Origin: Bryobacterales bacterium
GTDB taxonomy: Bacteria; Acidobacteriota; Terriglobia; Bryobacterales; Bryobacteraceae
Direction of reading: 5' to 3'
DNA: 64,000 nucleotides
NCBI GenBank assembly: GCA_020852755.1
Contig: JADZAF010000143.1
Coordinates: 1 to 64,000 of the forward strand
In this document: one piece after another, positions 1 through 64,000 of the stretch
Position numbering within the stretch: the stretch's first letter is position 1
Layout: the number at the start of each line of letters is the position of its first letter
Notes under the pieces: generated by a model
What the model was told of the DNA's origin: nothing
What the model saw: the letters and a program-made list of their open reading frames with translations, nothing else
Database searches by the model: none
Translations under genes and position numbers: made by a program

Positions 1-395
1 ATCAACCGGATGCCCCGTTTTGCCAAGGCGGGGTAGAGGTCGGCCAACAGGTCCCGGCGGGAGCACTTGCCGGGCTGGATGCGGACGAAACGGTCGTAGG
101 CGGCGTTGGGCGCGAGATAGTAGCCCGAGTTCTGGCCGATGGTGATCAGGTAATACCCCGCGCCCGCCGACTCCAGTTGCCGGGCGATCCCCTCCACGTC
201 GAAGCGGTCGATCAGGTCGTTCCACTTGGCCGCGCTCATTTCGAGATTGTGAGTGCGGGCCGCCCAGTCCGCCAGGTAATGGGTCATCACGCCCCAGCGG
301 GCCTCTCTCATCCAGGCAGTGCGGTCCTGCGCGCAGGCGGGCAGGAGCAGGAAGACGATCAGTAGGAGCCGGATCACATACCAGCATAACGGCAA
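1..395 (-). CDS. GH29-like (alpha-L-fucosidase family) secreted protein, N-terminal part
   Basis: The gene runs off the left edge, so only about 131 N-terminal residues are visible. I place the start at a TTG at 395 because an AAGGAGG Shine-Dalgarno sequence (407-401) sits 5 nt upstream; a GTG at 377 is the in-frame alternative. The N-terminus is a hydrophobic export signal ending in LLPAC, a possible lipoprotein cleavage box. The mature part begins with RWGVMTHY and carries a GYYLITIGQNSGYY stretch followed by YDRF, which resembles the start of the TIM barrel of alpha-L-fucosidase-like (GH29) proteins common in Acidobacteria and Planctomycetes. The catalytic residues lie outside the window, so activity cannot be judged. 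It is divergent from the operon starting at 463. Confidence 0.6.
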   Translation of the reverse strand, partial: MPLCWYVIRLLLIVFLLLPACAQDRTAWMREARWGVMTHYLADWAARTHNLEMSAAKWNDLIDRFDVEGIARQLESAGAGYYLITIGQNSGYYLAPNAAYDRFVRIQPGKCSRRDLLADLYPALAKRGIRL

Positions 396-444
396 CCGCT
401 CCTCCTTGCTTCCATAGTGCGCGCCCGGCCTGCCGCGGCGCCTG

Positions 445-453
445 TGCTATGAT
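445..453 (+). promoter_or_regulatory. Extended -10 promoter, near-leaderless
   Basis: TGCTATGAT is an extended -10 element (TGn plus TATGAT). No convincing -35 is present. The expected transcription start (about 460) lies only a few bases before the ATG at 463, and no Shine-Dalgarno sequence is visible, so the transcript may be leaderless or nearly so. Confidence 0.45.
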
Positions 454-462
454 TCCGACTTC

Positions 463-1602
463 ATGAGGTTGGCGCCGGTCCTGGCGTGGGTGCTTGCCGT
501 TTGCGCGTTCGCTCAGCCTTCCGTGGATGCGGTTTCCGGGTTTGCCCGCCGCCTCGCCGGGGAACTTCGGTCCTCACCCGCGACCTTGGCGGAGGTGCGG
601 AGCCTGGCCGGGCAGGCGGTTCCCGCCGGCTTTGCACAACGCTTCCAAACCGCGTTGTCGGAAGCCGGTGTGGCGCTGTCCCCCGGCGCGGCGGTCGCCA
701 TACGGGTCACCTTGTCGAGCAATCCCGAAGGTCCCCTGTGGGTGGCCGAGATCGTGGAAGGCGACAAGCGCCAGGCGGTCCTCTACGCTCCGCCCGCCAG
801 CCTTGAGCCGGCGGCCCAAAGGCCTCCGGCGGCCGCGTTGAGCAAGGAATTGTTGATCGAAGGCGAGCGGCCCATTCTGGATGCTGTCCTGTCCGGCGGG
901 CGGTTGCTGGTTCTGGAACCGGGCGAGGTGGTGAGCTACACGGGCGAGCCCGGGCGCTGGCTTCGGGAAGCTTCGGCGCCGGTTCCGGCCCAGCCCGCCC
1001 GGGACCCCCGCGGGAAGCTGGAGATGCTGCCGGACGGTTTTCGGGTTTACCTGGCCGGAGCTGTTTATGAAGGCCGCCTGGAGCCCGCGCTCGCCGTCCA
1101 ACGCGTGGAGAGCCCGGCGGGCTGGCCTGTCGGCAGCGCGCTCGCCCGGATGCCCGCCGGCCGCAACTTCTTCGACGGGCGGCTCGTGGAAGGCGGCGCC
1201 GAGCGCCGTTTCCCCCCTTTCTACTCGGCGGTTCCGCTGCTGGAAAACGGGGAGCCGTCCTGGTTGGTCGCTACCACCGCGGGACACCTGTCGCTGTTTG
1301 AAAAGGGGGCGGAGCCCGCGGCCGAATTCGCAGGCTGGGGCAGCGACATCGCCCTGTTGGAGGGGGCCTGCGAAGGGCGCCGGCTGCTGCTGGCCGCCCG
1401 GCCGGGCGCCGGGGCGGAACCGGATGCGGTGACGGCCATCGAACTGCCGGGCCGCCAGCTGGTTCCCGCGAGCGCTCCGCTGGAGCTGGCCGGTTCCATC
1501 ACCGCCCTGTGGTCCTGGGGTAAGGAGACGCTGGCCGTCGTGCGCGACGCCGGCGCGCACCGGTATGCTGCGTACAAAGTATCCGCGGCTTGCGGCAATT
1601 AG
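463..1602 (+). CDS. Secreted protein of unknown function, first gene of a two-component operon
   Basis: 379 residues. The first ~17 residues (MRLAPVLAWVLAVCAFAQ) form a Sec signal peptide with cleavage after AFA. I recognise no catalytic domain. The mature protein is rich in Ala, Gly, Glu and Pro. Its second half has short strand-like segments separated by Gly/Pro turns, which would fit a beta-propeller-like fold, but this is only an impression. The 3' end overlaps the next gene by 38 nt in another frame, which implies translational coupling with the solute-binding protein, histidine kinase and NtrC-like regulator that follow. A role in the periplasmic sensing side of that system is an inference from position. 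Confidence 0.7.
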   Translation: MRLAPVLAWVLAVCAFAQPSVDAVSGFARRLAGELRSSPATLAEVRSLAGQAVPAGFAQRFQTALSEAGVALSPGAAVAIRVTLSSNPEGPLWVAEIVEGDKRQAVLYAPPASLEPAAQRPPAAALSKELLIEGERPILDAVLSGGRLLVLEPGEVVSYTGEPGRWLREASAPVPAQPARDPRGKLEMLPDGFRVYLAGAVYEGRLEPALAVQRVESPAGWPVGSALARMPAGRNFFDGRLVEGGAERRFPPFYSAVPLLENGEPSWLVATTAGHLSLFEKGAEPAAEFAGWGSDIALLEGACEGRRLLLAARPGAGAEPDAVTAIELPGRQLVPASAPLELAGSITALWSWGKETLAVVRDAGAHRYAAYKVSAACGN

Positions 1603-2917
1603 CCTGGCGGCGGCGTCCGCCTTGTTCGCCGCCACCCGGCCGCAATACGGCGGCTTCCTCCGCTTGCAGGTACGGGCCGGCGCGGACCGCATCAACCCGG
1701 CCGGTACGGCCGCGCAGCAGAAACTGGTTCCCCTGGTGTTCGACCGCCTGGTCGAGCTGGATGAGCGGGGAAAGCCGCGGCCCGCGCTGGCCGTTTCCTG
1801 GCGGACCACGGATCCCCGGCAGCGCCGCTGGCGCTTCACTTTGCGGCCGGGAGTCCGCTTCCACAACGGCGCTCCCCTGACGGCCCGTGCCGCCGCCGCG
1901 GCGCTGCAATCCGCCGGTTTGCAGGCGGCGGCTGCCGGGGAGGAACTGGTCGTTTCCTATAGCGGCGGCATCTCCGCGCTGCTGCGCGAGCTGGCCGGCG
2001 CCCGCTGCGCCATCTTCCTGAAGGGCGCGGCCGGCGCGGCCGGCGGCTCGGGTCCGTTCAGAATCGAGCAGTGGAGCGCCTCGCGAGGCGGGCGGCTGCT
2101 GGCAAACGAGGAGCACTGGGCCGGCCGGCCCTTCCTGGACGGCATTGAAATTGAAGTACAGGGAACGCCGCGGGACCGGCTGCTCGACCTGGAACTCGAA
2201 AAAGCCGACCTGATCGAACTGCCCGCCAGCGAGGTGCGGCGCGCCGCGCAGCGCGGGCTGCGGGTCTGGTCATCGGCGCCGGTCGAGCTCCTGGCCCTGA
2301 AAGTGGGCATTGACAACGCGCTGCTGCGCGAAGCGCTGGGGCTTTCCGTGGACCGGGACGCCATCCGGAACGTGCTGCTGCAGCGCCAGGGGGAGACTGC
2401 CGCGAGCCTGCTGCCCAACTGGCTTTCGGGCTACGCCTTCCTGTTCGCTGCCGTGCGGGATCCCGCCCGGGCGCGCGAGTTGATGTCCGGGAACCCGCGC
2501 AGGCAACCCATCCCTTTGACCTATGAAGCCGGCGACCGGCTGGCGCAGGCGGTGGCCGACCGCATCGCCCTGGACGCCCGGGCCGCACGGATTCCGCTGC
2601 AATCGGCGCCCTCCGCAGCGGCGGGCGGGGCGGGGGTGCGGCTGATGAGGCTGCCGCTGGCTTCGCCGGAAGCCGGACGCGCCCTCGCGCAAATGGCCGC
2701 GGCGCTGGACCTTCCCATGACCGGCAGCCCGTCCACTCCCCAAGCGCTCTACGACGCCGAGGCGGCGCTGCTGGCCGGGGTTCAGGTGATCCCGGTGGCC
2801 TGGCTGCCGCAGACCTGGGCAGCCGGCAGGAGAGTCCGTTGCGCCTCCGGCCGGGCCGTGCTGTCCACCGGAGAACTGCGCCTGGCTGAGGTCTGGCTGG
2901 AACAGGGGTCCCAATGA
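1565..2917 (+). CDS. Family-5 (peptide/oligopeptide-type) extracellular solute-binding protein
   Basis: 450 residues, short for SBP family 5 (usually about 500-600). A signal peptide is followed by the family hallmark region: LVFDRLVELDERGKPRPALA, then WRFTLRPGVRFHNGAPLTA. Such proteins bind peptides, nickel or glycosides in the periplasm and normally deliver them to DppBC/OppBC permeases. No permease or ATPase gene is next to it. It overlaps the upstream gene by 38 nt and the downstream histidine kinase by 4 nt (ATGA at 2914), so it is co-translated with a two-component system. I infer a ligand-sensing role instead of uptake. Confidence 0.75.
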   Translation: MLRTKYPRLAAISLAAASALFAATRPQYGGFLRLQVRAGADRINPAGTAAQQKLVPLVFDRLVELDERGKPRPALAVSWRTTDPRQRRWRFTLRPGVRFHNGAPLTARAAAAALQSAGLQAAAAGEELVVSYSGGISALLRELAGARCAIFLKGAAGAAGGSGPFRIEQWSASRGGRLLANEEHWAGRPFLDGIEIEVQGTPRDRLLDLELEKADLIELPASEVRRAAQRGLRVWSSAPVELLALKVGIDNALLREALGLSVDRDAIRNVLLQRQGETAASLLPNWLSGYAFLFAAVRDPARARELMSGNPRRQPIPLTYEAGDRLAQAVADRIALDARAARIPLQSAPSAAAGGAGVRLMRLPLASPEAGRALAQMAAALDLPMTGSPSTPQALYDAEAALLAGVQVIPVAWLPQTWAAGRRVRCASGRAVLSTGELRLAEVWLEQGSQ

Positions 2918-4662
2918 GCTTCCGCCTGCGCCTGCTGGTCTTCATCTCCGCGGCCGTCGTCTCCACGGTGGCGCTGGTGACCTGGAACGCCTCTTCGAGC
3001 GCGCGGCGCGCTTTCGAGTCGGTGAGCGCGCAGCATACGGCTTCTCTGGTGGAGCAGTTCCGCCGCGAGTTTGCCCGCCGGGGCGAGGAGGTGGTCCGCC
3101 GGGTGGAAGGGCTGGCCGCCTCGGACGCGGTGCAGCGCGTCGCCGTCGAGGCCGGGCGGGACCAGCCCGATTACAGCCCTTACGTGAATGAGGCCGCCGC
3201 GCTGGCCGCGACGCACGGCCTGGAGTTCGTGGAACTGGTGGCCGGCGACGGCACCATCATTTCATCGGCGCAGTGGCCCGCCCGCTTCGGCTACCGCCAG
3301 GAGCTGGTGCTCCAGCCCCAGGATTGGAAAGCGCAGGGCGCGTTTCTCAAACGCGAGGAACTGCCCAGCGAAGCGGCGCTGGCCCTGGTGGCCGTGCGGG
3401 CCGTCACGGTTCGGGACCGCCCGGTGTTCATCGTGGCGGGCCTGCGGCTGGGGCCGGGGTTCGTGGCCTCCCTGGTGCTGCCCGAAGGCATGCGCGCCCT
3501 GCTGTTCCCGATCCTGGATCCATCGGCGCTGGTCGGCGCGCCGGCCGGGGAGGAGGCCATCGCCTCGCTGGTTTACGAGGTCCGCGGAACGCGGCAGGAA
3601 CTCACCCGGACTCTGGCGCTGCCGGGCGGCGAAGAAACCTTTCAGGCCATCCCTTTGTTCGGCCGGGAGCGCACCCTGTTGGGCGTGCTCCTGGTGGGCA
3701 GTTCCCGCAAGGAACTCTCGGCCCTGCTCGCGCGCCTGCGCTGGGAAGGGTTCACCTTCGCGGGCCTGGGTGTCGCGCTCGGCCTGGTCCTGAGCTTCTG
3801 GACCGCCGCCCGCGTGACCCGGCCGCTGGAGCGGCTGGCGGCCGGCGCCCGGGCGGTTGCCGCGGGCAAGTGGGAGACGCGCGTGGACATACGCTCCGGC
3901 GACGAGATCGAGCAACTGGCGAACGTCTTCAACTCCATGACCGGCAAGCTGGTGGAGCAGCGCGACCGGCTGGTCCAGACCGAGCGCGTGGCCGCCTGGA
4001 GAGAACTGGCCCGCCGTTTGGCGCACGAGCTGAAGAACCCGCTGTTCCCCCTTCAGATCACCGTCGAAAACCTGCAGCGCGCCCGCGAGCAGGCGCCGGA
4101 GCAGTTCGACGAAGTCTTTCGGGAAAGCACCGCTACCCTGCTGGCCGAATTGGGGAACCTGAAAGCCATCATCGGGCGCTTCAGCGACTTCGCCAAGATG
4201 CCGCCGCCGGAAAAACAGGCGGTCGGGATCAACGAACTGGTGCGGGACGCGGCCCGGCTGTTCGAGCCGCAGTTGAAAGCGGCGCAACGGCCTCCCATTG
4301 AGTTGGAGGTGGCGATCGACCCGCATGCCGGCGTGATCCAGGCCGATCCCGACCAACTGCGCCGCGCCTTGCGCAACCTGATCCTGAATGCCCTGGATGC
4401 GATGGAATCGGGCGGCAGGCTGACCCTGCGCACCCGCAAAATGGAAGGCGCGGTGTGGCTTGAGGTCGCCGACACCGGACAGGGGCTGACGCCGGAGGAA
4501 TGCGCCCGCCTCTTCACGCCTTACTACACCACCCGGCGCCACGGCACGGGGCTTGGCCTGGCCATCGTGCAATCGGTGGTCAGCGACCACCGCGGGCGCA
4601 TCGGCGTGGAGAGCCAGCCCGGAAAGGGGACCACGTTCCGAATCGAGCTGCCGGAAGTCTGA
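2914..4662 (+). CDS. NtrY-like membrane sensor histidine kinase
   Basis: 582 residues. TM1 lies near the N-terminus (about 4-24), a periplasmic sensor region spans about 25-275, and TM2 about 277-299. A HAMP domain starts at TRPLERLA, with DEIEQLANVFNSM at its end. The HisKA domain contains LAHELKNPL with the phospho-acceptor His371. The HATPase_c domain has an N box (NLILNALDAM), G1 (DTGQGL) and G2 (GTGLGLAIV). The His-Glu-Leu-Lys-Asn-Pro-Leu form of the H box and the pairing with an NtrC-type regulator fit the NtrY/ZraS-type kinases. It overlaps the solute-binding protein gene by 4 nt and is followed 3 nt later by its likely partner. The ligand is unknown. Confidence 0.92.
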   Translation: MSFRLRLLVFISAAVVSTVALVTWNASSSARRAFESVSAQHTASLVEQFRREFARRGEEVVRRVEGLAASDAVQRVAVEAGRDQPDYSPYVNEAAALAATHGLEFVELVAGDGTIISSAQWPARFGYRQELVLQPQDWKAQGAFLKREELPSEAALALVAVRAVTVRDRPVFIVAGLRLGPGFVASLVLPEGMRALLFPILDPSALVGAPAGEEAIASLVYEVRGTRQELTRTLALPGGEETFQAIPLFGRERTLLGVLLVGSSRKELSALLARLRWEGFTFAGLGVALGLVLSFWTAARVTRPLERLAAGARAVAAGKWETRVDIRSGDEIEQLANVFNSMTGKLVEQRDRLVQTERVAAWRELARRLAHELKNPLFPLQITVENLQRAREQAPEQFDEVFRESTATLLAELGNLKAIIGRFSDFAKMPPPEKQAVGINELVRDAARLFEPQLKAAQRPPIELEVAIDPHAGVIQADPDQLRRALRNLILNALDAMESGGRLTLRTRKMEGAVWLEVADTGQGLTPEECARLFTPYYTTRRHGTGLGLAIVQSVVSDHRGRIGVESQPGKGTTFRIELPEV

Positions 4663-4665
4663 GCC

Positions 4666-6024
<1,359 letters not shown>

Positions 6025-6026
6025 CG

Positions 6027-7205
6027 TCAGTCGAGTCTCGCGAACTTCTCCGTGATGTACGCGAGGCGTTCCCACTCGCAGTCGGCGGTGACCATATCGC
6101 TGACCCCCAGCACGAAATGCGTGGCGCGGCCGTAGCGCCCGATCAGGCGGTCGATCCACTGCCGGAAGTCCGCTTCGCCGGCGCTGTCCGCGCACAGCAG
6201 CACCGACGGAATGCCGCCCCAGATGGTGATGCGGCCCTGGAATCCCGCGTAGATGTCGTCAATCGGCATGCGGGTCATGGGCGCCGGGCAGACCGAATCC
6301 GCGATGTCGAAACCGGTCTCGAGGTAGAGCTGCATCAGCCGGCGGTTCTCGCCGTCGGTGTGCGTCATGAGGTACTTGCCGCGCGCGTGCAGTTGCGCGG
6401 CATAGTCGCGCAGCGGCGGCAGGATGTACTTTTCGTAGAAACGCGGGTAGGTGATGGAATCGTCGTAGTTGCCGCCCAGGAAAACCACCTCGGCCGGAGA
6501 ATCGGCGGCCAGCTGCTGCATCTGCGCGTAGTAGGGCTGCATCTGTTCGGCCAGCCGCTCGATCTTCTCCGGGCAGTCGTGCAGAGCGTAGAAGAACTGC
6601 TCCACGCTCATGAGTTCCTTCATGATGTGATGAACCGGGCAGGCCGTTCCGACTACCCAGGCTGCCGCCAGGCCGCGCTCGCCCACCGTTCTGCGGCGCG
6701 CCAGGTAGCCGTCCCTGGGGACCACCTTGAGATGGGAGAAGATGTACCCGGCGATTTCAAAGTCCCCGGGCTTGCGGATCGGCGTCTCGGTGACCCAGGA
6801 GATGGAGGCGCCCCCGTCCAGCATCTCTTCGGTGAATACTTCCGCCGTGCGGATCGAGCCCACCGGAGTGTGATATTCGGTGACGGTTTGCCCGTTGGCG
6901 TGTGAGACCCGCCGGTCCACGCCGTCCAGCACCACCCGGTGGGCCAGCACCGGCGTGTTCAGGATGCCGAGCACCCGGTCCGCCATGTCGGTTTCGTCCT
7001 CGCGCTCGGTGAAGTCGGGAACCGAAGCGTAGTAGCCCACGCCCAGGCGCTCCGCCACTTCGTAGAGACTGAGCCCGCGCAGCGCGGCGGGCATGGTGCC
7101 GCGGCGCAGCTGCGCCCGGTACCAGAATTCCAGCCGGGGCGCCCAGGGCAGGCGATCCGGCTTCTCGCCCCGTATGGACGCGAGGATGCGTTGGCGTTCG
7201 GTCAT
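6027..7205 (-). CDS. Uroporphyrinogen decarboxylase (URO-D)-family protein
   Basis: 392 residues from the ATG at 7205 (MTERQRILASIRGEKPDRLPW). Longer versions of this frame would run through the MFS gene on the other strand and are not credible. The opening RILASIRGEKPDRLPWAPRLEFW is typical of URO-D-superfamily proteins outside heme synthesis, which include corrinoid methyltransferases (MtaA/CmuA type) and many uncharacterised acidobacterial members. A His-Thr-Asp-Gly motif (MTHTDGE) in the second half could help bind metal, as in methyltransferase members. It is not expected to be HemE, because the arginine-rich HemE N-terminus is missing. It is divergent from the MFS transporter gene across 39 bp, so the two may share regulation, possibly for uptake and processing of one substrate. 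Confidence 0.7.
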   Translation of the reverse strand: MTERQRILASIRGEKPDRLPWAPRLEFWYRAQLRRGTMPAALRGLSLYEVAERLGVGYYASVPDFTEREDETDMADRVLGILNTPVLAHRVVLDGVDRRVSHANGQTVTEYHTPVGSIRTAEVFTEEMLDGGASISWVTETPIRKPGDFEIAGYIFSHLKVVPRDGYLARRRTVGERGLAAAWVVGTACPVHHIMKELMSVEQFFYALHDCPEKIERLAEQMQPYYAQMQQLAADSPAEVVFLGGNYDDSITYPRFYEKYILPPLRDYAAQLHARGKYLMTHTDGENRRLMQLYLETGFDIADSVCPAPMTRMPIDDIYAGFQGRITIWGGIPSVLLCADSAGEADFRQWIDRLIGRYGRATHFVLGVSDMVTADCEWERLAYITEKFARLD

Positions 7206-7226
7206 AGCGTAATCCGCTTCGCAGTG

Positions 7227-7235
7227 TATTATATT
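7227..7235 (+). promoter_or_regulatory. -10 element for the MFS gene
   Basis: The plus strand reads TATTATATT, giving TATTAT (7227-7232) or TATATT (7230-7235) as -10. Either would place the start of transcription only 3-6 nt before the ATG at 7245, so the transcript would be nearly leaderless. The element is shared, in opposite orientation, with the URO-D-like gene. Confidence 0.4.
7228..7233 (-). promoter_or_regulatory. -10 element for the URO-D-like gene
   Basis: On the minus strand the spacer holds a perfect TATAAT about 22 nt before the ATG at 7205. The AT-rich block is the only one in the 39-bp spacer and overlaps the -10 candidate of the opposite gene. No good -35 is visible. Confidence 0.45.
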
Positions 7236-7244
7236 CGCTTGCCT

Positions 7245-8492
7245 ATGCCTACCCGCTGGACCCGGCAGGAGCGATTCGCGTGGGCCCTGGTGGCTCTGCT
7301 GTTCGCCGGTTCCGTCGTCAACTACCTGGACCGCGCCGTGCTGGGCGTGGTGATGCCGCAGATCCGCAGAGACCTGGGGTTGACCAACCAGCAGTACGGC
7401 TGGGCGGTCGACGCCTTCCTGGTCGCTTACATGGTCTCTTACATCCTCGGCGGCCGTATGGCGGACCGGCTGGGCTGCCGCCGCAGCGTCATCCTGACCA
7501 CCGTGTTCTGGTCTCTGGCAGGCATCGCCCATACCTTCGTGCGGGGACTGGGAACGCTTTCGCTCGTGCGCGCCCTGCTCGGGTTGGGAGAGGCGGGCTT
7601 TTATCCCGCCGCCATGCGGGGCGCGGCTGGATGGTTTCCTCCCAAGGACCGGGCCAAGGCGGTGGGCATGTTCCTCTCCGCGCTGAGCGTCGGCACGCTG
7701 CTGACGCCGCCCCTGGTCGCCTGGGTCACGCTGCGGTGGGGCTGGCGGGCGTCTTTCCTCGTTACCGGCTGCCTGGGATTCCTCCTGCTGCCCCCCTGGC
7801 TCCTGCTGCACCGCCGCATCCGGCGGGTGTACGGCGCCCCGGATCCCGAGCCCGCGGCAGCGGATCCCGCCGGGCGGGAAGCCGACCCGGTGCCCCTGCG
7901 CCGCGTCCTGGCTGCTCGCAAGTACTGGTTCCTGCTGGGCGCCCGGGCCTTCTCCGACGGAGCGTGGTTCTTTTACCTGTTCTGGATGCCCGGCTATTTT
8001 CAGGAGGTGCGCGGGCTCAGCCTGGCCCGGGTGGGAAGCCTGCTCTGGATTCCCTATCTGGCCGCGGGCATCGGAGCCATCCTGGGCGCCTGGGCCAGCA
8101 GCGCGCTCATCCATCGGGGTTTCGGGCTCGATCGGGGCCGCAAAGCCGTGCTGCTGCCCTCCGCCCTGCTCTGCGCCCTGGGCGGAACGGCCTGCTTTGT
8201 CCCCGGCTATCCGCTGGCGCTGGCCATCCTGAGCCTGGCGCTCTTCGGCCACCAGTCCTGGGCTTCCAATATTCACACGGCCATCAGCGAGGTAACCCCG
8301 CCGGCGCACGTGGCCGTGCTGTACGGGATCACGGGAGCGTGCGGAACGCTGATGGGCGCGCTGGGGCAGTTGGTGATCGGTCCGGTGGTGGACAGCACCG
8401 GGTACGATCCGGTCTTCGTGGGCGCCGGCCTGATGTACGTGACCGCGGCGGGGCTGCTGCTGGCGGCGGGGCGCATCGAGCCCATCCGGTAG
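7245..8492 (+). CDS. MFS transporter, anion:cation symporter (hexuronate/galactonate-like)
   Basis: 415 residues from the ATG at 7245 (MPTRWTRQERFAW). About 12 hydrophobic segments are visible, with a hydrophilic central loop (about 190-222) between TM6 and TM7. The signature NYLDRAVLGVVMPQIRRDLGLT near TM1 and GGRMADRLGCRR in the TM2-3 loop are typical of the ACS family (ExuT, GudP, DgoT). It probably imports a sugar acid or other organic anion with protons across the inner membrane. It is convergent with hpnD, 16 nt away, and divergent from the URO-D-like gene. The exact substrate cannot be read from the sequence. Confidence 0.85.
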   Translation: MPTRWTRQERFAWALVALLFAGSVVNYLDRAVLGVVMPQIRRDLGLTNQQYGWAVDAFLVAYMVSYILGGRMADRLGCRRSVILTTVFWSLAGIAHTFVRGLGTLSLVRALLGLGEAGFYPAAMRGAAGWFPPKDRAKAVGMFLSALSVGTLLTPPLVAWVTLRWGWRASFLVTGCLGFLLLPPWLLLHRRIRRVYGAPDPEPAAADPAGREADPVPLRRVLAARKYWFLLGARAFSDGAWFFYLFWMPGYFQEVRGLSLARVGSLLWIPYLAAGIGAILGAWASSALIHRGFGLDRGRKAVLLPSALLCALGGTACFVPGYPLALAILSLALFGHQSWASNIHTAISEVTPPAHVAVLYGITGACGTLMGALGQLVIGPVVDSTGYDPVFVGAGLMYVTAAGLLLAAGRIEPIR

Positions 8493-8504
8493 GGCCGCCG
8501 GCCC
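8492..8504. terminator. Small GC hairpin between convergent genes
   Basis: GGGCC-GCC-GGCCC forms a 5-bp stem with a 3-nt loop exactly between the MFS stop and the end of hpnD. There is no T-tract on either strand, so terminator function is only suggested by position. Confidence 0.3.
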
Positions 8505-8508
8505 GTTC

Positions 8509-9351
8509 CTAACTGCCCAGCGCGGAGCGCACCACGATCCACGACTTGCTGAAAGTGGACAGCGACACGCGCCGCGAGAGAACGTCGAACCCGCTGGCTT
8601 CGATCTTGTCCAGCAGGGCGCGGTAGATGCCCACCAGCGCGCTCAACGAGCGGCGGCTGCGCCGGTCGACCAGTTCCATCAGCGGCTGCGAAAGCTCGTA
8701 ATAGGAACGGGCGCGCGCGGCCTCGAAGCGCATCAGTTCCACAAAGCCGTTGGTGGGCTGCACCGAGATCAGGTCGCCCGGAGTGACGCCGAAGCGCTCC
8801 AGGTCCTCTTCCGGCAGATAGATGCGGCCCCGTTCGGCATCCTCCCGCACATCCCTCAGGATGTTGGTGAGCTGAAAGGCCACCCCGCACTTCTCGGCCA
8901 GCGGGATCGCCTCATCGGAATGGAAGCCGAAGATGTGGATGATGGTCATCCCCACCACTGAGGCGACCTGGTAGCAGTAGCGGTACAGCTCGTCGAAATC
9001 GCGGATGCGGCGGGGCTCCAGGTCGGAGGTCACCCCCTCGATCATCTGGTGAAAGTACTGGCTGGGAATGCCGTAGCGGCCGGCGGTATCGTGGAAGGCC
9101 GGCCAGAGGGGGTCGGGGCCGTAGCGGCCCTGGAGCGCGCGATCCAGCTGCTCGCGCCAGCGAATCAGCCCATCGCGCCGCGAGCCTGGCTCGTCGCTCA
9201 GATCGTCGCACGCGCGGTTGAAAGCGTAGACGGCGCACATGGCGTCGCGCTGCTCTCTGGAGAGCAGCACGAACGAGTAGTAGAAGTTGCGCGCGCGCGT
9301 CCGGGCGATGCGCCGGCAGTGGGCGTAGGACCTCTCCAGCTCCGGGCTCAC
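8509..9351 (-). CDS. hpnD: Presqualene diphosphate synthase HpnD
   Basis: 280 residues from a GTG at 9351 whose GTGA overlaps the hpnC stop. It is a trans-isoprenyl diphosphate synthase (squalene/phytoene synthase fold) with the first Asp-rich motif in YAFNRACDDLSDE and the second in NILRDVREDAERGRIYLP. In the HpnCDE route HpnD condenses two farnesyl diphosphates to presqualene diphosphate, HpnC converts that to hydroxysqualene, and the flavoprotein HpnE reduces it to squalene. It is the last gene of the hopanoid operon. No hpnE is in this window, so the final step must be encoded elsewhere. Confidence 0.93.
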   Translation of the reverse strand: MSPELERSYAHCRRIARTRARNFYYSFVLLSREQRDAMCAVYAFNRACDDLSDEPGSRRDGLIRWREQLDRALQGRYGPDPLWPAFHDTAGRYGIPSQYFHQMIEGVTSDLEPRRIRDFDELYRYCYQVASVVGMTIIHIFGFHSDEAIPLAEKCGVAFQLTNILRDVREDAERGRIYLPEEDLERFGVTPGDLISVQPTNGFVELMRFEAARARSYYELSQPLMELVDRRSRRSLSALVGIYRALLDKIEASGFDVLSRRVSLSTFSKSWIVVRSALGS

Positions 9352-10256
9352 GCCGCTCTCCGGAAAGCCAGGCGTGCCAGCGCCGAAAGCAGCAGGCCGG
9401 CCCGTTCGCCCTTGCCTATGGAGGGCCGGGCGGTGAGAACGTCGTACTCCTGCCGCTCGATCTTGTCCAGAATGCGCATCCCGCCGCGGCTGAACAGGTC
9501 CAGGTCGAAGCTCAGCCTGCGGTCCACCATGCGGGCCAGGGGCAGGCCTTCCCGGAAGAGCCGGCGCGCGTACTGGACCGCCTCGCGCAGGGCGGCGCGA
9601 AAAGCCGGCGTGGCGGAGCGCGGGATCCCGCCCGTGCAGCCATTCCTCACCAGCACCTCTTCCGGGATGTAGATCCTGCCCTTTTGCAGGTCGACGGTCA
9701 CGTCCTGCCAGAAATTGGCCAGCTGCAATGCGGTGCAGGTGGCGTCGGACAGGCGGAAGCGCGCCTCGTCGCGGTAGCCGCACAGCATCAGGACCAGCCG
9801 GCCCACCGGATTGGCGGAATAGCGGCAATAGCCCAGCAGCTCCTCCCAGGTGCCGTAGCGCGCGACCGTCTGGTCCTGCTCGAAAGCGCGGATCAGGTGG
9901 TCGAAGGGCTGCGGCGGAAGGTCGTGGCGGGCGGCGGTGCCGCGCAGCGCGACGAATACCGGATGGGCCGCCCGCCCGGCGTACATCTCCTGCAATTCCC
10001 GGCGCCACCAGGCCAGCAGGCGCAGGCTCTCTTCCGGGTCGCCGATCTCGTCCCCCAGGTCGTCCGCCCAGCGGCAAAAGGCATAGACGTTGTAGAGATC
10101 CTGGTGCAGCCGCCGGGGCAGCAGGAAGCTGACCACGTGAAAATTCTCGTAATGATGGGTGGCCAGCCAGCGCGTGTAGTCGAGCGCTTCGGCCTCGCTG
10201 TAGGAGCGGGCCATCGCCTGGGGCGAGCGGACGAATTCCTCGGGCGGCAGGAACAC
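9348..10256 (-). CDS. hpnC: Hydroxysqualene synthase HpnC
   Basis: 302 residues from a GTG at 10256; an ATG at residue 15 (MARSYSEAEAL) is an alternative start. HYENFHVVSFLLP near the N-terminus is characteristic of HpnC. The two Mg-binding regions are YAFCRWADDLGDE and LANFWQDVTVDLQKGRIYIP. The enzyme converts presqualene diphosphate made by HpnD into hydroxysqualene. It overlaps hpnD by 4 nt and lies 3 nt after the upstream dehydrogenase gene, so translation is probably coupled through the operon. Confidence 0.93.
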   Translation of the reverse strand: MFLPPEEFVRSPQAMARSYSEAEALDYTRWLATHHYENFHVVSFLLPRRLHQDLYNVYAFCRWADDLGDEIGDPEESLRLLAWWRRELQEMYAGRAAHPVFVALRGTAARHDLPPQPFDHLIRAFEQDQTVARYGTWEELLGYCRYSANPVGRLVLMLCGYRDEARFRLSDATCTALQLANFWQDVTVDLQKGRIYIPEEVLVRNGCTGGIPRSATPAFRAALREAVQYARRLFREGLPLARMVDRRLSFDLDLFSRGGMRILDKIERQEYDVLTARPSIGKGERAGLLLSALARLAFRRAA

Positions 10257-10259
10257 GTT

Positions 10260-11312
10260 CTAAGGGATGATCGCGGTTTTCAGGTGCCCGTTGTGGCTCA
10301 TCAGGTGCCGCATCACGTCCAGCAGGTTGGCGAGCGGCTCTTCACGGTTCACGAAGTCGCGGGCGGTGATGTGCCCGTGGGCCACGATGTCCAGCGCCTT
10401 CCGGATATGCGCCGGGGTGTGATGGAAACTGGCCTTGCAGGTGATTTCCGAGTAGTGCAGCAGGGCCGTGTCCAGCCGTACCTCGGTGCCGTTGGGGCAT
10501 CCTCCGAAAAAGTTGACCGTGCCGCCCCGCCGCACCATGTCGGCTGCCCAGTGCCAGGTTTCCGGCTTGCCGACCGCTTCGAGAGCGATGTCGGTGCCCC
10601 GGCCTTGGGTCAATTGCCTCACCAGCGGCACCGGGTGGGGAACGGAATGCGTGGAGATCAGGTCCGTGGCGCCCATGGCTTCAGCCCGTTCCAGCTGCGT
10701 CTTGCGCCGGCCGATCGCGATCACCCGCCCGGCGCCGTAGAGCCGGGCCAGCCGCACGAACATCAGGCCGATGGGACCCAGGCCGATCACCGTCACGTTG
10801 TCGCCCGGGCGGATCCCGGTCTCTTCCAGGCCCCGCACCACGCAGGCCAGCGGCTCCACCAGGGCCGCGTCCTGATAGCTGACCCAGGCCGGAATCTCGT
10901 GCGTGTTCTTCTCGACGATGCGCGACGGAATGCGGATGTACTCGGCGTAAGCGCCGTTGTTGAACAGCAGGTCCTCGCAGAGATTCGGCACGCCGCGCCG
11001 GCAGAAGTAGCAGTCGTCGCAGGGCGCGGAGTTCGCCGCCACCACCCTCTGGCCCGGGCGGAAGCGGGTTACTCCCTCCCCAACTCCGATCACGTCGCCT
11101 GCCAGTTCATGTCCGAAGACGGCCGGAGGCACAATCATCCGGGCGTGGTATCCCCGGCGGAAGACTTTCACATCGGTGCCGCAGGTCAACGCGGCCCGGA
11201 CGCGCACGAGGAGGTCTCCCTGTCCGAACGCGGGCACGGCCACCGGCTCCACGCGCAAGTTTTCCTTGCCGTAGAGTACGGCAGCCATCATCTGGTTTGT
11301 CACTATACCCAC
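10260..11312 (-). CDS. Zinc-dependent medium-chain alcohol dehydrogenase (hopanoid operon, copy 1)
   Basis: 350 residues, the normal length for medium-chain dehydrogenases (MDR). Catalytic-zinc ligands are in ALTCGTDVKVFRRG and FGHELAGDV; the structural-zinc Cys cluster is PCDDCYFCRRGVPNLC. The Rossmann NAD(P) motif is VTVIGLGPIGLMFVRLA. It is closest in style to threonine/sorbitol dehydrogenase-like MDRs. It overlaps the second dehydrogenase gene by 10 nt and both sit between hpnG and hpnC. I infer a role in hopanoid side-chain redox chemistry, for instance reducing the ribosylhopane aldehyde form. A role in a separate sugar-alcohol pathway is possible. An MTNQMM-like internal ATG could be the true start. 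Confidence 0.85.
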   Translation of the reverse strand: MGIVTNQMMAAVLYGKENLRVEPVAVPAFGQGDLLVRVRAALTCGTDVKVFRRGYHARMIVPPAVFGHELAGDVIGVGEGVTRFRPGQRVVAANSAPCDDCYFCRRGVPNLCEDLLFNNGAYAEYIRIPSRIVEKNTHEIPAWVSYQDAALVEPLACVVRGLEETGIRPGDNVTVIGLGPIGLMFVRLARLYGAGRVIAIGRRKTQLERAEAMGATDLISTHSVPHPVPLVRQLTQGRGTDIALEAVGKPETWHWAADMVRRGGTVNFFGGCPNGTEVRLDTALLHYSEITCKASFHHTPAHIRKALDIVAHGHITARDFVNREEPLANLLDVMRHLMSHNGHLKTAIIP

Positions 11313-12400
11313 CTCTGTGGCTTAAGGATAATTTTCAACGATTGGTCGTCCGGATGCAACGCCATCTGAAACGCTGAATTGATTTTAACCAGGGGCAGCC
11401 GGTGTGAGATCAACCGTTCGACGGGTAATTCCCCGCTGAAAACCAGCTCGGCGGATTGCTTCTGCAGGTCCACCGAAGCGCTATAACAACCAAAAAGAGT
11501 CCGTTCCCCTTTGCAGATGTCGGCGCCGCAGAGTTCGATTCGCTCTTCCTCCGAAGTCTGCGAGAAGAGCAGAATCCGGGCGCCCGGCCGCGAGCAGGCG
11601 ACGGCCGCCTGCGCCAGTCCCGGGGCGGAAGCGGCGATGATCACCAGATCCGCCCCCCGGCCCTCACTCCGCCGGCGCGTTTCCGCGGGCAGATCCACTT
11701 CCGCGGGATGCCAGGCCTCCTCCGCCCCGCATTCCCGCGCCAGTTTCCTTCTCGAGGCGATGGCGTCGGTAGCCACGATCCGCGCTCCGCTGCGGGCCAC
11801 CAGCATGGTGAACAGCAGGCCGATAGGGCCCTGGCCCAGAATGGCGACCAGCTCGTCGGCGCGGGGATCGCACTCCACCACCGCCTTCAGGCAGGTGTTG
11901 ACCGGCTCCACCAGGCTGGCCCGGTCAAAGGGCACTCCCTCCGGGATCTTCTCGACGCCCCGGCGCACGATCCAGTCCATCACCCGGACATACTGGGCGA
12001 AACCCCCGCCCGCCGGCTCGAATCCGGCCGTCACCCCTACCTTCCTGTACGTGGGGCACTGGGCGTACAGCTTGCGCCGGCAATAGAAGCAGTCCAGACA
12101 GGGGACATGATGGAAGACCACCACCCGGTCGCCCGGCCGGAAGCTGTCCACTCCCGGGCCCGTGCAGACCACCACGCCGGCCGTCTCGTGGCCGTAAATG
12201 CGTGGCGGGGCCAGCAGGTTGTGTTCGATCTTCTTCAGATCCGTGTGGCAGATGCCGCAAGCTTCCACGCGCACCAGCAGCTCGCCGGGCCCCGCTTCCG
12301 GAGTCGGGACCTCTTCGACGGAAACGGCGCCCGGCCCCCGGTAAACGGCGGCCTGCATAGCTTCCGGGACCGGGAGGTCAGAATTCACAATCGGCAACAA
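11303..12400 (-). CDS. Zinc-dependent medium-chain alcohol dehydrogenase (hopanoid operon, copy 2)
   Basis: 365 residues. Catalytic-zinc motifs are EACGICHTDLKK and YGHETAGVVV; the structural-zinc Cys cluster is PCLDCFYCRRKLYAQC. The coenzyme motif is VAILGQGPIGLLFTMLVA, followed by a potential NAD-selective Asp (VATDAIASRR). It overlaps hpnG by 23 nt upstream and the other dehydrogenase by 10 nt downstream, so it is firmly inside the operon. The two dehydrogenases share fold but differ clearly in sequence, so they are not a recent duplication and may have different substrates or act as a heteromer. The substrate is unknown; context points to a C35 hopanoid intermediate. Confidence 0.87.
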   Translation of the reverse strand: MLPIVNSDLPVPEAMQAAVYRGPGAVSVEEVPTPEAGPGELLVRVEACGICHTDLKKIEHNLLAPPRIYGHETAGVVVCTGPGVDSFRPGDRVVVFHHVPCLDCFYCRRKLYAQCPTYRKVGVTAGFEPAGGGFAQYVRVMDWIVRRGVEKIPEGVPFDRASLVEPVNTCLKAVVECDPRADELVAILGQGPIGLLFTMLVARSGARIVATDAIASRRKLARECGAEEAWHPAEVDLPAETRRRSEGRGADLVIIAASAPGLAQAAVACSRPGARILLFSQTSEEERIELCGADICKGERTLFGCYSASVDLQKQSAELVFSGELPVERLISHRLPLVKINSAFQMALHPDDQSLKIILKPQRWV

Positions 12401-13091
12401 ATCCTCCTAATGTTCGCGCGGCCAAACGGCTTCTTCGGGCCAGTTGCGCCAGTTCAAACACGGCCGGGCGCCGGCGGAGCAGCGCGTCCTTCAAGATGGC
12501 GGCGCGGCTCAGGCGTCCCTCGGGCGTGCGCGCGCCATTGAGATCGATTCCGAAACTCTCCCCGGCCAGGTCCGTGACCGCCCGGACACAATAAAGCGGG
12601 AGGCCCAGCGCAGCCGCCCGCTGCGCCACTCCCGCCGCTTCCATCTCCACCGCCCGGGCGCCGGCCAGGCGCAGCAACCGCTTCTCCTCCCGGGTTTGCG
12701 CTACCCGGTCCACCGAGGCCAGCGGGCCCGACGCGAATGCGCGGCTCACCCTCGGCATGGGCAGCGCCATGTCCCGGCCGTCCGCTTTCAGCTCCGTTGC
12801 CACGAAAATCTCTCCTGCCCGCAGCGCCGGGTCCAGAGCGCCGCAGTACCCCAGGCTTACCACCGCCCGGACCGGCGCCCGCGCGGCTGCGCAGTCCACC
12901 GCCTCGGCCGCCAGCATCCGGCCCGCGCCGTTCGCCACCAGTACTACTGGGACGCCCCGGAGCTCTCCGCTCCGCGCCCAATCCAACGGCCACCGCAGCC
13001 GGCGCATGCCCCCGACCCTCGGCGCCAGGCCCGCAAACTCGCCCGCTTCGGCCGCCACGAACAGCACGGGCCTGCTTGCTTGATCGCTCAA
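12378..13091 (-). CDS. hpnG: Adenosylhopane nucleosidase/phosphorylase HpnG
   Basis: 237 residues, PNP/UDP phosphorylase superfamily. Visible family features are the Gly-rich GYCGALDPALRAGEIFVA, the nucleoside-binding VEMEAAGVAQRAA and the active-site region RAVTDLAGESFGIDLNG. HpnG removes adenine from adenosylhopane to give ribosylhopane, the second step of C35 hopanoid side-chain formation after HpnH. It overlaps hpnA by 4 nt and the next dehydrogenase gene by 23 nt. Confidence 0.9.
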   Translation of the reverse strand: MSDQASRPVLFVAAEAGEFAGLAPRVGGMRRLRWPLDWARSGELRGVPVVLVANGAGRMLAAEAVDCAAARAPVRAVVSLGYCGALDPALRAGEIFVATELKADGRDMALPMPRVSRAFASGPLASVDRVAQTREEKRLLRLAGARAVEMEAAGVAQRAAALGLPLYCVRAVTDLAGESFGIDLNGARTPEGRLSRAAILKDALLRRRPAVFELAQLARRSRLAARTLGGFVADCEF

Positions 13092-14062
13092 CAGTATCCG
13101 TTTCCCCGGAACCAGTCCACCGCGCGCCGGATGGCGCCGTCAACCGGTCTGGGATCGTACCCCAGCTCCCGGGCCGCCTTCTGATGCGAGACAAACATCT
13201 TCTTCCGTGCCATGCGCACGGCTTCCAATGGCGCCCTGGGTTCGTTTCCCGTCCAACCCGCCCAGGCCGTTGTCACCACACCCACGGCGTAGGCCAGCCC
13301 GTACGGAATGCGCACCGCGGGCGCGTTCAGGCCGGCCGCCGCCGCCACCCGCCGCAGAATCTCGGCAAGAAGCAGGTTTTCGCATCCCAATATATACCTT
13401 TCGCCAGGCCGCCCGCGCTCGCAGGCCAGCAGATGTCCCCGGGCCGTATCCTCGACGTCCACCAGGTTCAGTCCCGTGTCCACGTAGGCGGGCATTCTGC
13501 CCTTCAGCACATCCAGGAGGATCTTCCCGGTAGGCGTGGGCTTGAAGTCGTGATCGCCGACGGGCGCCGTCGGGTTGACGATGGTCACGGGCAGCCCGGC
13601 CGCGGCGTACTCCAGGGCCACCTGCTCGGCCTGGAACTTCGACCGCTTGTAGTCGCCCGCCATGTCGCCCTGGGTCACCGGAGTGTTTTCGTCGCCGGGA
13701 CCGTCTTCGGGAATGCCGATGCACCCGACCGTGCTGGTGTACACGATGCGCTCGACCCCCGCCGCCCGGCAGGCCTCCAGCAGGTTGCGTGTGCCCTCCA
13801 CGTTGGAACGGTAGATTTCCGAGGGATCCCTGGCCCACAGCCGGTAGTCGGCCGCCACGTGATAGACCGTGTCGCAGCCGGCCGCCGCGCGGTCCAGAGA
13901 CTCGCGCTCGCGCAAGTCGCCCGTGACAGCCTCCGCCTCGAGTTCTCTCAGGCGGCTGCCCGGCCTCACCAGGGCCCGCACGCGCCGCCCGCTCCCTTCG
14001 AGCAGGCGCGCCACGTGCCAGCCGACGAAGCCGGTTGCTCCGGTCACCAGGACGGGTTTCAT
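13088..14062 (-). CDS. hpnA: Hopanoid-associated NAD-dependent sugar epimerase HpnA
   Basis: 324 residues, extended short-chain dehydrogenase. The N-terminal dinucleotide motif TGATGFVGWHVA (7-18) and the catalytic Tyr138 and Lys142 (DYKRSK) are present, along with YTSTVG for the catalytic Ser/Thr. HpnA is conserved in hopanoid loci and is thought to act on a sugar group attached to the hopanoid, but its reaction is not settled. It overlaps hpnG by 4 nt and is separated from hpnH by 46 nt, the largest gap in the operon. Confidence 0.9.
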   Translation of the reverse strand: MKPVLVTGATGFVGWHVARLLEGSGRRVRALVRPGSRLRELEAEAVTGDLRERESLDRAAAGCDTVYHVAADYRLWARDPSEIYRSNVEGTRNLLEACRAAGVERIVYTSTVGCIGIPEDGPGDENTPVTQGDMAGDYKRSKFQAEQVALEYAAAGLPVTIVNPTAPVGDHDFKPTPTGKILLDVLKGRMPAYVDTGLNLVDVEDTARGHLLACERGRPGERYILGCENLLLAEILRRVAAAAGLNAPAVRIPYGLAYAVGVVTTAWAGWTGNEPRAPLEAVRMARKKMFVSHQKAARELGYDPRPVDGAIRRAVDWFRGNGYC

Positions 14063-14108
14063 GGCTCCCGGTGCTCACCTCCGGGCCGTTTTGCGGAAGA
14101 TGCTTCGC

Positions 14109-15233
14109 CTATCGCAGCACCCACGTCAGCATCCTGAAGTTGTCGGTGAACTTGGAGTTGATGCCCAGCGCCGCGGAGGGTTCGAAGCCGCAATGCACCA
14201 TGCAGTGCTCGCAGCGCGGGTCGTTGCCGTGGCCGTAACTCTCCCAGGGCGTCTGGGTCATGAGTTCCTCGAAGGTTCTGTAGTGGGCGTCGGTGATCAG
14301 GTAGCAGGGACCCTTCCACCCTTTCACATTGTAAGTGGGGTTGCCCCAGGCGGTGCAGGGAAGCTCGCGCTCCCCCTTGAGGAAATCGAGGTAGACCGGT
14401 GTCTGGTTGATGGGGAAGCGCCGCGCCAGCCGGTCGATGTCCGCGAACTTTTCGTGGATGTCCTCGCGGGTCATGAAGATCTCGCGGTCATCCACCGCCG
14501 AGTACCCGTAGGCCGGCGCGATCTGGTGGCCATCCACGTGAAACGGTTCGAGATATTCGAACAGCGCTTCGACTTCCTTCATGTCCGTCTCCCGGTAGAC
14601 GGTAGTGTTGGTGCAGACCTTGAAACCGGCCGCTTTCGCCGCCTTCAAGCCTTCCATCGCTTCCCGGAAAACGCCCTCCCGTTCCACGGCCAGGTCGTGC
14701 GTCTTCTCCAGTCCGTCCAGGTGGATGTTGAAGAAGAAGCGCGGATCGGGCTGGAACTCGCCCAAACGCTTCCGGATGAACATGCCGTTGGTGCAGAGGT
14801 AGATGTGGCGGTCCAGATTCAGGATTCCGCGCACCAGTTCGCCGATCTGCGGATACATCATCGGCTCGCCCCCGCAGATGGAAACGATGGGCGCGCCGCA
14901 CTCCTCCACCGCCGCCAGGCATTCGGCCACCGGCACCCGCTCCGTGATGCTGTCCTCGTACTCGCGGATGCGGCCGCAGCCCGTGCAGGTCAGGTTGCAG
15001 GCGTGCAGCGGCTCGAGCATCAGCACGATGGGGAAACGCTTGCGGATCATGGGATGCGGCTGCCGGCGCCGGGCCTCCCCGTTGATCTCGCCTCCCCCGC
15101 CGGACAGGATGCGGAACGGGTTGGAGGAGCCGTTCCCGGGCTTCGGGTCGGCCTGCCACTGCTCCGGCGGCCGTTTCTTGTTCCGGTAGATGTAACGCGC
15201 CAGACCGGCTGTCATGGCAAGCGGGAATCTCAT
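14109..15233 (-). CDS. hpnH: Radical SAM adenosylhopane synthase HpnH
   Basis: 374 residues, the usual length for HpnH. The radical-SAM cluster motif CNLTCTGC gives C79, C83 and C86; ICGGEPMMYPQI is the SAM-binding GGE motif. C-terminal cysteines (GNDPRCEHCMVHCGFEP) match the HpnH C-terminal signature. It adds the 5'-deoxyadenosyl group of SAM to diploptene, giving adenosylhopane. The start overlaps the shc stop by 4 nt. Confidence 0.95.
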   Translation of the reverse strand: MRFPLAMTAGLARYIYRNKKRPPEQWQADPKPGNGSSNPFRILSGGGGEINGEARRRQPHPMIRKRFPIVLMLEPLHACNLTCTGCGRIREYEDSITERVPVAECLAAVEECGAPIVSICGGEPMMYPQIGELVRGILNLDRHIYLCTNGMFIRKRLGEFQPDPRFFFNIHLDGLEKTHDLAVEREGVFREAMEGLKAAKAAGFKVCTNTTVYRETDMKEVEALFEYLEPFHVDGHQIAPAYGYSAVDDREIFMTREDIHEKFADIDRLARRFPINQTPVYLDFLKGERELPCTAWGNPTYNVKGWKGPCYLITDAHYRTFEELMTQTPWESYGHGNDPRCEHCMVHCGFEPSAALGINSKFTDNFRMLTWVLR

Positions 15234-17191
15234 AGGCGTTCCTCGGTCAGTAAAGCGGTTTCGCGGATCCGGACGCCGTCCGCGGCCCGGGCGTACGAAG
15301 CCAGGGCCAGCAGCGGGAAATACTGCCGGTACAGGTGATACGTCAGGTAGAAAACCTTGGGAAAGCCGGTGCCGGTGGCGGCCTCCTCGTGCCAGGAACC
15401 ATCCGGCCGCTGGCTCCGCAACAGGTACTCGATCCCCTTGCGAACGCTCAGGCTGGATTCGTCGCCGCCCGCCACCAGGCCGAGCAGCGCCCAGGCCGTC
15501 TGGGAGGGGGTGCTGGCGGCGGCGGTAAAGGTTCCGTTGTCATAGCTGGCGCAGCTTTCGCCCCAGCCGCCGTCGGCGTTTTGTACCGCCCGCAGCCACT
15601 CGCCGGCGCGCAGAATATGGGCCTCGCACGGATCCTCGCCCGAGGCACGCAGGCCGCGCAGCGCGAAGCAGGTGCCGTACAGGTAGTTCACACCCCAGCG
15701 GCCGTACCAGCTGCCATCCGGCTCCTGGCTGCGGACCAGGAACTCGACGCCCCGGCGCACGGCCGGGTGGTCGGAGGCGATGCCGCTGGCGGCCAGGGCT
15801 TCCAGCACCCGGCCGGTGATGTCCGGGCAGGTCGGGTCCAGCATGGCATTGTGATCGGCGAAGGGAACGTGGCTGAGGATCTCCCGGTTATTGTCCGCGT
15901 CGAAGGCCGCCCACCCGCCGTCTTCCGATTGCATGCTCAGCAGCCAGTTCAGCGCCCGCCGCGCGGCCGCATCCTGCGCCCCTGCGTTGCCGGCGCGGCA
16001 GTGCCGCAGAGCCAGCAGGATCATGGCGGTGTCGTCGATGTCCGGATAAAACTCGTTTGCGAACTCGAAATACCAGCCGGAAGGCTCGGTGTTGGGGCGC
16101 TTGATGCTCCAGTCGCCCTTGCGGCGCACTTCCTTGGAGAGAATCCAGTCCGCCGCCCGCTCAAGCGCCCCGGCGGGCGCCGCCCCCGATTGTCCCAGCG
16201 CGTAGGCCGCAATTCCGGTGTCCCACAGGGGCGAGAAGCAGGGCTGGAAGTAAAGGCTCTCTCCCTCCCGCACCATCAGGCGCTCGAACTGCGCAACGGC
16301 TTCCACGAAATCGGGATGATCGCGCCGGTAGCCCAGCACGTCCAGCGCCATGATGATGTACATCATCGGCGGATAGATCGCTCCCAGCCCGTCGGAATAG
16401 CGCGTGCGGTCCAGCATCCAGGATTCGGCCGCGCGGATGGCGCGGCGCCGAACCGCCTTCACCCCGTACCGTTCCCACAGGCGCAGCAGGCGGTCCAGGC
16501 CCAGGAAGAAGCTTCGCCAGGAGACCATGCCGTCGCCCGGCTTGCGGAACCCAAGGCTGCGGCCGGGCAGGAACAGCTCCTGGAGGGTGAAGCCGGCAGG
16601 AGCCGGCCGGCGCCCGCCCGAACCCTGCACGATCGAGAGCGGAACCACAATGGCCCGGGTCCACGAAGACATCTCGTAAACCAGGTTGCCGAGCAGCATC
16701 AGTTCCGGCGGCACCCGGGGAACGTGGGCCCTGGGATACAGGTCGAACAGGCTCAGGTTGATCTTGACGTAGCTGTTGGCCGCCTGGATGCCGCCCAGCG
16801 CCAGAATACGCTCGCGCGCCCTGGCCAGGCGCGGGTCGTCCGGACTGAGGCCGGCCAGCTTCAGCGCAAAATAGGCTTTGACGCTGGCGCTGATTTCGGC
16901 CGGGCCGTGGGGGTAGATGTTGAAGCCGCCGTCGGGCAGCTGCCGCGCCAGAATGGACTTGGCGGCCAGGTCGATCAGGGGCCGCGAGGGCGGATTCCAT
17001 CTCCCGCCGGCGGGAGGATGGAGCCACAACTGCAACAGGATGTAGTCCGACTCCAGGGTCGTGTCGGCCGATAGCCGGGCGCACCAGTAGCCCTGGGTAT
17101 GCTGTTCCCTCAGCAGAAGGTCCGCCGCGCGGCGCACCGCCTGTGAAACTGAACTTCCCGGGGCGTCGCTCGTTTCCAGGCCGGGGCTCAT
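15230..17191 (-). CDS. shc: Squalene-hopene cyclase
   Basis: 653 residues, typical of bacterial SHC (about 630-720). The DXDD protonation motif is DIDDTA (D384, D386, D387; D386 should be the proton donor). Several QW repeats are visible, for example QEPDGSWYGRWG, QNADGGWGES and QRPDGSWHE, which form the alpha/alpha barrels. It cyclises squalene to hopene/hopanol at the inner membrane. It overlaps ispH by 4 nt and hpnH by 4 nt. Confidence 0.97.
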   Translation of the reverse strand: MSPGLETSDAPGSSVSQAVRRAADLLLREQHTQGYWCARLSADTTLESDYILLQLWLHPPAGGRWNPPSRPLIDLAAKSILARQLPDGGFNIYPHGPAEISASVKAYFALKLAGLSPDDPRLARARERILALGGIQAANSYVKINLSLFDLYPRAHVPRVPPELMLLGNLVYEMSSWTRAIVVPLSIVQGSGGRRPAPAGFTLQELFLPGRSLGFRKPGDGMVSWRSFFLGLDRLLRLWERYGVKAVRRRAIRAAESWMLDRTRYSDGLGAIYPPMMYIIMALDVLGYRRDHPDFVEAVAQFERLMVREGESLYFQPCFSPLWDTGIAAYALGQSGAAPAGALERAADWILSKEVRRKGDWSIKRPNTEPSGWYFEFANEFYPDIDDTAMILLALRHCRAGNAGAQDAAARRALNWLLSMQSEDGGWAAFDADNNREILSHVPFADHNAMLDPTCPDITGRVLEALAASGIASDHPAVRRGVEFLVRSQEPDGSWYGRWGVNYLYGTCFALRGLRASGEDPCEAHILRAGEWLRAVQNADGGWGESCASYDNGTFTAAASTPSQTAWALLGLVAGGDESSLSVRKGIEYLLRSQRPDGSWHEEAATGTGFPKVFYLTYHLYRQYFPLLALASYARAADGVRIRETALLTEERL

Positions 17192-18183
17192 CGCGCGGAG
17201 ATGATTCTCAGCTGAGCGGCCGGCTGGCTCAACTCGTTGGGGAGGGAGAAGCGGACGTCTTCATCCACCAGTTCCAGCTCCTCCACCGTTTGGAATCCGC
17301 ACTCCCGCAGCCAGTTCACCAGGCTTTGCACCAGGTGCTCCGGGGCCGAAGCTCCGGCAGTGACCGCGGCGTTATTGACCCCCGCGAGCCAGGCCGGATC
17401 CACGTGGGCCGCATCATCCACCAGGTACGAGGCCACGCCCGCGTTCTGTGCGACTTCGACCAGGCGCTTGGAGTTCGAACTGTTCTGGGAACCGACCACC
17501 AGCAACAGCTCGCAGAACAAGGCCACCGCTTTCACCGCCATCTGCCGGTTTTCCGTGGCATAGCAGATGTCCTGGGCGGGCGGGCCCTGGATGGACGGGA
17601 AACGTTCTCTCAGGCGCGCCACGATGTGGCTGGTTTCATCGAGGCTGAGAGTGGTTTGCGTGAGAAAAGATACTTTTTCCGCGTCGGGAACCTGAAGAGC
17701 GTCCACTTCCTCCACGCTGGAAACCAGGAAAGTGCGCTCCGGCGCTTCGCCCAAAGTGCCGACCACCTCGTCGTGGTCCTTGTGCCCGATCAGCACGATG
17801 CTGTATCCCATGCGGGCAAACCGGCTGGCCTCCAGGTGAACCTTGGTGACCAGGGGGCAGGTGGCATCGATCACCTGCAGTCGCCGCTTGCGGGCTTCAT
17901 GACGCACGCTCGGCGCCACCCCGTGGGCGCTGAATATCGCCCGCGCGCCTTCCGGGATCTCGCCCACTTCCTCCACGAAAACCGCGCCCGCCTGCCGCAA
18001 TCTCTCCACTACGTGTTTGTTATGAACAATCTCTTTCCGCACGTAAATGGGCGGCCCGTAAAGTTCCAGCGCGATTTCCACGACGTCGATCGCGCGCACC
18101 ACTCCCGCACAAAAGCCGCGGGGTTTGAGCAGAAGAATCTTCTTTCCGCCGCCATTAGAAGCGGCCAACGGCTTAAGGGGCAT
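17188..18183 (-). CDS. ispH: 4-hydroxy-3-methylbut-2-enyl diphosphate reductase IspH (LytB)
   Basis: 331 residues. The three conserved cysteines binding the [4Fe-4S] cluster are C25 (PRGFCAGV), C109 (DATCPLV) and C207 (DICYATENRQ). The substrate-binding motif VGSQNSSNSKRL is intact. IspH makes isopentenyl and dimethylallyl diphosphate in the last step of the MEP pathway. Its place at the head of the operon couples isoprenoid supply to hopanoid synthesis. It is preceded by an extended -10 promoter about 30 nt upstream. Confidence 0.97.
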   Translation of the reverse strand: MPLKPLAASNGGGKKILLLKPRGFCAGVVRAIDVVEIALELYGPPIYVRKEIVHNKHVVERLRQAGAVFVEEVGEIPEGARAIFSAHGVAPSVRHEARKRRLQVIDATCPLVTKVHLEASRFARMGYSIVLIGHKDHDEVVGTLGEAPERTFLVSSVEEVDALQVPDAEKVSFLTQTTLSLDETSHIVARLRERFPSIQGPPAQDICYATENRQMAVKAVALFCELLLVVGSQNSSNSKRLVEVAQNAGVASYLVDDAAHVDPAWLAGVNNAAVTAGASAPEHLVQSLVNWLRECGFQTVEELELVDEDVRFSLPNELSQPAAQLRIISAR

Positions 18184-18213
18184 AAACCAGGACTTTAGTG
18201 GTGAAACTACTCA

Positions 18214-18222
18214 ATTATAGCA
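18214..18222 (-). promoter_or_regulatory. Extended -10 promoter of the ispH-hopanoid operon
   Basis: On the minus strand TGCTATAAT combines the TGn extension with a perfect TATAAT. The predicted start (about 18207) gives a 5' leader of about 24 nt before the ispH ATG. The -35 region has no good match, as expected for extended -10 promoters. Confidence 0.6.
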
Positions 18223-18333
18223 GTGCCGGGGTAATTGCCGTTCTTGTTGAACCCCTCAAATGCCGTGCGCCGCGCCGTAGCGGGGCCGGCAGGCGCCGCG
18301 AGCGCGCGGTTTAGTGCCGCATCTTACGGCTGC

Positions 18334-18349
18334 GGCCGCGGCCGCGGCC
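18334..18349. repeat. 16-bp perfect GC palindrome
   Basis: GGCCGCGGCCGCGGCC is self-complementary and lies in the 192-bp spacer between the zinc-ribbon gene and the ispH promoter. It may be a terminator stem for the zinc-ribbon gene, but there is no T-tract. Confidence 0.4.
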
Positions 18350-18375
18350 TCAGGTTCACACCGCCGGATAGCCGG

Positions 18376-18636
18376 TCAGGACGGTTGGGCGGGATCGGGG
18401 GGAGAAGCGGCGTCCGCGAGAGGAGCGCGGTTGAGCGCGCGTGAGGGGCGAAGGAGAAACCCGTGTTCCGGCGGAGAGTCGTCCTCCGGGCGGGTGGTGC
18501 GCCAGCGCTTGCCGCAAGCCCGGCAGAAGTAGACGGCCCACTCGAAGGCCCGCTCCCAGCCGCGCCGTGGAGTCCTCATCACGTCGCTGGAACCACACTT
18601 CCTGCAAATCAGGTTCTTCTTCAACCGGCACCTCAT
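18376..18636 (-). CDS. Small zinc-ribbon protein
   Basis: 86 residues from the ATG at 18636 (MRCRLKKN). Two CxxC pairs (CRKCGSSDV and CRACGKRW) about 28 residues apart frame a basic/aromatic stretch (RTPRRGWERAFEWAVYF), giving a classic zinc ribbon. The C-terminal 30 residues are Pro/Ala/Arg-rich and look disordered. Short proteins of this kind are common in Acidobacteria and are usually of unknown function. No strong Shine-Dalgarno sequence is visible, and the frame stays open upstream for another 65 codons, so the start is uncertain. Confidence 0.5.
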   Translation of the reverse strand: MRCRLKKNLICRKCGSSDVMRTPRRGWERAFEWAVYFCRACGKRWRTTRPEDDSPPEHGFLLRPSRALNRAPLADAASPPDPAQPS

Positions 18637-18964
18637 ATCGAGAATAAATGCTGGGAGGCGGTTGGGCAATCGAACTTTAGTTCTATTGGTCCGGCAGCGC
18701 CGTTTCCGAACCTCTGCCTTTGCCCGCTTTTCCAGCCGGGAACGGGAAGAACCTGCAGACCGCCCGCGGCCGGAGGGTCGTACTCCGGGGGTTCCGTGGC
18801 TTGCGGCGTCCGGCGAACCGCGAGGGAACATCCGGCCGTTCCCGCTCCGGTCGCGGTTCGGAAGCTGCGTTGCCCGGGTTCGATGAACTTGGGCAGGCCG
18901 CGGGTCCGCGGGTCGCCTCCGTTCGCGGCTCGGTGCGGCGGGTCCGGCTTGCCCAGGCAGCCGG
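18637..18964. other. 328-bp intergenic region after rpoD
   Basis: Spacer between the end of rpoD (18965) and the zinc-ribbon gene. It is very GC-rich with many short CCGC/GCGG repeats. I see no RNA gene, no clear promoter and no clear T-tract terminator. Confidence 0.5.
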
Positions 18965-20650
<1,686 letters not shown>

Positions 20651-20733
20651 CGCGGACCCCGTCGTCGCACGACACCTGAGACTTTTCCCCGCTATTGTAC
20701 ACCAAGGATTCTCGACATAATCCTCATCTTCTG

Positions 20734-22506
20734 TTACTGCCTCTGTTTCTGGTACTCCTTTCCCGGAAGCCAGTCCGATTTCAACCGTGAAACCTCCTCC
20801 GCCAGGCGCATGGCCTCTTCCAGATTCCCCCCCCGTTCGGCCTGTTTGAGCTGGGCCTGCAGCGACGCAATCCGGGCCTCGTAGGCAGCTTTCCTCATCC
20901 TGTCCAGGCATCGAATTCCATTCTCTAGTGAGAGAATTTCCTCGTTCGTTTCACCGGACAGCGCCGCGGATGCCAGTAATTCGCGGTCGTTTTCCTCCAG
21001 CCGCGCGTCCAGCGCCGCGAAACTCACCGAACCGCCGGACGCTTCCAGCGCGAACAGCGCCCGGAAGATACGCCGCGTGGCAAACTGCTCCACCGCCTGC
21101 GCGGACTGTAACTCCGGAATCAGGCGCCGGCGGGCCTCGGCGTCCACCAGCAGCAGGTTCAACAGGATCTTCTCGTCGATCCGCAGGGTGTCTTTGACCG
21201 CTGCCAGCCGCTTCTCACTCCGCTCGGCGGCGGCCTTCCGGAAATTCTCCAGCACCAGACCGGAATCCACCCCCAGGTAGCCGGCCACATCGTTGGCCAC
21301 GGCCACGCGCTCGATCTTGTCGCCCAGGCTCTGCACCGCGGGCAGCAGGAACTGGAAGGCCGCCACCCGGCCCTCGGCGCTCCGCATGTCGAACTTGGTG
21401 CGCGCCCGGTCGGCCAGCCAGTAGAAGTAATTCTTGGCCTGGTCCAGGCGCGCCCGGTAGGTCTCCGCGCCGTGCTGCCTGCAGTATTCGTCCGGATCCA
21501 AACCGTCTTCCAGATCCACGACACGCACGTGCATGCCTTCTTCCAGCAGCAGCTGGATATGCCGTTCGGCCGCGCTGGCGCCGGCCGCGTCCGGATCGAA
21601 GTTGACGATGATATTGGAACAGTGCCGCCGGATCGACTGTACCTGCTGGGGGCGGAGCGCGGTGCCGCAGCTCGCCACCACCTCCTTCACCCCCGCCGCG
21701 AACACTCCCACCACATCCATGTAGCCTTCCACCAGCACCACCCGCCCGTTCTTCCTCGCCGCCTCTTTGGCCCGGTGCAGGTTGTAAAGCACGTAGCTCT
21801 TCCTGTAGATCGGCGTTTCCGGGGAATTTATGTACTTCGGCTCGTCGCCTGCCGCCAGGGCCCGCGCGCCGAACGCGATCGGCTTGCCGGATTCGTTGTG
21901 GATGGGGAACATCAGGCGGTTGCGGAAGTAATCGTAGAAGCCTCCGCTGTCGCGCCGCCGGACCAGCCCGGAAGCCTCCATCTGCTCCGCGCTGAAGCCC
22001 TGCTTCTCGAAAAGCCGCACCAGGGTCTGGCCGGAGCCGTCGGCGTAGCCCAGGGCGAACTGCTGGATCATTTCCGGCGACACGCCGCGCCGCGCCAGGT
22101 AGCCGCGGCTCTCCGAGCCCGCGGGCCCGGCCAGGTTGGCCTGAAAGGTCCTCTCGGCCAGCTCGTGCATCTGGTGGATGGCCGCGCGGAGCCGGGTGTC
22201 CGGGTCGCTGTACTCGGAGCGCTTCGGCATGGGGATGCCGTGCTGCTCGGCCAGCTGCTTCAAGGCTTCGTAGAAGCTGAGCCCGTCGATCTCCATCACG
22301 AACTTCAGCACGTCGCCGCCCATCCCGCAGCCGAAGCACTTGAAATACTGGTGGGTCGCGTTCACCGAGAAGGAGGGGGTCTTCTCGTTATGGAAAGGGC
22401 ACAGCCCCGTGTAGCGGCCGCTGGAACCCATGCGCCGCAACCGCACCCGCTCGCCGATCACACTCACGATGTCGATCGACGACTTCAGCTGCTCGACGAA
22501 GTCCAT
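20734..22506 (-). CDS. dnaG: DNA primase DnaG
   Basis: 590 residues. The N-terminal CHC2 zinc finger is in [17 protein letters not shown] followed by [11 protein letters not shown]. The TOPRIM domain contains [13 protein letters not shown] and FDPDAAG, which bind the catalytic Mg ions. A C-terminal helical region for helicase contact is present. It makes RNA primers for replication at the fork. It is followed by rpoD in the same direction. Confidence 0.97.
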
Positions 22507-22524
22507 GTGCCGTGATTCGCCCCT

Positions 22525-22530
22525 ATTATC
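22525..22530 (-). promoter_or_regulatory. Candidate -10 of dnaG-rpoD
   Basis: The minus strand has GATAAT with a weak TTTAAC -35 candidate 17 nt upstream, and the dnaG ATG lies 18 nt downstream. The -35 candidate overlaps the stop codon of the S9 peptidase gene, so the 42-bp gap may hold an internal promoter of the longer operon. Confidence 0.35.
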
Positions 22531-22548
22531 GCGCTCCCGGATCGCCCG

Positions 22549-24624
22549 TTAAAGGCCCAGGTAGCGGGCCAGCCAGGCATGCACTTCCCGGTAGAAAAAG
22601 CGGCTGTCCTCGCCGCGCAGGATCCAGTGGTTGGCCTCCGGAAACACGATCAGCCGGCTGGGCACCCGCAGGCGCTGCAGCACGCTCCAGTTCTCCAGCG
22701 TCTGGTTGAGCGGCACCCGGTAGTCTTTCTCCCCCACCGTCAGCAGAATGGGCGTCCGGAAGTTCCCGGCGAACCGGATGGGGTTCTGCTCGCGCCATAC
22801 CTTGCCCTGCTCCCAGACCGGACCGCCGCTTTGCACTTCGCGGTGGTAGATGGTGTCGCTGGTGCCCCATTGCGATTCCAGGTTGATGAGCCCGGCGTGG
22901 CTGATGAGGCACTTGTAGCGCGTGGTGGTGGCTTGCAGCCAGTTGGCGAGATGGCCTCCGTAGCTGGCCCCGCCCGCCGCCTGTCTCGCCCCGTCGATGA
23001 ACGGGAAGCGGCGGATGGCTTCGTCGGCCGCTTCGTTGACCTCCTCGCCCGGGCCCTTGAGCGGATCGAACTGGATCTCCTGCGCGAACTTCTCCCCGTA
23101 CCCGGTCGAGCCGGTGTAGTTGGTCAGCAGCACCACGTAGCCGGGGGCCGCCAGCAGGTGATAGTTCCAGCGCAGCACGAACTGGTCGGTCCACATGCTG
23201 GCCGGGCCGCCGTGGATCAGCGCCAGCAGCGGATACTTGCGGTTCTCGTCGAAGTTGGGCGGCAGCGCCAGCAGGCTATGGATGCGCTTGCCGCGCCTGG
23301 AAGTGAACCAGAACGATCGCAGGGGCTGCCAGTCGATGGCGGCGAGACGTTCGGCATTGAAATCGCTCAAGGCCCGGTGGTTCTTCGCTTCCAGATCGAA
23401 GCGGATTACCTCGGGCGGATGGATGGCGCTCTGCCAGTTCCCAACCAGCGTCGGGGCCCCCGCCTTGACGGCGCTGGAAAGGCCCGAATAAGCCCCCCTC
23501 TCGACCTCGAAAACCAGGCGCGTCTCGCCCCCGCCGGCGGGCACGGAGAAGAGCTTGGAGTGGCCGTGTTCTTCAGCCGTGAGGAAAATCGTGGCGCTGT
23601 CCGGAGAGAAATCGAAATCGGCTGCCGCCCGGTCGAATCCCGGAGACAGCAGCACGGGCTCTCCGGACGCCGGCCAGCCGATCCGCGCCAGCCGCGAGAG
23701 GTTGTACACTTTCCCGTTGTTCTTCTCGACCAGGCAGTACAGGGCCTTGCCGTCGGGGGAGAAGACCGGCCGCGAGTGGCTGTCGCTCCCCGAGGTGAGA
23801 GCTTCCGGCTCGCCGCCCCTCACGGACACCTGGTAGAGATGCGTCACCACGTCGGCATACGCGGCCCGGTTGCGGGTGGTGGTGGCGGCAAACACGATCG
23901 ACTGCCCGCCGGGCGCCCAGGCCGCGCGCAATTCCTCTCCCGCAAGCGTGGACGTCCCGGCAAAACCGGGTTCGGAAACCAGCTGGCTGCCCGCCAGCAG
24001 GTCCCGGGCCTGGCTCCCTGCTTCGAGCGATTGAACGAACAGGTGGGTCTGGCTGTCGTCCAGCCACTTGTCCCAATAGCGTATCGGGAAGCCGTCGTAG
24101 ACCCGCGCGCTGTACTTGCGCGCTTTGCGTTCGGCCGCGATCTTCCTGTTGGCCTCGTCGTTCCCCGCGCCGGGATAAACCGTACTGGAGAACAGCAGCG
24201 AGTTTCCGTCCGGACTGAACTGGGGGGAGCGCGCGCCGGTGGAAAGCGAGGTCACCGGCGCGGCTTCACCGCCCCGGGCGATATCCAGCAGGTACACCTG
24301 GCTGGTCTCGTCGTTTTCCCGCTTCGCCGAGAAGGCGATGCGGCTGCTGTCCGGGCTCCAGGCGATGCCGCTCTCCTCTCCCTTGGTGAAAGTGATGCGG
24401 CGCGGCCTGGCGCTTCCATCCGCCGGCGCCAGCCAGAGGTCCGTGGACTGCTCCTTCGCATCGTAGGAGGGATCGGTCACCGGAAAGACCACCCAGCGCC
24501 CGTCAGGGCTGATGACAGGCGCTCCCACCCGCTTCATCAGCCACATGGCTTCATGCGTGATGGGGCTCCTGGCGGGAACAGTACCGCCGAACAGGGCGAT
24601 AGCGAGAAAAATGCGGGCCGTCAT
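22549..24624 (-). CDS. Secreted S9-family (prolyl oligopeptidase-type) peptidase
   Basis: 691 residues with a short N-terminal signal (MTARIFLAIALFGGTVPA). Residues ~35-400 form a TolB/DPP-IV-like beta-propeller with repeated SPDG/SPDS motifs. The C-terminal alpha/beta-hydrolase domain has the nucleophile elbow GGASYGGH, an Asp in TVGEKDYRVP and a His in FPEANHWIL, giving a complete Ser-Asp-His triad. It should cleave short peptides in the periplasm, as dipeptidyl/acylaminoacyl-peptidases do. The gene is 5 nt after the thioredoxin-like gene and 42 nt before dnaG. Confidence 0.9.
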   Translation of the reverse strand: MTARIFLAIALFGGTVPARSPITHEAMWLMKRVGAPVISPDGRWVVFPVTDPSYDAKEQSTDLWLAPADGSARPRRITFTKGEESGIAWSPDSSRIAFSAKRENDETSQVYLLDIARGGEAAPVTSLSTGARSPQFSPDGNSLLFSSTVYPGAGNDEANRKIAAERKARKYSARVYDGFPIRYWDKWLDDSQTHLFVQSLEAGSQARDLLAGSQLVSEPGFAGTSTLAGEELRAAWAPGGQSIVFAATTTRNRAAYADVVTHLYQVSVRGGEPEALTSGSDSHSRPVFSPDGKALYCLVEKNNGKVYNLSRLARIGWPASGEPVLLSPGFDRAAADFDFSPDSATIFLTAEEHGHSKLFSVPAGGGETRLVFEVERGAYSGLSSAVKAGAPTLVGNWQSAIHPPEVIRFDLEAKNHRALSDFNAERLAAIDWQPLRSFWFTSRRGKRIHSLLALPPNFDENRKYPLLALIHGGPASMWTDQFVLRWNYHLLAAPGYVVLLTNYTGSTGYGEKFAQEIQFDPLKGPGEEVNEAADEAIRRFPFIDGARQAAGGASYGGHLANWLQATTTRYKCLISHAGLINLESQWGTSDTIYHREVQSGGPVWEQGKVWREQNPIRFAGNFRTPILLTVGEKDYRVPLNQTLENWSVLQRLRVPSRLIVFPEANHWILRGEDSRFFYREVHAWLARYLGL

Positions 24625-24629
24625 GGAGA

Positions 24630-25169
24630 TTACCGTTTGGACTTGGATGCCGGAGCCTGCTTCAGCATGCGGTCCAGCTCTGCGAACAGCGCCTTTCCCT
24701 CAAAGATCTGCCGGGTGGCTTCCGAGTACCCGTAATCGTTCCGGATCATGCCCTGTTCATCGATGATGAAAAGGTGCGGCACCTCGATCCGCGAGTTCTG
24801 CGGCGTCGCCTTCAAGTAAGATGCCGTCACCTGGCCGCAATCGAACAGGATCGGGTTGGTGATCTTCTTCTCCGCGATGTATTTGGCCACCGTGGTTTGG
24901 TTGTCCGGCGGAATCACGATCGAAAGCACCTGTACCCGGCCCTTGTATCTGCGGGCCGCTTCCTCCAGGACTCCGGACAACTGCTGGCAGTGCGGGCAGG
25001 TGGTCAGCATGATGTCCACCAGCAGGATCTTGCCCCGGTAGTCCTGGGGATCGTGATAGCGGGTGAGAGTGGAATCCAGAAGAGCGAAGCCCGGTGCGCG
25101 CCGGCCGGACAGTTCTCCGGCGCCGGACAGCGACACTACGGACAGGCATAGAGCGAGAAGGAAACGCAT
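24630..25169 (-). CDS. Secreted thioredoxin-like (TlpA/redoxin) protein
   Basis: 179 residues with a Sec signal peptide. A TlpA-type fold is indicated by the redox motif C58-P-H-C61 at the end of the first strand (TTCPHC), a cis-proline region (IEVPHLFIIDEQG) and overall length. It probably reduces disulfides or supports cytochrome c maturation or peroxide removal in the periplasm. It lies 6 nt after mtnA and 5 nt before the S9 peptidase. Confidence 0.85.
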   Translation of the reverse strand: MRFLLALCLSVVSLSGAGELSGRRAPGFALLDSTLTRYHDPQDYRGKILLVDIMLTTCPHCQQLSGVLEEAARRYKGRVQVLSIVIPPDNQTTVAKYIAEKKITNPILFDCGQVTASYLKATPQNSRIEVPHLFIIDEQGMIRNDYGYSEATRQIFEGKALFAELDRMLKQAPASKSKR

Positions 25170-25175
25170 TTGGTT

Positions 25176-26197
<1,022 letters not shown>

Positions 26198-26204
<7 letters not shown>

Positions 26205-26971
26205 GACTTGGGCAAATCCTTCCCTTGCAGAAAATATCCGGTGAACAAAACGAAATTGTAGGCGGCGTGCATGACCGTGGCGGCCAGCGTGGAGCCGGAG
26301 TAGTGGCGCATCCAGCCGAAAGCCGCCCCCGCGCAGGTGATCAGCAGGCCGTGGCGCCACGACCAGGCGTACTCTTCCAGGTGCAGCAGGCCGAACGGCA
26401 GCGCCGCCAGCCAGATGCCCGCCAGCGGCCCGAGCGACCGCGCCAGCAGCGGCTGCACGAATCCCCGGAAGGCCAGTTCTTCGGCCAGGGGGCCGAGAGT
26501 CACCGACACGAACCCGATGAGCAGCACGGCGCTGCGAGTGGAAAGCAGCTCCTTCAAAGGGGTCTGTGTGTCGGGCGTGCGCAGCAGACTGCCCAGCAGA
26601 GCCACGGCTACCGCCAGCCCGAGTCCGTATGCGGCGGCGGCGCCCAGGCTCACGCGCGAGGGAACAAACCCCAGAGCGCGCCAGAACGGGCGGCCGTATT
26701 GAATCCGCAGCTGCAGGTAGAGCGCGGCGAACAGGAACAGGTAGCCCAGAAACTGGGCGGGCACCAGTTCCAGCGCCCGCGCGTGCGACTGGATGCCGGC
26801 CAGGGTGAACAGGCCGCGCATCAGCAGGGCGCCCAGCAGCAGCGCAGGCACGGCGGCGGCAATGAACAGAACCAGGTCGTGGTAGCCCCAGAACGCTTCT
26901 CCCGGCCGGGGCTCCCCGGAAGGCAGGGAAGTGCCGCCGGGCCCGAAGCCGGGCCGCTCTTCGAAGTTCAT
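26198..26971 (-). CDS. CPBP-family intramembrane glutamic protease
   Basis: 257 residues with about seven hydrophobic segments. The CPBP (CAAX protease/Rce1-like) catalytic motif is [12 protein letters not shown] in the fifth/sixth segment, and the second conserved motif is the His/Asn pair in [12 protein letters not shown]. These enzymes cleave membrane proteins or prenylated peptides; the bacterial substrates are mostly unknown. It overlaps the 319-aa unknown protein by 4 nt and mtnA by 7 nt. Confidence 0.87.
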
Positions 26972-27923
26972 TCGCCGCGCTCCGCCAATACCGCGGCCAG
27001 CAGCGGGATCATCAGTTCATGATGCCCGGTGAGGCTGACGCCCAGGCCTCCCGAGCCGGCGTGCGGCCGCTCCACTACGTTCACCCTGGGCCGGTAGTGC
27101 TGCAGGAAATCCAGATTCACGGTCGTGAAACCGGTGAGCGGGCGTCCCAGGTTGCGCACCGCGGAGACGGCCTTCAGAAAAACCTCCGGCAGCACCACGG
27201 CGGAGCCGGCGTTCAGGTAGACCCCGCCGTCGTGCAATCCGGCAACCAGCGAACAGAACAGGCGGAAGTCGCGATGCCCCGCGCTGCCGATGGCCGCCGG
27301 GTTGACGGCCGGGTGGGTGTGCGGTGTATCCGTCCCCATGGCCACGTGAACGCTGACCGGGATCGAGGCCCGGTAGGCTTGCAGCAGCAGGCTCGAAGCA
27401 GCGAAGCGCCGGTCCGCCAGCGCCTCCAGGCGCCGTCCCAGCGCTTCCCCGATTCCCAGCGACTCCCGGTCTCCGGATTCGATGGCCCGGTTCATCTCGC
27501 AGCCCGTCTCCTCGGCCGTCCCGAAGCGCCCGCCGGGCAAAGCCGCCTCCACGTCTTCGCTCGTGTGGCCGGCCAGGGCGATCTCGAAATCGTGGATCGC
27601 CGCCGCTCCGTTCATGGCGAACGCGCTGGCGTAGCCGCGCTCCATCAGGTCCGCCAGCACGGGCGCCAGGCCGCACTTGATCACGTGGCCGCCCAGGCCC
27701 CAGATCACCGGCTTTCCCCTGGCGCGCGCGGCCATAAGGGCGTCCACCACGGTGCGAAAGCCGTCCGCGGCCAGCAGGCGGGGCAGGCTGTCCAGCCAGG
27801 AGCCGAGGCCCGAGCCCTTCGTGTACAGTCGTGCGAAATGCTCCACGCGGACCTTCCCGCCGCGCGCGCCGAGAGGAACGGTGTGCAAAGAGGTGAGGTC
27901 GAGCGGCTCAACCGGATATCGGC

Positions 27924-27927
<4 letters not shown>
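26968..27927 (-). CDS. Conserved unknown protein, possibly deoxyhypusine-synthase-fold
   Basis: 319 residues with no signal peptide and no membrane segment. The sequence is rich in strongly conserved-looking motifs: [64 protein letters not shown] and [13 protein letters not shown]. Gly-rich loops followed by a Lys, together with clustered His residues, suggest a nucleotide-binding enzyme, and the arrangement is vaguely like deoxyhypusine synthase. I recognise it as a widespread uncharacterised family but cannot assign a reaction. It overlaps uvrA and the CPBP protease gene by 4 nt each. Confidence 0.75.
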
Positions 27928-30686
<2,759 letters not shown>

Positions 30687-30748
30687 AGTGGAGTTCGGCG
30701 GGGAGGAGCCAATCTTCTATTTTCCCACGGTTAGCATGGGGAAAACCG

Positions 30749-30777
30749 GTCCGGCGGCGGCGCTCCCGCCGCCGGAC
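30749..30777 (-). terminator. Intrinsic terminator-like hairpin after iorB
   Basis: A perfect 12-bp inverted repeat (GTCCGGCGGCGG and its complement) with a 5-nt loop lies 18 nt after the iorB-like stop codon. On the minus strand it is followed within a few bases by TTTT, consistent with rho-independent termination before uvrA. Confidence 0.7.
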
Positions 30778-30795
30778 GAATCCGCGCCGCTGTGC

Positions 30796-32868
30796 CTAAG
30801 CCACCGCCAGCGCCTGCCGCACGCGCTCCGGCGTCATGGGCAGCCGGCGGATCCGCGCCCGGGTGGCGTCGCAGATGGCGTTGGCGATCACCGCTCCCAT
30901 GGTCACGATGGGCGGCTCGCCGCAGCCCGAGGCCGGAGTTTCCGGATTGTCGATCAACACCGCTTCGATGCGGGGCAGCCAGGAGAAGCGCGGAATTTCG
31001 TAGCTGTCGAAGTTGCGCTCCAGCACCTCTCCGTTCCGGAAATGCACCTCTTCGCTCAGCGCGTATCCCAGGCCCATGGTGATGCTGCCTTCGATCTGCT
31101 GGCGCGATCCGTCCGGGCTGACCACTACTCCCTGGTCCTGCGCGCACACCACGCGCTCCACACGCGCCTTGCCGGTCCGGCTGTCCACCGCCACTTCGGC
31201 CATGGTGGCCACATAAGTGCCGAGGTAAATGGCGCATGCCACTCCCGCGCCGCCGCCCGGCCTCTTGCGGGGCTTCCAGCCGAACTGTCTGGCCGCCGCT
31301 TCCAAAACCCGGCGCATGCGCTTGTCGCTCAGGTGGCGCAGGCGGAATTCTAGCGGATCGGCGCCCGCTTTCGCCGCCAGAATGTCGATGTGCGACTCGC
31401 GCGCGAAGGTGTTCGTGTTGACCGAGGGCGCCCGCCACGGCCCGACCGCGAAGGGGTGCAGGCCCGCGGGGTTGCCCCCGCCCCAGCCGCCCGAGGACAC
31501 GGTCCGCTGGTGCGGGATGTCGTAGAACTGCTTCGCCTCGCGGTCTCCCGCGCAGAAGACGTGGTAGTCCCACAGGGCGATCCTCCCGGCGCCGGTGAGG
31601 CCGGAGCGGATCCGGACCACGGCCGCGGGCCGGAAGGTGTCGTAGAAGAATTCCTCGGCGCGGTCCCACACCACCTGCACCGGCCTGCCGGTGACTCTGG
31701 CCAGGCGCGCGGCCTCCAACGCCTGGCGCGAGGCGCTCTTGCCCCCAAACCCGCCGCCCACGTAGGGAGTGATCACCCGCACGTTTTCGGGCGGGAACTG
31801 CAGCGCCTGGGCGATCTGCTGCCGCAGGGAAAACGGCGTTTGCGTGCTTGCCCAAACCGTGGCCTTCCCGTTTTCAACCACGGCCGTCGCGGAATGGGTC
31901 TCCAGCGCGGCATGCGCGACATAGCTGTTGAAATAGGTCTCCTCGATGAGACCGGCCGCCAGCCTCTCCCCTTCCGCAAGGCTTCCGCTTTCCCCTACGA
32001 CCTGGCCCGGCGGCGCGGCTTTCAGCAAGTGATCGAATACGGTCCGGTCGTCGACCGAGGGCCGGGGCGGCTCGTACCGGGCGCGAACCAGGGCCAGCGC
32101 CCGGTCGGCAAGGTCGCGATGCGCGTGCAGCACGGCCAGCAGCTCGCCGTCCCGCACCACCTGCGCTCCGGCCCTCTCCGCGGCGCTGGTGTCGGCGCTC
32201 GTCAGCGCAGCGCCGTGTGCCGGCGGCCGGAGAACGCGGGCGTGCAGCAAACCCGGCAAACGGAAATCCCCGGCATAGCGGGCCCGCCCGGTCACCTTGT
32301 CAATCGCGTCCTTGCGCCGCGGCGACTGCCCGGCGACGCGGAACGCCGCGGGAGATTTGACCGGCTGCCTGCCCAGGCGGCGCTCGATGCGTTTGCCCTG
32401 AACCAGCTCGGCGTAGCTTACGCGCGCTGACCCCTGGCCCGTCACGACACCGGTCTCTACGTGCAGCTTTTCCACCGGGGTCTTCAGGCGCTCGGAGGCC
32501 ATCTGCAGGAGTACGGCCCGCGCCTCCGCCGCCGCGGCCCGCAGCACGGGACCGAACTGCCGTATGCTCAGCGAGCCGAACGTGCCCATATCCCAGGGGC
32601 AGCGGCCGGTATCGCCCATCACCATGTCCACCGAGTCGAGGGCGACGTCGAGTTCGTCGGCCAGCAATTGCGCCAGGGCGGTCATCGAACCCTGCCCGAG
32701 TTCCACTTTTCCTACCAGGCAGGCGACCCGTCCGTCCGCTCCGATGTGGAGGTAGGCGTTGAAATCGTCCGGGTATCCCTGGAACGCTTCCACCGGAGCG
32801 GAGGGCAGCAGAAGCAACAGGCCCGGCCCGGCCAGGAAATCGCGGCGGCTGAGGTCGTCCGGCTTCAT
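30796..32868 (-). CDS. IorB-like molybdenum hydroxylase large subunit (aldehyde/xanthine dehydrogenase superfamily)
   Basis: 690 residues from the ATG at 32868. The N-terminus (LSRRDFLAGPGLLLLL) is a Tat signal, normal for the isoquinoline 1-oxidoreductase IorB subfamily. Cofactor-binding motifs are VGKVELGQGSMTALAQ, TPYVGGGFGGKSA and the catalytic Glu in GCGEPPIVTMGA. It forms a complex with the [2Fe-2S] subunit encoded just upstream, overlapping it by 4 nt. No FAD subunit is encoded nearby, so electrons probably pass to a periplasmic or membrane cytochrome. The substrate is an aldehyde or N-heterocycle that cannot be predicted. Confidence 0.88.
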   Translation of the reverse strand: MKPDDLSRRDFLAGPGLLLLLPSAPVEAFQGYPDDFNAYLHIGADGRVACLVGKVELGQGSMTALAQLLADELDVALDSVDMVMGDTGRCPWDMGTFGSLSIRQFGPVLRAAAAEARAVLLQMASERLKTPVEKLHVETGVVTGQGSARVSYAELVQGKRIERRLGRQPVKSPAAFRVAGQSPRRKDAIDKVTGRARYAGDFRLPGLLHARVLRPPAHGAALTSADTSAAERAGAQVVRDGELLAVLHAHRDLADRALALVRARYEPPRPSVDDRTVFDHLLKAAPPGQVVGESGSLAEGERLAAGLIEETYFNSYVAHAALETHSATAVVENGKATVWASTQTPFSLRQQIAQALQFPPENVRVITPYVGGGFGGKSASRQALEAARLARVTGRPVQVVWDRAEEFFYDTFRPAAVVRIRSGLTGAGRIALWDYHVFCAGDREAKQFYDIPHQRTVSSGGWGGGNPAGLHPFAVGPWRAPSVNTNTFARESHIDILAAKAGADPLEFRLRHLSDKRMRRVLEAAARQFGWKPRKRPGGGAGVACAIYLGTYVATMAEVAVDSRTGKARVERVVCAQDQGVVVSPDGSRQQIEGSITMGLGYALSEEVHFRNGEVLERNFDSYEIPRFSWLPRIEAVLIDNPETPASGCGEPPIVTMGAVIANAICDATRARIRRLPMTPERVRQALAVA

Positions 32869-33344
32869 CGCGCGCCTCCTTTCATGACGGCCGCGGCTTC
32901 CTCGATGGCGGCGATGATGCGCGTGTGCGGGCCGCAGCGGCAGAGGTGGTCGTCCATGTGGCGTACGATCTGGTCGCGCGAGGGGAGCGGCGTCTTCAGC
33001 AGCAGCGCGCAGGCGTTGAGGATCATGCCCGGCGTGCAGAAACCGCACTGGAACGCATGGTGCTTCAGGAACGCTTCCTGGATGGGATGCAGCCGGCCGC
33101 CGCTGCCGAGGCCTTCTATGGTGATGACCTGCTTGCCGGCCGCGTCCTTGAGCGGGAGGGCGCAGGACCGCACCGCTTCCCGGTCCACCAGCACGGCGCA
33201 CGCGCCGCAGTGGCCCTCACCGCAGCCGAACTTGGTTCCGGTCAGGCCCAGGTCCTCGCGCAGCACCCACAACAGCATGCGCTCGTCGTCGGTGGTGACC
33301 TGCGCGGGTTTGCCGTTCAGCGTGAAAGATATGGTTCGCTGCAT
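32865..33344 (-). CDS. IorA-like [2Fe-2S] small subunit
   Basis: 159 residues from the ATG at 33344 (MQRTISFTLNGKPAQV), which matches the usual family start; a GTG 33 nt upstream is less likely. The plant-type ferredoxin cluster is in KFGCGEGHCGACAVLVD with a distal Cys in RSCALPL; the second cluster uses FQCGFCTPGMI and HLCRCGPHTRI. It carries electrons from the molybdenum centre of the large subunit. The protein has no signal and is presumably co-exported with the Tat-tagged large subunit. Confidence 0.93.
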   Translation of the reverse strand: MQRTISFTLNGKPAQVTTDDERMLLWVLREDLGLTGTKFGCGEGHCGACAVLVDREAVRSCALPLKDAAGKQVITIEGLGSGGRLHPIQEAFLKHHAFQCGFCTPGMILNACALLLKTPLPSRDQIVRHMDDHLCRCGPHTRIIAAIEEAAAVMKGGAR

Positions 33345-33450
33345 CGATTTCAGATCCCAATCACTGAAATCGTACACCGCCGGCCGCCGGTGCGCAGCAG
33401 GACCGGCGCCGCAGGATTCCCGGTGGTATCGCCGCCGCCCGGGTCCAAGA

Positions 33451-33501
33451 ATTAAACGGTCGATTGAGACGAGTGATTAAAACGACTGATTCAAACGGGC
33501 G
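33451..33501. repeat. Four-copy 12/13-bp tandem repeat
   Basis: Four adjacent units are ATTAAACGGTCG, ATTGAGACGAGTG, ATTAAAACGACTG and ATTCAAACGGGCG, with consensus ATTNARACGRSTG. The array is unusually AT-rich for this genome and sits between the YceI stop codon and the iorA-like gene, about 107-157 bp before the latter. It looks like an iterated protein-binding site. Confidence 0.65.
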
Positions 33502-33504
33502 TTC

Positions 33505-34122
33505 CTAGTCGGCTCCGCCGCTCTCCGCGGACTTGGCCACGCCGATCAGCTCCACATCGATGGTGAGAGTCACCTCGTCGCCCACTACGAAGCCGCCGGC
33601 CTCGAGCGCCCGGTTCCAGGTGATGCCGAAATCCTTGCGGCTGATTTTCGCAGTGGCGGTCGCGCCGCTGCGGGCGGCGCCGCGCGCGTCTTTCACGGGC
33701 GACGCCGGTCCCTCGATTTCGAACTCCACCGGCCGGGTGACGTCGCGGATGGTCAGATCGCCCCGCATCTTCCAGCGGCCCTGTCCCAGCGGTTCCAGGC
33801 TCCTGGATTGAAACGTCATCCTGGGAAACTTCTCGACGTCGAAGAAGTCGGGGCTCTTGAGGTGGGCATCCCGCTTGGGCTCCCGCGTGTCGATGGAGGC
33901 CACGTCCACTTCGGCCCGGACGCTGGCCGAAGACGGGCTGGCAGGGTCGTAGCGGACCGTCCCGGTCAGCTTGCCGAAATGACCGCGAACGGTGGAAACC
34001 ATCATGTGACGCACGGCGAACTGAGCGGCCGAGTGGGCCGTGTCAATCCGCCATTCCGTTTGAGCAAGCGCCGGGGTTCCCAGGCAGACGAGCAGCGGCG
34101 CAACAGCGGGCAGAATCTTCAT
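33505..34122 (-). CDS. YceI-family periplasmic lipid-binding protein
   Basis: 205 residues from the ATG at 34122 with a Sec signal (MKILPAVAPLLVCLGTPALAQ). The family opening WRIDTAHSAAQFAVRHMMVSTVRG is followed by the typical DVASIDTREPKRDAHLKSPDFFD and DLTIRDVTRPVEFE. YceI proteins are lipocalin-like and bind isoprenoid-type lipids in the periplasm. The gene follows the TolB/CehA fusion after 38 bp. Confidence 0.93.
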   Translation of the reverse strand: MKILPAVAPLLVCLGTPALAQTEWRIDTAHSAAQFAVRHMMVSTVRGHFGKLTGTVRYDPASPSSASVRAEVDVASIDTREPKRDAHLKSPDFFDVEKFPRMTFQSRSLEPLGQGRWKMRGDLTIRDVTRPVEFEIEGPASPVKDARGAARSGATATAKISRKDFGITWNRALEAGGFVVGDEVTLTIDVELIGVAKSAESGGAD

Positions 34123-34160
34123 ACCCGATAGATGCGCCGCTGTGTGAAAAGATGCGCGGT

Positions 34161-36653
34161 TCAGCGCGCCGCGGGCGCCTCCTTGGCCCGCTGCACGTAA
34201 ACTTCGCGAGCCTCGTCGAACTGGCGGAAGACATGCTCCTTCTCCCGCGCCGACCGCCACCACGGCCAGTCTTCGCACAGGGCCCTGAGCTTGTCGATCC
34301 AGCGGACGAAATACTCGGCCGACTCGCGGTTCCGGATCTTCCGATCGCCCACGTAGACCCGGATCGCGTTGGTGGCGGCTTCCGGATACTCCGCGTCGAG
34401 GTGCGGGTGCGGGGGCCCTTCGGCATAGAGCGAGAACCAACTGCTCTCGCCGACCTTGATCTCTTCGCGGAAGGAGATGCCTTTATCCGCTCCGGCGGCG
34501 GGGATCTCCTTCAGCACCTTCCCGTTCGAATGGATCAGCACCTTGGAGAGCGGGGCGAACGACCAGACGCTGCCCTCCAGGACCACGGTTCCGCCTTCCC
34601 TGGGAAGCCGGACGGTCTCGCCCGGCAGCTTGCCGTTCACCTTGAACTGCAGCAGGGGGCCGGTGGTGAAGTAAGCCGCACCTTTGCGCAGCGCATCCAG
34701 CCAGTTCTCGACGCTCAGCTTCGATCCCGGATAGGCGTAGGTCCGGAAACACCCGATCAGCCGGCCGCGCCGCAGATCGCCGATCGAGTCCTCGCCGCCG
34801 ACCGGGGTCAGCACGATGTCGTTGTTCAGCAGATGATGCCAGACGCGCATCTGGGCCTGGCCGCAGTAGGTCCACTCGAGGCAGTCCACCAGCCCGAGGG
34901 CGGCGTCGACGGGCAGGGCCTTGGCCACTCCCAGGTCGGCGGCCAGCGGGTCGCGGTCCACCGCGAAGGGGTGCACGTACCCGGTCAGCGCGCCCTGCGC
35001 GCGCGCCTTGCGGAACATGTCGGCGTTGCTGGGGTACAGGCTGTCGATCCCGGTGCCTTCATAACCGGTAGTGACCGGCGTGATCAGATGGTCCTTGAGG
35101 CCCAGGAAGAAGACGTGGCCGTAGAGCGGCGGGCGGTACTCCTGCCCCACGTGCAGGCGCACGTCGGGGTTCCCGGCCGAGACCGGGTGCTCGCCTCCGC
35201 CCGGCACGAAATGCTGGTAGTCGAGCACGCGGTTGTCCTTGTTGGCCACCTGCTCCATGACCACCTTCATGTCCTCGGCGCGGGCGGTGAACATCATGTT
35301 CTCGAGAGTGTTGTTCAAGTCGCCGCCGTAGTTGAGGTGGGAGTGGGTGCTGCCGGAGTACCAGCCTTTTCCGGCCATGTCGACCAGGCGTCGCAGCTTC
35401 AGCTCGATCTCCGTCACGCCGCTTTCGCGGATGGTGACTTCGGCCCTGGCCGGCCAGTATTCGAAGCCCTTGACGGCCTCCACGGTCATCCTGCCCGGCG
35501 GCACTTCGACGGAAAACGAGCCCGCGGTGTGAAACGAATGGCGCTCCGAGCGCCCGATGCGCGCGAAGGCGTCCGGGGGCGCGTAGAACTTGCCGTCCGG
35601 CGCGAGCCCGTGAATCCGGGCCGGGGTAGTCGATCCGGTCTGCGCGTCGATCACGCGCACCTTGAGCGTGCCCATGGGCCGCTTCCAGCGCCGCTCGCGG
35701 ATCGGAATCAGCTTGTAGGCGCCGCCATAGGTTTCGATCAGGGCCAGCTGGGGCAGGCCTTTCTGGTTGGAGATGCAGGCGATCTGTTCGCCGTCCGGCG
35801 ACCAGCGGGGATGGAAGAGGTCGAAGCTCCGGAAGGTCATCTTGTAGGGATCGCCGCCTTCCAGGGGCAGAACATAGAGGTTGTCGAACTGGTCGGCTCC
35901 CCCGGCATACGAGGTGTAGATGATGCGCTTGCCGTCGATGGAAACGTGCGGCCGGGTGCGGAACATGGTTTGCTCGCGGTGCACCAGGCTGGCCTTGTCG
36001 ATGCCGCCGGCCTCGGCCGGCATGCGCCAGATGCCGCCGGAGCCCAGGGGCATGCCGCGGTTGGAAAGGAAGACCAACTGCTTGCCGTCGGGCGTCCAGG
36101 CCGGCTGCAGGTGCATGTCCCAGGCGCCCACGTAGAGCCGGTCGCGCGGGTAACGGTTGTCGCGCGTCACCGCCACGGGCGGTCCGGCCCAGTTCCCGTC
36201 GCGGAATTCGCGGATGAAGATGTGGAACCGACCGGCGGGGTGAGTGGAGACGTAGGCGATGCGGCTGCCGTCGGGAGAGAAGACCGGGTCGAGGAAAAGC
36301 CGCTTGGGCTCGCCGGTCAGCAGGCGGGTCTCTCCGGTGGCGACGTTCAGGATGCCGAGCTGGGTGTCCTTGCCGTTGTCATCCGCGGTGTACACGATCC
36401 ACTTGCCGTCGGGCGACCAGCTGGGCGAGGAGGCGTAGCGCCGGCCGTAAACGATCTCGGTGGCGGTTCCGGTGGCCGGGTCCACGTTCCACAGGGAACC
36501 CTGCATGGCGACCGTGATGCGCTTGCCGTCCGGCGCCCAGGCCGGCGCCCAGGGCGTGGTGCCGGGCGCCGGCGGGTAGTAGTAGTTGTACGTGTATTGC
36601 CCGTGAGCCGCGAAGGTGAGCGCGGCCGCGAGAGCCAGATTGCGTACCTTCAT
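34161..36653 (-). CDS. Secreted TolB-like propeller fused to a CehA/McbA-type metallohydrolase domain
   Basis: 830 residues from the ATG at 36653, which overlaps the aminotransferase stop by 4 nt. A Sec signal (MKVRNLALAAALTFAAHG) precedes six or so WD40-like/TolB repeats with WAPDGK, WSPDGK, FSPDGS, WTPDGK and WSPDGE motifs (about 38-300). The C-terminal half contains GWYSGSTHSHLNYGGD, a PHP-type His-x-His metal motif, and YVHPFAVDRDPL, as in CehA/McbA-family metal-dependent hydrolases. The combination suggests a periplasmic phosphoesterase or amidohydrolase with a propeller for substrate or protein binding. The substrate is unknown. Confidence 0.8.
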   Translation of the reverse strand: MKVRNLALAAALTFAAHGQYTYNYYYPPAPGTTPWAPAWAPDGKRITVAMQGSLWNVDPATGTATEIVYGRRYASSPSWSPDGKWIVYTADDNGKDTQLGILNVATGETRLLTGEPKRLFLDPVFSPDGSRIAYVSTHPAGRFHIFIREFRDGNWAGPPVAVTRDNRYPRDRLYVGAWDMHLQPAWTPDGKQLVFLSNRGMPLGSGGIWRMPAEAGGIDKASLVHREQTMFRTRPHVSIDGKRIIYTSYAGGADQFDNLYVLPLEGGDPYKMTFRSFDLFHPRWSPDGEQIACISNQKGLPQLALIETYGGAYKLIPIRERRWKRPMGTLKVRVIDAQTGSTTPARIHGLAPDGKFYAPPDAFARIGRSERHSFHTAGSFSVEVPPGRMTVEAVKGFEYWPARAEVTIRESGVTEIELKLRRLVDMAGKGWYSGSTHSHLNYGGDLNNTLENMMFTARAEDMKVVMEQVANKDNRVLDYQHFVPGGGEHPVSAGNPDVRLHVGQEYRPPLYGHVFFLGLKDHLITPVTTGYEGTGIDSLYPSNADMFRKARAQGALTGYVHPFAVDRDPLAADLGVAKALPVDAALGLVDCLEWTYCGQAQMRVWHHLLNNDIVLTPVGGEDSIGDLRRGRLIGCFRTYAYPGSKLSVENWLDALRKGAAYFTTGPLLQFKVNGKLPGETVRLPREGGTVVLEGSVWSFAPLSKVLIHSNGKVLKEIPAAGADKGISFREEIKVGESSWFSLYAEGPPHPHLDAEYPEAATNAIRVYVGDRKIRNRESAEYFVRWIDKLRALCEDWPWWRSAREKEHVFRQFDEAREVYVQRAKEAPAAR

Positions 36654-37867
36654 GACAGCGCGTTCAACAGGCGGTCGACATCCTCCTGGCTGTTGTAGAC
36701 CGACGGCGAGATGCGCATCTTGTTGCCGAAGCGCATGGCCACGTGCACGCCGGCCTGCTTGAGCCTGGCGATGGCGGCCTGCGGATCCCTGGTGGCGAAG
36801 GCCAGGATGGGGCTCTCGTTGCCCGGCGGCGTGATGCTGGGGTAGCCGATGCGCGGCATCTCCTTCTGGAGCCTGCCGGTGAGGGCGCGGCTGTGAGCGC
36901 GGATGTTGTCGACGCCAAGTTGCTTGATGTACTTCAGGCTCTCCAGCGCGCAGATGATTCCGGAACAGGAAGCGTAGCTGACCTCGTAGCGGCCCGGGCC
37001 GGTTACCGGGCTGAAGCCGATGTCCTCCTGCTTGGGATCGGGCGTGGTGGTCCAGGGGGCGTAGTTGAAGCGCACGCCCCCGGAATGCTGGGTGGGCTTG
37101 ACCACGGTTCCCTGCAGATCCTCGCGAATGTAAGCGAAGCCGAATCCCTTGAGGCCCATCAGCCACTTGTAGGTGGAGGCGGCGGCCAGGTCGATGCCCA
37201 TGGCCTTGACGTCAATGGGTATGGCGCCCACGCACTGGATGATGTCGGCGTAGAGCAGGGCGCCGTGGGCGTGGGCCAGCTGGCTGAGCGCCTTGACGTC
37301 GCACAGGTAGCCGTTCACGTTGGAGACCAGGGCGACGGCGATCAACTTCGTCTTTTTGTCCACGACGCGCTCGAAATCGCGCAGGTCGAGCTGCCAGTCG
37401 CGGTGCTTGACGATGCGGACGTCGAGGCCGGCCTTCTGGCGCATTTTGTAGTTGTAGATGGAGGCCGAGTAGTGCAGGTCGTTGGTGACGACGTTGCCGC
37501 CCTCGGCCTGTATGTTCATCCCGTTCAGCAGGTTGCTTTCGGCTTCGACGGTGCTGCGCAGGAAAGCAATCTCGGATGGCCTGGCGTTGATCAACTCGGC
37601 GAAGAGGGCCTTGGACTGCTGGCGCGCCTCCGACCAGTAGGGCCACCAGGGCTCGCCTACTTCGTTGGTGTTCCACTCGATGAAGCGGTGCAGGGCCGCA
37701 GCCGACTGAACGCTCAGCGGGTGGCAGGACGCGTTGTCGAAATACGCGGCTGTGCGGGTGCGGGGGAAATCCGCCCGCACGGAATTGATGTCGAACGAAC
37801 CGGCGGCAGCGCCACGGGGCATCGCGGCGGCCGCGCCGGCCAGAAGATCGCGTCGTCTGATCTGCAT
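36650..37867 (-). CDS. Tat-exported class V PLP-dependent aminotransferase-like enzyme
   Basis: 405 residues. The N-terminus MQIRRRDLLAGAAAAMPRGAAA looks like a twin-arginine signal, unusual for a PLP enzyme. The fold is the class V/isopenicillin N epimerase-cysteine desulfurase group: the cofactor His region is NDLHYSA, the Asp region LLYADIIQCVGA and the Schiff-base Lys is in AASTYKWLMGLKGFGFAY. Members catalyse transamination, epimerisation, desulfuration or beta-elimination. It starts the minus-strand group that continues with the TolB/CehA fusion, YceI and IorAB. A GGAG Shine-Dalgarno sequence lies 7 nt before the ATG. Confidence 0.85.
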   Translation of the reverse strand: MQIRRRDLLAGAAAAMPRGAAAGSFDINSVRADFPRTRTAAYFDNASCHPLSVQSAAALHRFIEWNTNEVGEPWWPYWSEARQQSKALFAELINARPSEIAFLRSTVEAESNLLNGMNIQAEGGNVVTNDLHYSASIYNYKMRQKAGLDVRIVKHRDWQLDLRDFERVVDKKTKLIAVALVSNVNGYLCDVKALSQLAHAHGALLYADIIQCVGAIPIDVKAMGIDLAAASTYKWLMGLKGFGFAYIREDLQGTVVKPTQHSGGVRFNYAPWTTTPDPKQEDIGFSPVTGPGRYEVSYASCSGIICALESLKYIKQLGVDNIRAHSRALTGRLQKEMPRIGYPSITPPGNESPILAFATRDPQAAIARLKQAGVHVAMRFGNKMRISPSVYNSQEDVDRLLNALS

Positions 37868-37945
37868 GATGTCTCCACAATATCGCGCTCCAGCGCCCGG
37901 GGACCGGCATGCGGAGCCGCGGGCGCCGGCGTCAGCAACACAAGT

Positions 37946-40900
37946 CTAGAACACAAACCGGGCGAGAAACTCGGTTTGTCTGCCGAAATTGGCCTGGCCG
38001 GAGATCCGGCCGAAGTTCGCCACCCCCAAGGTCGTGCTCGGACTCGAGAAGATCGGGTGATTCATCAGGTTGTAGGAGGAGGCGCGGAATTCCATCCGCA
38101 GGCGCTCGACGATCTGGAACCACTTCGAGAGGGTCAGGTTGATATTGTTCATGCCGGGGCCGCGCACCCCGGCCACTCGCGGGCTGAGGTTGCCGAAGGT
38201 GAAATCGGCCGGCTGTGAGAAGGCGCTGGTGTTGAAGTAGCGGTCCAGGCGCGAGACGATGCTGCCCGAGATGCCTTCCATGGGATCGCCGGCGGCGTTC
38301 GGCCGGGTTCCTCCCGCTCCGGCGGTGGCGCGGGCGAGGCTGAAGGCCAGGGGAAAGCCCGACTGGAAGGTGCTGAAGGTGGACATCTGCCAGCCGCCGA
38401 TCAACAGGTCCAGGCCCCGCGAGGCGTTGCCGAAGAAGTGCCGGTTGCGCCCGAAGGGCAGGTCCCAGGCGGCGGTGATGGTGAGCCGCTGGGGCACGTC
38501 GTACTGGCTGACGGCGCGCTCCCTCGTCCGGTCGTAGGCGTTCTGAGCGGTGGTGAGATCCCCGATGTTCTTGGAAACCGTGTAAGCGACCAGCGCGGTG
38601 ACCCCGTGGGCCATGCGCTTCTGGATCTGGAACTGCATGGAATGGTAGACCGTGTTGCCGAAGGCGGGGAACTGCCGCACCACGCCCGTGAATTGGGGGT
38701 AGGGCCGCAACAGCTGGGCCTGCTGCACCGTGCGTCCGGCCAGCGACCCGCTGGTGATGACGCCGTAGAAGGGGTTCTGGACGGTGGCCAGCAGGGCCGA
38801 GCCCATGGAGAGGTACTGGGGGTGGAGCTGGTTGACCTGCTCGGTCGGAACCCCGGCGGCGTCCAGGCCTCCGAAAACCCGGATGGCGCGGCTGCCGACG
38901 TAGGAGATCTCGGCCACGGTCTGGGAAGGCAGGGCCCGCTGGACATTGAACTGCCAGGTGTGGAAGGTGGGGGTGCGGTCGCCGGGCTCCACGTAGGCCA
39001 CGCTCTGGCCGACCAGGGTCAGGAGACCCTGGCTGTTGCCGATGGGGGGCAGCAGCCCGTCCGGGAACGGGTTGCGAAGCAGGTCCTTGGGGGTAATGCC
39101 GTCGGGGGAAAACACCATGGGGGTGGTGTTGCTGTAGCCGGTGGGCTGCACGGTGCCCAGCACGGGGATGTAGCTCAGGGCATATCCGCCGCGGAGGACG
39201 GTCTTCGGATTCAGGCTGTAGGCGAAGCCGATGCGGGGCGCCACGTTATTGCGGTCCGGCTCGTAGAGGCCGCGCGGGTTTCCGTCCACGGCGGCGTAGA
39301 GCAGGCCGCCGCGGAGATTGAGTCCGGGGACCTGCAGCGGGCTGGGGGTGTTGTAGGCGAAACCGCGGGTGGTGCGGTCGAACCGTTCGGTGCGCGGGCT
39401 CTCGTACTCCCAGCGCACGCCCAGGTTCAGCGTCAGTTTCGGCGTCACCCGGTAGTCGTCCTGAAAATAGAGCCCGTAGTAGAAGTTCTGCACGGAAAGG
39501 CTGGTGTTATAGCCGATGCTGCCCGAGCCGTAGCCCACCAGCAGGGAGGCCATCGAGAAGCCTCCGGCGGGGGTATCGGCGCGGGGCCCGCCGGTGGAGA
39601 GCGGACCGAAGCTGAAGCTGCCGGACGGCGCGGCGTTGCGGAAGAAGTGCCCGCGGATGAGGCGGCCCTCGCCGCCGGTCTTGAACAGGTGCTTGCCGCG
39701 CTGCATGGTGACGCTGGATTGCAGCGACCAGGTCTGCCCCGGCTCTTCGTAGAACCAGTTGCCCGTGGCCAGCGCCTGGAACCCCGTCGCACTGATATTG
39801 GGGAAGGCGCGGGATTGCACCGCGTTGTTGAAGGACGAGGGGAACCCCAGCGAGGTCAGATCGAGCCCGTCGGACCAGGGGCGGAAGCGCTCCAGGCCCC
39901 AGGCGTAGCCGAGACGGGCGTCCAGCGTGGTGCGGGGGCTGATCGAATAGGTGTCGTTCAGCGCGACTCCCAGGTGAGGCCGGCTGTTGAAGTGCCGCCC
40001 GGGGGTGGCGATGCCGTCGAACTGGTGGGGGTAGACCAGCAGGGCGGTGCCGTAGTTGAGGCGCGCGAAGGTCTGGTGCCGCGGGGTCAGCATGTGGTCG
40101 ACCTTGGCCACCAGCATGTTGTAATCCCGGGGCCATTTCGAAGAGTACGAGAAGTTCTGCACCCAGGGGGTGGCGGCGTTCGAGGGCGGGACGTTGGGCT
40201 CGGGATAGTAGCTCATGATCTTTTGCGCCACCGGGTCCTGCAAGCTGGCCGGAACAATGTTACCCGGGAAAGGATCCCGCACGGGAACGTCGTTCACGGT
40301 GTGCACCGAAAAGGGATTGTAGATGGCGTCGCGCACTTCCGAGAAGTCGCCGCCGCGCATCTTGGCGGTGGGCACGCTGTTGGTGTTATTCAGAGCGTTG
40401 CCTTCCCGGGAGCCCTCGAAATTGACGTAAAAGAAGGTGCGGTTGCGGCCGTCATAGAGGCGGGGCAGGAAGACCGGGCCGCCCAGGCTGCCGCCGAAGG
40501 TGTTGGCCCCGAAGGCGGCCAGTTTCTGACCGCGGCCGCGCGAAAAGAACAGGTTGGCGTCCAGCACGGCGTTGCGGAAGTGGTCGTAGGCGGAGCCGTG
40601 CAGATCATTGGGTCCCGACTTGATCACCACGTTCATGAAACTGCCGCCCGAGCGCCCGTATTCGGCCGGCAGGATGCCGGTCTGGAGCTTGAACTCGGCC
40701 ACCGACTCGGTGGAGGGAACCCAGGGGCTGAGAGCCGCGCCGCGGTCGAGGTCCACCGTATTGGTGACGCCGTCCACGGACACATCGCTGGAGGCCATGG
40801 GGGCGCCGTTGGAGCCGAACAGCATGTTGCTGGCGGTGTCGTTCGGGCGGATGTCCTCGCCGTAGCGGGTGGTGACCACCCCGGTGGTGAGGCTGTACAT

Positions 40901-41350
40901 GAGCAGGCTGCTGTGTCCCTTGAGGGGCAGGCTGTCGATGATCTGGCGCTGGACCACGGCGCCCAGCGAGGAGGACTCGGGCTGGACCAGCGAGACGTCC
41001 GCGAAAACGGAAATGGACTCGGCGGCGGTTCCCAGCGCGAGCTCCACGTCCAGGCGGGCGTTCTGGTTCAAGCTGAGCGCGATCTTCTCCATCACGCCGG
41101 CCTTGAAGCCGGCCGCCGTTACGGTCAGCGAGTAGGTTCCGGGCGGCACGAAGGAGAACAGATAGTGGCCGGTCTCATCGGCCGCGGTCTTTCTCTCGAG
41201 GCCCGTTTCCACGTTGCGCAACACGACCGCGGCGTTGGGAATCGCGGATTTCGAAGGGTCGGTGATGGTGCCCTGGATCGTGGCGCGGAACTCCTGCGCC
41301 CAGGCACCGCAAACAAGAGCAAACAAGACGACCAAGCGTATGGCTGACAT
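37946..41350 (-). CDS. TonB-dependent receptor, Oar-like, with carboxypeptidase-regulatory-like domain (paralog A)
   Basis: 1134 residues from the ATG at 41350, which has GGAGG 5 nt upstream. A Sec signal (MSAIRLVVLFALVCGAWAQ) precedes an N-terminal carboxypeptidase-regulatory-like/Ig fold domain (IQGTITDPSKSAIPNAAVVLRNVETG, ending SLTVTAAGFK). A plug-like region follows, then an outer-membrane beta-barrel ending in an aromatic residue (FLARFVF). The two head-to-head paralogs share roughly 70% identity at the N-terminus by eye. These receptors import large ligands such as oligosaccharides across the outer membrane with TonB-ExbBD energy. The ligand is unknown. Confidence 0.92.
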   Translation of the reverse strand: MSAIRLVVLFALVCGAWAQEFRATIQGTITDPSKSAIPNAAVVLRNVETGLERKTAADETGHYLFSFVPPGTYSLTVTAAGFKAGVMEKIALSLNQNARLDVELALGTAAESISVFADVSLVQPESSSLGAVVQRQIIDSLPLKGHSSLLMYSLTTGVVTTRYGEDIRPNDTASNMLFGSNGAPMASSDVSVDGVTNTVDLDRGAALSPWVPSTESVAEFKLQTGILPAEYGRSGGSFMNVVIKSGPNDLHGSAYDHFRNAVLDANLFFSRGRGQKLAAFGANTFGGSLGGPVFLPRLYDGRNRTFFYVNFEGSREGNALNNTNSVPTAKMRGGDFSEVRDAIYNPFSVHTVNDVPVRDPFPGNIVPASLQDPVAQKIMSYYPEPNVPPSNAATPWVQNFSYSSKWPRDYNMLVAKVDHMLTPRHQTFARLNYGTALLVYPHQFDGIATPGRHFNSRPHLGVALNDTYSISPRTTLDARLGYAWGLERFRPWSDGLDLTSLGFPSSFNNAVQSRAFPNISATGFQALATGNWFYEEPGQTWSLQSSVTMQRGKHLFKTGGEGRLIRGHFFRNAAPSGSFSFGPLSTGGPRADTPAGGFSMASLLVGYGSGSIGYNTSLSVQNFYYGLYFQDDYRVTPKLTLNLGVRWEYESPRTERFDRTTRGFAYNTPSPLQVPGLNLRGGLLYAAVDGNPRGLYEPDRNNVAPRIGFAYSLNPKTVLRGGYALSYIPVLGTVQPTGYSNTTPMVFSPDGITPKDLLRNPFPDGLLPPIGNSQGLLTLVGQSVAYVEPGDRTPTFHTWQFNVQRALPSQTVAEISYVGSRAIRVFGGLDAAGVPTEQVNQLHPQYLSMGSALLATVQNPFYGVITSGSLAGRTVQQAQLLRPYPQFTGVVRQFPAFGNTVYHSMQFQIQKRMAHGVTALVAYTVSKNIGDLTTAQNAYDRTRERAVSQYDVPQRLTITAAWDLPFGRNRHFFGNASRGLDLLIGGWQMSTFSTFQSGFPLAFSLARATAGAGGTRPNAAGDPMEGISGSIVSRLDRYFNTSAFSQPADFTFGNLSPRVAGVRGPGMNNINLTLSKWFQIVERLRMEFRASSYNLMNHPIFSSPSTTLGVANFGRISGQANFGRQTEFLARFVF

Positions 41351-41464
41351 CCCTGCCTCCCTCGCCCGGGGCAGCGCCGGCGCGCACTCATCAGCTACCG
41401 GCACTTACCCTGATTGTTCGATGTTTCCCCGTTATTTCCCCGGCTGACGGTTACTTACACGCCA

Positions 41465-41476
41465 TGTGCATGCACA
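41465..41476. promoter_or_regulatory. 12-bp perfect palindrome, possible operator
   Basis: TGTGCATGCACA is fully self-complementary and lies 115 bp before the minus-strand receptor gene. Its symmetry and place suit a dimeric repressor such as a LacI/GntR-type protein, but none is encoded nearby. Confidence 0.35.
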
Positions 41477-41721
41477 CAATTACCCTCAGGGCTCACAAAC
41501 CGGCGGAGCCCGGTAAGTTGCGCCGCCCGACAGCCAGGAATCCGCGTGGCGTGGAACTACGCGTGTACTTCCCTGCAGTAACTCCGCAGCCGCATGATAT
41601 CACCGGCCTTGCGCACTAGCCATGGCCATACACCGGCGCCGTCCAGCCTATTGGACGCCGCCGAGGCGTCCGGCCCGGTCCCGGTCCACGGCAAAAAGAG
41701 CCCCGGATTACATGGGTTCGA

Positions 41722-41731
41722 GTGTATACAC
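41722..41731. promoter_or_regulatory. 10-bp perfect palindrome, possible operator
   Basis: GTGTATACAC resembles the TGTATACA-type half of GntR/FadR-family operators. It lies about 145 bp before the plus-strand promoter. Function is inferred from symmetry and position only. Confidence 0.35.
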
Positions 41732-41875
41732 GGCGGCCGGAGGAGTCAAACGGCGCACCTAGCGGATGTTAGTGGCGATACAAAACGGCGGGCGGCGCGC
41801 AGAGGCTTTCGCGGGAATCCAATCGCCTCACGCATCGCGGCAACGTTAAATTTCGGGCAACAGCACCGATTTCTC

Positions 41876-41903
41876 TTGACAGGACTGTGCGCCGGATGAT
41901 AGC
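41876..41903 (+). promoter_or_regulatory. Sigma-70-type promoter of the plus-strand TonB receptor gene
   Basis: A perfect TTGACA -35 (41876-41881) is followed after 16 bp by GATAGC (41898-41903), a moderate -10. It would give a long leader of about 265 nt before the ATG at 42174. Confidence 0.5.
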
Positions 41904-42173
41904 GTCCGCCCAAGGCAAACGAAGATGGCCCCTGCTGTGCCGGGTCTCACGGGCAGATGCCCGGGGAGATGCCTGTTCCGGCCGGCGAACGGCGGCCGGG
42001 ACTGCAGCGGAGTCCCGGGGAAGCAGGGCAGCCTCGGCCGGCCCGCATCAGGCAGCGGCCGGCCGGACGATCGGATTCCAGAACACCTGAAAGCCCCCAG
42101 GGCAATACCCGTCCAACTGTTGCGAGCCGGGCCCGGAGCAAGGGAATCGGGTTTCAAACCGTGGAGGACACGC

Positions 42174-45100
42174 ATGCCTCTCTTACGCCTCTCAATCGCG
42201 CTCGTGTTTTTTGCCGCGGCGTTCGCGCAGGAGTTTCGCGCCACGCTGCAAGGCACCGTCATCGATCCGTCCAAAGCCACCATCCCCAGCGCGGAGGTGG
42301 TCCTGCGCAATGTGGATACGGGAATTGAACGCAGGACCAAGACCGACGAAGCGGGATACTACCTGTTCTCCTTCGTGCCGCCGGGCAATTACTCGCTGAC
42401 GGTGTCGGCGGCGGGTTTCCGGACGCGAATTCAGGAGCAGATTTCGCTGAGCTTGAACCAGAACGCGCGCCAGGATGTGGAACTGGCGCTGGGCGCGGCC
42501 GCGGAGACGATCTCGGTGGTGGCCGACGTCTCGATCGTGCAGCCGGAATCGTCCTCGCTGGGCTCGGTGGTCAACCAGCAGATCGTGGACAACCTGCCCT
42601 TCAAGGGCCACGCCAGCATGACCATGTACAACCTGACCACCGGGGTGGTGGCCAACCGCTATGCCGAGGACACCAGGCCCAACGACCTGTTCACCAACGT
42701 GCTGTTCGCCGCCAACGGGGCGCCGGACGCCTCCAGCGACGTTTCGGTGGACGGTGTGCCCAACACCATCGATCTGAACCGCAGCGCCAACGTCTCGTGG
42801 TGGGTTCCGGCCATGGAATCGGTGGCCGAGTTCAAGCTGCAGATGGGGACGCTACCGGCCGAATACGGACGCTCCGCGGGCAGCATCATGAACGTGGTGA
42901 TCAAGTCCGGCACCAACACCCTGCACGGCGCCGCTTACGACTACTTCCGCAACGCGGCGCTGGATGCCAACCTGTTCTTCTCGCGGGGGCAGAACCAGAA
43001 GCTTGCCTCGTTCGGCGTCAACACCTTCGGCGGCAGCCTGGGCGGCCCCATCTACCTGCCGAAGATCTACGACGGCCGCAGCCGCAGTTTCTTCTACGTG
43101 AACTTCGAGGGATCGAGGGAGGGCAACGCGATCAACTACACCTACAGCGTGCCCACGGCGAAGATGCGGAAAGGCGATTTCTCGGAGGTATCCAATCCGA
43201 TCTACGATCCTTTCTCGGTACATACCGTCGGCTCCGCGCCCATCCGGGACCCTTACCCCGGCAACATCATTCCGGTTTCGGCGCAGGATCCGGTGGCGCA
43301 GAAGATCATGACTTACTATCCGGAAGTGAACCGCCCTTCGTCGAACCCGGCCACTCCCTGGGTGCAGAACAGCGGCTTCTCGGGTAAGTGGCCGCGCAAC
43401 TATAACATGCTGGTGGTGAAGCTGGACCATCAACTCACTCCCCGGCACCAGACGTTCATGCGGATGAATTACGGCACGGCGAGACTGGTCTATCCCTACT
43501 ACTGGGAGGGCATCGCGACGGCCGGCCGGGACATCAACACGCGGCCGCACTTCGGGGTGGCGCTGAACGAGACGTTCTCGATCAGTTCCCGGACCACCTG
43601 GGACATGCGCCTGGGGTACACGCGGGGCACGGAACAGTTCCGGCCGTGGTCGGACGGCTTCGACCTGGGGCTGCTGGGTTTCCCCTCTTCCTATCAGAGC
43701 CTGGTGCAGTACGCCTCGTTCCCCGCCATCAGCGTGAGCGGCTTCCAGAGCCTGGCCGGCAGCCGCTGGTATGAGCAGCCGGGCGACACCTGGTCCATCC
43801 AGTCCAGCGTATCGATGCAGCGGGGAAGACACCTGTTCAAGACGGGCGGCGACGGCCGGCTGGTGCGGGGGAACTGGTTCACCGCCACCAACACGTCGGG
43901 GACCTTCAGCTTCGCCCAGGCGCAAACCGGCGGCCCGCGAGCCGACACCCCGCTTACCAGTTCGGGTTTCTCGATGGCCTCGCTCATGGCGGGCTACGGA
44001 TCGGGCAGCATCACTTACAACAGCGGCGTCTCGGTGCGGGACCTGTTCTACGCGCTTTACTTTCAGGACGACTACCGGGTGACGCCCAAGCTGACGCTGA
44101 ACCTGGGCGTGCGCTGGGAGTATCCGGCCCCGCGCACGGAACGCTATGACCGCACGGTGCGCGGCTTCGACCGCGGCGCCACCAACCCGCTGCAAGCGCC
44201 GGGAATGAACCTGCGCGGCGGCGTGCTCTATGCCGGGGTCAACGGGCAGCCGCGCGGCTTGTACGATCCGGACCGCAACAATATCGCCCCGCGCCTCGGG
44301 TTCGCTTACAGCCTCAGCAGCAAGACCGTTCTGCGCGGCGGATATTCGTTGAGCTACATCCCGGTGCTGGGCGCGATCCAGCCGCTGGGCTACAGCGTCA
44401 CCACGCCGGTGGTGAGCTCCACCGACGGCATCACTCCCAAGGACCTGCTGCGGAACCCGTTCCCGAGCGGCCTGCTTCCGCTGACCGGCAATTCGCTGGG
44501 GCTGCTCACCATGGTGGGGCAGAACGTAACCTTCGTGGAGCCCGGCGACAGGACCCCCACGTTCCATAACTGGCAGTTCAACATCCAGAGGGCACTGCCT
44601 TCGCAGACGCTGTTCGAGGCGGCTTACGTGGGGAGCCGGGCGATCCGGATCTTCGGCGGCCTGGACGCGGCCACCGGATTTTCCGAACAGCTCAACCAGT
44701 TCGATCCCCAGTACCTGTCCATGGGAACCGCGCTGCTGCAAACCGTCCCGAACCCCTTGTACGGCGTCATCACGACGGGTTCGCTGAGCGGCAGAACGGT
44801 GGCGCAGTCGCAGTTGCTGCGCCCCTATCCGCAGTTCGCGGCGGTCACGCGGCGCGAGCCGGCCCTGGGCAACAGCGTGTACCACTCCATGCAGCTGCGG
44901 GTGGAAAAGCGGATGGTGCACGGGGTGACGGCGCTGGTCTCTTACACCCTGGCCAAGAACATCGGCGACACCACCACCGCGCAGAACGCCTATGACCGGA
45001 CCAAGGAGCGGGCGGTTACCTCCTTCGACGTTCCGCAGCGGCTCACCGTCTCGGCGACCTGGGAGCTGCCTTTCGGCCAGAGGCGGCGCTTCCTCTCCAA

Positions 45101-45581
45101 CGCCGGCGCGTTCGCCAACCACGTGATCGGAGGCTGGCGCCTCTCGACCTGGAACACCTTCCAGTCGGGCTTCGCCATGGGTTTCGGGCTCTCCAAGGCC
45201 ACCGCGGGGGCCGGCGGCTCGCGTCCCAATGCGGCGGGAGATCCGACGGAAGGGATCAGCGGCAGCATCAGCTCCCGTCTGAACCGCTACTTCAATACGG
45301 CCGCCTTCTCGCAGCCGGCCGATTTCACCTTCGGGAACCTGAGCCCGAGGCTGTCGAGCGTGCGCAACCCGGGGATGAACAACACCAACCTGACGCTGTC
45401 GAAGACGTTCCAGATCCGCGAGGCGCTCAAGCTGGACTTCCGGGCCTCTTCGTTCAACCTGCTCAACCACCCGGTCTTTTCGGGTCCTAACACGACCTTC
45501 GGCGATGCCAGCTTCGGACGCATCTTTTCACAGGCGAACCAGAGCCGGCAGACCGAGTTCGTTTTGAAACTCGTGTTCTAA
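42174..45581 (+). CDS. TonB-dependent receptor, Oar-like, with carboxypeptidase-regulatory-like domain (paralog B)
   Basis: 1135 residues from the ATG at 42174, with GGAGGA 5 nt upstream. The signal peptide (MPLLRLSIALVFFAAAFAQ) is followed by the regulatory-like domain (LQGTVIDPSKATIPSAEVVLRNVDTG), a plug region (VSVDGVPNTIDLNRS) and a beta-barrel ending FVLKLVF. It matches paralog A along its whole length. It is followed 12 nt later by the enolase-superfamily dehydratase gene, so the receptor and the enzyme are probably co-expressed and may share a ligand or its derivatives. Confidence 0.92.
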   Translation: MPLLRLSIALVFFAAAFAQEFRATLQGTVIDPSKATIPSAEVVLRNVDTGIERRTKTDEAGYYLFSFVPPGNYSLTVSAAGFRTRIQEQISLSLNQNARQDVELALGAAAETISVVADVSIVQPESSSLGSVVNQQIVDNLPFKGHASMTMYNLTTGVVANRYAEDTRPNDLFTNVLFAANGAPDASSDVSVDGVPNTIDLNRSANVSWWVPAMESVAEFKLQMGTLPAEYGRSAGSIMNVVIKSGTNTLHGAAYDYFRNAALDANLFFSRGQNQKLASFGVNTFGGSLGGPIYLPKIYDGRSRSFFYVNFEGSREGNAINYTYSVPTAKMRKGDFSEVSNPIYDPFSVHTVGSAPIRDPYPGNIIPVSAQDPVAQKIMTYYPEVNRPSSNPATPWVQNSGFSGKWPRNYNMLVVKLDHQLTPRHQTFMRMNYGTARLVYPYYWEGIATAGRDINTRPHFGVALNETFSISSRTTWDMRLGYTRGTEQFRPWSDGFDLGLLGFPSSYQSLVQYASFPAISVSGFQSLAGSRWYEQPGDTWSIQSSVSMQRGRHLFKTGGDGRLVRGNWFTATNTSGTFSFAQAQTGGPRADTPLTSSGFSMASLMAGYGSGSITYNSGVSVRDLFYALYFQDDYRVTPKLTLNLGVRWEYPAPRTERYDRTVRGFDRGATNPLQAPGMNLRGGVLYAGVNGQPRGLYDPDRNNIAPRLGFAYSLSSKTVLRGGYSLSYIPVLGAIQPLGYSVTTPVVSSTDGITPKDLLRNPFPSGLLPLTGNSLGLLTMVGQNVTFVEPGDRTPTFHNWQFNIQRALPSQTLFEAAYVGSRAIRIFGGLDAATGFSEQLNQFDPQYLSMGTALLQTVPNPLYGVITTGSLSGRTVAQSQLLRPYPQFAAVTRREPALGNSVYHSMQLRVEKRMVHGVTALVSYTLAKNIGDTTTAQNAYDRTKERAVTSFDVPQRLTVSATWELPFGQRRRFLSNAGAFANHVIGGWRLSTWNTFQSGFAMGFGLSKATAGAGGSRPNAAGDPTEGISGSISSRLNRYFNTAAFSQPADFTFGNLSPRLSSVRNPGMNNTNLTLSKTFQIREALKLDFRASSFNLLNHPVFSGPNTTFGDASFGRIFSQANQSRQTEFVLKLVF

Positions 45582-45593
45582 GAGGAGCCATTC

Positions 45594-46910
45594 ATGACTG
45601 TCTCGCGAAGAACGCTCCTGCACTCGGCGCTGATCGCCGGAGGGGCGGCGGAACCTGCGTTCGCGGCCCCGGCCTTCAGCCGCCGGGCTCATCCCCTGGA
45701 GGGGATCGGGCGGGAGAAGATCAAAATCACCGACGTCAAGGTCACGCTGCTGTCCTGCGAGTTTCCGAAGGAGAAGCAGTGGGTGACGAGCACCATCGTG
45801 GCCTGGAAGGCGGACTCGATCCTGGTGGAAGTCTTCACCGACCAGGGCATTGTGGGGATTGGGGAATCCACGCCGTACGGAGGCCCCGAGCTGGTGAAGC
45901 GATTCATCGAGGAGAACATACGCCCCGGGCTGATCGGGAAGAACCCGTTCGATGTGGAGAGCCTGATCGGCGCCTGGGGCGAGAACGCGCACGGGCGCAT
46001 GGTGGCGCCGGCCGGGGTGGACGTGGCCCTGTGGGACATCATCGGCAAGGCCAAGAACCTGCCGGTCTACAAGCTGCTGGCCACCGACGCGCCGCCCAAC
46101 CCGCACATACGCATGTACGCCAGCGGGGGCGTCGAGTACGCCTGGTACAAGCGTCCGGAAGACCTGATCGAAGAGGCCGTGCGGCACAAGCAGGCGGGTT
46201 ACACCGCCTTCAAGTTCCGCATCGGCACGAACTGGAAAAACAGCGGCATGACCATGAAGCGGTACGTGCCGTACCTCTACAAGCTGCGGCAGGCGGTGGG
46301 ACCGGGGTTCGACCTGATGCAGGAATCCAACATGCGCTGGACGCTGGAGGAATGCCTGGAGGTCTGTCCGGTGCTGGAGGAGCTGAAATTCCTGTGGTTC
46401 GAAGAGCCGATCCGCAGGACGCCGCCGCAGGGCATCGAAGGCCATCTCAAGATCAAACAGGCGCTGCGCAAAGTGATGGTGAGCGGAGGCGAGGGGCTGG
46501 TTGTCCGGCAGCAGTTCAAAGAGTGGATCGACCGGGGCGCCTACGATATTGTGCAACCGGACGTCAACACCACCGGGCTGACGGAGGCCTGGCACATCGC
46601 CCGCATGGCCGCCATGCACGGCAAGCTCTGCTGCCCGCATAACTGGCATGGGGGGCTGACCACCATGTCCAACGCCGCGCTGGTGGCCGCCATTCCGAAC
46701 CGGCTGATGCTGGAACTGAACCAGACGTTCAACCCGATGAAGGAGGAAGTGTTCAAGGATCCGCTGGTGGTGAAGAAGGGCTACATGGACCTGCCCAACA
46801 AGCCCGGCTACGGCGTGGAAATGATCCGCAACGTGGCGCAGAAGTTCCCCTATATTCCGGGCAACTACGGACGACCGAACCCGGATCTGCCGAAGGAGCC
46901 GGCAGCCTGA
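45594..46910 (+). CDS. Tat-exported enolase-superfamily (mandelate racemase subgroup) sugar-acid dehydratase-like enzyme
   Basis: 438 residues, with AGGAG 9 nt before the ATG. The first ~25 residues (VSRRTLLHSALIAGGAAEPAFA) form a Tat signal ending in AFA. The barrel has the KxR motif in AFKFRIGTNWK, and putative metal ligands E244 in LMQESNMRW (a Glu where most family members have Asp), the Glu in WFEEPI and the Glu in SGGEGLVVR. The His in CCPHNWHGGL should be the mandelate-racemase-type base. Family members dehydrate acid sugars such as gluconate or galactonate. Its export and its position after a TonB receptor suggest it acts on an imported uronic or aldonic acid in the periplasm. Confidence 0.85.
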   Translation: MTVSRRTLLHSALIAGGAAEPAFAAPAFSRRAHPLEGIGREKIKITDVKVTLLSCEFPKEKQWVTSTIVAWKADSILVEVFTDQGIVGIGESTPYGGPELVKRFIEENIRPGLIGKNPFDVESLIGAWGENAHGRMVAPAGVDVALWDIIGKAKNLPVYKLLATDAPPNPHIRMYASGGVEYAWYKRPEDLIEEAVRHKQAGYTAFKFRIGTNWKNSGMTMKRYVPYLYKLRQAVGPGFDLMQESNMRWTLEECLEVCPVLEELKFLWFEEPIRRTPPQGIEGHLKIKQALRKVMVSGGEGLVVRQQFKEWIDRGAYDIVQPDVNTTGLTEAWHIARMAAMHGKLCCPHNWHGGLTTMSNAALVAAIPNRLMLELNQTFNPMKEEVFKDPLVVKKGYMDLPNKPGYGVEMIRNVAQKFPYIPGNYGRPNPDLPKEPAA

Positions 46911-46918
46911 GAAGCGGT

Positions 46919-46952
46919 GAGGGGTGGGCGCGAAGGCCGCGCTTCACCCCTC
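46919..46952. terminator. Bidirectional hairpin between convergent genes
   Basis: GAGGGGTG (46919-46926) pairs with CACCCCTC (46945-46952), and an inner CGCG/CGCG pairing can extend the stem. It lies between the dehydratase and the GHL6-like gene, which converge, and covers the stop codon of the latter. There is no clear T-tract. Confidence 0.5.
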
Positions 46953-49022
46953 GAAAACCACCATCTGGTGTCCCTTGACTTCCGGCACGGTGACGCGGGC
47001 GTAGCCGCCGGAGTACTCGAAGCGCAGATCCTGTTTCCGGGGCGCGAGGTAGACGCGGGCGGGGCGGCGGGTGAGCCGCGCGGCCACCGCGACGTTGGCC
47101 AGTGGAATCACGTCTTCGACGATGTCCAGGTCCGGGCTGCGCCGTTCGGGGACGTAGTGCAGCAGGTGCAGGATGCGGCGGCTGCCCTGGGCGGTCAAGG
47201 TCACCTGCGCGGTGGAGGGCAGTTCTCCGCGGACCAGCGGGTCGGGGATCAGACGGCGGATGGTGTTGCCCACCAGTTGCCGGTAGACGGCATAGCCGTT
47301 GCGCGCGTAGGCCCGGAAGATGGGCACGGCGAAGTAGACGATCCTGCCGCGCTGGGCCGCGGCGGCGTAATCCGAGGGCCGGGCGTAGGGCGTCTGCTCG
47401 ACGTGGAAGTGGCGGTAGTCTTTGTCGAAGTAGCCCTCCCAGACACGGGCGAGGAGGGTGGTCCCGGGCTGGACCTTGACGGCCGAGCCGGTCTCATACA
47501 TCTCGTGCACCATATCGGGAATGCCCTCGCGGGCCGGTTCCAGCGCCTCGATGTATTGCGACTCGTGCTTCCACGGGCCTTCGTAATCGAGTCCCATGCC
47601 GGGCAGGGCGAAGGACCTGGCTTCCTCGTCGAGGCCCGACTCGTGGCTCAGCACCAGGGCGCCGCCGGCTTTCAGGAACGCGGCCAGCTTATCCCGCAGC
47701 ACGGCATCGAGGCGCTGGTTGTCGGCCAGGATCAGCAGGGGGTAGCGGGAGAAGTCCGACTCCCGGTCGATCAGGTCGAACTGGTGGTGCAGCCGGGTCA
47801 GCATGGAAGTCGCGCCGGCGGCGGATTCAGTGGTGCGCGGCGCGCCGGGGTTGAGGAGCAGCGCCATCTCGGTGACCGCGGCGGCGCCTTCGCACCAGGG
47901 CTCCTTTTCCCTGACGGAGCGGTAGGTGTTCCCGATGCGCTCGTAGGTGCGGGGGTTCAGGCGGCCGCCCGGATGCAGGTGGTCGCCGACCGCGCACTTG
48001 GTGGCCTGGGCCAGCATGCTGAAGCACTCGTAGTCGAGCGCGGCCTGGTTGCGCACGGTTCCGAAGTCGCCCCAGCTGCGGTGGAAGGCGCCGGTCATGC
48101 CCTGGGCCTCGAGCCCCAGGTTACGCAGGTAGCGGGAGGCCATCTGGAAATGGCTGTAACCCCAGGAACCGCCGGGCAGCGACTCGATCTCGAACTGGGT
48201 GTAGTCAGGGGTAACCCGCCGCAGGAATTGCGGGTCCTGCCACAGGCGCGCGGGACCGTTGATGTAGATGCTGGCCTTGGGCTTGCGCTTCCTGACGGTG
48301 GCGGCGAAGCGGTGCATGGAGCGCTCCATGACCATCAGGGCGTGCTTCTGCCGGTCCTCCCGGCGGGCCGATTCCAGGCCGAGCTTCTCGCGCTCCAGCA
48401 TGCAGGAGGGACCCAGGCAGCCTCCGGCCGGGTAGCCGAAGTTGTCGTAGAAGAGGCCGTCGGCTTCGTAAGTGCGGAGCACCTCGTCGGCCTGCTCGAG
48501 CACGTAGTCGAGGTAGGGCGTGTTGATGCACACGCGGCCGAGCTGGGGCAGGAGCGGACCGGCGGCGCCGCGCAGGCCCTGCGGTTTCCCCTCTTCGTCG
48601 AAGGCGCGCCAATCGGCGTGCTCGCGCCACACCCGCTGGTCGTACATGGTGCTGATGTAGACCGGCACCCGGATGCCCTGGCGGTGGCAGGCTTCGATCA
48701 TAGCGCCCACCAGGTCGATCTTGAGATTGGGATGGCGCACCCCCACGCGGGTGGGATAGTAGGACATGCCGTGGTGGCACTTGGCGAAGATCGTGATGGA
48801 GTTGACCTCGGCTTCCTTGAGGACCCGCGCGAACTCGGAAGCATCGAAATCCTCGCCTACGCCGGTGATGGCGGGCGAGGTGTGGAAGTCGAGATGGATA
48901 TGGCGGAAGGTGACGACTCCCGGAGGGAGCCCGGCTCCGGGGGAGAAGCGGGCGAACCCGAGGAAGCCCAGGCCCGCGGCCGCATCGCGCAGCATCTCGC
49001 GGCGGGAAATATCGTTCGGCAT
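46944..49022 (-). CDS. Tat-exported GHL6-like predicted glycoside hydrolase
   Basis: 692 residues from the ATG at 49022, which has AGGAGG 5 nt upstream. ISRREMLRDAAAGLGFLGFA is a twin-arginine signal. The N-terminal barrel opens with RHIHLDFHTS, then SITIFAKCHHGMSYYPT and VPVYISTMYDQRV, as in the hypothetical glycosyl hydrolase 6 (GHL6) group. A beta-galactosidase trimerisation/glutamine-amidotransferase-like domain follows (LLILADNQRLDAVLRDKLAAFLKAGG). The substrate is unknown. It is 14 nt after the GH20-like gene, so the two form an operon. Confidence 0.78.
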   Translation of the reverse strand: MPNDISRREMLRDAAAGLGFLGFARFSPGAGLPPGVVTFRHIHLDFHTSPAITGVGEDFDASEFARVLKEAEVNSITIFAKCHHGMSYYPTRVGVRHPNLKIDLVGAMIEACHRQGIRVPVYISTMYDQRVWREHADWRAFDEEGKPQGLRGAAGPLLPQLGRVCINTPYLDYVLEQADEVLRTYEADGLFYDNFGYPAGGCLGPSCMLEREKLGLESARREDRQKHALMVMERSMHRFAATVRKRKPKASIYINGPARLWQDPQFLRRVTPDYTQFEIESLPGGSWGYSHFQMASRYLRNLGLEAQGMTGAFHRSWGDFGTVRNQAALDYECFSMLAQATKCAVGDHLHPGGRLNPRTYERIGNTYRSVREKEPWCEGAAAVTEMALLLNPGAPRTTESAAGATSMLTRLHHQFDLIDRESDFSRYPLLILADNQRLDAVLRDKLAAFLKAGGALVLSHESGLDEEARSFALPGMGLDYEGPWKHESQYIEALEPAREGIPDMVHEMYETGSAVKVQPGTTLLARVWEGYFDKDYRHFHVEQTPYARPSDYAAAAQRGRIVYFAVPIFRAYARNGYAVYRQLVGNTIRRLIPDPLVRGELPSTAQVTLTAQGSRRILHLLHYVPERRSPDLDIVEDVIPLANVAVAARLTRRPARVYLAPRKQDLRFEYSGGYARVTVPEVKGHQMVVFEG

Positions 49023-49036
49023 CAGATCCTCCTGAC

Positions 49037-51307
49037 TCAATGGGCGGCCTTCAGGCCGAGTTTGCGGCGGTATTCCGGAATCTCCCGCTCCAGCACGCCG
49101 CGCAATTGCGCGATCTTCTCCTGGAGCACGTCGGGAGTGTAGAAATAGTCCTGTTCCCACTCGTAGCCGAGACGGGAATCGCGCAGCTGGGTCTCGCGGG
49201 CGGCCCGGGTTCGGGCTACCTCATCTTTCAGGATGGCGGTCATGCGGTTCAGGATGCGCGCGCTTTCGGCCGGAGAGGCGGCCCCGGCGAGTTTCAGGCG
49301 CAGGTCCTCGAATTCCAGAATGGCCTGGGCGCTGCGCATCATACGCTGCAGCTGCTCGGCCAGGAGGACCTCGCGGAAGGCGCCCGGGCGCTTTCCGGCC
49401 GGAGCCCGGAGCGCGGCCGCGCGGTAGCTTCGCAGGCCCTGCTCCATTTCGCCCGCGGCCAGCAGCAGGTACTTGTTGAACACAGGAAGACTGAACGGGG
49501 CGGCGTAGCGGGCGGCGGCGTTAGTGCGGTTGGTGAAATCCGGATTGAGGATGACGCGGTCGGGCGCGTACGGCCAGTAGGGGCTCACCCGGACGCCGCC
49601 CGCCTGAATCCCGGGGACGGCCCAGGAGTGGTCCACCACAATCGCGCGCGGTTTGGGCTTCTGGAAGAAGAACGGCGAGCCGATCGAATTGGTGGTGCCC
49701 ATGTTGGGGCCGGTGTCCGGCACCAGGCGGATCGCCTGGGTGAAGCGGTCCCAGGCGGCGAGAACCAGGTCTTCCGAGCCGGGGCCGAATTCGCGCCGGG
49801 CGATCGCGCGAAGCAGCTCGTCCAGAGGCGGAGCGCCGGTCCAGCTATACCAGGCGCGCAGCTCGGCCACGAAGTTTGGCTTGAACCCGTAGCTCCAGCT
49901 TTCCAGCGTGCCGTCGACGGCGTATTTCTCCAGCGCCTGGTAGCGGGCGTGCCACTGCCGGGGGAAGGGCAGGTAGGGGAAGGTGCCGAACTGCCAGCTC
50001 GCGAATGTGTCGGCCTTGGCGTAGACCTTGAGGCCGCGCCGGCGGGCCTGATCGATCTGGGCGGCGGCCACTTCGGCGGGGCCGATTTCGTTGATGGCGT
50101 AGTCCTTCAGGTACCCCTGCTCGCCGTCGCGCTGGAAGCCCTTGCCGTTCTCCCAGGTGATGAAGGCCGTGACAGAGGACGGGTAGCGGTCAATGACGTA
50201 GCGCTTCAGGTCGGCGGCGCCGGGCCGGAAATCGATGTTGTAGTCCCAGGCGAGCACTTCGATGGCCGGGTTGATCGCGTGCATCTCCGCGGCCGCCACG
50301 GCGACCCCGCGGGTCCAGTGATCGATCCATTTTCGAATGTCCTCGCGGTTCCAGGAAGGCCAGCGCTCGTAGTCGAAGCCTTCGATGAGCAGCATGTAGC
50401 CGCGGATTTCCGGAAATTCCGTCACGATCCTGCGGACCAGCTTCCGCAACCCCGCTTCGTTTTCGGCGGTTCCGTCCAGGTGGTACATGATGGGGCAATA
50501 GACGTCCAGGCCGTAGCGTGCGGCCCGGCGGATCAGGTCGTGCATGCGGGCGGGGTCCTGGCGCCGCATCATGTAGTTGTACGGCCAGCCGGCCATGGCG
50601 CCGTCGGGATTCGCGTAGACCGACGCATAGATGGCGTCGAAACCATAGTGGGCGACGAGGGAGAGGTAGGGGTCGGGCCACTCCATCCAGCCCAGGCCGG
50701 AAAGGGTCATGCGGGCGTTGAACAGGCTGTGCCGCGGGGCGTCCAGGTCTTTGGGGAGGAAGGGCGCCTCGCGCAGATTCATGCGCGCTTCGAGGTTGTA
50801 CAAGCCGTACATGACGCCGCGCTCATCGAACCCGCAAACGGCGATCCGTTCGGGCTCCGCGATGAGGTGGTAGTCCTTGCGGCTCTTGAGAGCAGCGCCG
50901 CAGCCGGGGATGTGCTCGCGGACGCCGGCCGCAATCACTTTTTGCGCGCCGCGCCAGTTTTCGAGCGAGGCCCTGGCCTCCATGGCCACCCGGACGCGCA
51001 TGGCGCGTTCCAGGTACTCCTTGAAATCCGCGGCGGCCTGGCGCAGCACCGGCCCCGCCTGCTCGGGTATCCACAAGGTCCAGCCGTCTTCGGAGAGCGC
51101 CATTTCGCTGTTCGAGGGTTTTGCGGCCGGGTTGCGGCGCAGCGGCTCCTTCCAATTCCCGATGGCGGCGCGGAAATCGTGCGGCTGCTCGACGGGCAGA
51201 GCGGGCAGGGCGCGCGCGGCAAACTCCGCGGCGGTAACGGGGGCTTCGGCGCCGAGGCCGGCACGGAGACAAACGCAGAGAATCGGGAGCAGCCGGAAGG
51301 CATGCAT
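49037..51307 (-). CDS. Secreted GH20/GH67-like predicted glycosidase
   Basis: 756 residues with a Sec signal (MHAFRLLPILCVCLRAGLGAEA). The first ~190 residues look like a GH20b/alpha-glucuronidase-type N-terminal domain (WIPEQAGPVLRQAAADFKEYL, then CGFDERGVMYGLYNLEARM). A TIM barrel follows, including ARMTLSGLGWMEWPDPYLSLVAHYGFDAIY, YCPIMYHLDG and VLAWDYNIDF. Residues that would be catalytic are not certain. A family outside the named GHs is possible. It precedes the GHL6-like gene by 14 nt, which points to joint action on one glycan. Confidence 0.72.
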   Translation of the reverse strand: MHAFRLLPILCVCLRAGLGAEAPVTAAEFAARALPALPVEQPHDFRAAIGNWKEPLRRNPAAKPSNSEMALSEDGWTLWIPEQAGPVLRQAAADFKEYLERAMRVRVAMEARASLENWRGAQKVIAAGVREHIPGCGAALKSRKDYHLIAEPERIAVCGFDERGVMYGLYNLEARMNLREAPFLPKDLDAPRHSLFNARMTLSGLGWMEWPDPYLSLVAHYGFDAIYASVYANPDGAMAGWPYNYMMRRQDPARMHDLIRRAARYGLDVYCPIMYHLDGTAENEAGLRKLVRRIVTEFPEIRGYMLLIEGFDYERWPSWNREDIRKWIDHWTRGVAVAAAEMHAINPAIEVLAWDYNIDFRPGAADLKRYVIDRYPSSVTAFITWENGKGFQRDGEQGYLKDYAINEIGPAEVAAAQIDQARRRGLKVYAKADTFASWQFGTFPYLPFPRQWHARYQALEKYAVDGTLESWSYGFKPNFVAELRAWYSWTGAPPLDELLRAIARREFGPGSEDLVLAAWDRFTQAIRLVPDTGPNMGTTNSIGSPFFFQKPKPRAIVVDHSWAVPGIQAGGVRVSPYWPYAPDRVILNPDFTNRTNAAARYAAPFSLPVFNKYLLLAAGEMEQGLRSYRAAALRAPAGKRPGAFREVLLAEQLQRMMRSAQAILEFEDLRLKLAGAASPAESARILNRMTAILKDEVARTRAARETQLRDSRLGYEWEQDYFYTPDVLQEKIAQLRGVLEREIPEYRRKLGLKAAH

Positions 51308-51393
51308 ATCGAAGAGTGTGCGACAACATTCCCCGCGGCCGCAAGAAAGGCCGCCGGACGCGATCCCGGCCTATAGTGAAGGAGGGAACCGCC

Positions 51394-52626
51394 ATGCCGC
51401 CGCCTGCCTCGCTCCGCCGCCGCGCGCTCTTCGTCCTGCCGGCGGGCGCGCTCCTGCTGGCCGCGGCCGGGTGGATTGCGTACCGGACCTGGCCCCGCGA
51501 TCTGCTGCTCAGGGGGCCGGCGCCTCCGTGTCCGCGGCTGCGGCTCGAGGCACGCCCTCCGGTGCTGCATGCCGCCGGCGCGGCGCTGGTGGCGACGGTA
51601 GAGACGTTCCGCGACGAACTGTACGCCTACCTGTATTTCGAGTACCTGCGCAGCCGGTCCGAGATCGACCAGGCCCGCGTCTCGCTGCGGGCGGTGGAAT
51701 CGGGAGGGGGCCCGCAGTATGAGATCCGGCTGCTGCTGGACACGGACCTGCTGGCCAGCGTTCCCTATCTGGCCCAGCTCAAAGCGGACCGCCTCATCAG
51801 CGGTTTCGAGCTGAGTTACGCCGACGAGACGGAACTGGCTTCGATTCGCCAGGTGACGGCGCTGTTTGTCGCGGCCTACAATTTTCCCGTCCGGCGCAAG
51901 CTGGAGAGCCTCCCGGACGCGCACGTGCTCTCGCCGCTCAGCCGGTTCATCCTTTTCAAATCCAAGACCGATCGCCGGGTGCGCGAACGCATCGAGCCGG
52001 TTCCACCGGAACTGTCCCCGGAGGAAGCGGGACAGGTGGCGGCGGACATCCTCGCGGTGGCCCGTTTCTATGAGCTGCCGCTGGATTTCTTTCTCGGGAT
52101 CGGGGCGATGGAGAACAACTACATGACGATCGCGGGCGACGCCGGCCACGCGGTGTGGAAGCGGCGCGCGCAGCCCGGCGACATCGTGCTGAAGCGGCGG
52201 CGCGGCCGCGTCCTGGTGAGCAACTTCTCCACCGGGCTGTGGCAGATCACGCGCGAGACGCTGCGGCAGGCCCACAAACTGTACTTGAAGGACACGCGGG
52301 ACTACTCGGCGCTGCCGGAGCGCCTGCGGCCTCCCCGGGAGGTGGACCTGGACAATATCGAACCGGGCCCGCTGACGACCTATGCGGGTGTGCTGGTGCG
52401 GCACCTGCTGGATTCCTTCGACGGAGACGTGGAGAAAGCCGTGGGCGCCTACAACGGCGGGCCGGGCAACCCCAACCTGAAGTACGCGGCCGGAGTGGCG
52501 GCCGCGGCCGAACATGCCCGGCAGGTAGTGGAGCGCGCGGCGGTGCTGAACGGACAGAGGGTTGCGGAGACGCGGTTCATCGCCGCGCCGCGAGGGCGGC
52601 ACAGCGTGCTGGTCATCCGGCGGTGA
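51394..52626 (+). CDS. Membrane-anchored lytic transglycosylase-like protein
   Basis: 410 residues from the ATG at 51394, preceded by AAGGAGGGAA. One N-terminal transmembrane segment (ALFVLPAGALLLAAAGWIAY) anchors it with the bulk in the periplasm. The C-terminal SLT-like domain has the catalytic Glu in IGAMENNYMTIAGD and the family motif GAYNGGPGNPN. It should cleave peptidoglycan between MurNAc and GlcNAc. It is convergent with the sulfatase gene, which ends 16 nt away, and divergent from the GH20-like gene. Confidence 0.85.
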   Translation: MPPPASLRRRALFVLPAGALLLAAAGWIAYRTWPRDLLLRGPAPPCPRLRLEARPPVLHAAGAALVATVETFRDELYAYLYFEYLRSRSEIDQARVSLRAVESGGGPQYEIRLLLDTDLLASVPYLAQLKADRLISGFELSYADETELASIRQVTALFVAAYNFPVRRKLESLPDAHVLSPLSRFILFKSKTDRRVRERIEPVPPELSPEEAGQVAADILAVARFYELPLDFFLGIGAMENNYMTIAGDAGHAVWKRRAQPGDIVLKRRRGRVLVSNFSTGLWQITRETLRQAHKLYLKDTRDYSALPERLRPPREVDLDNIEPGPLTTYAGVLVRHLLDSFDGDVEKAVGAYNGGPGNPNLKYAAGVAAAAEHARQVVERAAVLNGQRVAETRFIAAPRGRHSVLVIRR

Positions 52627-52642
52627 AGTTCCATGCGCCCGG

Positions 52643-54040
52643 TCAGTTGTAGAACTCCCGCCGGTGCTGTTCGGCGTAGGCTTGCATCCGCGCGGCGATC
52701 TCGGGAAAGCGGCGGATCACGTTGACGGTCTCGAACGGGTCGGCCTCCATGTCGAACAGGGACAGTTCGATGCGCTCCTGCCGGTACTTTCCGGCCATGC
52801 CATCCCTGCCCGGCGCCGCCACCACCCGGTAGGCATGCGGCAGGTGCAGCTTCCAGCGGCCGTCCGCGCTGATCACGCCCTCGAAGTTCGCGCCTGTGGA
52901 GAAGGGATAGTAGTCGTGCGGGTTGACCGCGCCCGGCCTGGCGGAAATCAGGTCCCATACGTTCTTTCCGTCGATCGGATTCTTCGGCAAGGGCGCGCCC
53001 GCCAGGTGGGCCAGGGTGGGCAGCAGGTCGACGGTGGAGAAGGTCCGCCTGGAGAAGGAGCCGGCGGGGATGCGGCCGGGATAGCGCATGATGCAGGGGC
53101 TGCGCGTGCCGCCGTCGAAGCCGGTGCCCTTGGCCTCCCGGTAGATGGTTTTGCCGGCGTGGTTGCCATAGGAAGTCCAGGGTCCGTTATCGGAGGTGAA
53201 GATGACGAGGGTGTTGTCTTCCAGGCCCGAAGATTTCAGCGTCTTCAGGATCTCGCCCACGGACCAGTCGATCTCCATGATGACGTCCCCGTAGAGACCG
53301 GTCCCGGACTTTCCTTTGAACCTTTGGCTGCAGAACAGCGGCACGTGCGGCATGGAGTGCGGCAGGTACAGCAGGAACGGGCCGGCCTTGCTGCGGCGGA
53401 TGAAGTCCACGGCGTGCTCGGTATACCAGGTGGTCAGCATGGGCTGGTGTTCCCGGGTGACGCGCTCGATTTTGATGCGCCCCTGATCCCAGAACTGGAG
53501 CGGATACTGGCGGTAGTTCCGCGGGTGCTCCGGGTGGAACTCCCACATGTCGTTGGAGTACATGAGCCCGCAGGACTCGTCGAATCCGCGTGCCGGGGGA
53601 CGCGTATCGGGCTGATCGCCGATGTGCCATTTTCCGAAGACAGCAGTGCGATAGCCGGCGGCCTTGAGGGTCTGGCCCATGGTGGCGAACGCGGGCTCGA
53701 GGCCCCGGGCCCGGGGACCGTGCGCGCCGAACACCCGGGTTCTGCCCGGATAGCACCCGCTGAGCAGCGCGGAGCGAGAGGCGGAACAGACCGCCTGCGG
53801 CACATAGAAGTTGGTGAACGAGCAGCCCCCGGAGGCCAGGCGGGCGACGTTGGGCGTGGGATAGTCCGGCTTGCCGAAAGGACGGAAATCGGACCAGCCG
53901 GCGTCGTCGAGAAAGATGATGACGAAATTAGGCCGGCGGGGCGCGCCTTTGGCGAGGCCGGCCAGCCCCAGGCCGGCTGCCGCCAGGCCGGCGCGTAGAA
54001 ACTCCCTGCGGTCCGGAGGATTGTGCGTCATGAGCGGCAT
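52643..54040 (-). CDS. Tat-exported sulfatase
   Basis: 465 residues from the ATG at 54040; an ATG three codons later is an alternative. PDRREFLRAGLAAAGLGLAG is a Tat signal. The alkaline-phosphatase-fold motifs are FVIIFLDDAGWSD (metal ligands) and CSASR (85-89), in which C85 becomes formylglycine; Ala replaces the usual Pro in CxPxR. GKWHIGDQP and FTSDNGPW are further sulfatase hallmarks. It removes sulfate from glycans or other esters. No maturase gene (FGE or anSME) is in the window. The gene is divergent from the Gfo/Idh/MocA gene across 70 bp. Confidence 0.93.
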   Translation of the reverse strand: MPLMTHNPPDRREFLRAGLAAAGLGLAGLAKGAPRRPNFVIIFLDDAGWSDFRPFGKPDYPTPNVARLASGGCSFTNFYVPQAVCSASRSALLSGCYPGRTRVFGAHGPRARGLEPAFATMGQTLKAAGYRTAVFGKWHIGDQPDTRPPARGFDESCGLMYSNDMWEFHPEHPRNYRQYPLQFWDQGRIKIERVTREHQPMLTTWYTEHAVDFIRRSKAGPFLLYLPHSMPHVPLFCSQRFKGKSGTGLYGDVIMEIDWSVGEILKTLKSSGLEDNTLVIFTSDNGPWTSYGNHAGKTIYREAKGTGFDGGTRSPCIMRYPGRIPAGSFSRRTFSTVDLLPTLAHLAGAPLPKNPIDGKNVWDLISARPGAVNPHDYYPFSTGANFEGVISADGRWKLHLPHAYRVVAAPGRDGMAGKYRQERIELSLFDMEADPFETVNVIRRFPEIAARMQAYAEQHRREFYN

Positions 54041-54052
54041 TGTATCTCGCGC

Positions 54053-54082
54053 TTGAAGACCGAGGGAGAGGCAGAGTACGAT
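54053..54082 (+). promoter_or_regulatory. Candidate promoter of the Gfo/Idh/MocA gene
   Basis: TTGAAG (54053-54058) and TACGAT (54077-54082) are separated by 18 bp, giving a leader of about 22 nt before the ATG at 54111. The Shine-Dalgarno AGGAGG lies within that leader. Confidence 0.35.
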
Positions 54083-54110
54083 CAGGAGCGTAGATCAGGA
54101 GGTCCGCAAC

Positions 54111-55340
54111 ATGGCCAAGAGCACCCGCCGTTCCTTTCTGGGAAGCGCGGCAGCCGCTTCCGCGCTGTCCCCGCGCGTTTCCGGCCAGGTGATTCCCGGA
54201 TTCGACCAGACGCGCACGGAGGTGGACAAGACCCGGACCTGGCAGCCGTTCAGCGACCGCAGAATCCGCATGGGGCTGGTCGGCTACGGCGTCTGCAGGT
54301 TTGCGGCGGAATTCGAATTCCAGAACCACCCGAATGTCGAGGTGGCGGGGGTGAGCGACCTGTTCCCGGACCGCTGCGCGGCGCTGGCCAAGCGGGTGAA
54401 GTGCTCGAACACCTACCCGTCGCTCGAGGAGATGGTGAAAGACGACCGCATCGAGGCGATCTTCGTCGCCACCGACGCGCCTTCGCACGCCAGGCACTGC
54501 ATTCTGGCGCTCGATCACGGCAAGCACGTCTGCACGGCCGTCCCGGCTTTTCGCGGCGACATCGAAGATGCGGAGCGGCTGCTGGAGTGCGTAAAGAAGA
54601 ATCGCGGGCTGGTCTACGCGATGCTGGAGACCTCCGTTTTCCATGACGACCTTTACGCCATGGAGAAGCTGTACGCCGCGAACGTTTTTGGAGAAGTGGT
54701 GTACTGCGAGGGCGAGTACTGCCATCCGCACACTTTGGGCGCGCCGGCGCTGGACTCCTACAAAGACTGGCGCAAGAAAGGGGCGCCCATGTGGTATCCG
54801 ACGCATGCGACGGCGTACTACGTGGGCGTGACGCACGACAGCCTGGTGGAGGTGAGCTGTCTGGGAACCGCGCCGTTCGACAAGTCGAGGCGGCGTCCCA
54901 ACAGTATCGGCAATATCTTCAACTCGGAGGTGGGCATCTTCCGGACCCGCAGGGGCGGGTTGTGCCGGATCATCATCTGCGGCTCGCAGGGCGAGTACCT
55001 GGAAGCCGGGCGGCTGCGCGGCGAGTATGCGGGGTACGACTGGCATAACGGGCGGTCGGAGGGCTTCGTGGGAGACGCGGAGGGCAAGCGGAGGCTGGCG
55101 GAGGCCGCAGGGAGGGGGCTGCGGACGAAGAAGTACGCGCTGCCGCCGGGTGTTTCACCGGGCGGGCACGGCGGCTCGCACGGCTACCTGGGAGACGATT
55201 TCGTGGACGCCATCCTGCGGAAGCGGAAACCGGCGGTGGACGTGATTGACGCGTTGAACATGACGGTTCCCGGCTACTACGCCCATCTTTCCGCCATGAA
55301 GGGCGGGGAGACGATGAAGATCCCCCAGTATTCGTTGTAG
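54111..55340 (+). CDS. Tat-exported Gfo/Idh/MocA-family oxidoreductase
   Basis: 409 residues, with AGGAGG 9 nt before the ATG. STRRSFLGSAAAASALSPRVSG is a Tat signal. The Rossmann motif is MGLVGYGVCRFAAEFEFQ and the typical EMVKDDRIEAIFVATDAPSHARHC, DHGKHVCTAVPA block follows; the Lys of the usual EKP is replaced (TAVPA). Periplasmic members such as Zymomonas glucose-fructose oxidoreductase keep a tightly bound NADP. I infer a similar periplasmic sugar oxidation or epimerisation. It is 96 nt before the GalB-like gene in the same direction. Confidence 0.88.
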   Translation: MAKSTRRSFLGSAAAASALSPRVSGQVIPGFDQTRTEVDKTRTWQPFSDRRIRMGLVGYGVCRFAAEFEFQNHPNVEVAGVSDLFPDRCAALAKRVKCSNTYPSLEEMVKDDRIEAIFVATDAPSHARHCILALDHGKHVCTAVPAFRGDIEDAERLLECVKKNRGLVYAMLETSVFHDDLYAMEKLYAANVFGEVVYCEGEYCHPHTLGAPALDSYKDWRKKGAPMWYPTHATAYYVGVTHDSLVEVSCLGTAPFDKSRRRPNSIGNIFNSEVGIFRTRRGGLCRIIICGSQGEYLEAGRLRGEYAGYDWHNGRSEGFVGDAEGKRRLAEAAGRGLRTKKYALPPGVSPGGHGGSHGYLGDDFVDAILRKRKPAVDVIDALNMTVPGYYAHLSAMKGGETMKIPQYSL

Positions 55341-55436
55341 GAAAGCCGGCGTTGATCGCGGCCCGTCGTGCAGGGCCTGCCCGGCTTGACAGGGAGTTCG
55401 CGGGCGTGCAGAGATGTGCGGCGGGAGGAAAACAGA

Positions 55437-56207
55437 ATGCAACGACGCGAGTTTGTCGCCGGCGCCTGGCTGGCCGCGGGCATTCCGGCAGGCGGGCTTC
55501 GCATGCAGGCCGCGGCTGCCGCCCCGGCGCCCGCAAGGGTGCTGGCGGTCAGCGCGCACCCCGCGGATTTCTGTTCGCGGGCCGGGGGAACCCTCATCAA
55601 GCACGTGCGCGCGGGCGCCAGGGCCAAGGTGATCTGGCTGACCCAGGGCGAGTCGGACGAGAGCGCCTTCCTGATCCGCCAGCGGCCCGGCATCTCCGTG
55701 GACGAAGTCCGGCGCATCCGCGAGAAGGAGGCCTTCGCCTGCGCGGAAGTGATCGGGGCGGAGGGCAGGATGTTCGGGTTCGGCGACGGTCCGCTGCGGA
55801 TGACGCCGGAGCGCATGGAGTTGCTGGCGCGGGAGATCGCCGATTTCAAACCCAGCCTGATTCTCACGCACTGGAAGGACGAACTCACTTATCCGACCCA
55901 CTGGCGGACCGCGGTGAGCGTGATTGAAGCGGCCCAGATGGCGCGCGCCTCCTGGGACATACGCTTTTTCGAACCGAACCTGGGAACGGCCTCGCGGGTC
56001 GGATTCGTTCCGGACCATTACGTGGATATCGGGGAAGTGTTCGAACGCAAGATCGAGGCGCTGAAGACGCTGGCCGCGCAGCCGGCCCTGGTTCCCAATT
56101 ACACGGTCTGCAACCGCTGGCGGGGACTGGAGTGCGGGCGGCAGTATGCCGAGGCGTTCGTGCGGTGGGCCCCCAAGCCGCCGGTACACGACCTGCTGGG
56201 CGGATAG
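55437..56207 (+). CDS. Tat-exported PIG-L superfamily protein, GalB-like hydratase
   Basis: 256 residues from the ATG at 55437, with GGAGG upstream. QRREFVAGAWLAAGIPAGG is a Tat signal. The PIG-L metal motif reads AHPADFCSRAGG instead of the deacetylase HPDD, so the Asp used as general base by MshB-type deacetylases is missing while the metal-ligand Asp is kept. The second motif is LTHWKDELTYPTHWR. The pattern of HxADF, RAGG and GDGPLR resembles 4-oxalomesaconate hydratase GalB of gallate degradation. I therefore infer hydratase or related activity more than deacetylation; this is moderate confidence. Confidence 0.7.
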   Translation: MQRREFVAGAWLAAGIPAGGLRMQAAAAAPAPARVLAVSAHPADFCSRAGGTLIKHVRAGARAKVIWLTQGESDESAFLIRQRPGISVDEVRRIREKEAFACAEVIGAEGRMFGFGDGPLRMTPERMELLAREIADFKPSLILTHWKDELTYPTHWRTAVSVIEAAQMARASWDIRFFEPNLGTASRVGFVPDHYVDIGEVFERKIEALKTLAAQPALVPNYTVCNRWRGLECGRQYAEAFVRWAPKPPVHDLLGG

Positions 56208-56222
56208 GACCGCACGGCCGTC

Positions 56223-56236
56223 GCGCCCCGGGGCGC
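56223..56236. terminator. 14-bp palindrome between convergent genes
   Basis: GCGCCCCGGGGCGC lies in the 38-bp gap between the converging GalB-like and smc genes. It could act as a bidirectional terminator, but it lacks a loop and T-tract. Confidence 0.3.
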
Positions 56237-56245
56237 CCGCCCCGT

Positions 56246-59200
56246 CTACGCCACGGCCTCGGAGCGCTGGTCCGGCGCGGGCATCTGGAAGCGAACCGAA
56301 ACCAGCTTGGAGACGCCGGGTTCCTGCATGGTCACGCCGTAGAGGGTCTGGGCGGCCTCCATGGTCTTCTTCGAGTGGGTGATGATGATGAACTGGGTGG
56401 TCCTGGACATCTCCTTGAGCAGCCGCATGAGGCGATCGATGTTGGCTTCGTCCAGAGGAGCGTCCACCTCGTCGAGAATGCAGAACGGGCTGGGCTGGTA
56501 GCGGAAGATGGCCATCAGCAGGGCCAGGGCCGTGAGGGCCTTCTCGCCGCCGGAAAGCAGCAGCACGTTCTGCAGGCGTTTGCCCGGGGGTGAGGCGACG
56601 ACGTCGATACCCGATTCGGCGGCGTTCGACTCGTCGGTAAGCCGCATCTCGCCGACGCCGCCTCCGAAGAGGGTGCGGAAGGCCTCGCGGAAGTTGGCGT
56701 TGACGGCCTCGAAGGCCTCGTTGAATTTCTGCCGGGATACCTGGTCGATGTCCTGGATGGCCTTCTCGGTGTCGCGGATGGAATCGAGCAGGTCCTGGCG
56801 CTGGGTGTTGAGGAAATCGTAGCGCTGCTGGGTTTCCTGGTATTCCTCCAGGGCCTGCGGATTGACCGGTCCGAGGTTGTCGATCCTGGTCTTGATTTCC
56901 TGGTACTGGCGCTCGACTTCGGCCAGGCCCCCGGCGTCCAGGACGGTCTCCTCGCCGGCGGCCAGTTCCGCCACCGGGCAGTTCAGCTCCTTCTGGCTGG
57001 TCTCATCCAGGAACTTGAGCTCGGCCTGGCGCTTCACCAGCTCGACTTCCACCTGGGAGCGTTTCTCCCGGGCCTCTTCGAGCAGCGCGCGCAGCCGTTT
57101 CAGATCCTCCTCGCCCTCGGCCAGCGTGGCGCGCAGCTGCAGTTCGTCCTCGGCCATGCGGTTCACGCGGTCTTCGGTCTCGATCAACCGGCCGGCCAGC
57201 AGGGTGGCTTTGCTGTCCAGTTCGATGTTGTCGGACAGCAGCCGGGCCCGTTCGACTCCCAGCTGCTGGATCTCGGAGGCGAGCTGCTCGCGGCGCGCGG
57301 TGCGCTCGCGGAAGTTGTTCTCGACGCGGCTCATGGCGCCGCGGACCGAGCGCTGCCGCTCCTCGAGTCCGGCCAGCTCCACGCGGAGGGCGGCATGTTC
57401 TTCGGCTGCCCGGGCGGTTTCGGCCTCCAGGTCGTCCAGGTCCTGCCGCTCGGCTTCCAGCTTCTGCTCCTGCTCGAGCCGCAAGCGGTCCTTCTCTTCC
57501 ACCGCCGCCGCGTTGCGCTCCCGCTGCGCGATGGACCGCTCCGCCTCCTGCCGCAACCGCTCCAGGTCGACGCGGGCGACGGAGAGACGGGAGTTGGCCC
57601 GCGCGGTTTCTTCGGCCGCCTTGCGGACTTCGTGCTCCAGGGCCAGGGCTTCCTTCTCCTGGGACTGCTGGGCGGCGCGCAGCCTCTCCAGGGAAGCCTC
57701 CAGGGCGGCAATCTGGCGGTCCAATGACGCCAGCCGCGCCACCTCTTCGTCCAACTGGCGCTGCTTGGTTTTCAATCCCGCCGAGAGTTCACGCAGCTCG
57801 CGCTTGAGAGCCAGGGGGCCGCTACCCGTCTTCTTGCCTCCGCTGACCGCGTAGCCGTGATAGCAGATGCCGTCCTTGAGGAGGAAGTAGAAGTGGGGAT
57901 ATTGCACCGCCAGGCTCTGGGCGGCAGTGCGGTCCTCGGCGATGAAGCAGGCGGCCAGGCGCGGCAGGAGATCGCGCGCGCAGTCCTTCAAGCCGTTGGT
58001 CAGGCGGAGACAGTCGCTCAGCCGGCCGACGATTCCCGTCTCGGGACCGAGCACCGGTTCGGCCGCTCCGGCGGCCTGCTCGGGGTGGACCATGAAGGTG
58101 GCCCGCCCGTCCAGGTCGGAGCGCATCAGGTCGATGCCGCTCTCGGCCTGCTGCCAGCTCGGGACCACGACGTATTCCAGTTCCTCGTGCAGAAACTCCT
58201 CGGCCGCCTTTTCGTAAGCCGGGTCCACTTCCACGAAGTCGGCCAGCACGCCCATGGGCCGGAACTCGCCGGTCTGTCCCTGCTCGATGGCGCCGAACAG
58301 CTTCTTGACCGACTCGGTGGTATAGGCCCGGTGGGAGAGGATCTCCTCGAGCGAGTCGCGGCGCGCCTTCAACTGGGAGGTCTCGGCGCGAAGCTGGTCG
58401 ATGGCCCTGCGTCCCTCGGCCGCCTGGCCCTTCGAAAGGGCCAGCTCTTCCTCCACGCGGCGCCGCTCGCCGGTCACGGTCTCCAGTTCCATCTGGCGCC
58501 GGGCGGTGGCTTCGGAGAGCTGCTCGCGGATCGCAGCCAGCCGCTCCAGGTCGGCGGCAGCCGCCTGTTCCTCCTTGTTGACACGCGCGGATTCGCGCTC
58601 CAGGCCCACCAGGAACTCGTCCACCTGGGCTAACTGGTTCTTGAGCGTGGACGCCTCGCCCAGCAGCCGCAGCACCTGCCGCCTGCCGGATTCGATGGCC
58701 TCTTCCCGCTGGCGCAGGCGGGCTTGCAGCACCTCGCGCGCTTCGTTTTTCTCGACTGCCCGCCGGCGGGCCGACGAAATGCGACCTTCCAGTTCCTCCA
58801 CCTGGCCGCGGTGCGCTTCGAGTTCCGATTCGAGCTGTGCGAGGCGGGCGGCCGACTGGGCCAGTTCTTCCTCGCCCTGCCCGATCCGCTGCTCGATGGC
58901 CCCGATCTGCCGTGCCTGGTACTCGAGCTTGCCGCGGGTGCGCTCGGCCTCCACGTTGAGCTCGGCCAGCTGCTTGCGAGTCTCGGTGAGGCGCGCCTCG
59001 GTCTGGTAGCAGGCGGTCTGAAGGCGCTGCTGTTCCTGCTCGTTCCGGGCCACCCGGTCGGCCAGATTGCGCAGCTCCGTGGAAGCGGCGCTGAGGTCCA
59101 GGGCCGCCTTGGCGGCTTCCCGCTCCAGATAAAGGTAGCGGCTTTTCAGCAAGATGCGCAGCCGGCCGTCGAGTTCGGCCTTCAATTCGGTGAAGCGCCG

Positions 59201-59893
59201 GGCCTTGGCGGCCTGGCGCTTCAGCGAATTCACCTGGCGAGTCACCTCCTCGAGAATGTCGAAAACGCGGGCCAGGTTCTGCTTGGCGCTTTCCAGCTTG
59301 GCTTCGGCCAGCTTGCGCCGGGTCTTATACTTGGTGATTCCGGCGGCTTCCTCGATGATGGAGCGGCGGTCCTGGGGCTTGGAGCTGAGGATCTGCCCGA
59401 TGCGGCCCTGCTCGATGATGGCGTAGCTTTCCGGGCCGAGGCCGGTTCCCATGAACAGGTCCTGGATGTCGCGCAGGCGGGCGATCCGGCCGTTGATCAG
59501 GTATTCGCTCTCACTGGAACGGAACAGGCGGCGGGTGATGGTGATCTCGCCGGGTTTCAACCCGTCCTTGGAGTGGCCGTTCATGCCGGCGAGCCGCCCG
59601 GCGTCGTGGATCTCCTGGTAGACGGCCGGATCCACCAGTGTCATCGTCACCGACGCCATCCCCAGGGGTTTCCGGTCCTTGGTGCCGACGAAGATGACGT
59701 CCTCCATGCGGGCGCCGCGGAGGCTCTTGGCGGACTGTTCGCCGAGAACCCAGCTGATGGCGTCGCTGAGGTTGGACTTGCCGCAGCCGTTGGGACCGAC
59801 CACGGCGGCGATTCCCCCGCCGTTAAACCGCAGTTCGGTTCTGTCACAAAAGGACTTAAACCCTTGGAGTTCAACGCGCTTCAGTTTGAGCAA
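56246..59893 (-). CDS. smc: Chromosome segregation protein SMC
   Basis: 1215 residues from a TTG at 59893, with GAGGTG 7 nt upstream. Walker A GPNGCGKS (33-40) and the start MLKLKRVELQGFKSF are canonical. Long coiled coils flank a hinge (about 500-650). The C-terminal head has the signature LLSGGEKALTALALLMAIF and Walker B PFCILDEVDAPLDEAN. SMC compacts and aligns the chromosome with ScpAB, which are not in this window. Confidence 0.97.
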   Translation of the reverse strand: MLKLKRVELQGFKSFCDRTELRFNGGGIAAVVGPNGCGKSNLSDAISWVLGEQSAKSLRGARMEDVIFVGTKDRKPLGMASVTMTLVDPAVYQEIHDAGRLAGMNGHSKDGLKPGEITITRRLFRSSESEYLINGRIARLRDIQDLFMGTGLGPESYAIIEQGRIGQILSSKPQDRRSIIEEAAGITKYKTRRKLAEAKLESAKQNLARVFDILEEVTRQVNSLKRQAAKARRFTELKAELDGRLRILLKSRYLYLEREAAKAALDLSAASTELRNLADRVARNEQEQQRLQTACYQTEARLTETRKQLAELNVEAERTRGKLEYQARQIGAIEQRIGQGEEELAQSAARLAQLESELEAHRGQVEELEGRISSARRRAVEKNEAREVLQARLRQREEAIESGRRQVLRLLGEASTLKNQLAQVDEFLVGLERESARVNKEEQAAAADLERLAAIREQLSEATARRQMELETVTGERRRVEEELALSKGQAAEGRRAIDQLRAETSQLKARRDSLEEILSHRAYTTESVKKLFGAIEQGQTGEFRPMGVLADFVEVDPAYEKAAEEFLHEELEYVVVPSWQQAESGIDLMRSDLDGRATFMVHPEQAAGAAEPVLGPETGIVGRLSDCLRLTNGLKDCARDLLPRLAACFIAEDRTAAQSLAVQYPHFYFLLKDGICYHGYAVSGGKKTGSGPLALKRELRELSAGLKTKQRQLDEEVARLASLDRQIAALEASLERLRAAQQSQEKEALALEHEVRKAAEETARANSRLSVARVDLERLRQEAERSIAQRERNAAAVEEKDRLRLEQEQKLEAERQDLDDLEAETARAAEEHAALRVELAGLEERQRSVRGAMSRVENNFRERTARREQLASEIQQLGVERARLLSDNIELDSKATLLAGRLIETEDRVNRMAEDELQLRATLAEGEEDLKRLRALLEEAREKRSQVEVELVKRQAELKFLDETSQKELNCPVAELAAGEETVLDAGGLAEVERQYQEIKTRIDNLGPVNPQALEEYQETQQRYDFLNTQRQDLLDSIRDTEKAIQDIDQVSRQKFNEAFEAVNANFREAFRTLFGGGVGEMRLTDESNAAESGIDVVASPPGKRLQNVLLLSGGEKALTALALLMAIFRYQPSPFCILDEVDAPLDEANIDRLMRLLKEMSRTTQFIIITHSKKTMEAAQTLYGVTMQEPGVSKLVSVRFQMPAPDQRSEAVA

Positions 59894-59933
59894 GCCATTT
59901 CACCTCGACAGCCTCGGGGGAAGCTACGATGTC

Positions 59934-59939
59934 ACTATA
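59934..59939 (-). promoter_or_regulatory. Candidate -10 of smc
   Basis: TATAGT on the minus strand lies about 40 nt before the TTG start of smc. The -35 is not clear. Confidence 0.35.
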
Positions 59940-59970
59940 CTAAACTCGCCCGGCGCGAAAGTAAAGGGGA

Positions 59971-60019
59971 TACTACCTGTAGGGCCGTTTTCCGTCAGGC
60001 CGCAATATGCTGGGTAGTA
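59971..60019. repeat. Inverted repeat in the smc/NHL divergent spacer
   Basis: TACTACC (59971-59977) and GGTAGTA (60013-60019) are separated by 35 nt. The spacer contains AGGGCC and GGCC sequences that could extend the structure. Possible regulator site or small RNA stem; no further support. Confidence 0.25.
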
Positions 60020-60088
60020 CCGGCCAGCAGGCGGCTAGGGCCTCCCCTCTCGTCCCGTCCATCATACCGGGATCCGGCCAGGCGGATG

Positions 60089-60094
60089 TACAAT
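60089..60094 (+). promoter_or_regulatory. -10 element of a possible leaderless gene
   Basis: TACAAT lies 6 nt before the ATG at 60101, so transcription would start at or next to the start codon. There is no Shine-Dalgarno sequence before that ATG. Confidence 0.35.
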
Positions 60095-60100
60095 CCCCGC

Positions 60101-61060
60101 ATGGCCTCTCTCCTCCTCCTCAGCTTCCTGGCCGCGGCGGTTTGTCTTTGCGCGCAGCCTCCTCTTCCCTACCAGGTGGACCGCAACTGGCCGCAGCTGC
60201 CCGAGGGCTGGAATTTCAACCAGACTCCGGGCGTGGCCGTCGATGCCCGCGGGCACGTCTACGTGATTCACCGCGGCGCCCATTCCATCCTGGAATTCAC
60301 GGCCGAAGGCGAACTGGTGCGGGCTTTCGGCGAAGACGTGTTCAAGCGCCCGCACGCCATCCGCATCGACCCGGAGGGCTACCTGTGGACCGTGGACGAC
60401 ACCTCGAATGACGTGCTCAAGATTGATCCGAGCGGGCGCATACGGATGGTCCTGACCACCTTTTCGCGGGGAGGGATTCCGATCGATCCGCCCGGTCGGA
60501 AGACCGATCCCGCTTCCTTCCCGGCAAAGCCCGGAATCCGTGATGCGGAGATCCAGCGCTTCAACCGGCCCACCGACATCGCCTTCGGCCCGGACGGGAG
60601 CATCTACGTCACCGACGGGTATGGCAACTCCCGGGTGGTCAAGTTTGCCAGGGACGGGACCTTTCTGACCACCTGGGGCCGCAAAGGCGCCGGCGAGGGC
60701 GAGTTCAATACACCGCATTCGATCGTGGTGGACCGCCGCGGCCGGGTCTACGTGGGCGACCGCGAGAACTACCGGATCCAGATCTTCGACGCCGGCGGCA
60801 AGTTCCTGGAGCAGTGGAAGCACGTAGGCGCCCCGTGGGGCCTGGACCTGACACCCGAGCAGGAGCTGTACATGGCGGACGGCTACAACAACCGGGTGCT
60901 GAAGCTGGACCTCGAGGGCAACGTGCTGGGTATTCTCGGCGGCCCGGGGAAGCTGCCGGGCCAGTTCAGCTTCGCACACCACCTGGCCGTGGCGCCGGAC
61001 GCCATCTACGTCACGGAGATTCTGAACTGGCGGGTGCAGAAGTTCGTGCGGCGGCGGTAG
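60101..61060 (+). CDS. Secreted NHL-repeat protein
   Basis: 319 residues from the ATG at 60101; an ATG at 60086 adds five residues. A Sec signal (MASLLLLSFLAAAVCLCAQP) is followed by about six NHL propeller repeats (for example GVAVDARGHVYVIHRG, DIAFGPDGSIYVTDGYGNSRVV, SIVVDRRGRVYVGDRENYRIQIF). The style matches the peptidyl-alpha-hydroxyglycine lyase-like group common in Acidobacteria. Activity is not established; a binding scaffold is equally possible. Confidence 0.88.
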   Translation: MASLLLLSFLAAAVCLCAQPPLPYQVDRNWPQLPEGWNFNQTPGVAVDARGHVYVIHRGAHSILEFTAEGELVRAFGEDVFKRPHAIRIDPEGYLWTVDDTSNDVLKIDPSGRIRMVLTTFSRGGIPIDPPGRKTDPASFPAKPGIRDAEIQRFNRPTDIAFGPDGSIYVTDGYGNSRVVKFARDGTFLTTWGRKGAGEGEFNTPHSIVVDRRGRVYVGDRENYRIQIFDAGGKFLEQWKHVGAPWGLDLTPEQELYMADGYNNRVLKLDLEGNVLGILGGPGKLPGQFSFAHHLAVAPDAIYVTEILNWRVQKFVRRR

Positions 61061-61111
61061 TGGGTGCGGCGGGCCTAACCAATTGCCGGGCAGCGCGTCT
61101 GATCGGCCAGT

Positions 61112-61876
61112 ATGTATCTGAAAACCTCTCTCACCATTGCCGCATTGGTTTTCTCCTCGTGGGCGGCCGCGCAGGACGTCAGCGAGGAGTTCCACCAGAC
61201 CTACACCCTGTCGCCGGGAGGGAGTTTTGCCCTCTCCAACATCAACGGGGCTGTGAAGATCACCGGTTGGGACCGCAGCGAAGTGCGGATCGACGCGGTA
61301 AAGACGGCGGACACTCGGGAACGCCTGGATGAACTGAAGATCGAAGTGGAGGCCGCGGCCGACCGCGTCGCTGTACATACGCGGTACCCGCAAGGCAGCG
61401 GTTCGCGGGGACGCAACGGGCACGCGTCCGTGGCTTACACGATCTCCATTCCCAGGTCGGCGAAGGTCAGCAAAGTAGAACTTGTCAACGGGGCCCTGGC
61501 GGTCGAGGGCTGCACGGGCGACATGGAGGCCTCCACGGTGAACGGCGAGATCCAGGCCTCGGGCCCGGGCGGCAACGTGAATCTTTCCTCGGTCAACGGC
61601 CGGATCGAAGCCGTGATGAGCCGCCTCGATCCCGCCCGGTCGGTGGATCTGAGGACGGTGAACGGGGAAGTCCGCCTGGTTCTTCCCGGCAACCCGTCGG
61701 CCAACCTCAAGGCCAGCTCGGTGAACGGCGAGATTACCAACGATTTCGGTCTGGCGATGGTCAAGGGCCGTTTCGTGGGCCGCAGTATGGAAGGCCAGGT
61801 CGGCGGGGGCGGCGCCAGTATCCAACTCAAGACCGTCAACGGAAAAATCAACGTCAGCCGCACCGGCCAGGTCTGA
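61112..61876 (+). CDS. Secreted DUF4097-type beta-repeat protein
   Basis: 254 residues with a Sec signal (MYLKTSLTIAALVFSSWAAAQ). The mature part has at least five repeats around a [ST]VNGEI core (STVNGEIQAS, SSVNGRIEAV, RTVNGEVRLV, SSVNGEITND, KTVNGKINVS), as in DUF4097 right-handed beta-helix proteins thought to act at the cell surface. No strong Shine-Dalgarno sequence precedes the start. Confidence 0.85.
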   Translation: MYLKTSLTIAALVFSSWAAAQDVSEEFHQTYTLSPGGSFALSNINGAVKITGWDRSEVRIDAVKTADTRERLDELKIEVEAAADRVAVHTRYPQGSGSRGRNGHASVAYTISIPRSAKVSKVELVNGALAVEGCTGDMEASTVNGEIQASGPGGNVNLSSVNGRIEAVMSRLDPARSVDLRTVNGEVRLVLPGNPSANLKASSVNGEITNDFGLAMVKGRFVGRSMEGQVGGGGASIQLKTVNGKINVSRTGQV

Positions 61877-61921
61877 AGCGTCCGGCGGGGCAGATCTTCT
61901 CTCCGGCCGGGTGAAACACGG

Positions 61922-61927
61922 TATAGT
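61922..61927 (+). promoter_or_regulatory. Candidate -10 for the O-methyltransferase gene
   Basis: TATAGT lies 33 nt before the ATG at 61961, and GGAAGAAG acts as a possible Shine-Dalgarno sequence in between. Confidence 0.35.
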
Positions 61928-61960
61928 CAAGAATCTGTACCTCCGGCCGGAAGAAGACAC

Positions 61961-62590
61961 ATGACCAAGACCTATCTCTTTATCGCCCTGGCCGCATGCC
62001 TTCCCTGCATGCTTGCGGCCGATCTTGCCATCAACAGCACGGAATTCCGCAAGTCTTTCCTCGAGAGCTTCAAGCGGGACAGCCTGAGCACCACTCCCGG
62101 CGACGCCATGATGCTGCGCATCCTGATCCAAAGCCTGGGAGCGAAGCGGGGCGTCGAGGTGGGGGTGGCGCACGGGTTCGGCGCAATCAACATGGGCATC
62201 GGGTTCGAGCGCACGGGCGGCCACCTATACTCGGTGGAGATCGATCCGGGCCGCGCCCAGATCTCGCGAGACAACCTGCGCAAAGTCGGGCTGGAGAAGA
62301 CCGTGACGGTGGTGGAGGGCGACGCGCTGAAGGTGCTGCCCACCCTGGACGGGCAATTCGATTTCGTCTTCCTGGATGCCCTCAAGAAGGATTACTACGA
62401 GTATCTGAAGCTGCTCGAGCCGAAACTGAAGCGCGGCGCGGTGGTGGTGGCCGACAACGTCATCGTGTCGCAGAAAGCCATGGCCGATTTTCTGCAGTAC
62501 GTGGAGACCAGTCGGGATTACGAAACCGTGATCATCCGTGCTTCGATGGAGAAGAACGACGGCATGTCCGTCAGCTACAGACTCCGATGA
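61961..62590 (+). CDS. SAM-dependent O-methyltransferase with a signal peptide
   Basis: 209 residues. The catechol/caffeoyl-CoA O-methyltransferase-type fold is shown by the SAM motif GVEVGVAHGFGAINMG, the acidic DxE-like loop LYSVEIDPGRAQISRDNLRK, EGDALKVLP and the metal-binding DFVFLDALKKDYYEYL with VVADNVI. The N-terminus (MTKTYLFIALAACLPCMLAADL) is a Sec signal, although SAM is cytoplasmic. It overlaps the CBM9-like gene by 4 nt. Confidence 0.85.
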   Translation: MTKTYLFIALAACLPCMLAADLAINSTEFRKSFLESFKRDSLSTTPGDAMMLRILIQSLGAKRGVEVGVAHGFGAINMGIGFERTGGHLYSVEIDPGRAQISRDNLRKVGLEKTVTVVEGDALKVLPTLDGQFDFVFLDALKKDYYEYLKLLEPKLKRGAVVVADNVIVSQKAMADFLQYVETSRDYETVIIRASMEKNDGMSVSYRLR

Positions 62591-63300
62591 CCCACTATTC
62601 GATTCTGCTCGTGGCCGCCGCCGGGGCGCTGGCGGCCCAGGATTTCCCGCGCACCGAGATTCGCCGCGCGCCCTCGCCCATTACGGTGGACGGCAAGCTG
62701 GACGAGCCGGCCTGGAAGAAGGCCAAGGCCGTCACCGATTTCCACTTCAACTGGTATACGGAAGGCGAAAAGGAGAAAACCGTTGCCCGTCTTTTGTGGG
62801 ACGACGAGAATCTCTACGTCGGGTATTACTGCCACGACAAGCACATCTCGGGCTACGTGACCGAGCGCCACGGCCCGGTCTCGCTCGACGATTGCGTCGA
62901 GGTCTTCATCAGCCCCAACCCCGAGAAGCCGCGCAACTACTATGGGTTCGAACTGAACGTGCTCGGCACCATGCTGAATTTCATCCGCGCGGACTGGTGG
63001 ACCGGGGGCATGCGCTGGGAACCGGACGGGGTGGCCTGGCGGACCTCGCACCACGGGCTTCCCAAGAAGGACGCGTCGCCGGACGACGATCACTGGATCC
63101 TGGAGATCGCCATCCCGTTCCGCAACTTCTCGCGCGACGCCGCCCACACGCCTCCGCGTCCCGGGGACGTCTGGCGGCTGAACCTGAACCGGGCGGGAGG
63201 CAAGACGAACGCCCAGTACAGCACCTGGTCGCCGGTGAAGACGCCGAAACCTAACTTCCACGTTCCCGAATCCTTCGGGTACGTGACATTCAGGAAATAG
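62587..63300 (+). CDS. Secreted carbohydrate-binding module family 9-like protein
   Basis: 237 residues from the ATG at 62587, whose ATGA overlaps the methyltransferase stop. A Sec signal (MTHYSILLVAAAGALAAQD) precedes a CBM9-like beta-sandwich (SPITVDGKLDEPAWKKAK, then ARLLWDDENLYVGYYCHD and DDCVEVFISPN). Such domains bind sugar ends or lie in surface proteins of Acidobacteria. It has no catalytic domain. Ten bases after its stop is the thioesterase gene. Confidence 0.88.
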   Translation: MTHYSILLVAAAGALAAQDFPRTEIRRAPSPITVDGKLDEPAWKKAKAVTDFHFNWYTEGEKEKTVARLLWDDENLYVGYYCHDKHISGYVTERHGPVSLDDCVEVFISPNPEKPRNYYGFELNVLGTMLNFIRADWWTGGMRWEPDGVAWRTSHHGLPKKDASPDDDHWILEIAIPFRNFSRDAAHTPPRPGDVWRLNLNRAGGKTNAQYSTWSPVKTPKPNFHVPESFGYVTFRK

Positions 63301-63310
63301 CGGGGCCCGG

Positions 63311-63736
63311 ATGCCCGAAGTTTACGAACTGGCTCTTGAGGTGCGCCCGGAGGACATCGACCAGCTCGGCCACGTCAACAACATCTGCTACCTGCGATGG
63401 GTACAGGCGGCCGCTGAGGCGCACTGGCGGGCGGCCGCTCCCGCAGAAGACCAGGCCCGGCTGTACTGGGTGGTGGTGCGGCACGAAATCGATTACCGGA
63501 GGGCGGCCTTCCTGGGGGATGGTATCGCGGTCCGGACGTGGGTGGGCAGCGCCAGCCGGCTGCGCTTCGAACGCTTCACGGAAGTGCTGCGCGCCGGCGA
63601 CCGGACCGTCCTGGCGCAGGCGCGCAGCCTGTGGTGCCCGATCGATGCCCGGACCGGAAAGCCCGCCGGGGTGAGTCCGGCCGTGCGGGCCCGCTTCGCG
63701 ACGCCGGACGGCGTCTCACCGGCCCGCGGTTCCTGA
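63311..63736 (+). CDS. Acyl-CoA thioesterase, 4HBT (YbgC-like) family
   Basis: 141 residues. The hotdog-fold start VRPEDIDQLGHVNNICYLRW carries the catalytic Asp17 (DQLGHVNN). It hydrolyses acyl- or aryl-CoA thioesters in the cytoplasm. The 3' end overlaps the convergent CorA-like gene by 21 nt. Confidence 0.93.
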   Translation: MPEVYELALEVRPEDIDQLGHVNNICYLRWVQAAAEAHWRAAAPAEDQARLYWVVVRHEIDYRRAAFLGDGIAVRTWVGSASRLRFERFTEVLRAGDRTVLAQARSLWCPIDARTGKPAGVSPAVRARFATPDGVSPARGS

Positions 63737-64000
63737 AACACCGGGCGCCCGGGGATGCTTCCGGGCGTCCTCTCGCTTGGGGTGGAGGATGTCCCGGTAG
63801 TCGGCCCAGTTGGCCGCCACCATGTAGGTTCCGAAAAACAGCGCTGCGAAGGCCAGCGCCGCCACGATCACCACGGCGCTGTAGTGCACCGGCAGCCATT
63901 GCGCGTCGGGTTCGAAGAACAGCCTGGCGAAGCCGCGGCCGAAATTCATGCCGAAGAAGCCGGTGAGCACCGCTCCGGCGCCGAGGATGAGACTCAGCAT
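63716..64000 (-). CDS. CorA-family divalent cation channel, C-terminal part
   Basis: The gene is cut by the right edge; 94 C-terminal residues are visible. They contain the diagnostic Gly-Met-Asn motif (TGFFGMNF) at the end of the first TM segment and a second TM segment (VVIVAALAFAALFFGTYMVA). CorA proteins are pentameric Mg2+/Co2+ channels. The window edge falls inside the gene, so the first Met shown is internal. Confidence 0.8.
   Translation of the reverse strand: MLSLILGAGAVLTGFFGMNFGRGFARLFFEPDAQWLPVHYSAVVIVAALAFAALFFGTYMVAANWADYRDILHPKREDARKHPRAPGVSGTAGR

Follow-up and report, generated by a model that had tools for sequence, protein, structure and literature searches.

Probable periplasmic processing modules built on Tat-tagged enzymes in a Bryobacterales genome

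The window, the whole stretch of DNA that was analysed, comprises bases 1 to 64,000 of a 66,215-base contig (C143) from a Bryobacterales genome of 7.44 Mb in 398 contigs. The region described here divides into four or more transcription units, lying on both strands, and Pfam domain assignments across it match the family names given in an earlier note on this DNA. Its genes, grouped into modules A to D, and a nearby molybdenum hydroxylase gene are as follows.

34161..36653, minus strand: module A, exported PD40-repeat protein; the end of the aminotransferase gene and its own start share 4 bases
36650..37867, minus strand: module A, class-V PLP enzyme of the aminotransferase / cysteine-desulfurase fold; Tat signal MQIRRRDLLAGAAAAMPRGAAA
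37946..41350, minus strand: module A, TonB-type outer-membrane receptor (CarboxypepD_reg and OMP_b-brl_4)
42174..45581, plus strand: module B, second TonB-type receptor, of the same family as the module A receptor
45594..46910, plus strand: module B, MR_MLE enzyme of the enolase superfamily, sugar-acid dehydratase-like; Tat signal MTVSRRTLLHSALIAGGAAEPAFA
46944..49022, minus strand: module C, GHL6-domain protein; Tat signal MPNDISRREMLRDAAAGLGFLGFA
49037..51307, minus strand: module C, exported glycosidase-like protein with a weak GH20 domain-2 match
52643..54040 (alternative start 54031), minus strand: module D, sulfatase (PF00884); Tat signal NPPDRREFLRAGLAAAGLGLAGLAKGA
54111..55340, plus strand: module D, Gfo/Idh/MocA-fold protein, divergent from the sulfatase; Tat signal MAKSTRRSFLGSAAAASALSPRVSG
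55437..56207, plus strand: module D, GalB-like enzyme of the PIG-L fold; Tat signal MQRREFVAGAWLAAGIPAGGLR
30796..32868, minus strand: nearby molybdenum hydroxylase large subunit of the IorB/Xdh type; Tat signal MKPDDLSRRDFLAGPG

Module A is a minus-strand unit in the order receptor (41350-37946), aminotransferase and PD40 protein. Its receptor gene heads the operon and has a Sec-type start MSAIRLVVLFALVCGAWA, while the C-terminal part of the PD40 protein is presumably like CehA-type metallohydrolases. In module B, the MR_MLE gene begins 12 bases past the receptor; the nearest named relative found, a Bryobacterales metagenome-assembled genome (Acidobacteriota), is 74% identical in this enzyme. 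The GHL6 gene of module C lies 14 bases downstream of the glycosidase-like gene, whose product has a Sec-type start without a Tat motif and a single-sequence fold with a mean pLDDT of 37, too low to be of use. In module D, the sulfatase and Gfo/Idh genes diverge, and the GalB-like gene follows the Gfo/Idh gene.

The twin-arginine motifs that the earlier note had read on six enzymes are all present, each at the start of a high-GC3 coding frame: MQIRRRDLLAG on the aminotransferase (36650-37867, minus), MTVSRRTLLHS on the enolase-family enzyme (45594-46910, plus), MPNDISRREMLRD on the GHL6 protein (ATG at 49022, minus), DRREFLRAG on the sulfatase (52643-54031/54040, minus), STRRSFLGS on the Gfo/Idh protein (54111-55340, plus) and MQRREFVAG on the GalB-like enzyme (ATG at 55437, plus). 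The nearby IorB-type subunit is Tat-tagged as well, as had been noted (SRRDFLAG, ATG at 32868, minus); molybdenum hydroxylase large subunits are a common kind of Tat substrate. In all six proteins the RR motif lies within the first ~35 residues and is followed by an uncharged, moderately hydrophobic stretch. Signals were scored with a home-made, TATFIND-like scanner, whose strict rule of 13 uncharged residues is passed by four of the six and whose relaxed rule of 11 by five. The GHL6 h-region is short, with 11 uncharged residues, and that of the aminotransferase shorter still, with 10 followed by an Arg, and it needs the rule relaxed to 9 to pass. The TIGR01409 profile, with 150 of 416 candidates scored, listed none of the window signals and was dropped as a Tat detector for being too strict. 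The genome encodes one TatC (E 4e-58).

The conservation of these signals differs among the families. An RR motif stands at the start of all 29 aminotransferase homologues (23 by scanner, 6 by eye), and the scanner-positive ones range in identity between 73% and 38%, with other parts of the signal differing among them; we therefore accept the aminotransferase signal despite its short h-region. Homologues of the Gfo/Idh protein carry the motif in 17 of 22 cases by scanner and in 3 more by eye; in both families it is kept to ~35-40% identity. Above 60% identity, the whole MR_MLE clade carries the tag, and several homologues at 30-35% start right at the domain (MKI...), without an extension. A 70% paralogue of the GalB-like enzyme has the RR start MTTMQRRHFLRTALLV (by eye); relatives at 44-45% identity are untagged, and homologues that begin right at the catalytic domain have no extension. 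For the GHL6 protein, conservation was judged solely from alignments whose start, in several homologues, is no later than the RR pair. From these sequences, the six proteins are very probably Tat substrates, and a periplasmic site of action of the tagged enzymes is well supported.

Several of the enzymes were compared with known families by their residues and sequence matches. The aminotransferase has its PLP lysine (STYKW) and no Cys at the desulfurase position. PvdN of Pseudomonas (class V), which acts in pyoverdine maturation, has the same PLP fold, a Tat signal and a periplasmic location, and is an experimentally proven Tat substrate (PMC6085387). However, the window protein matches NF051467 weakly (score 43 against a cut-off of 650) and, unlike PvdN, is encoded in a TonB-type receptor operon together with a PD40 protein. 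The MR_MLE enzyme shares with the sugar-acid dehydratases the fold, three acidic metal ligands, the Asp-His pair and the final Glu; its first metal ligand is Glu instead of Asp, and it differs from them in its added Tat signal and in the second lysine of KxK, which is Arg. Among NCBIfam models, those for gluconate/galactonate and arabinonate dehydratases come nearest, and the enzyme falls far below the cut-offs of these characterised subfamilies (best 158 bits against 750). Over its full length, the GHL6 protein is homologous to the solved alpha-L-fucosidase 6tvk (E 1.5e-121, residues 83-737), and the sulfatase has the formylglycine motif CSASR, fitting C-x-(A/P)-S-R of type I sulfatases. The GalB-like protein retains GExxES and an AHPADF motif, resembling AHSADF of GalB (AHxADF) and not AHPDD of the deacetylases; its best solved homologue is 5cgz (GalB, 4-oxalomesaconate hydratase; E 1.8e-19). 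Unlike GalB, it carries an export signal, and no aromatic-acid pathway genes were seen in the region.

The Gfo/Idh protein stands apart. It has a Rossmann-fold match (PF01408, E 1e-14), but AVP takes the place of EKP and its catalytic lysine in the window protein and in 21 homologues (22 of 22 rows); of the 30 other Gfo/Idh proteins checked in the genome, 28 have EKP, as do the tagged ones examined. Because of this replacement, the protein would be unlikely to act as an ordinary dehydrogenase. AVP and a YPTH motif are kept in all aligned homologues, which argues that it does have a function. The glucose-fructose oxidoreductase of Zymomonas (GFOR), which is periplasmic with a cleaved signal (PMC4628093), had been named in the earlier note as an example of Tat export of folded, cofactor-loaded proteins. 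The fold is shared and the sequence match weak (E 0.0014), and the comparison fails with the loss of the EKP lysine in all homologues.

The arrangement of the genes recurs elsewhere. The full order of module A is found in another genome (G023) at 63-73% identity, the aminotransferase-PD40 pair is kept at the edge of a contig in a further one (G063), and another contig of the source genome (C30) has a copy of this pair at 48-49% identity. Of 138 TonB-type receptor candidates of the genome, 65 were scored. An MR_MLE gene immediately follows a receptor gene in the same orientation at six places, against about 0.6 expected (Poisson p 4e-5; contigs C143, C148, C360, C70, C189 and C73), and all six MR_MLE enzymes behind receptors are Tat-tagged. 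For module D, the association was seen in two independent lineages. In G039, G057 and G026 (another family), a 50% Gfo/Idh orthologue is followed by, or lies near, sulfatase genes on the same strand. Close to the orthologue in G039 and G057 are also genes for a TPP enzyme, a sodium:solute symporter and a xylose-isomerase-like TIM barrel, which look like inositol catabolism genes and suggest another substrate class. On a contig of the source genome (C114), genes for a Tat sulfatase, a Tat MR_MLE protein and the 70% RR-tagged GalB-like paralogue are consecutive. The coupling of tagged enzymes to TonB-type receptors and to sulfatases, as suggested earlier, is thus supported: the aminotransferase and MR_MLE genes sit in receptor operons, and the Gfo/Idh protein is tied to sulfatases by its orthologue neighbourhoods. 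All four units occur together in no locus examined; they are conserved separately.

The background frequency of Tat signals was determined from 667 called genes in two samples of the source genome. Tat-like signals were found in 69 of them (10.3%), compared with 16 of 279 genes in two relatives (Fisher p 0.02); a pMOL28 control of 19 genes was too small. The same pattern with other residue pairs gave RK 5, KR 6, KK 0 and QR 5, against RR 69, an excess beyond chance. The scanner rate per start was 1.75% at gene starts and 0.25% at internal starts, a sevenfold difference, by which ~14% of scanner matches (roughly one in seven) are expected by chance. At a 10% background, 6 tagged genes among 11 have p = 4e-4 at a fixed place and p about 0.6 somewhere in a 6000-gene genome. 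Since such a cluster is expected somewhere, the crowding of tagged genes does not in itself speak for a pathway.

The best explanation as a whole is that the tagged enzymes are probably Tat-exported members of four separate periplasmic processing modules. The earlier note had proposed a single periplasmic sugar-acid pathway, with the six enzymes fed by the receptors, the sulfatase and the glycosidases. All six are indeed Tat-tagged within 20 kb, and the MR_MLE enzyme has the metal and Asp-His residues of a dehydratase and comes nearest, among NCBIfam models, to sugar-acid dehydratases, although far under their cut-offs. The proposal is nevertheless not supported, given the division into at least four units on both strands, which are conserved apart and never together in the loci examined, a Gfo/Idh protein without the catalytic lysine, and a count of 6 in 11 that is expected somewhere in the genome. 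A lactonase and an aldolase were not seen among the genes of the region, and the aminotransferase, fucosidase, sulfatase and GalB-like protein do not form a series of consecutive steps. We thus regard one pathway as very improbable, and are confident that the modules are separate.

A neighbourhood without joint meaning, in which Tat signals are simply common, the modules unrelated and some members perhaps non-catalytic (the AVP Gfo/Idh protein possibly being a binding protein), agrees with the 10% background, the chance of about 0.6 for such a cluster and the lost EKP. It is rather unlikely, as the recurrent receptor-MR_MLE and receptor-aminotransferase-PD40 orders, together with the Gfo/Idh-sulfatase and sulfatase-MR_MLE-GalB-like sets, are hard to attribute to random placement, and AVP and YPTH would not be expected to persist in every aligned homologue. 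It is also conceivable that some signals are Sec signals or membrane anchors with a chance RR, whose proteins would be exported unfolded or stay unreleased. Two short h-regions and the TIGR01409 result fit this view, and prediction is imperfect: in P. aeruginosa, TATFIND gave 72 Tat candidates, and 33 of 44 selected predicted signals were validated (PMC6085387). Yet the RR pair persists where other parts of the signal differ, and its RK, KR and KK counterparts are rare, leaving little room for such an account.

For the preferred reading of separate Tat-exported modules, we infer export, co-function within modules and substrates as follows. In this genome, Tat signals have probably been added across much of the repertoire of carbohydrate and amino-acid enzyme families, and the most general module pairs a TonB-type receptor with a Tat enzyme encoded behind it. 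A compound would enter through the outer-membrane receptor and be processed in the periplasm by a folded, cofactor-loaded enzyme. The receptor with PLP enzyme and PD40 protein, and the receptor with MR_MLE enzyme, would be the cases in the window. For the Tat fucosidase homologue with its glycosidase-like gene, and for the Tat sulfatase with its Gfo/Idh-fold and GalB-like partners, the simplest view would be trimming of sulfated, fucosylated glycans, a role of the two units for which we see an even chance.

Precedents are known for the elements, namely PvdN, GFOR and periplasmic 3-keto-sugar chemistry. In the last of these, 3-keto-glycosides are degraded by LacABC and DUF1080 in Caulobacter and by a BT2157-type hydrolase in Bacteroides (PMC9007349). 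Sugar chemistry in the periplasm would be shared, and the Tat sample of the genome holds a 3-keto-disaccharide hydrolase and Gfo/Idh proteins; unlike in those systems, no DUF1080 gene was seen in the region, and the Gfo/Idh protein of the window is without the catalytic lysine. What is unusual here is the scale and the pairing of receptors with Tat MR_MLE enzymes. In the open-access set searched, which is incomplete, no paper contained both 'mandelate racemase' and 'Tat signal', and nothing on point was found for Tat in Acidobacteria, Bryobacterales or Solibacter. The repeated pair of receptor and Tat enzyme would represent a compact design for periplasmic processing. Enzymes of the enolase superfamily and of the DHDPS, PLP and Gfo/Idh families are usually presumed cytoplasmic, and here many have conserved export signals; pathway reconstructions that ignore the compartment may therefore be wrong for this lineage.

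Judged by sequence, hundreds of enzymes that normally stay inside the cell seem, across this genome, to be directed to the periplasm. The genome has 112 MR_MLE_C matches, some from split genes, and 125 Gfo/Idh matches; in a like-for-like first look at 150 genomes of the order, 129 MR_MLE candidates were counted here and at most 77 elsewhere. About 20-23 of the top 30 MR_MLE loci (~70%), 10-13 of 30 Gfo/Idh loci and about 5 of 17 DHDPS loci are tagged. The 66 proteins of the Tat sample include 14 MR_MLE, 8 Gfo/Idh, 4 sulfatase and 3 DHDPS aldolase members. With most of the sampled MR_MLE proteins tagged, the 112 matches would represent a large pool of candidate enzyme functions. A Tat-exported parallel set for non-phosphorylating sugar-acid breakdown at genome scale, with the receptor and Tat MR_MLE enzyme as its entry module, is an improbable extension. 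It would draw on EKP Gfo/Idh dehydrogenases, an SMP-30 lactonase, dozens of MR_MLE and UxuA dehydratases, and DHDPS-type aldolases. If true, the periplasm would be where sugars are oxidised, dehydrated and cleaved, with uptake restricted to small products.

Tagged and untagged members of such families occur together in one genome. In a tree of 57 MR_MLE proteins the tag state changes at least five times; since its Tat label is lax for the rows of the source genome (26 of 30 tagged, against 20-23 by other counts), the tree is used solely for this repeated change. On one contig (C218), an untagged MR_MLE gene lies close to an untagged DHDPS gene, as in a cytosolic pathway.

The Gfo/Idh/MocA protein of the window belongs to a subfamily that occurs across the order and nearly always bears a predicted Tat signal.

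54111-55340, +, Gfo/Idh/MocA subfamily protein, AVP in place of the catalytic EKP

Within this subfamily AVP is strictly kept, and a YPTH motif is conserved too. Orthologues in two genomes of another family, G039 and G057, stand at the head of a run of sulfatase genes.

L254 (G039) and L253 (G057), about 2.4-15 kb, Gfo/Idh orthologue and sulfatase genes

Beside both runs lie a TPP enzyme and a TIM barrel protein, which we take to be IolD-like and IolE-like, respectively, together with a sodium:solute symporter and a DUF5060 protein. The arrangement as a whole hints at inositol-type or sulfated substrates.

The window's own genome carries a further run on another contig, C114.

C114:27158-30527 (L256:7158-10527 in the cut-out locus), Tat sulfatase, Tat MR_MLE protein and GalB-like protein

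The MR_MLE protein matches Pfam in two separate stretches, and the GalB-like protein, with an RR start, is 70% identical to that of the window. Genome-wide, matches to MR_MLE_C, of the enolase superfamily, number 112; by first-look candidate count (129, against at most 77 elsewhere) this genome ranks top among 150 of the order. The majority of its sampled MR_MLE proteins carry predicted Tat signals.

Two further proteins of the window are as follows.

49037-51307, -, predicted exported 756-aa protein, weak GH20 domain-2 match
51394-52626, +, SLT-like protein, RRR start, then a long hydrophobic stretch

The former, whose sole family match is accompanied by an O-GlcNAcase hint, represents an unassigned glycosidase-like family. 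The latter appears to begin with a membrane anchor, not with a Tat signal.

Separately, a probable hopanoid biosynthesis cluster lies at 8509-17191 (-); its genes encode squalene/phytoene synthase, squalene-hopene cyclase and a DUF3463 protein of the radical SAM type.

Follow-up and report, generated by a model that had tools for sequence, protein, structure and literature searches.

In the N-deacetylases of the PIG-L/LmbE superfamily, an HXD1D2 motif is paired with a further histidine, D1 acts as the base or, as proposed for BshB, as an acid, and the passages of the review that describe the LmbE-like enzymes treat them as hydrolases (PMC4101496). A PIG-L protein encoded within a 64,000-nucleotide stretch of DNA from a Bryobacterales bacterium (contig JADZAF010000143.1; hereafter the window) has HPAD in place of HPDD, and we asked whether such a protein is still an amide hydrolase or has become a hydratase akin to GalB. 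The original prediction, made from the DNA letters, had suggested a secreted GalB-like hydratase that may act on an oxidised sugar or an aromatic acid. By GalB we mean the 4-oxalomesaconate (4-carboxy-2-hydroxymuconate) hydratase of P. putida KT2440 (PDB 5cgz; Mazurkewich et al. 2016, J Biol Chem 291:7669).

The reading frame of the window gene is real (Table 1). It opens with an ATG that is immediately preceded by GGGAGGAAAACAGA, a purine-rich ribosome-binding sequence, and closes with a TAG stop at 56205-56207. A scan of positions 53900-56350 returned no promoter-like sites and two terminator-like sites, compared with 1.8 in shuffled sequences. The protein scored 70.2 bits with the Pfam PIG-L model (cut-off 28.2), which places it in the superfamily, and neither NCBIfam nor Pfam offered a family nearer than PIG-L; its only NCBIfam matches were the BshB1, BshB2 and Mca models (deacetylase/amidase), all far under cut-off. 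In the motif SAHPADFCSRAGG, the first aspartate of HPDD is replaced by Ala43 and the metal-ligand aspartate is kept as Asp44, as had been noticed at the outset. The sequence also contains GESDES, GDGPLR, YPTHW, FFEPN and RAGG. Two of these had been read as reminders of GalB, and 5cgz indeed has stretches that match RAGG and GDGPLR, namely HSADFVWRAGG and GDYPMR. The N-terminus, MQRREFVAGAWLAAG, looks by eye like a Tat signal.

Table 1. Positions in the window of the PIG-L gene, its active-site places and its flanking genes.
Feature	Position	Strand	Basis
PIG-L (PF02585) protein, GalB clade, 256 aa, HPAD motif, Tat-like leader	55437..56207	+	ORF call, Pfam, tree, residue count
His41-Pro-Ala43-Asp44: zinc-ligand places His41 and Asp44; Ala43 at the deacetylase base Asp place	55557..55568	+	alignment; roles from passages of PMC4101496
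Glu75 at the GalB Glu-48 place	55659..55661	+	alignment
Tyr152-Pro-Thr154-His155: His155 at the third zinc-ligand place; Tyr and Thr at the MshB His144 and Asp146 places	55890..55901	+	
Asn181 at the GalB His-164 place, not conserved	55977..55979	+	alignment
Gfo/Idh/MocA oxidoreductase (PF01408), Tat-like leader, ends 96 bp upstream of the PIG-L gene	54111..55340	+	
Sulfatase, CSASR, Tat-like leader, divergent from the Gfo gene	52643..54040	-	
Long gene, SMC-like by eye, downstream and opposite in direction to the PIG-L gene	56246-59893	-	

By sequence, profile and fold, GalB is the nearest solved relative of the window protein. The best sequence match in the PDB was 5cgz (E 1.5e-19), followed by the deacetylase 2ixd (E 8.1e-5), and a profile built from five relatives widened the gap (3.6e-47 for 5cgz and 2.2e-14 for the next entry). 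The AlphaFold2 model of the protein, made with eight sequences, had a mean pLDDT of 81.0 in its best version, with the four others lying between 64.4 and 72.9 and the leader below 50. When this model was searched with Foldseek, 5cgz was the top match (E 6.5e-17, TM 0.77/0.82). VIA-align likewise ranked 5cgz (Z 29.9) over 2ixd (Z 26.1), although the deacetylase folds came nearly as high (Z 25-26) and the rmsd was larger for the 5cgz alignment (4.7 vs 2.6).

The genome that contains the window has 15 PIG-L matches, among which the window protein and the proteins from contigs C114 (72%) and C128 (45%) are mutually close. We counted active-site residues in an alignment of 60 PIG-L rows, 28 belonging to a clade that contains GalB and 32 lying outside it. 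The clade rows are made up of 17 GalB rows, six rows of the window type and five of the C128 type, two of the last being the same gene, so that 27 genes are represented. The metal-ligand places of the H-x-x-D motif and the later histidine (His41, Asp44 and His155) are kept in all 60 rows. At the place of the general base, every one of the 28 clade rows carries Ala, Gly or Met, and the window type has Ala or Gly in six of six; in GalB, too, this place is reportedly Ala according to Mazurkewich et al. (2016). The alanine of the window protein is thus more than chance, but taken alone it is weak evidence. We rejected the exchange as sufficient proof of a non-deacetylase, because the base Asp is also missing from nine of the 32 rows outside the clade, all nine keeping the His that stands three positions ahead of the zinc His, and from five of the 15 matches in the same genome.

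The two groups are separated by a double loss. The base Asp and the histidine three residues before the zinc His (the MshB His144 place) are both missing from 28/28 clade rows and from 0/32 others; taken singly, this histidine is replaced in every clade row and absent from three rows outside. The Glu-48 place of GalB, the second Glu of GExxE, is Glu throughout the clade and in none of the 32 other rows, in a region where the alignment is gappy. For GalB numbering, the residue numbers 5..244 of the 240-residue chain in 5cgz fit chain position + 4. Glu-48 has been proposed to activate the metal water in GalB, and its equivalent here is Glu75; His-164, the proposed catalytic acid of GalB, corresponds to Asn181. 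The latter place is His in 16 of 17 GalB rows, Asn or Thr in all six window-type rows, and Thr or Ser in all five C128-type rows. Immediately before the zinc His, GalB has Asn-x-Asp-His (17/17), which the C128 type keeps, whereas the window type has Tyr-x-Thr/Ser-His-Trp (6/6). The His and Asp of the deacetylases (MshB His144 and Asp146) are therefore replaced in the window type by Tyr and by Thr or Ser, respectively, in six rows of six. In MshB, a change of either residue to Ala left 1% or less of the activity, which is ascribed to substrate recognition in the relevant passages of the review (PMC4101496). Tyr152 and Trp156 are invariant in the six window-type rows, in which Glu75 and the zinc-ligand places are also kept. 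To judge from these residues, the window type has lost the deacetylase site, has kept the proposed water-activating Glu of GalB, and has replaced the proposed GalB acid.

The 60 rows were also used for a tree. They comprised 11 of the 15 matches from the same genome, relatives from the same phylum, orthologs from MAGs, GalB-type proteins from plasmids and Acidobacteriota, and three solved proteins, including 2ixd and 8bgn (MshB is not a row). The solved GalB supplies one of the 17 GalB-labelled rows, two more carry the name galB in their records, and the remainder were labelled by kinship and neighbors; the G017 ortholog, which is split over two contigs, and a frameshifted copy on L058 were left out. 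The GalB, window-type and C128-type rows formed one clade with a support of 100/99, apart from the deacetylases. Within it, the window type is a branch of its own (100/100), and a closer union of GalB with the C128 type reached only 95/73. After the removal of 32 motif columns and five long-branch rows, the split of 28 versus 27 rows was retained at 96/91. Forcing the window type together with seven BshB-type rows, a grouping picked once the first tree was in view, was rejected (p-AU 0.000395). The original prediction had named phylogeny as one of its tests, and the grouping with deacetylases that would speak against it did not occur; its central claim of a link to GalB rather than to deacetylases is supported by tree, profile, fold and residues. 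A second PIG-L group without the base Asp (HPGD, HAGD, HCGD or HAAD), in which the HPDH-type His is kept, branches apart from GalB in the same tree; its members are L007 (contig C353 of the same genome), L025, L027, L030, L032 and L036. The base Asp is also missing, as a separate case, from L029 and L043 (HPGD).

Window-type proteins look rare. Among the window's own genome (G000) and 60 relatives, two of 61 genomes have them (G000 and G017), and among 399 genomes drawn from the class the count is three (G000, G432 and G462; matches above 280 bits, with the C128 type left out). Only G000 was found among 297 genomes drawn from the phylum. The type also occurs in a groundwater Acidobacteria MAG and in a Poribacteria MAG, where it lies on a 4.1-kb contig and misbinning is possible. 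A Tat-like leader was recognized by eye at six of the eight window-type loci and is absent from L054 and L057, a pattern that fits the predicted export of the protein.

The genes around GalB set it apart from the window type. We examined the loci of 13 of the 17 GalB rows; all 13 have a CHA aldolase within 2 kb, and a LigB-type match, a VOC-type dioxygenase and a PrpF-type tautomerase each occur near four of them. No CHA aldolase was found within 8 kb, or as far as the contig end, at any of the eight window-type or four C128-type loci, four of the window-type contigs being 3-4 kb long. A search of the window's genome limited to LigB and PrpF, at E 0.001, returned no match, and the 14 RraA-like matches in this genome include none by the window gene. 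On these grounds a gallate pathway in this organism was set aside, and an aromatic acid, one of the two substrates suggested at the outset, became less likely. Three plasmid proteins encoded beside CHA aldolases (L075, L076 and L081) are GalB-type in the tree, yet their records read 'PIG-L deacetylase family protein'.

As had been predicted, the window gene follows the gene of an oxidoreductase that begins, by eye, with a Tat-like signal. This Gfo/Idh/MocA protein reads GKHVCTAVPA where the two solved relatives shown read GKHV..EKP, so that the usual Lys is missing. Despite the missing Lys, an 87% identical homolog is present in G033 (contig C7; L117:6127-7374), a member, like G484, of the same family as the window's genome. 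Six genomes were searched, and four of them have relatives at E 1e-30 or better. No PIG-L gene is among those called in the 19 kb surrounding the 87% copy, and contig C7 gave no match to the window PIG-L protein at E 1e-10. A conserved Gfo-PIG-L operon was accordingly rejected; the partnership with the Gfo gene is not conserved and is weak evidence of function.

We surveyed the neighbors at eight window-type loci on nine contigs of six genomes (two loci each in the window's genome and G462, one each in G017, G432, L054 and L057). An enolase-superfamily gene lies directly beside the window-type gene at three of the eight (C114, G017 and L057); the G017 and L057 enolases are 71% identical and have galactonate dehydratase as their nearest NCBIfam model, below cut-off. 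Other direct neighbors were seen at a single locus each: the Gfo/Idh/MocA gene in the window, an MDR-type dehydrogenase at L054 (by eye), and a CehA/McbA-family protein at L055 (over cut-off). The L058 ortholog is preceded by a DgaE-family relative (152 bits, below cut-off) akin to D-glucosaminate-6-phosphate ammonia-lyase, and L097 begins 473 bp upstream of the window-type frame and shows no neighbor. Sulfatases occur within 2.5 kb at two loci, the window and C114. The link to enolases is loose, and some of the adjacency may be due to chance because the family is large in the window's genome, where a search with the L057 enolase gave 40 matches at E 1e-40 or better in 7.4 Mb; an 81% relative of that enolase is on contig C223, which holds none of the 15 PIG-L matches. 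Since the neighbors are mixed, no pathway can be deduced from them. The suggested oxidised-sugar substrate fits some neighbors, in particular the enolases at three of eight loci, two of them nearest to acid-sugar dehydratases, but the Gfo protein is neither a conserved partner nor equipped with the usual Lys.

Two further observations concern these contigs. A hopanoid-like cluster recognized by eye (squalene-hopene cyclase and HpnA-, HpnG- and IspH-like genes) occupies positions 9348-18183 of the window contig, and a cluster with a similar gene order is found at L057:10410-16663, where the PIG-L ortholog lies some 2 kb away. In the Terriglobia MAG contig L058, the window-type gene (1663-2567) is split between two frames, through either a true frameshift or an assembly error.

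We infer that the window protein is probably a zinc-type metalloenzyme of the GalB branch that is exported and functions as a hydratase, or as a dehydratase in the reverse direction, rather than as an N-deacetylase. In the proposed mechanism, His41, Asp44 and His155 would hold the metal, Glu75 would position and activate the metal-bound water, and the water would add across a C=C bond in conjugation with a carbonyl group, with Tyr152, three residues before the zinc His, as the candidate proton donor. The GalB mechanism cannot be transferred as a whole, because His-164 is absent from all six window-type rows. The substrate would differ from 4-oxalomesaconate and is more probably a small enone or 2-oxo-3-enoic acid that derives from a sugar and is encountered in the periplasm. 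Acid-sugar dehydratases and glucosaminate lyases produce 2-keto-3-deoxy sugar acids; these are 4-hydroxy-2-oxo acids, like the product of GalB, and we therefore lean toward such compounds. More tentatively, the window type might be an exported hydratase family of its own that split off from the GalB branch and left aromatic catabolism. With its rebuilt site (Glu75, Tyr152-x-Thr-His-Trp and no His-164), it might serve the periplasmic hydration or dehydration of sugar-derived 2-oxo-3-enoic acids or 3-keto-glycals together with acid-sugar dehydratases and sulfatases.

The comparison with known enzymes bears on how far other functions should be considered. The window type resembles GalB in clade, fold, the Ala at the base place, the Glu-48 equivalent, the zinc-ligand places, and the RxGG and GDxP motifs, and these likenesses, with 5cgz as the nearest solved structure, could suggest a true 4-oxalomesaconate hydratase of gallate or protocatechuate breakdown. 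We regard this as very improbable, as the window type differs from GalB in the lost His-164 (Asn/Thr in 6/6 rows vs His in 16/17), in the exchange of Asn to Tyr and of Asp to Thr/Ser ahead of the zinc His, in its Tat-like leader, and in the missing aldolase (0/8 loci vs 13/13); its own genome gave no match in the search limited to LigB and PrpF, and one genome carries two window-type copies and one C128-type copy. Several catalytic places of both GalB and the deacetylases have changed, and the protein could also be a non-catalytic descendant of GalB which binds a metal or a ligand. The retention of the zinc-ligand places and Glu75 and the invariance of Tyr152 and Trp156 in six of six rows suggest instead a working enzyme with a rebuilt site, and make a non-catalytic role quite improbable.

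With the N-deacetylases (BshB 2ixd, Dac 8bgn and MshB 1q74), the window protein shares the fold and the H-x-x-D and His places. It might thus be an amide hydrolase, such as a deacetylase that acts on N-acetylated sugar acids or on sulfated amino sugars, with Glu75 serving as the base in place of the lost Asp, and the sulfatases near two loci and the DgaE-family relative before the L058 ortholog are compatible with the use of amino sugars. This function appears unlikely given that the base is lost along with both the His and the Asp that precede the zinc His, and given the kinship with GalB, from which the 2ixd and 8bgn rows are separate in the tree and which the p-AU value supports. In the GalB study, the return of Asp to GalB reportedly gave no hydrolase activity.

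Hydration of a sugar enone in a route with a Gfo/Idh/MocA enzyme has precedents among proteins of another family. These are LgdB2, in levoglucosan use (PMC7676230), and AtHYD, a result its source calls preliminary (PMC10628242). Their chemistry is like that proposed here, but both are annotated as sugar phosphate isomerases/epimerases, whereas the window protein is a PIG-L protein. Putative periplasmic 3-keto-sugar hydrolases belong to another family, DUF1080, and the passages that present them do not mention PIG-L (PMC9007349). The GalB paper is cited in passages of PMC5065237. Within the titles and abstract openings searched, a scope that excludes most subscription journals, the literature told of no PIG-L hydratase.

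PIG-L proteins are often named deacetylases, including those in plasmid records beside CHA aldolases. Should the window type prove to be a hydratase outside gallate breakdown, PIG-L proteins that have lost both the base Asp and the preceding His could be re-annotated from sequence, and if it is indeed a separate exported family, the PIG-L fold would gain a second hydratase reaction. The hydratase assignment, if true, would also provide a candidate water-adding step for the periplasmic sugar chemistry of Acidobacteriota, in a genome with large enolase and RraA-like families.
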